From: a bacterium | Lineage (GTDB): Bacteria > CAIWAD01 | Reading direction: 5' to 3' | DNA length: 29,113 nucleotides | Assembly: GCA_030685015.1 (NCBI GenBank) | Contig: JAUXWS010000006.1 | Span: forward strand, 1-29,113 | Shown here: positions 1 to 29,113 of the stretch, one piece after another | Position numbering within the stretch: the stretch's first letter is position 1 | Layout of the letters: every line of letters starts with the position of its first letter | Notes under the pieces: generated by a model | Databases searched by the model: none | Told to the model about the DNA's origin: nothing | The model's input: the letters and a program-made list of their open reading frames with translations, nothing else | Made by a program: the position numbers and the translations under genes

Positions 1-616
1 GACTGTCCGCAGACTGTCCCTGGACTGTCTGCAGACAGTCCGCGAGCCAGAGGGGCGACTCCCGGTTCAGGTCGTCTCGCTTCAACAGGTTGTGATAGAA
101 GCGGGCTCGGTTCGCCCCATCCGCCGGCAAGGTGGTCACCCAGGGCAGAGTCGTCACCCATGACCATGTGGGATTCACGCTGAAGTGGCGGGCACTTGAC
201 CAGAGCCAATCGACGGGGTCCTTCACCAGGCCGGCGCGCTTGGGATTGCGCTCGATATAGAGCTGGGTGAACATGGCCTGCTCATCCGATGTGACCGGCT
301 TGGACCAGTAGCGCGCTTCCCAGAGGCAACCCGTGCGACCCCGCGCCCGGTTGAAGCAGGCCGAGTAGCGTCCATTCAGTCGCCTCATGAGCCGGCCCAT
401 GGCGCCATCCTTCAAGACCGAGATCAGTAGATGGATGTGATTGGGCATGAGGACAAAGGCATGGACCTGGATCTCCTCCGCTTCCAGGAATGATTCAAGC
501 GATCGCAGATAGAGGAGGAAGTCCCCGGTTGTGACAAAGATCTGTTGCCGGTCGTGACCTCGACAACCCACGTGGTGGAGGCTGCCTGACTGATCCTGTT
601 GTCGCGGGGTTGCCAT
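1..616 (-). CDS. REP-associated tyrosine transposase (RAYT, Y1_Tnp), 3' end beyond window
   Basis: The minus-strand frame is open from ATG at 616 to the window edge, so only the C-terminus is missing. The N-terminal GSLHHVGCRGHDRQQIF segment matches the RAYT start motif, HAFVLMPNHIHLL (about residues 49-61) holds the HUH metal-binding pair, and LYIERNPKRAGLV carries the expected catalytic Tyr. The WEARYWSKP and DWLWSSARH blocks are also typical of the family. RAYTs are IS200/IS605-related single-strand transposases that move or maintain REP palindromes. GGAG lies just upstream of the ATG. A six-residue unit (WVTTLP) is duplicated in tandem near residues 155-166. The last codons are built from GACTGTC-type repeats that form a perfect palindrome. 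The family call is firm; activity is unknown. Confidence 0.88.
   Translation of the reverse strand, partial: MATPRQQDQSGSLHHVGCRGHDRQQIFVTTGDFLLYLRSLESFLEAEEIQVHAFVLMPNHIHLLISVLKDGAMGRLMRRLNGRYSACFNRARGRTGCLWEARYWSKPVTSDEQAMFTQLYIERNPKRAGLVKDPVDWLWSSARHFSVNPTWSWVTTLPWVTTLPADGANRARFYHNLLKRDDLNRESPLWLADCLQTVQGQSADS
22..41. repeat. Perfect 20-bp palindrome inside the RAYT 3' coding region
   Basis: GGACTGTCTGCAGACAGTCC is its own reverse complement. Two more GACTGTC units lie just to the left (1-7 and 13-19). Since the host gene is a RAYT, this may be a REP-like substrate hairpin at the transposase 3' end, but the link is an inference. Confidence 0.6.
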
Positions 617-841
617 GGGGGCTCCAGCTTGACCACCTCCTTCCACCGCAATTGGAGCGCGCATGATCCGCAAAGGAGTGAAGTTGCTTGGAGATATCCA
701 GTGGGTGTTCGCGAGGAGCGACAGGTGGGGAATCCACGGCATGGATGGTCTGCGACGTGTCGTCCCGTTGGACACGCGGATCGTGCCACACGCTTTGTTG
801 AAGGCAGGGTGATGTCGAGGCGGGCTGTGGGGAGGCCGGGC

Positions 842-1147
842 TTAGAGGTCGGGGTGCGTGCGTTGGCGCTCGGCCGTGTAGGTCCACCAGGGTTTGAGGG
901 GCGCTCCCTCCATGAATCGCACGGCGGAGATGAAGACATCCAGGACGCAGGGGTCCTGCCTTTGGCAGGTGGCGGCGCAAAGACGATCGTAGAGGATCTT
1001 TGGATCCTGGCCCACGAGATCCCGCGGGACTCGGATGCCGATCTGGCGCAATTCCTCCGCGGTGGCCCGCCCCACGTTGGGCAGTTGCTCCAGGCGCGTC
1101 AGAGTGTTGCGATCGGGAGCAGTTGATTTGTCCAAGCCCTGGCCCAT
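842..1147 (-). CDS. Cdd1-like helix-hairpin-helix protein (Pathogenicity locus family)
   Basis: A protein of about 101 residues. The N-terminal half holds a helix-hairpin-helix, LEQLPNVGRATAEELRQIGI, and the C-terminal half holds the family signature DPKILYDRLCAATCQRQDPC followed by VLDVFISAVRFMEG. This matches the small Cdd1/Pathogenicity-locus family, presumed DNA-binding because of the HhH, with no established reaction. ATG at 1147 is preferred over GTG at 1150 because GGAGG sits 4 bases upstream of it. The start overlaps the dinB stop (TGATG), so translation is probably coupled to dinB, which suggests a DNA-repair or damage-tolerance setting. Confidence 0.85.
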   Translation of the reverse strand: MGQGLDKSTAPDRNTLTRLEQLPNVGRATAEELRQIGIRVPRDLVGQDPKILYDRLCAATCQRQDPCVLDVFISAVRFMEGAPLKPWWTYTAERQRTHPDL

Positions 1148-2439
1148 CACGCCTCCATGTCAAGGGGAATCCGACGCATCTCCTTGCGGGCCACCACCTG
1201 GCAGCGGCTGATGACATCCCGTCCCCACCAGTCCTTCAATTCATCCATGGCCAGATTGAGCCGGCTCTCGCGCTCCGCCCTGCCACCGTCCAGCAGGCCC
1301 AGCTGCACCGGGTGGCCCACCACCGGCTGCAGGCGTCCGGCCGACAGGCCCAACAACCTCAGCGCCTCGCCTTCGCTCCAGTTCTCATGAAAGAGGTGGC
1401 GCGCCGCGGCGTAGAGATCTGATTCCCGCTGACTGGGCCGCGCCAGAGGCTGCTGGCGGAAACGGTTGCGGAAATCCGGGCTGCGCAACTGCACCGTCAC
1501 CTGGCGGGCGGCCAAGCCAGCCTCCCGCAGGCGGCGGCAGACCCGCTCGGTCAGATCAAGCAGTTCCGCCTCCAGGGCCTGTCGCCCGCGCAAATCCTGG
1601 CCGAAGGTGCGGGAGTGCCCCACCGATTTCTCCTCACGGGAGTAGCCGAAGGGCCGGGTGATGCGGCCGCCCTCGCCCCGGGCCAGACGCTGCAGGTTGC
1701 CCGCCCACAGCGGGCCGAAGCGTCGTGCCAGGATGGCGAGGGGGAATTCCGCCAACTGGCCCAGGGTGTGGATGCCCAGTTCGCGCAACTTGCCGGCTGT
1801 GGACTCCCCGATGCCGTGCATGGCCTGCACGTCCAGTGGCGCCAACACGGCGCGGGCCTCGTCGGCGCGGATCTCGAAGAGACCGGCTGGCTTGCGCAGC
1901 TTGGAGGCCATCTTGGCGAGCAGCTGGTTGGGGGCGATGCCAATGCTGCAGGCAAGACCCAAATCACTTCTGATGCGGGCCTGGACCGTGCAGGCGATCT
2001 CCCATGGCCCGCCATGAAGCAGGCGGCAACGGCTCACCTCCAGCACGGCCTCGTCCACACTGAGCACGTCCAGGTCCGGCGTGTACTGTTCGAGGATGGC
2101 CATCACCTCGGCGGAGGCGGCGCTGTACTTGCCACGGGAGCCGGGCAGGTAGACGGCGTCCGGACAACGACGCCAGGCTTCGGCGACCGGCATGCCGGAG
2201 CGGATGCCATAGGCCCGCGCCTCATAGGAACAGGTGGTGACGATACCGCGCCCGGAGAAGGCGGCCTCGGGGGACTGGGCGTCCTCGCAGCTCTTCGCGT
2301 GGAGCCGCCGGCCCTCCTTGCCCCAGGGCGGCGGCCCGCCGCCGATGACCACCGGCCGGCCGCGCAGGGCGGGGTTGTCCCGCTGCTCCACCGCGGCGAA
2401 GAAGGCGTCCATGTCCACGTGGAGGTAGCTCGCTTCCAC
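1147..2439 (-). CDS. dinB: DNA polymerase IV (Y-family translesion polymerase)
   Basis: Error-prone polymerase that bypasses damaged template bases. The palm starts with YLHVDMDAFFAAVEQ (Asp9 and Asp11), and the second catalytic motif is VLSVDEA (Asp129, Glu130). SYEARAYGIRSGMP, the SIGIAPNQLLAKMASKLRKP block, the thumb HhH GIGESTAGKLRELGI and a little-finger domain follow. QLGLL near the C-terminus could be a beta-clamp contact. GTG at 2439 is chosen because AGGAGAAGG lies 5 bases upstream and the family N-terminus begins there; the frame stays open further upstream but reads without similarity. About 28 extra residues (roughly 35-62) lie between PVVIGGG and RGIVTTCSYEAR, where the family normally has a short loop. 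Coupled to the downstream HhH gene. Confidence 0.93.
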   Translation of the reverse strand: MEASYLHVDMDAFFAAVEQRDNPALRGRPVVIGGGPPPWGKEGRRLHAKSCEDAQSPEAAFSGRGIVTTCSYEARAYGIRSGMPVAEAWRRCPDAVYLPGSRGKYSAASAEVMAILEQYTPDLDVLSVDEAVLEVSRCRLLHGGPWEIACTVQARIRSDLGLACSIGIAPNQLLAKMASKLRKPAGLFEIRADEARAVLAPLDVQAMHGIGESTAGKLRELGIHTLGQLAEFPLAILARRFGPLWAGNLQRLARGEGGRITRPFGYSREEKSVGHSRTFGQDLRGRQALEAELLDLTERVCRRLREAGLAARQVTVQLRSPDFRNRFRQQPLARPSQRESDLYAAARHLFHENWSEGEALRLLGLSAGRLQPVVGHPVQLGLLDGGRAERESRLNLAMDELKDWWGRDVISRCQVVARKEMRRIPLDMEA

Positions 2440-2444
2440 CGCCC

Positions 2445-2457
2445 TTCTCCTCGAGAA
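2445..2457 (-). promoter_or_regulatory. Small hairpin over the dinB ribosome binding site
   Basis: On the minus strand TTCTC-GAG-GAGAA forms a 5-bp stem that includes the GGAGAA Shine-Dalgarno of dinB. It could lower translation, but it is short and may be chance. Confidence 0.25.
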
Positions 2458-2551
2458 CCCAATTCCGCACGCAATTGTTGACCGGGGTCTTCCTTGCCGC
2501 TGAGCAGACGATGATCGGACAGGATGCCCCGGGATCATCCGCGGCGGCCCA

Positions 2552-2929
2552 CTCCACTTTCGTCCCGAACCACCAGGAGATGCCGTTGCCGTCCAGCACG
2601 CCACCCCGCTTGTCCTCGTCATCGCCCTTGACAGGCTCCTGCAGCGGCGTGGCGCCGGCCGCCAGGGCGCGATGGAAGGTGGCGTCCACCTCCGGCACAT
2701 AGACATGCAGGTGGGCTGGCAGCGGCGGCCACTCCGGCTGGGCCTCGCCCAGCATCAGCACGCCGTCGTCGATGCGCAGGGCCACATGCTGGACGCGCCC
2801 GTCGGGGGCCGTGTGGCGCAGCAGTTCGACCCCGTCCAGCACGTCCTGGACAAAGGTGATCAGGGCCTTGGCATCCTTGACGACGAGCTAAGGTGACAGG
2901 CTGGGGTAGCCCTCGGGCTTGAAGGTCAT
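2552..2929 (-). pseudogene. VOC/glyoxalase-family protein, amber stop near N-terminus and lost 3' end
   Basis: ATG at 2929 follows a good AAAGGAAGAG ribosome site and encodes MTFKPEGYPSLSP, then TAG at 2890-2888 where the family has Tyr, then LVVKDAKALITFVQDVLDGV in the same frame. The rest, including HVALRIDDGVLMLGEAQPE, HLHVYVPEVDATFHRALAAG and DGNGISWWFGTKVE, is a typical one-module VOC protein (metal-dependent lyase, dioxygenase or resistance fold; PhnB/YdcE-like). No stop follows the expected C-terminus near 2552: the frame runs on into dinB sequence until 2222. The gene appears dead through one nonsense change and loss of its own stop. Suppressed amber reading is a remote alternative. 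Confidence 0.75.
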
Positions 2930-2970
2930 CCGCTCTTCCTTTCTCAAAGGTCTTCCCAAGCGCAATTGAG

Positions 2971-3036
2971 GATCGATGGCTCGGTCATCGCGTCGTCACG
3001 TCCCCCATCCCGGCCTTCCCTTTGGCAGGGGGAAGG
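2971..3036. repeat. Dispersed intergenic repeat, copy 1
   Basis: Starts GATCGATGG, then about 23 variable bases, then CCCCATCCCGGCCTTCCC and a hairpin tail ending GGGGGAAGG. The same layout recurs at 3475-3541. Both copies lie at the 3' side of minus-strand genes. Confidence 0.65.
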
Positions 3037-3044
3037 CGTCGGGC

Positions 3045-3440
3045 TCATCCCGGCATGGGCGAAAACTGGTCGGCGACGACCCACCAGCGCCCCCCTTCGC
3101 ATGCCAGGAAGAGAAGATCCCGTCCGCGCAGGACTTGGTGATGGTCTTCCGGCCCAATTTCGATCTCGTACTCGTAGGCGACGACCGCCGCCTGGCCGTG
3201 GATGCGGACGAGGGGGTGGCGCACCTGCCAGCGGTGGATCGCCACGCCCCGGGCGTAGGCCGTCCAGCCGGCCACGCAATCCGCCCCGCTCTCCAAGCGC
3301 CCGACCATGGCGGGCGTGATGGCGACCATGTCCGGGTGGAAGAACTCGACCAGGCGCTCGGGCCGCCCCTGTGTCCAGGCGCGATTCAGCTCCTCGACGG
3401 TGGCCCACACCTCGCGCTGGAGGGGGTCGCTGAAAGGCAT
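3045..3440 (-). CDS. SnoaL/DUF4440-like (NTF2-fold) protein
   Basis: 131 residues from ATG at 3440, with AGAGGA just upstream. The pattern EVWATVEELNRAWTQGRPERLVEFFHPDMVAITPAM is the usual N-terminal helix pair of the NTF2/SnoaL fold, followed by beta strands (VAIHRWQVRHPLVRIHGQAAVVAYEYE) and a closing strand DLLFLACEGGRWWVVADQFS. Members are small cone-shaped enzymes or ligand binders used in many pathways; the substrate cannot be told from sequence. It lies between two copies of the CCCCATCCCGG repeat in a minus-strand run of small genes. No signal peptide, so probably cytoplasmic. Confidence 0.75.
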   Translation of the reverse strand: MPFSDPLQREVWATVEELNRAWTQGRPERLVEFFHPDMVAITPAMVGRLESGADCVAGWTAYARGVAIHRWQVRHPLVRIHGQAAVVAYEYEIEIGPEDHHQVLRGRDLLFLACEGGRWWVVADQFSPMPG

Positions 3441-3474
3441 GGCGTCCTCTTGCTTTCTCCAGATGGAAATCGAA

Positions 3475-3541
3475 GATCGATGGTCCGATTTGCGCATTTC
3501 CGTGAATCCCCATCCCGGCCTTCCCCCTTGCAAGGGGAAGG
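3475..3541. repeat. Dispersed intergenic repeat, copy 2
   Basis: GATCGATGG, 24 variable bases, CCCCATCCCGGCCTTCCC, then a near-perfect hairpin CTTCCCCCTTGCAAGGGGAA. It ends a few bases from the stop codon of the gene at 3546-3800, so it could act as a 3'-end hairpin. It matches copy 1 at 2971-3036. Confidence 0.65.
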
Positions 3542-3545
3542 AGTC

Positions 3546-3800
3546 CTAGCCCACCAGGCAGACGCGGGTCAGCTCCCACTGCTGGCTCTCGATGGCGTAG
3601 CTCAGCTCGTAGACATCCGGCCCCTCCGTGCAGACGGCGAAATGCCGGCGGCGGTTGTAACCCTCGTCGCTGACCCAGCCGCCGTTGACGCGGCTGACCT
3701 TGTAGACGTGGTTCTTCCAGCGGAAGCGCAGCGGACTCATGGTGCCGTTGCGGAACAGGGTGATCACCTCGACAGGGTCACCGATCTCCTCGTAGCGCAT
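3546..3800 (-). CDS. Small conserved-looking protein (DUF6504-like?), function unknown
   Basis: 84 residues from ATG at 3800. The core FRWKNHVYKVSRVNGGWVSDEG and the end DVYELSYAIESQQWELTRVCL resemble small beta-rich proteins of the DUF6504 type, whose homologues often lie near Y-family polymerase genes; this is a recollection of pattern only. The ribosome site AGGTGA is only a few bases upstream and overlaps the CTAG end of a MITE-like element (3808-4028), so the element has become part of the translation start region. The stop is next to repeat copy 2. No signal peptide or membrane segment. Confidence 0.6.
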   Translation of the reverse strand: MRYEEIGDPVEVITLFRNGTMSPLRFRWKNHVYKVSRVNGGWVSDEGYNRRRHFAVCTEGPDVYELSYAIESQQWELTRVCLVG

Positions 3801-3807
3801 GGTTCAC

Positions 3808-4028
3808 CTAGTGGACTGATTCTCGTGAGATGACGGATGATGAAGTGCATAGGCCGTCCAGCGCAAGGCGTCCGCGCCGCCGGCGCAGTGGGGCTGCGTC
3901 AAGGCGCGGCAACGCGGCGATGGGCGGCCTGGGCGCTTCCCGTAGGGTTTGCGAGGTTGCCAACGATCCATCTCCCATGCATTGTGCAGCAAACAGCATT
4001 CGGCAGATCACGGGAATTGGTCCACTAG
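3808..4028. mobile_element. MITE-like element with long terminal inverted repeats, CTAG-bounded
   Basis: The left end CTAGTGGACTGATTCTCGTG and the reverse complement of the right end, CTAGTGGACCAATTCCCGTG, match at 17 of 20 bases. The match continues more weakly to about 35 bases. The 221-bp unit carries no convincing gene. Its right CTAG (4025-4028) is also the left CTAG of the next element. It resembles a miniature inverted-repeat transposable element; the transposase family that would move it is not in the window. Confidence 0.65.
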
Positions 4029-4194
4029 CAGCCTGTCGGGCTTGGGCCTTGGATGGGATTCGCGCCCAAATCGTGGCCGGTTTTTCGGAATTTTCGAAGA
4101 GCATACTGGTGGTCTGTTCAAGAAAATTGCGGAAAAATCCGGACCGATTGGGGCGATGAAGACCGCCAAGTGGCCAAGTCCGACAGACTGCTAG
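4025..4194 (+). mobile_element. MITE-like repeat, copy A
   Basis: A 170-bp unit flanked by CTAG. The left end CTAGCAGCCTGTCGGGCTTG and the reverse complement of the right end, CTAGCAGTCTGTCGGACTTG, differ at two bases. Inside lies GGGGCGATGAAGACC, which recurs in copy B (8364-8524) and, with one change, in copy C (21015-21169). The right-hand CTAG supplies the TAG stop codon of lexA. No gene of its own is evident. Confidence 0.8.
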
Positions 4195-4841
4195 CGATAG
4201 CGGCGCATCAACCCGGTCACCTTGCCCGCGATGCGGAACTCCGGGCTGGTCCCTTCCACGAACAGGGGTTCGTAGCGGGCGTTGGCCGGCTGCAGACGGA
4301 TGCGGTCCTGCTCCGGGAAGTAGAACTTGACGGTGGCCTCCTCCCCGATGAGGGCCACCACCATGTCGCCGGCGCGCGCCGAGTCCTGCACCTGGGCGAA
4401 AACGAGGTCCCCGTCCAGGATGCCCGCCTCCACCATGCTGTCGCCGCGCACCTCGAGGGCGAAATGCTCGTCGCCACGCAGCAGCTGGGTGTCCACCTGC
4501 AGCATCTCCTCCACATGCTCCACCGCCAGGATTGGTTCGCCGGCAGCCACCCGCCCCAGCAGGGGCACGCTGCGCACGCTCAGTTCCAGGATGCGGCCGG
4601 CGGCGAGGGCGGCGGGCGTCAGCTCCAGGGCGCGGGCGCGCCCAGCCACCCGCAGCAGGTAGCCCTTCCGCTCCAGGGCGTCCAGCAGCACCTTGACGCC
4701 GTTGGTGGACTTGATGCCGAAGCGCTCACCGAGTTCCCGGTAGCTGGGGGGCGTGCCGCCCTTCTCCAGGGCCTGGCGCAGGTAGGCCAGCAGCTCTTCC
4801 TGGCGGCTGGTGAGGTTGTCGTTGGCGCCGCGCGGGCTCAT
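4191..4841 (-). CDS. lexA: LexA repressor, SOS-response autoprotease
   Basis: 216 residues. The N-terminal winged helix-turn-helix is LTSRQEELLAYLRQALEKGG with TPPSYRELGERFGIKSTNGV. The cleavage site is Ala100-Gly101 in GRVAAGEPILA, the catalytic Ser is Ser135 in RGDSMVEAGI, and the catalytic Lys is Lys172 in EATVKFYF, so self-cleavage on RecA filaments should work. ATG at 4841 follows GGAGGGAGC, a strong ribosome site. A GAAC-N4-GTTC operator lies just upstream, predicting autoregulation. The stop TAG coincides with the edge of MITE copy A, so the element abuts the last codon (CGC, Arg). The nearby dinB is a likely regulon member, but no clear box was found in front of it. Confidence 0.95.
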   Translation of the reverse strand: MSPRGANDNLTSRQEELLAYLRQALEKGGTPPSYRELGERFGIKSTNGVKVLLDALERKGYLLRVAGRARALELTPAALAAGRILELSVRSVPLLGRVAAGEPILAVEHVEEMLQVDTQLLRGDEHFALEVRGDSMVEAGILDGDLVFAQVQDSARAGDMVVALIGEEATVKFYFPEQDRIRLQPANARYEPLFVEGTSPEFRIAGKVTGLMRRYR

Positions 4842-4855
4842 GCTCCCTCCGGATA

Positions 4856-4883
4856 TTGTTCATAGGATAGTGAACAAATGTTC
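4856..4883 (-). promoter_or_regulatory. LexA operator region (SOS box)
   Basis: GAACAAATGTTC at 4872-4883 is a perfect GAAC-N4-GTTC box of the type used by Bacillus and actinobacterial LexA. It overlaps a second inverted repeat, TTGTTCA-N8-TGAACAA, at 4856-4877. Both lie 15-42 bases upstream of the lexA start, where a bound repressor would block transcription. Confidence 0.8.
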
Positions 4884-5374
4884 CAGATGCAAGGGGGCGT
4901 GGGAAGAGTTCCAATAGCTTTCCCAGCGCCTTCTGTCCACCCAGGCGATTGAGAACTGCTTGGCGGCCATGATGTCAAGGCGTGATCAAAGCACCGACGT
5001 GTGGCTGATGGGAACTTGCGTCGCCATGCAGAAACATGGTGCTTCAACGGGGCACTATCGAAGCCGCCAGGCGTGGGGACAGATTTTCTTCGTCATTGGC
5101 GATGGGGTGGCGCATGAGGCGAAGCGGGCGCGGAGTGATTGACGGATCGGGAGTGATGGCCGTGGCGCGACGGTAGCGCATTAGATGGCGAAATGGTAGT
5201 GTTGGTGGTGGCGTAATGGTAGCGCAATACCGGGCGGACGGGATGCGTAGGAGGCCGCGAAATGATGGTGCTGTGCGAAAAGAAAGGAATGGTCCGGGCT
5301 GGATTGACGAGTCATTGCGTTTGTCAGTCCAGACGGCAAGACGCGGTGGAACTCCTTGCTGTGATTGTGAACGA
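4884..5374. other. Intergenic stretch between lexA and the AAA ATPase gene
   Basis: About 490 bases without a supported gene. The short open frames here show no family pattern. Between 5160 and 5230 there are loosely repeated GGTAGCGCATTA / ATGGTAGTG / ATGGTAGCGCAAT units, too irregular to call an iteron. It presumably holds the promoter of the downstream ATPase. Confidence 0.4.
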
Positions 5375-6649
5375 ATGACTGGCTATCTGACCCGTGTGGT
5401 GGATGCCGAGCTGGATGAGCTGCTGCCCGGCTTGCCAGCGATCGCCCTTGAAGGCCCCAAGGGTGTGGGCAAGACCGAGACGGCCCGGCGCCGTGCGCGC
5501 ACGATCCAGCGCCTGGACGATCCAGCGCCGCGAGCCGTCGCCGAGGCGGATCCGGCGCAGGTGCTCACTGGCGAGCCGCCTGTACTGGTTGACGAGTGGC
5601 AGCGCGTGCCGGCGGTATGGGACGCGGTCCGGCGCGCCGTCGACGACGGGGCCGGACCGGGCCGCTTTCTGCTGACGGGCTCGGCCAGTCCGGCAGCGCC
5701 GCCGACGCATTCCGGCGCTGGCCGGATCGTGACACTGCGCATGCGCCCGCTGACGCTGGGCGAGCGTGGCGTCGGCCGGCCCGGCGTCAGCCTCAAGCAC
5801 GTGCTGCAAGGCGGCCGGGAAGAGATAGAGGGCCGGACGGACCTCGTCCTGGCGGATTACGTGCAGGAGATCACGGCCTCGGGTTTCCCCGGCATCCGCA
5901 CCTTGTCGGGACGCGCCCGGCGGCTGCAACTGGACGGCTACCTGCGCCGCATCATCGACACGGACTTCCCGGAGCAAGGCCACACGGCCCGCCGGCCCGC
6001 CGTGCTGGAGCGCTGGCTGGCGGCCTATGCCGCGGCCACGGCCACCACGGCCTCCTACGAGACGATTCGCGATGCCGCCACGAGCGGCCAGGGCGAGAAG
6101 CCGGCGAAGACGACGACGCAACCCTATCGGGACATCCTGGAGCGGCTGTGGATCGTCGACCCAGTTCCCGCTTGGCTGCCGTCGGGCAATCGCCTGAATC
6201 GTCTTTCCCAGCCGCCGAAGCACCATCTGGCCGACCCGGCGCTGGCCGCGCACCTCCTCGGACTGGATGCCGAAGCCCTGTTGACGGGCGCCGGACCGGG
6301 ACCGGAAATCCCGCGCGACGGCACGCTGCTCGGGCACTTGTTCGAATCACTGGTGACCCTCTGCGTCCGCGTCTTCGCACAGGCGGCTGACGCCCGTGTC
6401 AAGCACTTCCGCCAGCAGGGCGGGCGGCAGGAGGTCGACCTGATCGTGGAAGGGGCCGATCAGCGCATCCTTGCCATTGAAGTGAAGCTCAGCGGCGCCG
6501 TGGGGGATCGTGACGTCAAGCATCTGCTCTGGCTGCGCGATCAGCTCGGCCACGATCTCATCGACGCCCTGGTGATCCACACGGGTCCGCAGGCCTACCG
6601 CCGCAAGGACGGGATCGCCGTGGTGCCGGCGGCGCTGCTCGGCCCCTGA
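5375..6649 (+). CDS. AAA_14/DUF4143 ATPase with C-terminal nuclease-like domain
   Basis: 424 residues. Walker A is GPKGVGKT (27-34), Walker B is VLVDEW (about 70-75), and LLTGSASP is the sensor strand; together they identify the AAA_14 family. The middle part (LADYVQEITASGFPGI, then YLRRIIDTDFPEQG) and the end (HFRQQGGRQEVDLIVEG ... ILAIEVKLSG) form DUF4143, whose D/E-VD...E-V-K pattern looks like a PD-(D/E)XK nuclease core. These cytoplasmic proteins are common and patchily distributed; their physiological role is not settled. ATG at 5375 is preferred because the family begins about 20 residues before Walker A; the frame is open upstream to 5216, and the ribosome site is weak. The following gene, rsgA, is a remnant. 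Confidence 0.88.
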   Translation: MTGYLTRVVDAELDELLPGLPAIALEGPKGVGKTETARRRARTIQRLDDPAPRAVAEADPAQVLTGEPPVLVDEWQRVPAVWDAVRRAVDDGAGPGRFLLTGSASPAAPPTHSGAGRIVTLRMRPLTLGERGVGRPGVSLKHVLQGGREEIEGRTDLVLADYVQEITASGFPGIRTLSGRARRLQLDGYLRRIIDTDFPEQGHTARRPAVLERWLAAYAAATATTASYETIRDAATSGQGEKPAKTTTQPYRDILERLWIVDPVPAWLPSGNRLNRLSQPPKHHLADPALAAHLLGLDAEALLTGAGPGPEIPRDGTLLGHLFESLVTLCVRVFAQAADARVKHFRQQGGRQEVDLIVEGADQRILAIEVKLSGAVGDRDVKHLLWLRDQLGHDLIDALVIHTGPQAYRRKDGIAVVPAALLGP

Positions 6650-6712
6650 TCGTTGCCCGGCGCGTCTGAAAACGCCGAAAGCTACACTCCGTGCGCAAAC
6701 GAAGGCGCACCC

Positions 6713-7013
6713 ATGCACGCACAAGCCCTTGACGCCCTCGGCTGGTCCGGGCGCCGGCAGGCCCTCTTCGCTCCCCACGCCGCACGCGGCCTCGTGGCGG
6801 GACGAGTCGTGCGCGGCGACCCGGGCAAGTCCTCCGAGCTGCAGGTCCTGGCCGCCAACGTGGATCTCGTCTTCGTCGTCCATCCCATCGCCGCGGCGCC
6901 CAACCTGCGCGCATCGAGCGGGAGCTGTCCCTCGCCAGCACGCCGACGAGGAGCGCAAATGGAAGACGGTCGCCAAAGCGGCCAAGGAATTCGGCAAGAT
7001 GAAAGGTCGCTGA
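6713..7013 (+). pseudogene. rsgA: rsgA remnant (ribosome-assembly GTPase), internally deleted
   Basis: The start reads MHAQALDALGWSGRRQALF and GLVAGRVVR, as in RsgA N-termini. It then jumps to GDPGKSSELQVLAANVDLVF, so about 50 residues of the OB-fold are missing. After PNLR a base is lost (IERELSLA continues in the next frame). Then the sequence jumps straight to the RsgA C-terminus, ERKWKTVAKAAKEFGKMKGR, ending at 7013. The GTPase G-motifs and the zinc site are gone. RsgA normally releases RbfA and matures the 30S subunit. At least two deletions and two frameshifts make this a clear relic; a functional copy would be expected elsewhere in the genome. Confidence 0.85.
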
Positions 7014-7052
7014 GGCCTGGCAGGGGACAGGCCGCCAAGCGGGAGACCACAC

Positions 7053-7730
7053 ATGGCACCATCTCAAGCTGGAATCTGTGCTCTCTGCGGCGGGCACTTG
7101 GCTTTTGCAGACATGGCGACGCATCTCAGCACCTGCGCCCCCGCCCACGCCGCCGTGAGCGGCGCACCAATCAAACTTCTCCAACTGCTTGTCCGCTGCC
7201 CGGAGCGGTCAGACTACTGGCTGGTTCTGGAAGCGAAGGCCCACGCCAAGCTGCGGAGTCTGGATTCCTTTTTGAGGCAGATCTGGTTGGAGTGCTGCGG
7301 GCACATCAGCGCCTTCGAGGTGGAGGACACGACCTATCTGTCCCATCTGGATCCATTCGAGCACGACGCAACGCAGGCCCGCAGCATGGAGGCGTCCATT
7401 GGCCACGTGTTCACGAGCTTGGGTCAAACCATCGGCTATCTCTACGACTACGGTGACACGACCACGCTGGAATTGCGAGCGGAATGCCTGCGCGAGGGCC
7501 GGATCGGCCGGCGTTCCATCCGCCTGCTGGCGCGCAACGATGCGCCGCTGCACGTGTGTGGCGTCTGTGGCAGGCCTGCCACCGCGATCTGTCCCTATTG
7601 CCTGGGAGACGCAGGCGCATTCTGTTGTGATGAGCACCGGCGCTCCCATGCCTGCAATGAACCCGAGTCCTTCCTGCCGATCTGCAACTCGCCGCGCATG
7701 GGCGTGTGCGGTTACACGGGCGAGGTCTGA
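7053..7730 (+). CDS. pRiA4b ORF-3-like protein flanked by zinc-binding domains
   Basis: 225 residues from ATG at 7053, with GGGAGA upstream. The N-terminus has a zinc finger (Cys9, Cys12, His24, Cys28). The middle (LRSLDSFLRQIWLECCGHIS, then GQTIGYLYDYGDTTTLELRA) matches the plasmid pRiA4b ORF-3 / IS1096 TnpR-like family, whose function is unknown. The C-terminus has a second Cys/His cluster, CGVCGRPATAICPYC, followed by FCCDEHRRSHACN, like a treble-clef or MYND/HIT-type zinc domain. It stands alone between the rsgA relic and a small winged-helix gene. A nucleic-acid or protein-binding role is plausible but not shown. Confidence 0.75.
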   Translation: MAPSQAGICALCGGHLAFADMATHLSTCAPAHAAVSGAPIKLLQLLVRCPERSDYWLVLEAKAHAKLRSLDSFLRQIWLECCGHISAFEVEDTTYLSHLDPFEHDATQARSMEASIGHVFTSLGQTIGYLYDYGDTTTLELRAECLREGRIGRRSIRLLARNDAPLHVCGVCGRPATAICPYCLGDAGAFCCDEHRRSHACNEPESFLPICNSPRMGVCGYTGEV

Positions 7731-7850
7731 GGAGCCCTGCAAGCACATGGCCGCCGTCCTGTGGAGCCGTTCGCCACCAAAGGTCTGATGGTTCGCATCC
7801 GCATCCGTTTGGATCATCCGTCACGTAGGGATTGAATGAAGGGAGACACC

Positions 7851-8033
7851 ATGGACGCCAAGGCGCAGGCCGTGCTGACGGCCATGAAGAAGGCGGGCAA
7901 GCCGGTCAAGGGGGCGGACGTGGCCGCCGCCACGGGCCTGGACCCCAAGGAGGTGGGCAAGATCATCGCCGTGCTGAAGAAGGACGGCCAGGTGGTGTCG
8001 CCCAGGAATTGCTTCTACGAGCCGGCCAGGTAG
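7851..8033 (+). CDS. Small winged-helix DNA-binding protein
   Basis: About 60 residues forming one helix-turn-helix: AQAVLTAMKKAGKPVKGADV, AAATGLDPKEVGKIIAVLKK and a wing DGQVVSPRNCFYEPAR. This is the layout of very small MarR/winged-helix proteins seen in several phyla, with no partner domain. ATG at 7851 is chosen because GGGAGA lies 5-6 bases upstream; an in-frame ATG at 7836 has a poorer site and would add five residues. The target is unknown. It ends just before the broken hydrolase gene and could be its former regulator, but nothing shows this. Confidence 0.72.
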   Translation: MDAKAQAVLTAMKKAGKPVKGADVAAATGLDPKEVGKIIAVLKKDGQVVSPRNCFYEPAR

Positions 8034-8075
8034 ACATGTCCAACGCCCCTGTCACTTCCAACGCGGACGGCCCGC

Positions 8076-8923
8076 CGGACGGCCCTGGGCTATGCGCCCG
8101 GCCCGGAGGGCCCCGTCCCGGCCGAGTTCGTCCACATGAGCGTGCCCTATGCGGCGGGCGCGCTCGATTCCTCCACCGAGGACCTTCTGCGCTGGCAGAC
8201 GAGCCTGCACGGCGGGAGGCTGCTCACGGCGGAGGGCCTGGGCGAGATGGGCAGGCCCGTGCGCGAAGACTATGCCATGGGGCTGATCCGGCGCGAGCAG
8301 AAGGGGATCGTCGTGCTGGAGCATGGCGGCGGGATCGAGGGCTTCAACACGCAGCTGGCCTGGCAGCCTTTCGGACTTGGCCGCTTCGCGGTCTTCATCG
8401 CCCCTGCCGGTCCCATTCGACGCAGATTTCTTGCGAGTAAATGCCATTACGCGACGCGAGATCTCCGCCGAATCGCCCTCGACATGGGCGCGAATCCCAT
8501 CGAAGGTCCAAGCCCGAAAGGCTGCAGGTATCCGGACCGTCGCATCACGGTGGCGGTTCTGGGCAACTTGAACGACACGGCGCCCGCTGAGATCGCGGGC
8601 CGCCTGGGCGCCTTGGCCCATGGACTGCCCGTGGACCTGCCGGAGCCGAGGCAAGCAGTGGAGCTGCCCCGCGCAGACCTGAGGAGGTGGTCGGCGACGA
8701 TCAACTGACCCCGGACTTCCACATCCGCGTGTTCCTGGAGGGGGACCGGCTCATGGCCCAGGGCACGGGCCAACCGGCATTGCCTCCCTTTGCCGAGGCC
8801 AGGGACCGCTTTATTCTCAAGCCAGTGGATGCCCGGCTGCACTTCACCCGCGACGAGACCGGCCGCGTGTCCAGTGGCGTGCGGCTCCAGGCTGGACGGG
8901 AACTTCCCCTCGTCCGCAAATAG
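8076..8923 (+). pseudogene. Serine hydrolase (beta-lactamase/PBP-like), broken, with in-frame MITE
   Basis: Reads ALGYAPGPEGPVPAEF, then AAGALDSSTEDLLRWQTSLHGG and VVLEHGGGIEGFNTQLAW, the C-terminal half of class C beta-lactamase-like hydrolases including the HGGG motif. A 162-bp insertion (54 codons) then intervenes before RYPDRRITVAVLGNLND. Near 8690 the frame shifts, and the DUF3471-like tail (VGDDQLTPDFHIRVFLEGDR to GRELPLVRK) continues in another frame to 8923. The N-terminal half with the SxxK nucleophile is absent. So the gene has lost its 5' half, gained a MITE and shifted frame. Such enzymes normally act on peptides or esters outside the cytoplasm. Confidence 0.82.
8364..8524 (-). 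mobile_element. MITE-like repeat, copy B, inserted in the serine hydrolase gene
   Basis: 161 bp with inverted ends CAGCCTTTCGGACTTGGCC and, from the other side, CAGCCTTTCGGGCTTGGACC. In reverse orientation it aligns end to end with copy A (162 bp between the CTAG sites), sharing GATGGGATTCGCGCCCA and GGGGCGATGAAGACCGC. The flanks are CTGG and CAGG, not a clean CTAG duplication. Its length with one extra base is a multiple of three and it has no stop on the plus strand, so the host frame stays open through it. Confidence 0.82.
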
Positions 8924-8966
8924 AACAGGCTCCGCCCCGTGGGGAGAGTCGGAATCACGGGCTCTC

Positions 8967-8995
8967 TTGACATCAAACCGACCGTCCGGTATGTT
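8967..8995 (+). promoter_or_regulatory. Sigma70-type promoter with embedded TetR operator
   Basis: TTGACA (8967-8972), a 17-base spacer and TATGTT (8990-8995), just before the TetR-family start at 9002. ACCGACCGTCCGGT (8977-8990) in the spacer is an imperfect palindrome resembling ACCGACCGGTCGGT, and a similar site lies before the ene-reductase gene. This predicts autorepression. Confidence 0.7.
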
Positions 8996-9001
8996 TGTCT
9001 C

Positions 9002-9619
9002 ATGAGTCGCACTGCCCATAATCCTGAAGCCACGCGCCGCGCCCTGCTCAAGAGCGCCGCGGTCCAGATCCACCGTCATGGGTTCCAGGCGGCCAGCCTG
9101 GAGGCCATCCTGGCTGAGACGGGCGTGACCAAGGGCGCGCTCTACCACCACTTCCGCAACAAGCACGAACTGGGCTTGGCGGTCCTGCATGAGGTCTTTC
9201 GCGAGGACATGCTGCGGGACTGGCGGGAGGCGCTGGGGGAGGGGGATCACCCCGTCGAGGCGATCCTGGCGCTGTTGGAGCGACAGCAGCGTGGGGCCAG
9301 CGCCTGTTCCGTGGAGTGCGGCTGCCCGTTGAACAACTTGGCCCAGGAGATGGCCAGCGTGGACGAACCCTTTCGTGTGGCCATCGAAGAGATCATGTCC
9401 ACCTGGCGCGGGCTGATCGCCTCAGCCCTGGAGCGGGGGCAACGCGCCGGCATGGTGCGGCCCGGGGCGGATGCCGCCGGGGAGGCGGTCTTCATCACCA
9501 GCCTGATCGAAGGGGCGGCGGGGGCGGCCAAGACCGCCCGGGATCCAGACTTGCTGCGACAGGCGACGACAGTCCTGGCGAGCCATCTGGAGAGTCTGCG
9601 GGCCGAGCGACCAGCATGA
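9002..9619 (+). CDS. TetR-family transcriptional repressor
   Basis: 205 residues. The N-terminal DNA-binding domain is complete: TRRALLKSAAVQIHRHGFQA, SLEAILAETGVTKGALYHHF, RNKHELGLAVL. The C-terminal ligand domain includes CSVECGCPLNNLAQEMAS, a Cys-rich segment common in the subgroup that regulates ene-reductases and senses electrophiles. ATG at 9002 lies 7 bases after the -10 hexamer, so the message is nearly leaderless and no clear ribosome site is present. An operator-like palindrome lies in its own promoter and another precedes the downstream ene-reductase gene, so it probably represses both and is released by a reactive small molecule. Confidence 0.9.
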   Translation: MSRTAHNPEATRRALLKSAAVQIHRHGFQAASLEAILAETGVTKGALYHHFRNKHELGLAVLHEVFREDMLRDWREALGEGDHPVEAILALLERQQRGASACSVECGCPLNNLAQEMASVDEPFRVAIEEIMSTWRGLIASALERGQRAGMVRPGADAAGEAVFITSLIEGAAGAAKTARDPDLLRQATTVLASHLESLRAERPA

Positions 9620-9639
9620 CTTTTTGCGCCGGGTAAAAT

Positions 9640-9653
9640 ACCAACTGGTCGGT
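9640..9653 (+). promoter_or_regulatory. Predicted TetR operator before the ene-reductase gene
   Basis: ACCAACTGGTCGGT is a near-palindrome matching the ACCGACCGGTCGGT pattern of the site at 8977-8990. It lies 38 bases before the ene-reductase start, next to a TAAAAT that could be a -10 element. Confidence 0.6.
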
Positions 9654-9691
9654 TTGAAAGAGCGAAACGAGTCAATAGAAAGGGCGCTGAC

Positions 9692-10771
9692 ATGAGCAAG
9701 CTGTTCGAGGCCACCCGACTGGGGAATCTGGAGTTGCGCAACCGGGTCGTGATGGCCCCCATGACCCGCTGCCGGGCCACGGCCGACCACCAGCCCACGG
9801 ACCTGATGGCCGAGTACTACAGCCAGCGGGCCGGGGCCGGGCTGATTGTGACGGAAGGGACCTCCCCCTCCCCCCAGGGTCTGGGCTATGCCCGCATTCC
9901 CGGTCTCTTCAACGAGGAGCACGTGGCGGGCTGGCGCCAGGTGACGGATGCGGTCCATGCCGGAGGTGGAAGGATCGTGGTCCAGCTGATGCACTCGGGT
10001 CGCGTCTCCAGCCGGCTCAACATGCCGGCCGCTGCGCGGGTGGTGGCGCCCTCGGCGGTGGCGATGAGCGGCGAGATGTGGACAGACGGGCAAGGCATGC
10101 AGCCCCACACCATGCCCGAGGAAATGAGCGAGGCCGACATCGCGGGGGCAGTTGGCGAGTTTGCCGCCTCAGCGGCGCTGGCCATCGAGGCCGGATTCGA
10201 TGGAGTTGAGTTGCACGGCGCCAACGGCTACCTCATCGACCAGTTCCTCAACACGGCCAGCAACCAGCGCACGGACCGCTGGGGCGGCAGCGTGGAGAAC
10301 CGGATGCGGTTCGCCCTTGACGTGGCGCGGGCGACGGCGGCGCGCATCGGCGCGGGACGCACGGGCATCCGTCTTTCTCCCTACGGCGCCTTCAACGACA
10401 TGCGGCCGGATGCGGAGATGGACGCGCTCTACCAGCTTCTGGCCAAGGAGTTGGGGCGGCTGGGTCTGGCCTACGTGCATGTGGTGGACCACAGCTCGAT
10501 GGGTGCGCCGGCGGTGCCGGCAGAAGTGAAGGAGAGCATGCGCCGGGAATTCGGCGGGGCGATCATCCTGTCCGGCGGGTACGACCAGGCGCGGGCGGAG
10601 GCGGAGCTGGCGTTGGGCCACGGCGATGCCGTGGCCTACGGGCGGCCCTTCATCGCCAATCCGGATCTGGTGCGGAGAATGCGGGATGGGTTGGCGCTGG
10701 TGCAGCCGGACGCGAGCACCTTCTACACACCGGGGCCGGAGGGGTACACGGACTATCCAGTGGCCAATTGA
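9692..10771 (+). CDS. nemA: Old yellow enzyme family FMN ene-reductase (NemA-like)
   Basis: 359 residues, full family length. The FMN barrel begins LFEATRLGNLELRNRVVMAPMTR. The substrate motif is HGANGY (His175, Asn178, Tyr180), followed by FLNTASNQRTDRWGGSVENR. The phosphate-binding end is GDAVAYGRPFIANPDLVRRM. These enzymes use NAD(P)H to reduce activated C=C bonds of enones, maleimides and some nitro compounds in the cytoplasm. AAAGGG precedes the ATG. It follows the TetR gene by 72 bases with an operator-like site between, a typical detoxification pair. The symbol reflects the closest well-known relative; the true substrate is unknown. Confidence 0.9.
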   Translation: MSKLFEATRLGNLELRNRVVMAPMTRCRATADHQPTDLMAEYYSQRAGAGLIVTEGTSPSPQGLGYARIPGLFNEEHVAGWRQVTDAVHAGGGRIVVQLMHSGRVSSRLNMPAAARVVAPSAVAMSGEMWTDGQGMQPHTMPEEMSEADIAGAVGEFAASAALAIEAGFDGVELHGANGYLIDQFLNTASNQRTDRWGGSVENRMRFALDVARATAARIGAGRTGIRLSPYGAFNDMRPDAEMDALYQLLAKELGRLGLAYVHVVDHSSMGAPAVPAEVKESMRREFGGAIILSGGYDQARAEAELALGHGDAVAYGRPFIANPDLVRRMRDGLALVQPDASTFYTPGPEGYTDYPVAN

Positions 10772-10779
10772 CCAAAGCT

Positions 10780-10809
10780 CGTAGGGACACGGCGCGCCGT
10801 GTCCCTACG
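10780..10809. repeat. Perfect 30-bp GC-rich palindrome
   Basis: The half-site CGTAGGGACACGGCG is followed directly by its reverse complement. It lies just after the ene-reductase stop and before the YciI-like gene. It could be a REP-like element, a 3' hairpin or an operator. No T-run follows, so it is not a standard terminator. Confidence 0.75.
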
Positions 10810-10854
10810 GAGAACCACATTCCATCCAATCAGCCTGCAACAGGAGCCATGGCC

Positions 10855-11187
10855 ATGCAATTCCTCGTCAGCGCCCACGACGGCACCGACGCGCAAGCCC
10901 AGGCCCGCCGCCTGGCCGCCCGCCCCGCGCATCTGGAGCTGGGCCGTCGCCTGCGCACGGAGGGTCGGCATCTCTATGGCGTGGCCCTGCTGGACGAGGC
11001 GGGACAGATGACCGGCTCCGTGCTGATTGTGGACTATCCGTCGCGCGCCGAACTGGACGCCTGGCTGGCGGAGGAACCCTACGTGACCGGCAAGGTCTGG
11101 GAGCGGATCGTCGTGAGCCCCTGCCGGGTAGGGCCCGCCTTTCTCGATCAGGACACCCGCGTCAAGCTGGAAGGGTTGGAGCCGTGA
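10855..11187 (+). CDS. YciI-like (YCII-related) protein
   Basis: 110 residues. The ferredoxin-like core MQFLVSAHDG, HLELGRRLRTEGRHLYGVAL, GSVLIVDYPSRAELDAWLAEEPYVTGKVWE is the YciI pattern, whose members are small dimeric proteins with a conserved His/Asp pair and mostly unknown roles. ATG at 10855 is preferred because AGGAG lies 8 bases upstream and the family starts with MxF; an in-frame ATG at 10849 is too close to that site. The stop overlaps the GTG start of the PspC-domain gene by four bases, so the two are translated as a pair. Confidence 0.78.
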   Translation: MQFLVSAHDGTDAQAQARRLAARPAHLELGRRLRTEGRHLYGVALLDEAGQMTGSVLIVDYPSRAELDAWLAEEPYVTGKVWERIVVSPCRVGPAFLDQDTRVKLEGLEP

Positions 11188-11387
11188 CACAAGAAGACAG
11201 AACCTTGCGTCGATCCGCGGACGCCATGATTGCCGGTGTGTGCGCGGGACTGGCCGAACGGTTGGGCTGGCCGGTGACCCGGTTCCGGTTGGGCTACGCG
11301 CTCTTGTCCATCCTCAGCGCGGCCTTCCCCGGAATCCTGGTCTACCTCGCGCTGTGGTTCCTCATGCCGGGGCCGCGGCGCCATTGA
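11184..11387 (+). CDS. PspC-domain small membrane protein
   Basis: 67 residues starting with GTG inside the preceding stop (GTGA overlap), with GGAG just upstream. LRRSADAMIAGVCAGLAERL, RFRLGYALLSILSAAFPG and ILVYLALWFLMP make a complete PspC domain with one long hydrophobic segment at the C-terminus. PspC proteins sit in the inner membrane and relate to envelope stress, often as partners or anti-regulators. Here there is no pspA or pspB next to it, only the YciI-like gene, so the role remains open. Confidence 0.85.
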   Translation: MTQEDRTLRRSADAMIAGVCAGLAERLGWPVTRFRLGYALLSILSAAFPGILVYLALWFLMPGPRRH

Positions 11388-11430
11388 CCGGCGCCGCCTG
11401 GATTCATGCGAACTGCATAAGGAGATAAAC

Positions 11431-12072
11431 ATGAAGATTGGTGTGATTGGCTCCGGCGATGTGGGCAAGACCCTCGCCGCGGGCTTCCTGAAGCATGGTC
11501 ACGACGTGGCCATCGGCACGCGCGACACCAACAAACTGGCCGCCTTCCAGGGTGAGCATCCCGCCATCCAGGTCGGAGACTTCGCCTTGGCCGCCGCCTT
11601 TGGCGACGTGCTGGTCCTTGCCGTGAAGGGGACTGTCGCAGCGGAGGCCCTGCGCCTGGCGGGGTCGGACAAGCTGGCCGGCAAAGTGGTGCTGGATGCC
11701 ACCAATCCCATCGCCGATTTGCCTCCCGAGGGGGGCGTGCTGCGCTTCTTCACGATCGAGGGCGAGTCCCTCATGGAGCGCCTGCAGGCTGATTTCCCGC
11801 ATGTTCGCTTTGTCAAAGCCTTCAGCTGCGTGGGAAACCCCTTCATGGTGAATCCCGCCTTTCCCGGCGGACCACCCACCATGTTCATTTGCGGGAACGA
11901 TGAACCGGCCAAGGAGAGCACTCGCGCCATCCTCGACCAGTTCGGCTGGGAGACGGCGGACATGGGAGACGTGCGCGCCGCCCGCGCCATCGAGCCGCTC
12001 TGCCAGCTTTGGTGCCTGCCGGGATTCCGGCACAACCAGTGGACACACGCATTCAAGCTGTTGAGGGTCTGA
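11431..12072 (+). CDS. NAD(P)-binding protein, F420-dependent NADP reductase-like
   Basis: 213 residues from ATG at 11431, preceded by AAGGAGAT. The Rossmann motif is MKIGVIGSGDVGKTLAAGFL and the nucleotide-2'-phosphate region is IGTRDTNK. VVLDATNPIADL and VKAFSCVGNPFMVNPAF are hallmarks of the family related to F420H2:NADP oxidoreductases and YrpB/NpdG-like proteins. F420 use is not proven: many bacterial members bind only NADP. It is followed by a convergent heme oxygenase gene 35 bases away. No membrane segment or signal peptide. Confidence 0.85.
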   Translation: MKIGVIGSGDVGKTLAAGFLKHGHDVAIGTRDTNKLAAFQGEHPAIQVGDFALAAAFGDVLVLAVKGTVAAEALRLAGSDKLAGKVVLDATNPIADLPPEGGVLRFFTIEGESLMERLQADFPHVRFVKAFSCVGNPFMVNPAFPGGPPTMFICGNDEPAKESTRAILDQFGWETADMGDVRAARAIEPLCQLWCLPGFRHNQWTHAFKLLRV

Positions 12073-12107
12073 CAGAAGAGATCCAGCAGTATTCCTGGGC
12101 CGGCGGG

Positions 12108-12689
12108 TCAGGGCTCGGTGATCGGCTGCGCCGTCCCGACCGCCGGCAGGATCTCCTCGCCGGCACGGGCCAGCGCCAGGAAGCACTGCCGCGCGCCTTC
12201 CAGGGCGCGTGTCCAGTGCATTTCCGGCAAAGCCTCGTCCAGGGCGGACTTGAAGGCCTGCCAACGGTCGGGTTGTCCGTCTCCGTAAGGGTCCATGGAG
12301 CGGGTGCCGGCCTGACCCTGCAGCCCATATGCGGCGCGCAGGCCGCGTGCCATCATGCGATTGCCGTTGCCACTCCCTTCCAGCACATAGTGGGCACCCA
12401 GCAGCTCGGCGGGAGGTTGGTCCACACTGCGCCGGCGATCGGCGGCAGTCAGTTCACGCCAGGACTCCGCTTCCCAGTCGCGCCACAGGCGGACCTCCAG
12501 TGCGCGGTGGATGAGCTGCAATTGGGCCAGCCACGCCACATAGATGACTTGGGGGAGTTGCCCGCTGAACAGCAGACGTTGGAATTCGCCGCCCTCGGCC
12601 CGCCGATGCTCAGCCGCGGTCTGCTCGCGCAAGAGGGCGCCCAAACCGGTGGCTGGTGCCTCCCACCCACTGCCTCTTGGCTGGATCAT
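12108..12689 (-). CDS. Heme oxygenase (biliverdin-producing family)
   Basis: 193 residues, all-helical. LGALLREQTAAEHRRAEGGE contains the proximal heme-ligand candidate His28, and AELLGAHYVLEGSGNGNRMM with GLQGQAGTRSMDPYGDG corresponds to the distal region. The classic GxxxGG is represented by EGSGNGNR. The enzyme would open heme to biliverdin, CO and iron in the cytoplasm. ATG at 12689 overlaps the stop of a 39-residue membrane peptide gene (ATGA) and has AGGA at good spacing; ATG at 12698 is an alternative. A motif shared with the promoter of the outer-membrane protein at 27271 lies upstream, which would fit iron or metal control. Confidence 0.8.
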   Translation of the reverse strand: MIQPRGSGWEAPATGLGALLREQTAAEHRRAEGGEFQRLLFSGQLPQVIYVAWLAQLQLIHRALEVRLWRDWEAESWRELTAADRRRSVDQPPAELLGAHYVLEGSGNGNRMMARGLRAAYGLQGQAGTRSMDPYGDGQPDRWQAFKSALDEALPEMHWTRALEGARQCFLALARAGEEILPAVGTAQPITEP

Positions 12690-12805
12690 GTGCTGCATCC
12701 TTTCCCCACCAACCACATTGGTACCAACAACCAAGCCAAGCCCTTCAGGAAGAAGAACCAGACGCCCACCCAGCCCACCTTGCGGAGATAGCGTCCCAGT
12801 ATCAT
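12686..12805 (-). CDS. 39-residue single-pass membrane peptide coupled to heme oxygenase
   Basis: ATG at 12805 follows GGGAGGC. The peptide starts MILGRYLRKVGWVGVWFFFL and continues KGLAWLLVPMWLVGKGCST: a basic start, then an aromatic-rich hydrophobic helix, so it probably sits in the inner membrane with its N-terminus inside. Its TGA overlaps the ATG of heme oxygenase. The length is below common ORF cut-offs. The well-placed ribosome site, membrane-like composition and ATGA overlap support it as real; function is unknown. It could anchor or pass heme to the oxygenase, which is an inference from position only. Confidence 0.62.
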   Translation of the reverse strand: MILGRYLRKVGWVGVWFFFLKGLAWLLVPMWLVGKGCST

Positions 12806-12841
12806 GCCTCCCGCCTGACCGCTCGAACATCACACATCAAA

Positions 12842-12869
12842 CATAGTTTGTTAAGCCGAACTTTGATAC
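12842..12869 (-). promoter_or_regulatory. Motif shared with the promoter at 27180, possible metal-regulator site
   Basis: CATAGTTTG followed by TTAAGCCGAACTTTGATAC matches 21 of 28 bases at 27180-27207. It lies 37-64 bases upstream of the heme-oxygenase operon start. The inverted symmetry is weaker here than in the second copy. Confidence 0.45.
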
Positions 12870-12912
12870 GAGCGCACCCGGCTATTGATTGGCGGACACC
12901 GGGAACGGGATC

Positions 12913-13416
12913 TCAGAAGCTGGACTTGCCGTCGGCCGTGTCCAGCAGGATGGTCACCGGTCCATCGGCCTTCAGCAGGATTTCCATGTGGTCGCCGAAG
13001 ACGCCCGTCGCCACGTGACATCCGGCGGCGCGCAGGCCGGAGGCCAAAGCCTCCAGCAATGGTTCGGCCTGCGTGGGCGGGGCCGCATGGCCGTAGTATG
13101 GCCGGCGGCCGCGGCGCGTGTCGGCGTGCAGGGTGAACTGGCTGACGAGGAGAATCTCCCCGGCGGCGCCGGCCGGACCCGATGCGTGGCTTCCGGCCTC
13201 GGTGTTGTTCATTTCCAGCACGAAGAGGTTCATCACGCCGCTCGCATCCGGGAAGAGGCGCAGGTGGGGGATGCGTTTCGCCAGTTGTTCGGCATCCAAG
13301 GGGCCGTCACGACGCTCCACGCCGGCCAGGATCAACAGGCCTCGGCCAATGACTGCCCGGTGGCCGCTGGCGCAGTGCAGCTCCGCCCTTGATACCCGCT
13401 GCAGCACGACTCGCAT
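12913..13416 (-). CDS. dtd: D-aminoacyl-tRNA deacylase
   Basis: 167 residues from ATG at 13416, with GGGGGAGGCG upstream. It begins MRVVLQRVSRAELH as in Dtd, has the catalytic strand LLVSQFTLHADTRRGRRPYY, and the Gly-cisPro-type motif in KADGPVTILLDT. The enzyme hydrolyses D-amino acids and glycine wrongly attached to tRNA, keeping translation homochiral. Compared with the usual form, about a dozen extra residues (NNTEAGSHASGPAG) lie between the VMNLFVLEM strand and the SQFTL strand. It is divergent from the HPF-like gene and upstream of the heme-oxygenase pair. Confidence 0.93.
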   Translation of the reverse strand: MRVVLQRVSRAELHCASGHRAVIGRGLLILAGVERRDGPLDAEQLAKRIPHLRLFPDASGVMNLFVLEMNNTEAGSHASGPAGAAGEILLVSQFTLHADTRRGRRPYYGHAAPPTQAEPLLEALASGLRAAGCHVATGVFGDHMEILLKADGPVTILLDTADGKSSF

Positions 13417-13714
13417 GCTTCGCCTCCCCCTCTTTCGGGCAGGAAGATGGAGAAGCCGCGTCAGCCACAGCCGGCCGGCCATCTGTTTGCCGGCACGGAC
13501 GGAAGTCGCATGGCGAATCGGCCGCCAACGCGATACGCCACTCGCAGGATGCCGGGCGGTGGGTGCCGTCAATGCCATGCGGGAGCTGCAGAGATTCCCG
13601 CTTTCTCAAGACAAACTCCCTCACGTCTCTTCGACCAGGAACGCCACCAGGATTCCCGGCGTTGGGGATCAAAAGGTCGCCCCGGGCGCCCCAACATCAA
13701 AGAAAGGAAGAATC

Positions 13715-14032
13715 ATGAGGATCCAGATCAACACCGACAGCCATGTTGAGGTCAATGACCGGCTGGCCCGCAAGATCAGGGAACTTGTCAGAGGCGGGCT
13801 GGAGCGCTTCGGCGGCCAGGTCACGCGCGTGGAGCTGCACTTGAGCGATGAGGACGGCGACAAGTCGGCCGGCGTCGAAAGTCTGCGCTGCCTGTTGGAA
13901 GCCCGGCTGGCCGGCCTGCAGCCGGTCTCGGTGAGTCATCAGGCGCCAGGCCCGGAGCAGGCGGTCGACGGCGCTGTCGAGAAGGTGAGGCGCGCCCTGG
14001 AGAAGACCATTGGCCGCCTGGGCAAGCGCTGA
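13715..14032 (+). CDS. HPF/RaiA-like ribosome-associated protein
   Basis: 105 residues from ATG at 13715, preceded by GAAAGGAAG. MRIQINTDSHVEVNDRLARK, LERFGGQVTRVELHLSDEDG, CLLEARLAGLQPVSVSHQAP and VDGAVEKVRRALEKTIGRLG fit the short S30AE fold used by hibernation-promoting and ribosome-interface proteins, which bind the 30S decoding centre in slow growth. It lacks the long C-terminal dimerisation domain, so it is the short type. Between it and the divergent dtd lie about 300 bases that must hold both promoters; no clear hexamers were seen. Confidence 0.85.
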   Translation: MRIQINTDSHVEVNDRLARKIRELVRGGLERFGGQVTRVELHLSDEDGDKSAGVESLRCLLEARLAGLQPVSVSHQAPGPEQAVDGAVEKVRRALEKTIGRLGKR

Positions 14033-14134
14033 GCAAGGACAGCACGGCAGGCGTGGACGGTCAGCGCATTCCCGTTGAAGGCGCGGCTGAATCATGGTTG
14101 GGCGGCTGACGAAGCACATGTCGCAATCAGTCCA

Positions 14135-14147
14135 GGGGACAGACCCC
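14135..14147. repeat. Short GGGG-ACAGA-CCCC hairpin
   Basis: A four-base-pair GC stem in the region before the malic enzyme gene. The surrounding AGTCCAGGGGACAGACCCC looks like a REP-type element, though only one copy is in the window. Confidence 0.3.
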
Positions 14148-14247
14148 GGCGGTTGGTACCTTGCCCGCGACACAACTGATTGAGCAGTTCAGGACCATTG
14201 CCGCAGGTGGTCATCCGGCCATCGCGGGCCTTTCCACGGGAGGAAGC

Positions 14248-15597
14248 ATGCGGCACGAGACCGGCCTGCGTTGCACCAAGCGGTTGCGGGTGAAGCTGCC
14301 TGACGCGCCCGGCTGGCTGGGGCGCCTTGTCACACGGATGGGTGAGTTCGGGGCACGCTTCGGTGAGATTGTCACCATCCACAACGGCAAACGCGACCGC
14401 ATCCGCGACCTGGATGTCACGGTTCAGGACGAAGGCACTTTCGACCGCATGTGCGATGCCATCCGCGAGATGGAAGGCATCGACCTCATCGCCGTGACGG
14501 ACGTGGTGCGCGAACGGCACCTGGGCGGCAAGATCGAGATGGTGGGCCGCGCCCCCATCCACAGCGCCGACGATCTGGGCATCGTCTACACGCCGGGCGT
14601 CGCCTCCATCTGCCTGCAAATCCAGGCCGATCCCGAGCTGGCCTGGACCTACACCGGTATCCAGAACACGGTGGCGATTGTGACCAACGGCACGGCTGTG
14701 TTGGGTTTGGGCGACATCGGCGCGGTGGCGGGCATGCCGGTGATGGAGGGCAAGGCCCTCCTCTTTCACCAGTTGGCGGGAATCAGTGGTGTGCCCATCC
14801 TGCTGGACAGCAAGGATCCGGACGAAATCGTGGCGGCAGTCAAGGCCATCGCCCCCACCTTCGGCGCCATCAAGCTGGAGGACATCCGCGCCCCCGAGTG
14901 TTTCGACATCGAGGCCCGCCTGGACGAGGCGCTGGACATCCCGGTCATGCATGACGACCAGCATGGCACGGCCACGGTCGTTCTGGCCGCGCTGCTCACC
15001 ATCGCCCGGTTGCGCCACCTGAACCTGCACCGGTCCACTATCGGCATCATCGGACTGGGCGCCGCTGGCGCCGGCATCCATCAATTGCTCAAGGCCTACG
15101 GAGTGGAGACAGTCTATGGGGCGGACATCAATCCAATAATGATCGAGCGGTTCACGGCGCGCGGGGGGCAAGCCACCGATCTGGCAGGGGTGATGGCCAA
15201 GTCCAGCATGGTGATCGCCACCACCGGCGTTCCAGGCCTGATCAAGCCGGAACAGGTGCGCAAGGGGCAGGTCATCCTCGCCCTCTCCAATCCGGATCCG
15301 GAGATCCTGCCCGACGACGCCCTCGCCGCCGGTGCCGCCTTCGCCGCCGACGGCAAGGGCGTCAACAACGCCATGGCCTTCCCGGGATTGTTCAAGGGCG
15401 CCCTGCGGGCCCGTGCCACCACGATCAACGATGCCATGAAGATCGCCGCCGCCAAGGCCATTGCCCAGCATGCAATGGAAGGCGAACTGATGCCCAACAT
15501 CCTGGATCGCTCCGCCCACGAAGAGGTGGCACGAGCCGTGGAGGCCACCGCGCTGAAGACCGGCGTGGTCCGCTTCAGTCGGCACCTGGAACCCTGA
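14248..15597 (+). CDS. NAD(P)-dependent malic enzyme with N-terminal ACT domain
   Basis: 449 residues. Residues 10-85 form an ACT domain ([20 protein letters not shown]), a likely amino-acid or effector sensor. The catalytic part follows: Tyr114 in [10 protein letters not shown], Lys169 in [12 protein letters not shown], metal ligands Glu211/Asp212 in KLEDIRAPE and Asp236/Asp237 in [10 protein letters not shown], then the Rossmann motif [12 protein letters not shown]. It oxidatively decarboxylates malate to pyruvate and CO2 in the cytoplasm, making NAD(P)H. ATG at 14248 is chosen for the strong GGAGGAAGC upstream; the frame is open to 14161 without family similarity. Such ACT-malic fusions occur in several phyla. 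Coenzyme preference cannot be read safely. Confidence 0.92.
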
Positions 15598-15659
15598 GCG
15601 CCACCACACCTGGATGAATCAGGCTGGGCAGGCGGGCGGCGGGACAGGCCGGACGCTCC

Positions 15660-16562
15660 TCACTTGATCAGGATGCCGCGCTGGCTCCCCACCAGGATCC
15701 CATCCCGCCACGCCGATACCACATACGTGCCACCAGGCAAGCCCCTCGCGTGCCACCGTGCCACATGAGCGCCGGGACCACGCGGACCCAGGTCCAAGGT
15801 CTCCACATGTCTCCCCAGCAGGTCATGGATCCGCAGTTCGAGCCGGCCAGGCAGTTCTGACTCGAAAGTGAGAAGCAGATCAGGATTGAAGGGATTGGGG
15901 GCCAAAGTGATGCAGGAAGAAAGTGGCCAGGTGGGCGGGGCAGCCACCGCGTTCAGCTCGAGCCCTTCCATGTGCGATGTGCCATTGGTGACGGAGACGA
16001 TCACGAAACTGTTGTTCAGGTCCACCAGGGCGCCACTGAAGGTGAAATCAAGCGTGCTTTCGTCCCGCAGCCCGATCCCCAGGGCCGTGGCGGCCCCCAC
16101 GAATTTGCGTTCAGCCTGGATCAGATCAAGGATCTCCAGCAGATCCAAACTGTCCGGCAGTTCGGCGGGAAAGGCCAGGCTGTCCAGATGCCACAACAGG
16201 AACAGCTGGACCGTGCTTATGGGATTGGGCACGGCCCCCGCCTCGATCGGACCCTCCGCCCGGTAGTAAAGTCCGAATACATGATAGGTGGTGTCTGGAT
16301 TGATGTTGCGCTTGGCGGCCAGGGCCAGCAGCTGCTCGGCGCCCGTCCCTTCCGTCGAGGCGATGAGGCCCCCCAGGCCCTCATCCAGTTCCGGAACCCA
16401 TTGGGTGGTGTCAATGCTGCCTTCCACCGCGAAAGTGCCGCTGAAGGGACCGAAGGGAATCTGCGCATACTGGAAGGACAGGGATCCTGTGTAGAAGACT
16501 TGGGCGCCCTGGGCCCACAGCTTTCCCACCAGGAGGGCAAGAATGAACAGATATCTCAACAT
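15660..16562 (-). CDS. Secreted protein with C-terminal sorting (T9SS-A/FlgD-like) domain
   Basis: 300 residues from ATG at 16562, behind AAGGAGG. A signal peptide (MLRYLFILALLVGKLWAQG) is followed by a beta-rich unknown region of about 200 residues, then ITLAPNPFNPDLLLTFESEL, LRIHDLLGRHVETLDLG and LPGGTYVVSAWRDG, the C-terminal domain used in FCB-group bacteria for secretion and surface attachment. The central part includes PIGPFSGTFAVEG-like strands and acid-rich segments and matches no family I recognise. It probably acts at the cell surface. It stands alone between the malic enzyme and the divergent barrel/propeller operon. Confidence 0.8.
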   Translation of the reverse strand: MLRYLFILALLVGKLWAQGAQVFYTGSLSFQYAQIPFGPFSGTFAVEGSIDTTQWVPELDEGLGGLIASTEGTGAEQLLALAAKRNINPDTTYHVFGLYYRAEGPIEAGAVPNPISTVQLFLLWHLDSLAFPAELPDSLDLLEILDLIQAERKFVGAATALGIGLRDESTLDFTFSGALVDLNNSFVIVSVTNGTSHMEGLELNAVAAPPTWPLSSCITLAPNPFNPDLLLTFESELPGRLELRIHDLLGRHVETLDLGPRGPGAHVARWHARGLPGGTYVVSAWRDGILVGSQRGILIK

Positions 16563-16990
16563 GAAGCCTCCTTGGGTCATGTGTGGCGAGCTGGCCGACT
16601 TCACAGCAATGGCTTCGCTGATTGAAAAACACGAAAGCGCCGAGATGTCAGGGCGCGCCCTGACACTTGGGCATTTCACCTGCAATCCGCCGGCCGCCTG
16701 TCATGGCACGCACCAGGTGGGTCGACCCGGGAGCGATGGACTTGGCTCGGCCGGCAGCAAGGCAGGCACTCAGAAATTAGTTCCCCCATCAGAGCGCTGC
16801 AACGGGAAACTCTTGCCCCTGAGAATCTTTCCCTCTTCGCCCATCCAGTCGAAGCCGGGATTGGATCCAACGCCTTGGGCTGAAACTCGTTGCATGTCAG
16901 CAGCTTGCGTGGAGGAGACTCGATGCCCTGCGCCATTCCCATCCGGCATGGCCTTTGCTCGCATGAGGGGGCCACAAACTTGCGGGAATC
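16563..16990. other. Divergent intergenic region
   Basis: About 430 bases between the secreted-protein gene (minus) and the barrel gene (plus). It contains one perfect 20-bp palindrome (16646-16665, listed separately) and no supported gene. The overlapping short frames show no family pattern. Confidence 0.5.
16646..16665. repeat. Perfect 20-bp palindrome
   Basis: TGTCAGGGCGCGCCCTGACA is self-complementary. It shares the GGCGCGCC core with the 30-bp palindrome at 10780-10809. It lies 84 bases upstream of the secreted-protein gene, so it could be an operator or a REP-like hairpin. Confidence 0.6.
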
Positions 16991-18469
16991 ATGCGACGAC
17001 TACGCTTCTGGCATGTCAGCATCCTTGGCGCGTTCCTGCTGGCCTCGGCCGGGGGCGCCCGCTATCGGCTCTCCGACTCCCCTCTCTTCCTGCACGACAT
17101 GCGGGCCGGTCGGGTGGAGTTCGAAGGTCAGGGCAAGCAGTTCATCTTCGAGGCCGACACCCTGCGACAGGAGTCCGCCTTTGGCCTTCGCTATGGCTTG
17201 ACACAACGCCTGGTCTTCGAATTCAGCTATCCCTACCTGATGGAATCGCTTGGCCCCCTTAGCAAGAGCGGCCAGGGGGATCTGGCCACCGCCCTGAGCT
17301 ACCGCCATCCCCTGTCAAACTGGCCCGGCATGAGCCTGGGATTGCGTCAAGCCCTCATTTTTCCCAGCGGGTTCAGAAGGGAACTGGTCGGTTTTGATCG
17401 CTTCACGGGCGGTCGCACCCAGGCGGAAACACTTGTCCAACTTGAGTTTGGAGATCGCCCCCAGGATCTTTCCACTCTTTGGCTGGCGGTCAATGGTGGG
17501 TTGCGCACGGACAACCACCTGGAAAACACCAAGATGCTGTGGGGCGCCTCCATCCGCTATCATCTGGTCCAGCGCTGGCTCTTTCTGGAAAGCGAGCTGG
17601 CCCAGGAGATGGCGACGGACACCAAGGAAGCCACCTACCAGTTCAGTGCCGGACTGGGCGTGAAACTGCCCTGGGGCTTCCAGGTACGGCTTGGGGCCGA
17701 AGAGCGGGTCATCTACGAATTGGACCGCTTTGGCCTTTATGCCGCCCTCGGCTGGAGCCGGCAACCGGTCATCCCCATCCGCATGCGCTATCGCCATCTC
17801 CACCCCGGACTGCAGAAGCGATTGGATGACAAGAACAAAGTCCCCTCCTTCACGCTTGAACCGGGCACCCCGGCCCTCCTGACGGAATCAGGCCGCCTGC
17901 CCTTCCTCCCGTTGAGGGTGGTGCTCCTTCCCTTTATCGAGGCAGATCAAGCGCCTGTGGCCGTCACCCTGTCACAGGCCTTCCATCGTGTCATCGAAGC
18001 GGACAGCAGTTTTCAGGTGGTGCCCCCGGCCGAGGTGGAAGCCTACCTGGACTTTCACCGGATGGCGTCCCGCGACCTGACGGAAGAGACCGCCATCAAT
18101 GAACTGGGGCGCTCCCTCAAGGCGGACCTGGTCCTGCGGGGGCGGATCCTCTCTTATCAACCCCGTCAGTTTCGTGGCCATGCCTTGCCGCCGCTGTTCG
18201 CCCGCAGCCGCCAGGCCGGCACTTTGGAGGCCCAGGCCTGGCTACAACAAGTGGACCATCCGGGGCCACCCCATTCAGCCAAACTAAGCTGGGAGGAGAG
18301 CGGTCCTGGTCGCTGGAGCCTCTTCACGGCCAAGCATGGCTTGCGCGAACGTCCGGGTTCCGCCCTTGAGCGCAGTGCCCTGACTCACCAGCTCCTGGAG
18401 TCCTGGAGCATATTGGCCGCCAACACACTTATGTATGAAGAGACGGAAGTGCTGGTGATAGATAAATGA
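16991..18469 (+). CDS. Outer-membrane barrel-like protein with CsgG/TolB-N-like C-terminal domain
   Basis: 492 residues. A signal peptide (MRRLRFWHVSILGAFLLASA) is followed by about 280 residues of alternating strands (AFGLRYGLTQRLVFEFSYPY, MLWGASIRYHLVQRWLFLES, GAEERVIYELDRFGLYAALG) typical of an outer-membrane barrel. A second part (LRVVLLPFIEADQAPVAVTL, SQAFHRVIEADSSFQVVPPA, INELGRSLKADLVLRGRI) resembles the CsgG/FlgT/LpoB-type fold that assembles envelope structures. The final segment ends in METEVLVIDK-like strands. The ribosome site is weak. The next gene, a lipoprotein, overlaps by ATGA, so the two are probably partners in the envelope. No precise family is recognised. Confidence 0.62.
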   Translation: MRRLRFWHVSILGAFLLASAGGARYRLSDSPLFLHDMRAGRVEFEGQGKQFIFEADTLRQESAFGLRYGLTQRLVFEFSYPYLMESLGPLSKSGQGDLATALSYRHPLSNWPGMSLGLRQALIFPSGFRRELVGFDRFTGGRTQAETLVQLEFGDRPQDLSTLWLAVNGGLRTDNHLENTKMLWGASIRYHLVQRWLFLESELAQEMATDTKEATYQFSAGLGVKLPWGFQVRLGAEERVIYELDRFGLYAALGWSRQPVIPIRMRYRHLHPGLQKRLDDKNKVPSFTLEPGTPALLTESGRLPFLPLRVVLLPFIEADQAPVAVTLSQAFHRVIEADSSFQVVPPAEVEAYLDFHRMASRDLTEETAINELGRSLKADLVLRGRILSYQPRQFRGHALPPLFARSRQAGTLEAQAWLQQVDHPGPPHSAKLSWEESGPGRWSLFTAKHGLRERPGSALERSALTHQLLESWSILAANTLMYEETEVLVIDK

Positions 18470-19989
18470 AAGCGCGACTCTACCATTTGGTAATCTTTCT
18501 AACCGTTTGGTTTGTGGCCTGCGCCAGGCCTCCTCATGAAGCCGAGGACCGCGCCCCGCAGATCCGCAATCTACGGGTGGACATGAGTGGCGCCACGCCA
18601 GGGTCCATCATCATGCTCAGGGCCGACATCACGGATCCCGATGGAGATTCCCTGGATGTCAGTTGGCAGGCAACCGTCGGTCTTATTGTGGCCAGCTTCC
18701 AGGATTCGGCCCGCTGGCAAAGTCCGGACAGCAGTGTCTATGCCAGGATCTTCGTCCAGGCGGTGGATCCGGCGGGCAACCTTGCCGCCGACACCCTCCG
18801 CTTCTGGGTCCACAACCAGGCACCAGTCATCCAGGAGCTGCGCGGGTCGGCCACCACTGTATTGAATGGCAACACCATCACCCTGTTCGGCAGGGTCCAG
18901 GATCCAGATGGGCATCCCGTCACCCTGCAGTGGTCAAGCCCGTGGGGCACCTTCAATCAAAGCACGGGAGACTCCGTCCGCTGGACCGTGCCTGATTCCA
19001 CCATGCACGCCTGGGCCAGTCTGGCGGCGCTTGACATCTACGGCGCCGTGACGAGGGACACCCTCAGGGTCATCGTCTACACAGAGGTGGGCTGCGCCTG
19101 GATCATCAGCCAAGGCGAACAGGAGATCGTCAAACTGTCCTCCATTGGTGACGAGTTGCTGCGCCTGGGTGGCTTCACGGACTTGCAGGATCTGGATCTG
19201 GACCCCGAGAACCGCCGCTTGTGGGTCTGTGAGGGTCAACCCCCTGCCCTGCACAGCTATGACTTGCGCGGCAGGCCGCTCTTCTCTGTCACGGCAGGAT
19301 TTGCCCGGCCTACCCGCCTGCGCAGCTGGTACCGAACCGGCAGCGTGCTGGTGCTGGATGGCGACAGCGCCCAAGTGGTCGAGATCAACCTCTTCGGCGA
19401 CCGCGAACTGCGCCGCATCGGCGGCCTGACCCGTCCCAACGCCCTGGATATTGATCAGCGCACCGGCGCGGTGTGGATCTGCGACGAGGGCAGCAACAAC
19501 CTCTTCCACATCGCCAACGGCTATGACGGCAGCATCGAGGACGTCTGGAACAGCCCGCACGTCATCCGCCGGGACGGCTACCAGTTTCCGGTGGACATCT
19601 CGGTGGAGGATTCGACCGGCGCCTGCTGGCTGGTGGACAAGGAGGCGGGGATGCTGGTCCGCTACGCGGCCAACGGCATCGACAGCCTCGTCGTCACGGG
19701 CTTCCAGAACCCGGTGGCCGTGTCGGCCACTTGGTCCCAGGGATTGTGCTGGGTGCTGGACAGGGGCCTGAACTCGCGGGCCCTGCGCTACTTCTTCGAC
19801 CAGGAGCAGGTGGCGGTGGACGGCCTGCTCTTTCCGAAAGATTTGGCATTCAACCGCATCGATTCGCATGTCTGGGTGCTTGACACGGAGCGCAACCGTG
19901 TGCTGCGCCTACGCCCGGACGGCAACTTGGCCGGCGCCTGGACAGACTTCGATTTCCCCACCCGCATCCGCATCAACGGCGGCTACTAA
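18466..19989 (+). CDS. Lipoprotein with Ig/PKD-like domains and NHL-type beta-propeller
   Basis: 507 residues. Lipobox with Cys19 in WFVACARP. Two Ig/PKD-like domains follow: APQIRNLRVDMSGATPGSII with DPDGDSLDVSWQA, and APVIQELRG with DPDGHPVTLQWSSPWG. From about residue 210 come repeated blades such as LQDLDLDPENRRLWVCEGQP, RPNALDIDQRTGAVWICDEG, FPVDISVEDSTGACWLVDKE and FPKDLAFNRIDSHVWVLDTE, an NHL/SMP-30-like propeller. Such folds bind proteins or sugars outside the cytoplasm. It starts inside the stop of the barrel gene (ATGA). Its 3' end overlaps the convergent TetR gene by 17 bases. Confidence 0.82.
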   Translation: MKARLYHLVIFLTVWFVACARPPHEAEDRAPQIRNLRVDMSGATPGSIIMLRADITDPDGDSLDVSWQATVGLIVASFQDSARWQSPDSSVYARIFVQAVDPAGNLAADTLRFWVHNQAPVIQELRGSATTVLNGNTITLFGRVQDPDGHPVTLQWSSPWGTFNQSTGDSVRWTVPDSTMHAWASLAALDIYGAVTRDTLRVIVYTEVGCAWIISQGEQEIVKLSSIGDELLRLGGFTDLQDLDLDPENRRLWVCEGQPPALHSYDLRGRPLFSVTAGFARPTRLRSWYRTGSVLVLDGDSAQVVEINLFGDRELRRIGGLTRPNALDIDQRTGAVWICDEGSNNLFHIANGYDGSIEDVWNSPHVIRRDGYQFPVDISVEDSTGACWLVDKEAGMLVRYAANGIDSLVVTGFQNPVAVSATWSQGLCWVLDRGLNSRALRYFFDQEQVAVDGLLFPKDLAFNRIDSHVWVLDTERNRVLRLRPDGNLAGAWTDFDFPTRIRINGGY

Positions 19990-20716
19990 GCCCATTCATG
20001 AAGAGATTCATGATCTCGTCGGCCATCTCTGTGGCCGTGCGTAGTTCTCCGCCGTCCTGGAAGGCCTGGGTGTAGACGTTAAGGGTCTCCAGGAAGGTGG
20101 CGCAAAGTCGATCGGCATCCAGGCGGTGCAGCTCGCCAAGGTCCATGCCCCTGCTGATCACGTTGCGGATTCGGTCCCGCATCTCCTCGTGCAGTCGCTG
20201 GGACTGATGGTGCCAGGGATTGTCGGCCGGCTGCCTCAGGCGGTGCTGAAACTGCCGGTGCATGACGAAAAAATCCAGGTGCTTCCGGTAGTAGATGAGG
20301 AACATGACACAGAGAGCGCGCAACTGCAGGGCGGCGCCCCCCTCCCCGACCACTGACTTGCGCAGGATGCCCAACAGATCCTGGTATCCGTCCGCCAGGA
20401 TGCTGTGGAAGAGGTGCTCCTTGCTGGTGAAGAACTGGTACAGTGTCGGCTTGGCGAATTCGGCCTGACGGGCAATTTCATCCAGGGTGGTGCCGGTGAA
20501 GCCATGCTTGGCGAAGTGCTGGCGGGCGACATCCAGAATTTCACGGCGACGTTGGCTGCGTTCCCGGGCCCGCCGCCCCAGCGGCGCCTCCTCGTCGGCC
20601 ATGTCTGCTGGTGGTGAAGCGTTTCGCGGTTGCATGCCCTGGGCCACTTGAAGGAAGGTTGAGGCGGGCAAGGCTGGTTGTCGCGCCTCCGGGGCCAGCA
20701 CGTCATGGTTGTCCAT
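19973..20716 (-). CDS. TetR-family transcriptional regulator
   Basis: 247 residues from ATG at 20716, with AAGGGAGGACC upstream. After a disordered 50-residue start comes the DNA-binding domain: RRREILDVARQHFAKHGFTG, TTLDEIARQAEFAKPTLYQF, FTSKEHLFHSILADGYQDLL. The C-terminal domain (LCVMFLIYYRKHLDFFVMHR, FLETLNVYTQAFQDGG) fits the TetR_C_7/AcrR-like groups. The ligand and targets are unknown. It converges on the propeller lipoprotein gene. The long N-terminal extension is unusual for the family; an internal ATG (MADEEAPLGRR) could be the true start. Confidence 0.88.
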   Translation of the reverse strand: MDNHDVLAPEARQPALPASTFLQVAQGMQPRNASPPADMADEEAPLGRRARERSQRRREILDVARQHFAKHGFTGTTLDEIARQAEFAKPTLYQFFTSKEHLFHSILADGYQDLLGILRKSVVGEGGAALQLRALCVMFLIYYRKHLDFFVMHRQFQHRLRQPADNPWHHQSQRLHEEMRDRIRNVISRGMDLGELHRLDADRLCATFLETLNVYTQAFQDGGELRTATEMADEIMNLFMNGLSSRR

Positions 20717-21291
20717 CGGTCCTCCCTTGTTTGGCCGCACCAATCTGGCACTTGGGCAATGTACTGGCAAGTAAAATTGGAAACCTAATGGAAGACATTT
20801 GATTTCATTATGGTGGTCAATCAGATACCATGAAGTCTTGTCTCAGGCGGGACGGCGTCCGCATTCGTCCTGATCAGCCCCAGCCAACAACGCCTCAACC
20901 CATTGGCAAATTGTCCATGTCCGTCGTGCGCTTGGAAGGGTCCCAAATTGAAGGGGGGCACCCCCGAAACATGGGTGGCGCCACCCCCCGTGGACTCGGA
21001 GAGATGTGTTGCGAAGCCTTGAGTCCTTCGTGGTCTTCCTCGCCCTTGGTGGCCTGGATTTTTCGCAGCGTCCTTTCACATACCACCAGCATGCGCCGCG
21101 AGATCTCCAAGGAACCGGTCTCGACCGAAGGTGAATCCAGTCAAAGGCCCAGGCCCGACCGACCGCTTGAGCGAAAGAATGGCGGCAAGGTTTCGTCCTC
21201 GCCACAATCTTTGTCACTTTTGTTGCGCTGGAATCCACCCAAGGACTGATTTGTTGTTTTCATCGGGACGATAAAGAATTGTCATTGCTGG
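20717..21291. other. Intergenic region with MITE copy C and a GC palindrome
   Basis: About 575 bases between the TetR gene and the signalling cassette. GGGTGGCGCCACCC (20973-20986) is a perfect palindrome inside a G/C-run region, and 21015-21169 is the diverged third MITE copy. The short frames on both strands are not convincing genes. The last 50 bases should hold the promoter of the kinase gene. Confidence 0.55.
21015..21169 (-). mobile_element. MITE-like repeat, copy C, diverged
   Basis: Read on the minus strand, it aligns with copies A and B: CGGGCCTGGGCCTTTGACTG at the start, GGAGATCTCGCG as in B, GCATGCTGGTGGTATGT as in A, GCGAAAAATCC as in A, and GGGCGAGGAAGACCACGAAG near the end. The terminal inverted repeats are degraded (GGTCGGGCCTGG versus a shortened AGTCC/AAGGCT end), and no CTAG flank remains. 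It is an old copy. Confidence 0.68.
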
Positions 21292-23085
21292 ATGATCATG
21301 CAGATTTCAGGCCGCTCCCTGCGGGTTCACATGACCCTTTATTCCGCGCTCACCCTGCTCCTGACGCTGGGCCTGGTGATCGTGGTGGCATGGTTCCCGC
21401 TCAGCAATCGCCTTCTATCAAGTGTGGAGCTGGCCCTCTCCCATGACGCCACCATGCGGGCGCGGGCCGTGGACGAGACCTTGCGTCGGGCCTGTGAACT
21501 GGCGTGGCAGGTTTCCAGCAGGACGGCGGCGCGGATCACCACGGCCGAGCTTGATCGTGGCATGATCAGCCTCGAGGAGGCGCGAGCCGCCCTGTTGCCC
21601 CGCCTGCGCGATGCGTTGGATTTCTCCCATGAGATGAAGGGTCTGGTGCGCATTGATTTGCGGGGCAGAATCCTGGCGAGGATCGGTCCCGACCTGATGG
21701 ACAGCCTGACAGATCGCCAGGCGGACTTTCCCATCCTTGAAGCACCACCCGTTCGCTATGCCTCCCGAGGGCACCAGGGCATGTCCCGCATCTTTTTCCT
21801 GGGCCATGATCCCCATGTCATCATCTTCACCCCCGTTTATTCACCGGACCAGCGAGTGGTGGCACAAGACTTGTTGTTGTTTCGCCTGGACGCCTTGCCA
21901 CCGATCATGGCCGCCCCCATGCCCCAGGGGCAATCCGTGTCGTGCCTCTTGCTGGGGGCGAAGGGCGACCAAGCGGCACCGGAGGTCTTGCTGCGCACCG
22001 GCGGCAGCAAGGCGCTGCCGGGAATTCCCGCGCTGACCCAGAGTTATGAACACCTGCTGAATACAGAGACGCTTGTGGGTCGGTTGGATGAGCTGCTGCT
22101 GTGCGCCACGCCTTTGAACATCAGCAACATGTGGCTGGTGGTCGGGTCGCCACAGAAGGCCATGACCGGAGAAGCCAGAAGCTGGCTGATCACCATCCTT
22201 GCCATCGTCCTCGGACTGGGCTTCCTGGGGCTGCTCTGCAGCCTCTTGTTGCTTCGCCCCCTGCGGGACAAGATCTTGGTGGCACAGGAGGAATTGCGCC
22301 GGCAGGTGGCGGAGACGGAGAAGACCCGCGCCAAGCTGGAGGCGCAAAGCGACTTGCTGCTGGAGCGGAACGAGGATCTGCGCCATTTCGCTTACGCCAG
22401 TGCCCATGACTTGAAAAGTCCGCTCATCAGCATTGGTGGCCACGCCCAGATGCTGCTGGACCGCCTGGGGCCCGATCTGCCGCCTGAACGGCGCCTGAGT
22501 CTGGAGTTCATCCTTTCAGGCACCAAGCGGTTGTTCCAGCATGTCAACGACATGCTGGAGTACTCCCGTGCCGCTGAGATCGAGCCGCGGCTGACCCGCC
22601 TGTCGCTGGACCGACTATGCCAGGAGATCCTCTCCAGCCTGGACGGTCGCATCCGCGAAAGTCGCGCCATCATTCGCCTGGGCGAGACGCCGGACATCTT
22701 CAGCGACCGCCGGTTGTTGCGCATGGTTCTTCAGAACCTGGTGGACAACGCCCTCTGCTATCGCCAGCCCGACCGGGCCCCGGAAGTGGACATCCAGGCC
22801 GAGGCGGCTCCCCATGAGGTGGTGATTCGCGTGAAGGACAATGGACTGGGCATTTCTCCCGATCACCAGCCCCAGATTTTCGAAAGCTTCTACCGCCTGC
22901 ATGAGGATGCCAAGATCCCCGGCACGGGCCTGGGTCTGGCCATTTGCCTGCGGGCGGTGCGACGTCTGGAGGGAACAATCGAGCTGGAGTCGGAGCCCGG
23001 ACAAGGGAGCTGCTTCACGGTGCGCCTGCCGCAGCCACCTCCCGAGGCCCTGCAGGAAGACGACGAGGGCACCCCCCTTGCCTGA
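21292..23085 (+). CDS. Membrane sensor histidine kinase
   Basis: 597 residues. A transmembrane segment near the start (LTLLLTLGLVIVVAWFPL) and a second at about 300-322 (ITILAIVLGLGFLGLLCSLL) bracket an extracytoplasmic sensor region of about 260 residues with Cache-like features. A coiled linker follows. The kinase core has the H-box with His372 in ASAHDLKSPLISI, the N-box QNLVDNALCY, and the G-boxes VKDNGLGIS and GTGLGLAI, close to the phytochrome-type HisKA group. It should phosphorylate a response regulator, most simply the one at 25639. The start is ATG ATC ATG; either ATG could be used. It is followed after 13 bases by a ferredoxin gene. Confidence 0.9.
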   Translation: MIMQISGRSLRVHMTLYSALTLLLTLGLVIVVAWFPLSNRLLSSVELALSHDATMRARAVDETLRRACELAWQVSSRTAARITTAELDRGMISLEEARAALLPRLRDALDFSHEMKGLVRIDLRGRILARIGPDLMDSLTDRQADFPILEAPPVRYASRGHQGMSRIFFLGHDPHVIIFTPVYSPDQRVVAQDLLLFRLDALPPIMAAPMPQGQSVSCLLLGAKGDQAAPEVLLRTGGSKALPGIPALTQSYEHLLNTETLVGRLDELLLCATPLNISNMWLVVGSPQKAMTGEARSWLITILAIVLGLGFLGLLCSLLLLRPLRDKILVAQEELRRQVAETEKTRAKLEAQSDLLLERNEDLRHFAYASAHDLKSPLISIGGHAQMLLDRLGPDLPPERRLSLEFILSGTKRLFQHVNDMLEYSRAAEIEPRLTRLSLDRLCQEILSSLDGRIRESRAIIRLGETPDIFSDRRLLRMVLQNLVDNALCYRQPDRAPEVDIQAEAAPHEVVIRVKDNGLGISPDHQPQIFESFYRLHEDAKIPGTGLGLAICLRAVRRLEGTIELESEPGQGSCFTVRLPQPPPEALQEDDEGTPLA

Positions 23086-23098
23086 GGTCCGACCTCCC

Positions 23099-23290
23099 GT
23101 GCCACCGCGTGTCTTGGGTGAAAAATGTACTGGATGTGGCGCCTGCATTTCCACCTGCCGGCCGCGGGCCATCGAGATGCTGCTGCTCGAATCTGGGCGC
23201 AAGGCGGCCTATATTCACAAGAATCACTGTGTTCTTCATGGGGATTGCCTTGTGGCATGCCCCCATGAGGCCATCGTCGTGCCACGATGA
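23099..23290 (+). CDS. Small two-cluster ferredoxin, second cluster motif with His for Cys
   Basis: 63 residues from GTG at 23099; TTG at 23078 inside the kinase end is an alternative. EKCTGCGACISTCRPRAIEM is a standard CxxCxxCxxxC cluster site. The second site, NHCVLHGDCLVACPHEAI, has His where the second Cys is expected (CxxHxxCxxxC). So one normal 4Fe-4S cluster and one 3Fe-4S or His-ligated cluster are predicted. Function in a kinase cassette is unknown; it could give a redox signal to the flanking kinases or serve an unrelated electron transfer. Same strand and spacing as the kinases suggests co-transcription. Confidence 0.75.
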   Translation: MPPRVLGEKCTGCGACISTCRPRAIEMLLLESGRKAAYIHKNHCVLHGDCLVACPHEAIVVPR

Positions 23291-23494
23291 TCTCTATTGT
23301 GTTCAGGTGGCTTACCGGCATTCGCATAGCCGAGCTGCGGCCCGCCCACGACCGAGTTCATGCCACGTGTTGCGTGAACCGGCCTCATTTAGGCGGGCAG
23401 GCTTCAGGCGCGGCCCCCGTGCTTGGCTGTGAATCCTCGATCCTGCCTGGTCGATAACTCCAATTGCATCACAATCAAATCGCTGCCAGGGCCT

Positions 23495-25642
23495 ATGCAA
23501 CACATGGACGAATCCGCACTTGCAGGTGGACCAGTCAACCGGTTGAGATACCTGGAGGATCTGGCCGAACCCTACTGCGCCTTTGATTTGGATCATAAGC
23601 TCATCTACCTCAACCCTGCTGCTGAAGTCCTGCTTGGAAGGTCTTCGGCGGCACTTCTCGGACTTAACCAGCAGGACATCTTCGGACCCGAGATCACAGG
23701 CCAGATCAAGCAGCAGGAAGAAGCCCGTGCCCAAGGCCGGGCCACGGTCTATGAGGCGGAGGGGCGGGATGTCGAAGGAAGGGTGGTCACCTATTTGATC
23801 ACGGGCAGCCCCCTCCATGATGAGGCAGGAATCGTGGTGGGCAGTTGTGGCGTCATCCGCGACATCACGGCCAGACACCGTCGCGAGCAGGAGGCGGAAC
23901 ACCGCAGCCAGCTCACGCTGGCCATGGCCCAGTCCATGCGGGCCCTTCTGACCCAGGCGGACTTCAACCAGGCCCTGCGGGACACACTTCAGAACATTGG
24001 ACTGACCCTCAACGCGCGCAGTGGCGCTCTCTTCCACCGGGACGCCGCCGGCGTCTTCCACCCCACCCACGAGTGGCAGGACGAGGCGGACCTGCTGGAG
24101 GCCCGCGTGGTGCGCCACTCCGACATCGACGAGCGTCGATTCCCCTGGTGGTTGGGCCAGCTGCAGAAGCACCGGCTTCTCTACATTCCATCCCCGGAAA
24201 GCCTCCCGCCCGAGGCCGTGCTGGAGCGCCGCGCCATGGCCGTCCTGGACATCTCCAGCCTGCTCGGCATGGCCATTGTCTATGGCGGGCGGCAGCAGGG
24301 CTTTGTCACCTTTGAAAATCCCAAACGCATCGAGCATTACAGTCCGCAGGATCTCTCCCTGTTGATGATGCTGTCCGATGTCTTCGCTTCTTCGCTGAAC
24401 CGGCAGCAAACGGAGCGGGAGCGAAGCCTGCTCATCACGGCCGTGGAGCAGTCGGAGGCATCGGTCGTCATCACCGACGCCACAGGGACGATCCTCTACT
24501 TGAACCCAGCCTTTGAGCGCATCACGGGCTATTCGCGCCGGGAAGCCCTTGGTCGGAATCCGCGGATCCTGAAAAGCGGCAAGCAAGACGACGCCTTTTA
24601 CAAGGCCATGTGGGACAACATCAGCATGGGGCTCACCTGGAACGGCGAACTGGTCAACCGGCGCAAGAACGGCACTCTCTTCCATGAAAGTGTCAGCATC
24701 AGCCCGGTGCAGAACGCATCCGGCGAGACCACCCATTTCGTGGCCGTCAAACGCGATCTGACACATGAGCGGCAACTGGAATCCCAACTGCGACAGGCCA
24801 AGACCCTGGAGGCGGTGGGGCGTCTGGCTGCCGGCGTGGCCCATGAGATCAACACGCCCACCCAGTACATCTGGGACAACATTGCCTTCGTCCGTGACTC
24901 GCTGGACAGCCTGCTGCCGCTGGTGGGCAAGGCGCTTCATGGTGCCTTGCGCTTGTCCGCATGCGAAGAAGGAACACAGCTGGCGGAGGAGATCCTGGCG
25001 GGGACGATCGGGCTGGACCTGGATTTTCTGCTGGACGAGATCCCGCGGGCCCTGGCCCAAAGCCAGGAGGGCGTGCAGCGCGTGACCAGCATCGTGCAGG
25101 CCATGAAGGAATTCTCACACCCGGGCAGCAGCAGCAAGCAAGCGGGAGACATCAACCGCATGCTGAGGTCCACCATGCTGGTGGCGCGCAGCGAATGGAA
25201 ACACGTGGCCACCATTGAACTGGACCTGGCCCAGGACTTGCCTGAAATCGCCTGTCTGGTGGCCGACCTGAATCAGGTCTTTCTCAATCTCATCACCAAT
25301 GCCGCGCAGGCCATCGGTGAAACCGGGGCCGGTCAGGGTGAAGTTCCGAAGGGCAAGATCACCGTGCGCACGCGGCAGCGTGACCAGGAGATCCTCATCG
25401 AAGTGGAGGACACCGGTGGCGGCATCCCGGCGGATGTTCTGCCCAACATCTTCACCCCCTTCTTCACGACGAAGGAGGTCGGCATGGGGACCGGCCAGGG
25501 TCTGGCCGTGGCGCAGAATGTGGTCGTGGACAAGCATCAAGGTCGCATCGAGGTGGAGACCCATGAATCGATCAGCTCAATATTCCGTATCTTCCTTCCC
25601 TTGAGTACCGTCGACGCGCTGCCATCAGGAGATCTTGCATGA
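23495..25642 (+). CDS. PAS-GAF-PAS sensor histidine kinase, cytoplasmic
   Basis: About 715 residues from ATG at 23495 (ATG at 23504 and an upstream TTG at 23423 are alternatives). PAS1 is YLEDLAEPYCAFDLDHKLIY through GSCGVIRDITAR. A GAF-like domain (LTLNARSGALFHRDAAGVFH to QGFVTFENPKRIEHYS) follows, then PAS2 (AVEQSEASVVITDATGTILY through FVAVKRDLTHERQ). The kinase has His450 in GVAHEINTPTQYI, the N-box NQVFLNLITNAAQA and the G-box VEDTGGGIPADVLPNIFTPF with GTGQGLAVAQ. No membrane segment. The TGA overlaps the ATG of the response regulator, so they are a two-component pair. PAS and GAF domains could bind haem, flavin or a small ligand; no binding residues were identified. Confidence 0.9.
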   Translation: MQHMDESALAGGPVNRLRYLEDLAEPYCAFDLDHKLIYLNPAAEVLLGRSSAALLGLNQQDIFGPEITGQIKQQEEARAQGRATVYEAEGRDVEGRVVTYLITGSPLHDEAGIVVGSCGVIRDITARHRREQEAEHRSQLTLAMAQSMRALLTQADFNQALRDTLQNIGLTLNARSGALFHRDAAGVFHPTHEWQDEADLLEARVVRHSDIDERRFPWWLGQLQKHRLLYIPSPESLPPEAVLERRAMAVLDISSLLGMAIVYGGRQQGFVTFENPKRIEHYSPQDLSLLMMLSDVFASSLNRQQTERERSLLITAVEQSEASVVITDATGTILYLNPAFERITGYSRREALGRNPRILKSGKQDDAFYKAMWDNISMGLTWNGELVNRRKNGTLFHESVSISPVQNASGETTHFVAVKRDLTHERQLESQLRQAKTLEAVGRLAAGVAHEINTPTQYIWDNIAFVRDSLDSLLPLVGKALHGALRLSACEEGTQLAEEILAGTIGLDLDFLLDEIPRALAQSQEGVQRVTSIVQAMKEFSHPGSSSKQAGDINRMLRSTMLVARSEWKHVATIELDLAQDLPEIACLVADLNQVFLNLITNAAQAIGETGAGQGEVPKGKITVRTRQRDQEILIEVEDTGGGIPADVLPNIFTPFFTTKEVGMGTGQGLAVAQNVVVDKHQGRIEVETHESISSIFRIFLPLSTVDALPSGDLA

Positions 25643-26829
25643 GTCTGCCGGACAATCCCAAAGTGCTCTTCGTTGATGACGACCCCAACATTCTCGAGAG
25701 TTTTCGTCGCACCTTCCGCAATCACCTGGACTTCGACACGGCCGAAAGCGGCCAAACCGCCCTCATGATGCTGCGCGAGCGCGGTCCTTTTGCCGTGATT
25801 GTCAGCGACCAGCGCATGCCCCAGATGACCGGCATCGCCCTGCTGCGGGAGGTGCACAAGGCCTTCCCCGACATCGTGCGCATCATGCTCACGGGGAACG
25901 CCGATCAGCAAACGGCCATCGACGCGGTCAACGGCGGGCACATCCATCGCTTCCTGACCAAGCCCTGCCCGCCGGCCACCATCCTCAACGCGGTCCAGGA
26001 AGGGCTGCGCATCTGGACCCAGCTGCAAACCGAGCACGAACTGCTTGAGGGAACTCTGTCAGGAAGCATCCGCGTCATGACGGAGGTGCTGGCCACCATC
26101 CATCCCGCCACGGCCGATCAGAATCAGCGCATCCTGCGCATGATGCGCCACGTGGTGAAGTCCCTGCGCTTGAACCACACATGGCAGTATGAGATCGCCG
26201 CCATGCTGTCACAGATCGGCTGCATCGTCCTGGACGCGGATCTGCTGGCCAAGGTGCACGCCGGCTATGACTTGAATGAGGATGAGACCCGGCACGTCCA
26301 CGCCCATCCGGAGATCGGGGCCCGGCTCATCCGCCACCTGCCCCGGTTGGAGGCAGCCGCGGACATGATCGCCCGGCAGCTCACACCACTTGGCGAGCGT
26401 TTGGAGCTGCCGCTGGCCGACCTCACGCCCGCGGAGATCGGCGGCCACATTCTGCAGGCGGCCGTCCTCATCGACTTGTCGATGCGCAGGGGCCGGCCTT
26501 ACAAGGAGGCCGTGGAACACCTGCATGGGAGGGCCAAAGGCATCCGCCGGGATGTCCTGGACGCCCTGCAGAATCTGCGTCTGGAATCCGCCGTCCTCGA
26601 GAAGAAGCCGGTCCGCATGAAGGATCTGCGGGTGGGGCAGTTGCTGGCGGATGACGTCCTGGCCAGCAACGGCATCACCCTGGCTGTGAAAGGGCAGGTG
26701 ATTTCCGATTTGATGTTGGAGCGCATCCGCGCCTTCGACCAGGGGGTGGGACTGCGGGAGCCCTTCCTGATCATGGTGCCAACGGCGGCAGCGCCCTCGG
26801 ATCCTCAGTCGTTCACTGCCAACCAGTAG
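25639..26829 (+). CDS. Response regulator with degenerate HD-GYP output domain
   Basis: 396 residues. The receiver domain has acidic residues Asp13-15 (FVDDDPN), phospho-acceptor Asp57 (VSDQRMP), and Lys108 (FLTKP). The output domain keeps the HD-GYP layout, including HPEIGARLIRHLP, but the metal-binding HD is replaced by SQ (AAMLSQIGCIVLDADLL), and the HHE and GYP motifs are not recognisable. It is therefore probably not an active cyclic-di-GMP phosphodiesterase and may act by protein contact. A C-terminal segment, KDLRVGQLLADDVLASNGIT, is common after such outputs. ATGA overlap with the PAS kinase. Confidence 0.87.
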   Translation: MSLPDNPKVLFVDDDPNILESFRRTFRNHLDFDTAESGQTALMMLRERGPFAVIVSDQRMPQMTGIALLREVHKAFPDIVRIMLTGNADQQTAIDAVNGGHIHRFLTKPCPPATILNAVQEGLRIWTQLQTEHELLEGTLSGSIRVMTEVLATIHPATADQNQRILRMMRHVVKSLRLNHTWQYEIAAMLSQIGCIVLDADLLAKVHAGYDLNEDETRHVHAHPEIGARLIRHLPRLEAAADMIARQLTPLGERLELPLADLTPAEIGGHILQAAVLIDLSMRRGRPYKEAVEHLHGRAKGIRRDVLDALQNLRLESAVLEKKPVRMKDLRVGQLLADDVLASNGITLAVKGQVISDLMLERIRAFDQGVGLREPFLIMVPTAAAPSDPQSFTANQ

Positions 26830-26904
26830 AAGCATCAGGGCAAGACCGCGGTCGCCCTCAGGAAACAGCGGCTTCGCCGCCTGGCGGAGAATCATCGCGC
26901 TCGC

Positions 26905-27144
26905 TTAGAATTGTCTGGCGTGCCACTCCATCTGCGGGAAATCCATTTCCCGCATGAGCTCCTCCTCGGCACCGAAATGGTAGGTCAGGTAATCCGTCAG
27001 CGCCACTTGGCCACGCCCCATGTCCTCCGCCGCTGCTCCGGACTAGTCGAGCCGCATGATGGCTTCCACCAGCTCGAAGAGCAGGTGGTGCTGGCTGTCC
27101 AGGTTCGGATGGCCCGTGGCGTGGGCGTCTCTCCATCCATTACC
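26905..27144 (-). pseudogene. Bacteriohemerythrin remnant with internal amber stop
   Basis: The frame reads GWRDAHATGHPNLDSQHHLL, FELVEAIMRLD, then TAG (27045-27043), then SGAAAEDMGRGQVALTDYLT, YHFGAEEELMREMDFPQMEW, HARQF and TAA. This is the hemerythrin pattern of His/Glu diiron ligands (QHHLLF, YHFGAEEELM, WHARQF). No start codon lies in frame upstream, where TGA codons occur, and the C-terminal ligand segment is missing. The intact protein would bind O2 through a diiron site. It is dead through loss of both ends and one nonsense change. Confidence 0.78.
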
Positions 27145-27179
27145 AGCCGGCCACCAACGTCAGAATCATGCGGCGACGC

Positions 27180-27207
27180 CATAGTTTGGCGTGCCTAACT
27201 TTAACAC
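27180..27207 (+). promoter_or_regulatory. DtxR/MntR-like palindromic operator
   Basis: AGTTTGGC-GT-GCCTAACT at 27183-27200 has 8-bp arms with one mismatch and resembles the GGC..GCC palindromes bound by DtxR-family metal regulators. It lies about 70 bases before the outer-membrane protein gene. A related sequence lies before the heme-oxygenase operon (12842-12869). Confidence 0.5.
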
Positions 27208-27270
27208 CTTCGAGTCAGAGGGCCGGCAAAGGGCTGGCACCTGGTTCCCTGACGCACAAGGAATTTCCCC

Positions 27271-27972
27271 ATGCGCCTGTTGTCCACCACCCTTCCCGCA
27301 GTCCTCATGGCAGCATCCTCCGGCATGGCCGACCAGCGGCCCTGGGTCTGGATATACGGATCCGCCATGATGCACAGGGGTGAGGCCGAACTCGAACACT
27401 ACATGACCGTGCAAAGCCCTGATTGGACCCGCCGCGCGGAGAACCTGAAAACCGTCCACCAGGTGGAGCTTGAGATCGGCATGTCCGAACGCCTGGACGC
27501 GGCCATCTACCAGGTCTTCTCCCGCACGCCCGCTTCACCCCTCGACTGGAACGGTTACAAGGTGCGCCTTCGCTGGCGCCTGACGGAGACGCCCGACGCC
27601 TTCGGGCATCCCATCCTTTACCTGGAGCACAAGAACAACGCCACGCTGTCCAAATCCGTCTGGGAGACAAAGCTTCTCCTGTCCCAGAGCTTTGGTCCTG
27701 TTGACCTGGCCATCAATCCGGTCGCGGAGTTCGACGCGGATGAAACCACTTTTTCCGTCAACGCGGGTGCCAGCCTTCCCGTGTTGTGGCATCTGAAGCT
27801 TGGCGCGGAACTGCGCGCCAGCAAGGACGCCGTCTACCTCGGTCCCACCTTGTCCCATGGGGGCCCGGGCCTGTGGAGTGCGTTGGGAGTCAGTTGGCGC
27901 GTGGGCGAGATCGATCCGGGTGATATCACGCACCAGGTCCGGCTCATCATTGGCGTGCAAGTGAAAGACTAA
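27271..27972 (+). CDS. Outer-membrane beta-barrel-like protein, unknown function
   Basis: 233 residues from ATG at 27271, with AAGGA upstream. A signal peptide (MRLLSTTLPAVLMAASSGMA) precedes a chain of amphipathic strands: RPWVWIYGSAMMHRGEAELE, HQVELEIGMSERLDAAIYQV, YKVRLRWRLTETPD, HPILYLEHKN, VWETKLLLSQSFGPVDLAIN, LWSALGVSWRVG and HQVRLIIGVQVKD. It resembles small outer-membrane porin or surface-antigen-like proteins of FCB bacteria, but no family is recognised. A DtxR-like palindrome upstream suggests control by metal supply. It is monocistronic and stands downstream of a hemerythrin relic. Confidence 0.7.
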   Translation: MRLLSTTLPAVLMAASSGMADQRPWVWIYGSAMMHRGEAELEHYMTVQSPDWTRRAENLKTVHQVELEIGMSERLDAAIYQVFSRTPASPLDWNGYKVRLRWRLTETPDAFGHPILYLEHKNNATLSKSVWETKLLLSQSFGPVDLAINPVAEFDADETTFSVNAGASLPVLWHLKLGAELRASKDAVYLGPTLSHGGPGLWSALGVSWRVGEIDPGDITHQVRLIIGVQVKD

Positions 27973-28115
27973 TCAGGACCCACACACCTTGTGTGGCGGA
28001 TGAATGATTGAAAGTGGACCACACGTTCGGAAAGACATGGATGCGGGATCAGTGGATGCAGCTTGCTGCCGCAATCGGATGCGGCAAGGGGCAGGCTGGG
28101 CGCACAAACCAAATG

Positions 28116-28143
28116 AATCTGGGGGCCGCGTGGCCCCCAGATT
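28116..28143 (-). terminator. Strong hairpin, probable terminator of the ice-binding protein gene
   Basis: AATCTGGGGGCC, a 4-base loop and GGCCCCCAGATT form a perfect 12-bp stem. It lies 21 bases after the stop codon of the minus-strand gene at 28165. On the minus strand the following bases are CATTTGG, a weak T tail; on the plus strand GTTTC follows. Confidence 0.7.
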
Positions 28144-28164
28144 GTTTCACATGGCCACCAGGGC

Positions 28165-28974
28165 CTACTTGAGAAGTGTGAACGATTTGGTGCGCTGGAC
28201 ATCTCCCGCCATCAGGGTATAGGTATAGATGCCACTGGGCAAGTTCGCCGCCTGGAAGTCCACCACGTGATTCCCTCGCGCCACCAGTCCATCGACCAAC
28301 ACGGCCACCTGCTGGCCACGCATGTTGTGCACGACCAACCTGACCTGGTCCGTCTGCTCCAAGGTGAACTCGATGGTCGTGGAAGGATTGAAGGGATTGG
28401 GATAGGCGGGAGCCAGTTCCATGGAGGTCGGGACCTCATGCGCGCCGACCGTCTCCTCGCAAATGGCCATGGTGACGAGATTGCTGTCGAAGGTGACGGC
28501 GCCGTTTCGCGCCAGCACCCTGCCCTCCATGGTCGCCCCGGTTGTCAGCGAGATGGATGTCAGGGCCAGGATGGTTCCCATGAAGTTCGAGTTCGTGCCC
28601 AGTGTCGCGGAACTGCCCACCTGCCAGTACACGTTGCAGGCCTGCGCCCCGTTGATGAACACGACATCACTGCCGGTGGCCGTGATCAGCGTGCTCTCCA
28701 TCTGGAATACGAACACGGCGTTGGCGTCGTTCAACGCATCCAAGGTCAAGGTCCCCGTGATCCCGAACGCGCCTGTGGCCGAGTTGTAGACGCCCGGCAC
28801 CAGGACGGACCCGCCCAGCTCAGGGGGAATGGTCGTGGACGGCCCTCGCCCCGCTGCATCGTCATAGGCTGTCACCAGGTCGACCTTGGCCTGGAGCGCG
28901 ACCGGATCCGCGATGTACTGGGCTCCATTGACCAAGCCAGGCGGGAATCCGGTGACGGCCGTGCCAGGACTTAG
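28165..28974 (-). pseudogene. Ice-binding protein (DUF3494) with sorting domain, 5' end cut by an IS
   Basis: From 28974 the frame reads LSPGTAVTGFPPGLVNGAQY, then VALQAKVDLVTAYDDAAGRG, LGGSVLVPGVYNSATGAFGI, NAVFVFQMESTLITATGSDV, NGAQACNVYWQVGSSATLGT and ILALTSISLTTGATMEGRVL: the DUF3494 beta-solenoid of bacterial ice-binding proteins. The C-terminus (YPNPFNPSTTIEFTLEQTDQ, LPSGIYTYTLMAGDVQRTKS) is an FCB sorting/FlgD-like domain, so the protein was secreted or surface-bound. The start with its signal peptide and first solenoid turns is missing at the IS junction near 28975. The host gene was intact before insertion; internal TTG/GTG starts could still make a cytoplasmic fragment. Confidence 0.88.
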
Positions 28975-29113
28975 AGCCTATCCGTGAATAATATTTACGT
29001 CTCCCGGCACCATGCGGAAAACAATGATGGCTGCGGCAAGCATGACCAGCGCGATGTAGCTGCGGTCGAGTTTTTCATACCGCACCAGAAGCTTTCGAAA
29101 GCGGTTGAACCAC
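28975..29113 (-). mobile_element. IS5-family insertion sequence, one end inside the window
   Basis: The end AGAGCCTATCCGTGAATAAT abuts the ice-binding gene. It contains the transposase C-terminus (listed separately). GAGCCTATCC-type ends are seen in IS5-group elements. The other end and the target duplication lie outside the window. Confidence 0.72.
28978..29113 (-). CDS. IS5-family DDE transposase, C-terminal fragment (5' part beyond window)
   Basis: 45 residues are visible: WFNRFRKLLVRYEKLDRSYI and ALVMLAAAIIVFRMVPGD, then TAG at 28980-28978. The WFNRFR(K/R)L.V.YEK.....A.V.LA...I.FR pattern is the conserved end of IS5/IS427-type transposases, following the catalytic Glu. The TAG is in the same frame as the ice-binding gene that follows it, so readthrough would fuse the two. 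The catalytic DDE residues lie outside the window. Confidence 0.78.
   Translation of the reverse strand, partial: WFNRFRKLLVRYEKLDRSYIALVMLAAAIIVFRMVPGDVNIIHG

Follow-up and report, generated by a model that had tools for sequence, protein, structure and literature searches.

The usual account of bacterial MITEs is of recent relics peculiar to one genome. REP sequences, which go with RAYT proteins, are another kind of small dispersed repeat, each a palindrome of 20-40 bp associated with a tyrosine transposase and leaving no target duplication. Among the small bacterial MITEs are the Correia elements of Neisseria, Chunjie of Geobacter uraniireducens (178-235 bp) and QMITE1/2 of Coxiella (PMC10969869, PMC5896051), while the Rickettsia palindromic elements (RPE) are palindromes of about 150 bp which lie in frame within protein genes (PMC10969869). 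The family described here was found in a window of 29,113 bp, the whole of one contig (C6) of a 3.61 Mb draft bacterial genome in 105 contigs (GCA_030685015.1, here G000). Like Correia elements, Chunjie and the QMITEs it is small, lacks a transposase gene, has terminal inverted repeats, folds into a hairpin, occurs in tens of copies and is mainly intergenic, but it differs from them (Chunjie being compared by description only) in having a CTAG target and in occurring in several phyla at a near-constant length. As with RPE, three intragenic copies can be read through in frame; however, only these 3 of about 40 copies in G000 are clearly within genes, most of the others lying between genes with a placement driven by CTAG, and the terminal repeats are those of a DDE transposon, so we do not class the family with RPE.

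There is also a likeness to the CTAG-ended subgroup of the IS1182 insertion sequences (NCBIfam NF033551), which have the same arrangement of CTAG followed by a terminal sequence of about 15 bp and the same CTAG target. These insertion sequences are 1.5-1.6 kb long and carry a transposase and, in the copies inspected, are unlike the MITE beyond the outer 19 bp.

Copies of the element in the window and its genome

Copy A (positions 4029-4190, plus strand) belongs to a young subfamily and, at 162 bp, is one base longer than the 161-bp consensus. It lies between target-site copies of CTAG at 4025-4028 and 4191-4194, the right-hand one giving a TAG stop codon to a lexA-like gene (4191-4841, minus strand; LexA_DNA_bind and Peptidase_S24 domains), so that the end of this gene is the exact border of the element. 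No promoter or terminator signals above those of shuffled sequences were found at copy A. The left-hand CTAG is also the right target-site copy of a neighbour, E2, a second MITE-like family of about 218 bp (3811-4028) which directly adjoins copy A and has the borders CTAG-TGGACTGATTC...GAATTGGTCCA-CTAG. E2 has 15 matches in G000, 5 in the sister species G002 and 3 in G001, and another E2 stands beside a MITE at G000:C13:40094-40377. Copy B (8364-8524, minus strand) is a 161-bp member of an older subfamily with the flanks CTGG and CAGG, and lies in frame inside an open frame (8034-8705, plus strand) whose match to a beta-lactamase/serine-hydrolase is weak (19.8 bits, under the 27-bit cut-off). 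Copy C (about 21016-21155, minus strand) is eroded and has lost both ends.

A preliminary description, made from the window alone, had aligned these three copies end to end as one family of different ages with C degraded, and had predicted a high genomic copy number, all of which holds. A superfamily profile matched A, B and C with E-values of 4e-36, 4e-32 and 3e-8 and gave 90 matches in G000, which correspond to 54 distinct places because the palindrome is matched on both strands; the family is thus not confined to the three copies from which a MITE was proposed. Copy A as the query recovered full-length copies of 93-97% identity from about 20 places, as well as older ones with identities as low as about 70%, and copy B revealed the second, older subfamily, some members of which are 182 bp. 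Full-length copies range from 159 to 195 bp, within the size expected of a MITE (less than about 600 bp), and contain no transposase gene. Two sister species, G002 and G001, also have the family, and no members were found in G003.

One copy, at G000:C28:14717-16428 (L056), is split by an insertion sequence whose transposase frame, of 467 aa, is IS1380-like by eye; element positions 88-93 are present on both sides of the insertion. The frame was considered as the element's own transposase and rejected, as it belongs to a nested foreign insertion. At G000:C36:49899-50020 and near position 132 of G000:C104 (L018, L046), MITE ends pass into GAGCCTATCCGTGAATAAT / AGAGCTTATCCGTAAATA near contig ends, a different sequence that is probably the terminus of another insertion sequence.

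Target site and unfilled orthologous sites

Young copies in G000, located without use of their flanks, have the form CTAG|CAGCCTGTCGG...CCGACAGGCTG|CTAG, with the terminal inverted repeat CAGYCTGTCGGRCTTGG at both ends. CTAG stands on both sides in 9 of the 16 young full-length copies for which both flanks are available; the remainder mostly show one-step flank changes (CCAG, CTGG, CTTG), with a few further off, and in some young copies the two flanking tetranucleotides are unlike each other.

Unfilled orthologous sites, as expected for a MITE, were found for three insertions by comparison with G002. At site A, G002 reads TTCAC-CTAC-CGATAG where G000 has CTAG - E2 - CTAG - A - CTAG, both elements being absent, and at site B it reads CCTGG-TATCC with the element absent. 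In the reverse case, G002 carries an element between two CTAG at G002:C46:10624-10782 where the window has a single GTAG (about 11129-11132). Site C was too diverged to display an unfilled site. A single tetranucleotide in the unfilled state against two in the filled state at all three sites supports a 4-bp target duplication; the unfilled tetranucleotides (CTAC, GTAG and CTGG) are each one base off CTAG, and the rule for the target may be CTAG only or something looser. Elsewhere, at G042:C23:1633-1966 (L265), two tandem elements have one CTAG in common, which shows that a duplicated target can be used again.

Related elements in other bacteria

An exact pattern for the element end including CTAG, CTAGSAGYCTGTCGGRCTT, was found in at least 119 stretches in GTDB genomes and in 27 in viral contigs; queries of plasmids and phages gave no credible match. 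Among the pattern matches listed are beta-, gamma-, alpha-, delta- and zetaproteobacteria, Verrucomicrobia and others, as labelled. Many are inverted pairs forming elements of about 159-161 bp that can be aligned with the G000 family over their full length, with near-constant length and an alignable interior in beta-, gamma-, zeta- and deltaproteobacteria. When the terminal 17-20 bp were removed, G000 and G002 copies still matched a profile of the proteobacterial interior in the same register with up to 21 bits, compared to 6.7 bits for the best of 2000 shuffles.

In ten genomes to which such loci led, 6-148 matches each were counted among at most 150 scored candidates, with both strands included so that these are not copy numbers, and a Thiocystis genome with the autonomous element gave 2. 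Eleven dispersed 169-bp copies in Pseudomaricurvus alcaniphilus are 100% identical, each with CTAG on both sides, and such identity within one isolate genome indicates recent movement. The perfect flanks in these genomes come partly from selection, as the pattern that retrieved the first loci contained CTAG, and the profile that gave more copies in G041, G042 and G044 included the CTAG columns.

IS1182-type insertion sequences with the same ends

Some pairs of ends, spaced at 1.4-1.6 kb, enclose a transposase frame, and the outer sequence CTAG[C/G]AGYCTGTCGGRCTT, that is CTAG and about 15 bp, is common to the MITEs and to insertion sequences of 1.5-1.6 kb. The long frames read in elements of about 1.4-1.6 kb (for example L111, L207, L218, L170 and L129) are IS1182-like by eye, and the two transposases that were scanned, L111 and L218, both exceed the NCBIfam cut-off for IS1182. 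Among the pairs inspected, no element was recognised that combined these ends with a different type of transposase. The MITE has the same 19-bp ends as autonomous IS1182-type elements in other bacteria, and one such element with CTAG ends (L251, 1441-3016) lies in the Extensimonas genome that holds the richest set of small elements. Because likeness to the inspected insertion sequences is confined to these outer 19 bp, none of those seen would give the MITE by simple internal deletion.

The window has no transposase with such ends, as had been reported for it, and the matching autonomous elements are likewise found in other bacteria rather than in G000. A search of G000 for a resident autonomous element (with PF01609, the L111 transposase and an inspection of isolated ends) gave decayed copies only, together with one intact IS1182-family transposase, the sole intact one in that genome, at G000:C43:122827-124050 (L226), which is without CTAG-type ends. 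In G004, of the same class as G000, an IS1182 fragment at a contig end stands beside such an end. A relative of the L111 transposase was not found in 7 of the 10 searched MITE-bearing genomes reached through the loci. These two absences count little against an IS1182 mover, as draft assemblies easily lose multicopy insertion sequences.

The element is an imperfect palindrome

Terminal inverted repeats of about 20 bp had been proposed for the element, and inverted ends are indeed present, but the inversion does not stop there and runs through the entire element as a single imperfect palindrome. Two conserved internal blocks, GATGGGATTCGCGCCCA and GGGGCGATGAAGACC, had been placed outside these repeats but form opposite arms of the hairpin and pair with each other. 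Copy A folds as a single hairpin of -99.3 kcal/mol compared to -54.6 (sd 4.5) for shuffled sequences (z -9.9).

In an alignment of 35 sequences standard pairs filled 92% of the pair cells and 28 of the 39 arm pairs had changed on both sides. The covariation score was 0.477, whereas shuffles gave 0.146 and sliding the structure along the alignment gave no more than 0.15. All five measures exceeded all 500 shuffles and every slid version; as the structure was derived from the same alignment and kinship inflates such tests, it is the size of these differences rather than their count that should be weighed. G-U pairs were rare, with 26 A-C mismatches to 13 G-U (cluster-weighted, on the aligned strand), and a weak wobble excess appears if the opposite strand is taken as the RNA. 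With so few G-U pairs, a palindrome kept at the DNA level, or correction of one arm templated by the other, fits at least as well as selection on an RNA. The Rfam covariance models gave no match, and for this reason and the scarcity of G-U pairs an RNA element was rejected as the sole reading.

Placement at stop codons and in-frame insertions

Outside the elements CTAG is depleted about 23-fold in G000 (25 in 187 kb, compared to 567 expected from base composition), and of these 25 background sites 16 are intergenic, 7 belong to stop codons and 2 lie within genes. Using a simple codon model for the gene calls, a predicted gene ends exactly in the flanking tetranucleotide at 11 of 40 elements, the lexA-like gene beside A included, which is the same fraction as for background CTAG (7/25; 28% each), so that target choice alone explains the placement in this genome. 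Elsewhere genes were called by open-frame length. By this measure 12 of 18 copies in Pseudomaricurvus adjoin a stop codon, compared to 24 of 70 for background CTAG (p = 0.017), CTAG again being depleted (70 vs 958), and in Sulfuricella the figures are 7 of 17 and 4 of 22 (p = 0.16). The corresponding test in Extensimonas is unreliable, since GC-rich DNA often holds long open frames by chance. Targeting of CTAG spares genes, as the tetranucleotide is scarce and most of its remaining sites are intergenic or form part of TAG stop codons.

An insertion of 161 bp with 4 bp of duplicated target adds 165 bp, or 55 codons, and so keeps phase; in the young consensus three frames are free of stops. Copy B is read through in frame as 55 codons with its 4 flanking bases, and other in-frame copies lie in a beta-helix protein (L004) and an FGE-sulfatase domain (L014). 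All three have coding-like codon positions on both sides.

Discussion

These dispersed copies with common borders, unfilled orthologous sites, recent identical members and ends shared with insertion sequences very likely form a non-autonomous MITE family moved in trans by an IS1182-family DDE transposase into CTAG or a near match. A transposase of this type is probably the mover and probably acted in this lineage in the past, as judged from sequence. Supplied in trans, such a cut-and-paste enzyme would recognise the outer end [C/G]AGYCTGTCGGRCTT plus CTAG, the element would be inserted at CTAG or a similar tetranucleotide, after which repair would leave one CTAG on each side. The duplicated CTAG would preserve a stop codon and make the insertion nearly harmless, and the element would become a long hairpin in a 3'-UTR or between genes, where it could affect mRNA ends.

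It is rather unlikely that mobility is secondary and that selection acts on the hairpin itself, whether in the form of RNA or of folded single-stranded DNA, for instance in a role as terminator, small RNA, RNase III substrate or stabiliser of 3' ends. The full-length fold, the retained and doubly changed pairs with their covariation score, the near-fixed length, the interior alignable across phyla even in its unpaired parts, and the frequent position directly after stop codons would all suit a selected hairpin. However, the excess of A-C mismatches over G-U pairs gives little wobble sign of selection on RNA, arm-templated correction of quasi-palindromes also yields double changes, Rfam has no match, and the stop-codon placement in G000 equals that of background CTAG. 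There is a smaller chance, which we consider low, that the elements are mobilised by another transposase, for example of a different CTAG-targeting DDE family, whose ends are like those of IS1182 by coincidence. The seven genomes where no L111 relative was found are in keeping with this, as is E2, an unrelated MITE-like family in the same genome that also lies between CTAG copies, but the frames inside elements with these ends are IS1182-like and no alternative type of transposase was recognised between them. REP/BIME sequences resemble the element in being extragenic palindromes in tens of copies, frequent at gene 3' ends and often beside stop codons; the element is longer, at 161 bp, has terminal inverted repeats in common with a DDE insertion sequence and a duplicated target tetranucleotide on both sides, and has unfilled orthologous sites, so we rejected membership of REP/RAYT and regard a REP/BIME-like or RAYT-driven origin as extremely improbable.

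In the open-licence literature searched, the end sequence was not found as an element, although it is present in one Geobacter omcE primer, and no paper was found that brings together a MITE, IS1182 and CTAG; an earlier description outside these papers is possible.

Beyond an IS1182-moved MITE family, we suggest tentatively, as a possibility short of an even chance, that these belong to a single ancient superfamily, spanning phyla, of 160-bp hairpin transposons, with an interior kept by selection on the hairpin and CTAG as a safe harbour, which would land on TAG stops and restore them by duplication so that a 3'-end hairpin acts on the mRNA. In contrast to the usual picture of relics limited to one genome, a single type of near-constant length with a homologous interior is found here across several phyla, at tens of copies in a genome, and no Rfam family represents it. 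The CTAG target accounts for its abundance with near-harmlessness, and the element offers a testable case for selection on a hairpin and for in-frame protein insertion outside Rickettsia.

Follow-up and report, generated by a model that had tools for sequence, protein, structure and literature searches.

Does a small ferredoxin encoded between two histidine kinases provide redox input to a two-component pathway, and which of its neighbours belong with it? The question is raised by four genes at positions 21292-26829 of the window (the whole 29,113-nucleotide stretch of DNA analysed here), encoding on the + strand throughout a histidine kinase, a ferredoxin, a PAS-GAF-PAS histidine kinase and a response regulator. 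The features discussed below are:

19973..20770, - strand: TetR-type regulator, divergent from kinase 1
21292..23085, + strand: kinase 1, sensor histidine kinase; TM 19-37 and 302-320, a putative dCache-like sensor between them, HisKA, HATPase_c
23078 (TTG)..23290, + strand: dicluster ferredoxin, 70 aa, starting within the kinase 1 3' end; CxxCxxCxxxC, then CxxHxxCxxxCP
23078..23085, + strand: stop/start overlap of kinase 1 and ferredoxin, TTGCCTGA
23126..23158, + strand: first cluster motif, CTGCGACISTC (Cys 17, 20, 23, 27)
23228..23263, + strand: second cluster motif, CVLHGDCLVACP (Cys 51, His 54, Cys 57, Cys 61, Pro 62)
23495..25642, + strand: kinase 2, soluble PAS-GAF-PAS-HATPase_c histidine kinase, without an ortholog in G001 or G002
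25639..26829, + strand: response regulator, receiver + HD_5, joined to kinase 2 by ATGA

The first-pass annotation had described four co-directional genes with short gaps. The common direction stands, as does the coupling through ATGA, the regulator starting at 25639 and kinase 2 ending at 25642. The short gaps do not: at the first junction the ferredoxin TTG (23078) precedes the end of kinase 1 (23085), so that there is an overlap and no gap, and the second junction measures 204 bp to the likely ATG of kinase 2 at 23495 (132 bp if the alternative TTG at 23423 is used).

Extent of the conserved unit

The genus was sampled with three genomes, the present one (G000), G001 and G002. In all of them the ferredoxin directly follows kinase 1 and its start overlaps the kinase in the +1 frame, the overlap reading TTGCCTGA in G000 and ATGCCTGA in G001 and extending over 20 nt in G002. 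From this overlap we infer that the two genes are translationally coupled. A programmed frameshift generating a kinase-ferredoxin fusion was considered, the offset being +1 in all three species, and was rejected: the run of C at the G000 junction is absent in the other two.

At the DNA level, similarity to G002 covers 17053-20569 (the genes for an outer-membrane-like protein, an NHL protein and the TetR-type regulator), the beginning of kinase 1 (from 21281 on) and a stretch that ends, with the ferredoxin, at 23280; the match to G001 stops at 23281. Downstream of the ferredoxin, a valyl-tRNA synthetase is encoded in G002 and a convergent peptidase in G001. Judged by these alignments, the conserved unit consists of kinase 1 and the ferredoxin, and the kinase-ferredoxin-kinase-regulator cassette proposed in the first-pass annotation shrinks to its first two genes, the kinase 2-regulator pair being missing from the locus in both G002 and G001.

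On the other side, the TetR gene keeps its position beside kinase 1 in G002 and is next to the contig end in G001. A genome of the sister genus (G003) also keeps the outer-membrane protein, the NHL protein and the TetR regulator; past TetR, our reading of its frames gives an open frame with a poly(A) polymerase-like start, a different kinase and an apparent receiver-domain protein, and no ferredoxin is found at the corresponding locus. Among the genomes compared, the arrangement of TetR with kinase 1 and ferredoxin is thus specific to the genus as far as gene order tells.

Three further features of the window were recorded. (i) The outer-membrane-like protein (492 aa, no Pfam family) is ATGA-coupled to the Ig/NHL-repeat protein (507 aa; the two at window 16991-19989), and this pair, which adjoins the TetR gene, is the one kept in the sister genus. 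(ii) An interspersed repeat of approximately 150 bp lies at 4028-4194, 8360-8525 and 21026-21170, with some ten further copies elsewhere in the genome at 70-81% identity; the last of the window copies sits upstream of kinase 1, in a region that is not conserved in G002. (iii) A protein encoded at 28168-28935 (- strand) has an ice-binding-like domain (3.4e-54) and also carries a Por_Secre_tail sorting domain, which makes its secretion by a type IX-like system probable.

Kinase 1 and the ferredoxin

Kinase 1 matches HisKA (3e-11) and HATPase_c (3.8e-28), and its H, N, G1 and G2 boxes are complete (H372 in HDLKSP, NLVDNA, DNGLGI and GTGLGL), so that it has both the phospho-accepting His and the full ATPase boxes that define a sensor histidine kinase. 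Its residues 13-346 are 25% identical to the sensor of a chemoreceptor in another genome (G051), which itself matches dCache_1 at 3.4e-8, under the Pfam cut-off; kinase 1 gives no direct dCache_1 match, and it is through this relative that its extracytoplasmic sensor is probably assigned to the dCache type. No Cys cluster (CxxC-type) motif is present in the kinase 1 sequence, and C552 is the only invariant Cys in the region common to the three kinase 1 sequences; the ferredoxin would therefore be the sole obvious redox centre. No response regulator adjoins the pair in G002 or G001, and the one near it in G000 lies only past kinase 2, not adjacent to kinase 1 and ferredoxin.

The best Pfam match of the ferredoxin is Fer4_7 (E 2.6e-10; 41.0 bits against a curated cut-off of 27). 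It departs from the eight-Cys dicluster pattern (CxxCxxCxxxC twice) in having seven Cys and His54, in each of the three orthologs. The second motif, which the first-pass annotation read correctly as CxxHxxCxxxC, is CVLHGDCLVACP; with its His at the second position and its terminal CP, it conforms to the CXXHXXC(X)nCP pattern of the P450-type ferredoxins. Since a complete CxxCxxCxxxC lies ahead of it, the protein is not a single-cluster ferredoxin.

The gene is real, translated and under selection, as its purifying dN/dS of 0.26-0.37 at dS above 1 argues: across the three species the ferredoxins are 57-59% identical, with dN 0.38-0.39 and dS 1.1-1.4, and the dN/dS of kinase 1 is 0.18-0.29. The first-pass annotation had allowed that the gene might be incidental, should homologous operons lack it, or the His a local change, should relatives restore the Cys. 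Both ideas are weakened, because the kinase 1-ferredoxin pair is present and the motif reads CxLHGDCxVACPH in all three genomes (CRLHGDCLVACPHEAL in G002 and CQLHGDCHVACPHDVI in G001), so that a local change does not account for the His. His54 and each of the seven Cys are invariant in the three orthologs, as are 11 of the 13 positions within the motif-2 block C51-H63; since the three sequences agree at 34 of the 70 positions of the ferredoxin, His54 taken alone is modest evidence. We also observed that GTG GCA TGC CCC (window 23246-23263; L002, L003) is identical in every base in the three species despite an overall dS above 1, which could reflect chance or a DNA/RNA constraint. AlphaFold models were of low confidence (pLDDT 46 for the ferredoxin and 55 for kinase 1) and were set aside.

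Searches beyond the genus returned no comparable pair. (i) A profile built from the three ferredoxins gave scores of 140-161 bits for the genus members and never more than 53 bits for other genomes, and no ortholog of the kinase ferredoxin was found outside the genus among 386 genomes. (ii) The DNA pattern for CxxHGxCxxxCP matched in 45 of these 386 genomes; the 30 matches that were read were for the most part pyridine-nucleotide oxidoreductases with an N-terminal Fer4, motifs of the SdhB type, small P450-type ferredoxins with a single cluster, and chance. (iii) In 80 related ferredoxin loci taken from named genomes, the ferredoxin never has a kinase gene as its direct neighbour, and a clear kinase motif occurs at just one of them, at a distance of approximately 4 kb. 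(iv) A scan of contigs gave generic ferredoxins, none of them with a kinase gene directly adjacent. (v) No P450 (PF00067) match was obtained in the three genus genomes, the control genomes being positive.

Proposed redox signalling and the alternatives

The odd ferredoxin suggests a tie between kinase 1 and the redox state of the cell, and redox input to a two-component pathway, as the first-pass annotation had supposed, is plausible from the gene arrangement. Our best explanation, which we put forward tentatively, is a genus-specific kinase-ferredoxin redox signalling unit. Its two genes would encode a membrane-bound histidine kinase, whose sensor is extracytoplasmic and dCache-like, and a cytoplasmic ferredoxin translationally coupled to it, the coupling matching the output of ferredoxin to the amount of kinase. 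The ferredoxin would act as a redox co-sensor, docking in one oxidation state onto the cytoplasmic half of kinase 1 (DHp/HATPase), and the kinase would in this way integrate an outside ligand with internal electron pressure. The electrons could ultimately come from, for example, 2-oxoacid:ferredoxin oxidoreductases, whose POR domain is found in all three genus genomes. We regard as somewhat unlikely the strictest form of the proposal, a two-protein redox sensor: the transmembrane kinase would depend for its cytoplasmic input on an obligate subunit, the separate [4Fe-4S]/[3Fe-4S] ferredoxin, one of whose clusters would be tuned and flanked by His.

The reading that competes best, and a distinct possibility, makes the ferredoxin an ordinary electron carrier for some oxidoreductase, co-transcribed with an orphan kinase, the linkage being inherited and not functional. 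Small ferredoxins are found in many contexts, the 80 related loci included; the genus is small, so that shared gene order is weak evidence for function, and a linkage seen in three genomes of one genus may simply have been inherited; and the pairs of G002 and G001 are not followed by a response regulator. However, the stop/start overlap has been retained despite drift to approximately 59% identity at dS above 1, no oxidoreductase is adjacent in any of the three genomes, and coupling to a kinase would be an unlikely route for expressing a bulk carrier.

What the second cluster is bears on a further alternative. The first-pass annotation had suggested His ligation, and one can picture a [4Fe-4S] cluster with His54 as fourth ligand, labile to oxidants and sensing O2 or NO. 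His ligation of [4Fe-4S] does occur in the Ni-Fe and Fe-only hydrogenases (PMC6237146), and His54 is invariant across the genus. We nevertheless consider such a cluster improbable, because the CXXHXXC(X)nCP ferredoxins characterised in PMC9868604 and PMC6237146 are [3Fe-4S] proteins whose His is unbound: the crystal structures of M. tuberculosis Fdx and FdxE, both of this type, contain [3Fe-4S], and the His either points away or is bonded to a Glu (PMC9868604), and in M. marinum every ferredoxin of the CXX?XXC(X)nCP class that was examined is [3Fe-4S], anaerobic purification included (PMC6237146). Potentials have been given for proteins of this type: M. marinum Fdx5, a His protein, was titrated at +230 mV, and the value cited for the M. 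tuberculosis protein is -31 mV (PMC6237146). Carrying these single-cluster precedents over to a dicluster protein, our best guess for the kinase ferredoxin is [4Fe-4S]/[3Fe-4S], in which the first cluster would be a normal [4Fe-4S] and the second is most likely a [3Fe-4S] of raised potential, with the conserved His alongside as a non-ligand.

The remaining alternative, that the ferredoxin feeds both kinases and that both phosphorylate the regulator with the HD domain, draws on the common direction of the four genes in G000 and on the coupling of kinase 2 to the regulator, and we judge it very improbable, given the 204-bp gap, the absence of the second pair from the locus in both other genomes, the finding that nothing in the family matches kinase 2 over its full length, and the existence of a paralogous regulator that has a kinase remnant beside it but no ferredoxin. 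This paralogue, 80% identical to the regulator, lies on contig C102 of the present genome (L031:7563-9286, - strand) and is preceded by a truncated kinase remnant of 174 aa that matches kinase 2 with approximately 210 bp missing; no ferredoxin homologue is found on that contig. To judge from these matches, the C102 locus is a duplicated or moved kinase-regulator pair, and the kinase 2-regulator pair is private to the present genome and a later neighbour of kinase 1 and ferredoxin. Kinase 2 is adjacent to the conserved unit but probably outside it, and the pair may have become an output partner in this one genome without being required.

As for what the regulator does, HD-GYP proteins have a catalytic His-Asp where its HD_5 domain reads SQIG. 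The catalytic pair has apparently been lost, and the regulator is probably not an active phosphodiesterase. Its match to the NCBIfam NosR-type c-di-GMP phosphodiesterase regulator model scores 188.9 bits, below the cut-off of 400.

Comparison with known systems

In the literature we found no description of a sensor kinase with a translationally coupled stand-alone ferredoxin, and no characterised dicluster CxxH ferredoxin, the precedents being single-cluster. Kinases with an Fe-S cluster of their own are already known; a separate, coupled ferredoxin that supplies a two-component system with its redox input is a case of which we found no description, and would, if our preferred reading is true, represent a modular way of plugging the status of an electron carrier into signalling. 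It would also provide a biological setting for Cys-to-His dicluster ferredoxins, since such clusters have been characterised, as far as we found, only in the single-cluster partners of P450s.

Four groups of proteins resemble parts of the proposed unit. (i) With Rv0763c Fdx, Rv1786 FdxE, M. marinum Fdx1/5/8/10 and R. palustris 4ID8, the kinase ferredoxin shares the change from Cys to His at position 2 of CxxCxxC(X)nCP. However, the CXXHXXC(X)nCP [3Fe-4S] ferredoxins are single-cluster and mostly P450-adjacent, whereas the kinase ferredoxin has an extra all-Cys motif, a kinase as neighbour and a genus free of P450. (ii) It is like the 2[4Fe-4S] and 7Fe dicluster ferredoxins (Fer4_7) in size, in profile match and in its two CxxxxxCxxxC motifs, and unlike them in that the second Cys of motif 2 is a His in all three orthologs. 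(iii) The same genome encodes a CxxHGxCxxxCP second motif in another dicluster domain, that of a pyridine-nucleotide oxidoreductase of approximately 445 aa with an N-terminal dicluster Fer4 (G000:C70, L147:3058-4413; also G001:C86, L120, and G003:C25, L146:3383-4717). In this Fer4 another residue replaces the second Cys of both motifs, the first reading CxGSGAC or CAGMGAC and the other CxGHGxC. These CxGHGxC oxidoreductases, apparently widespread in other phyla, differ in having their Fer4 fused to FAD/NAD(P) domains. On a possible descent of the kinase ferredoxins from this oxidoreductase domain, a tree groups them with CxxH oxidoreductase domains, and the grouping is gone once His and Gly are masked, so that this link rests solely on those two residues. 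(iv) In the sensor kinases of the CSK and NreB kind the Cys ligands of the Fe-S cluster are in the kinase, and kinase 1 has no such ligands. CSK/Hik2, the functional analogue closest to the proposed unit, is a histidine kinase switched by its own [3Fe-4S] cluster (Em about -15 mV), reduced ferredoxin being without effect (PMC6949291). The proposal has in common with it a histidine kinase possibly under the control of a [3Fe-4S]-type cluster; in CSK/Hik2, however, the cluster is inside the kinase and senses plastoquinone (PMC6949291), whereas here it would sit on a separate small protein.
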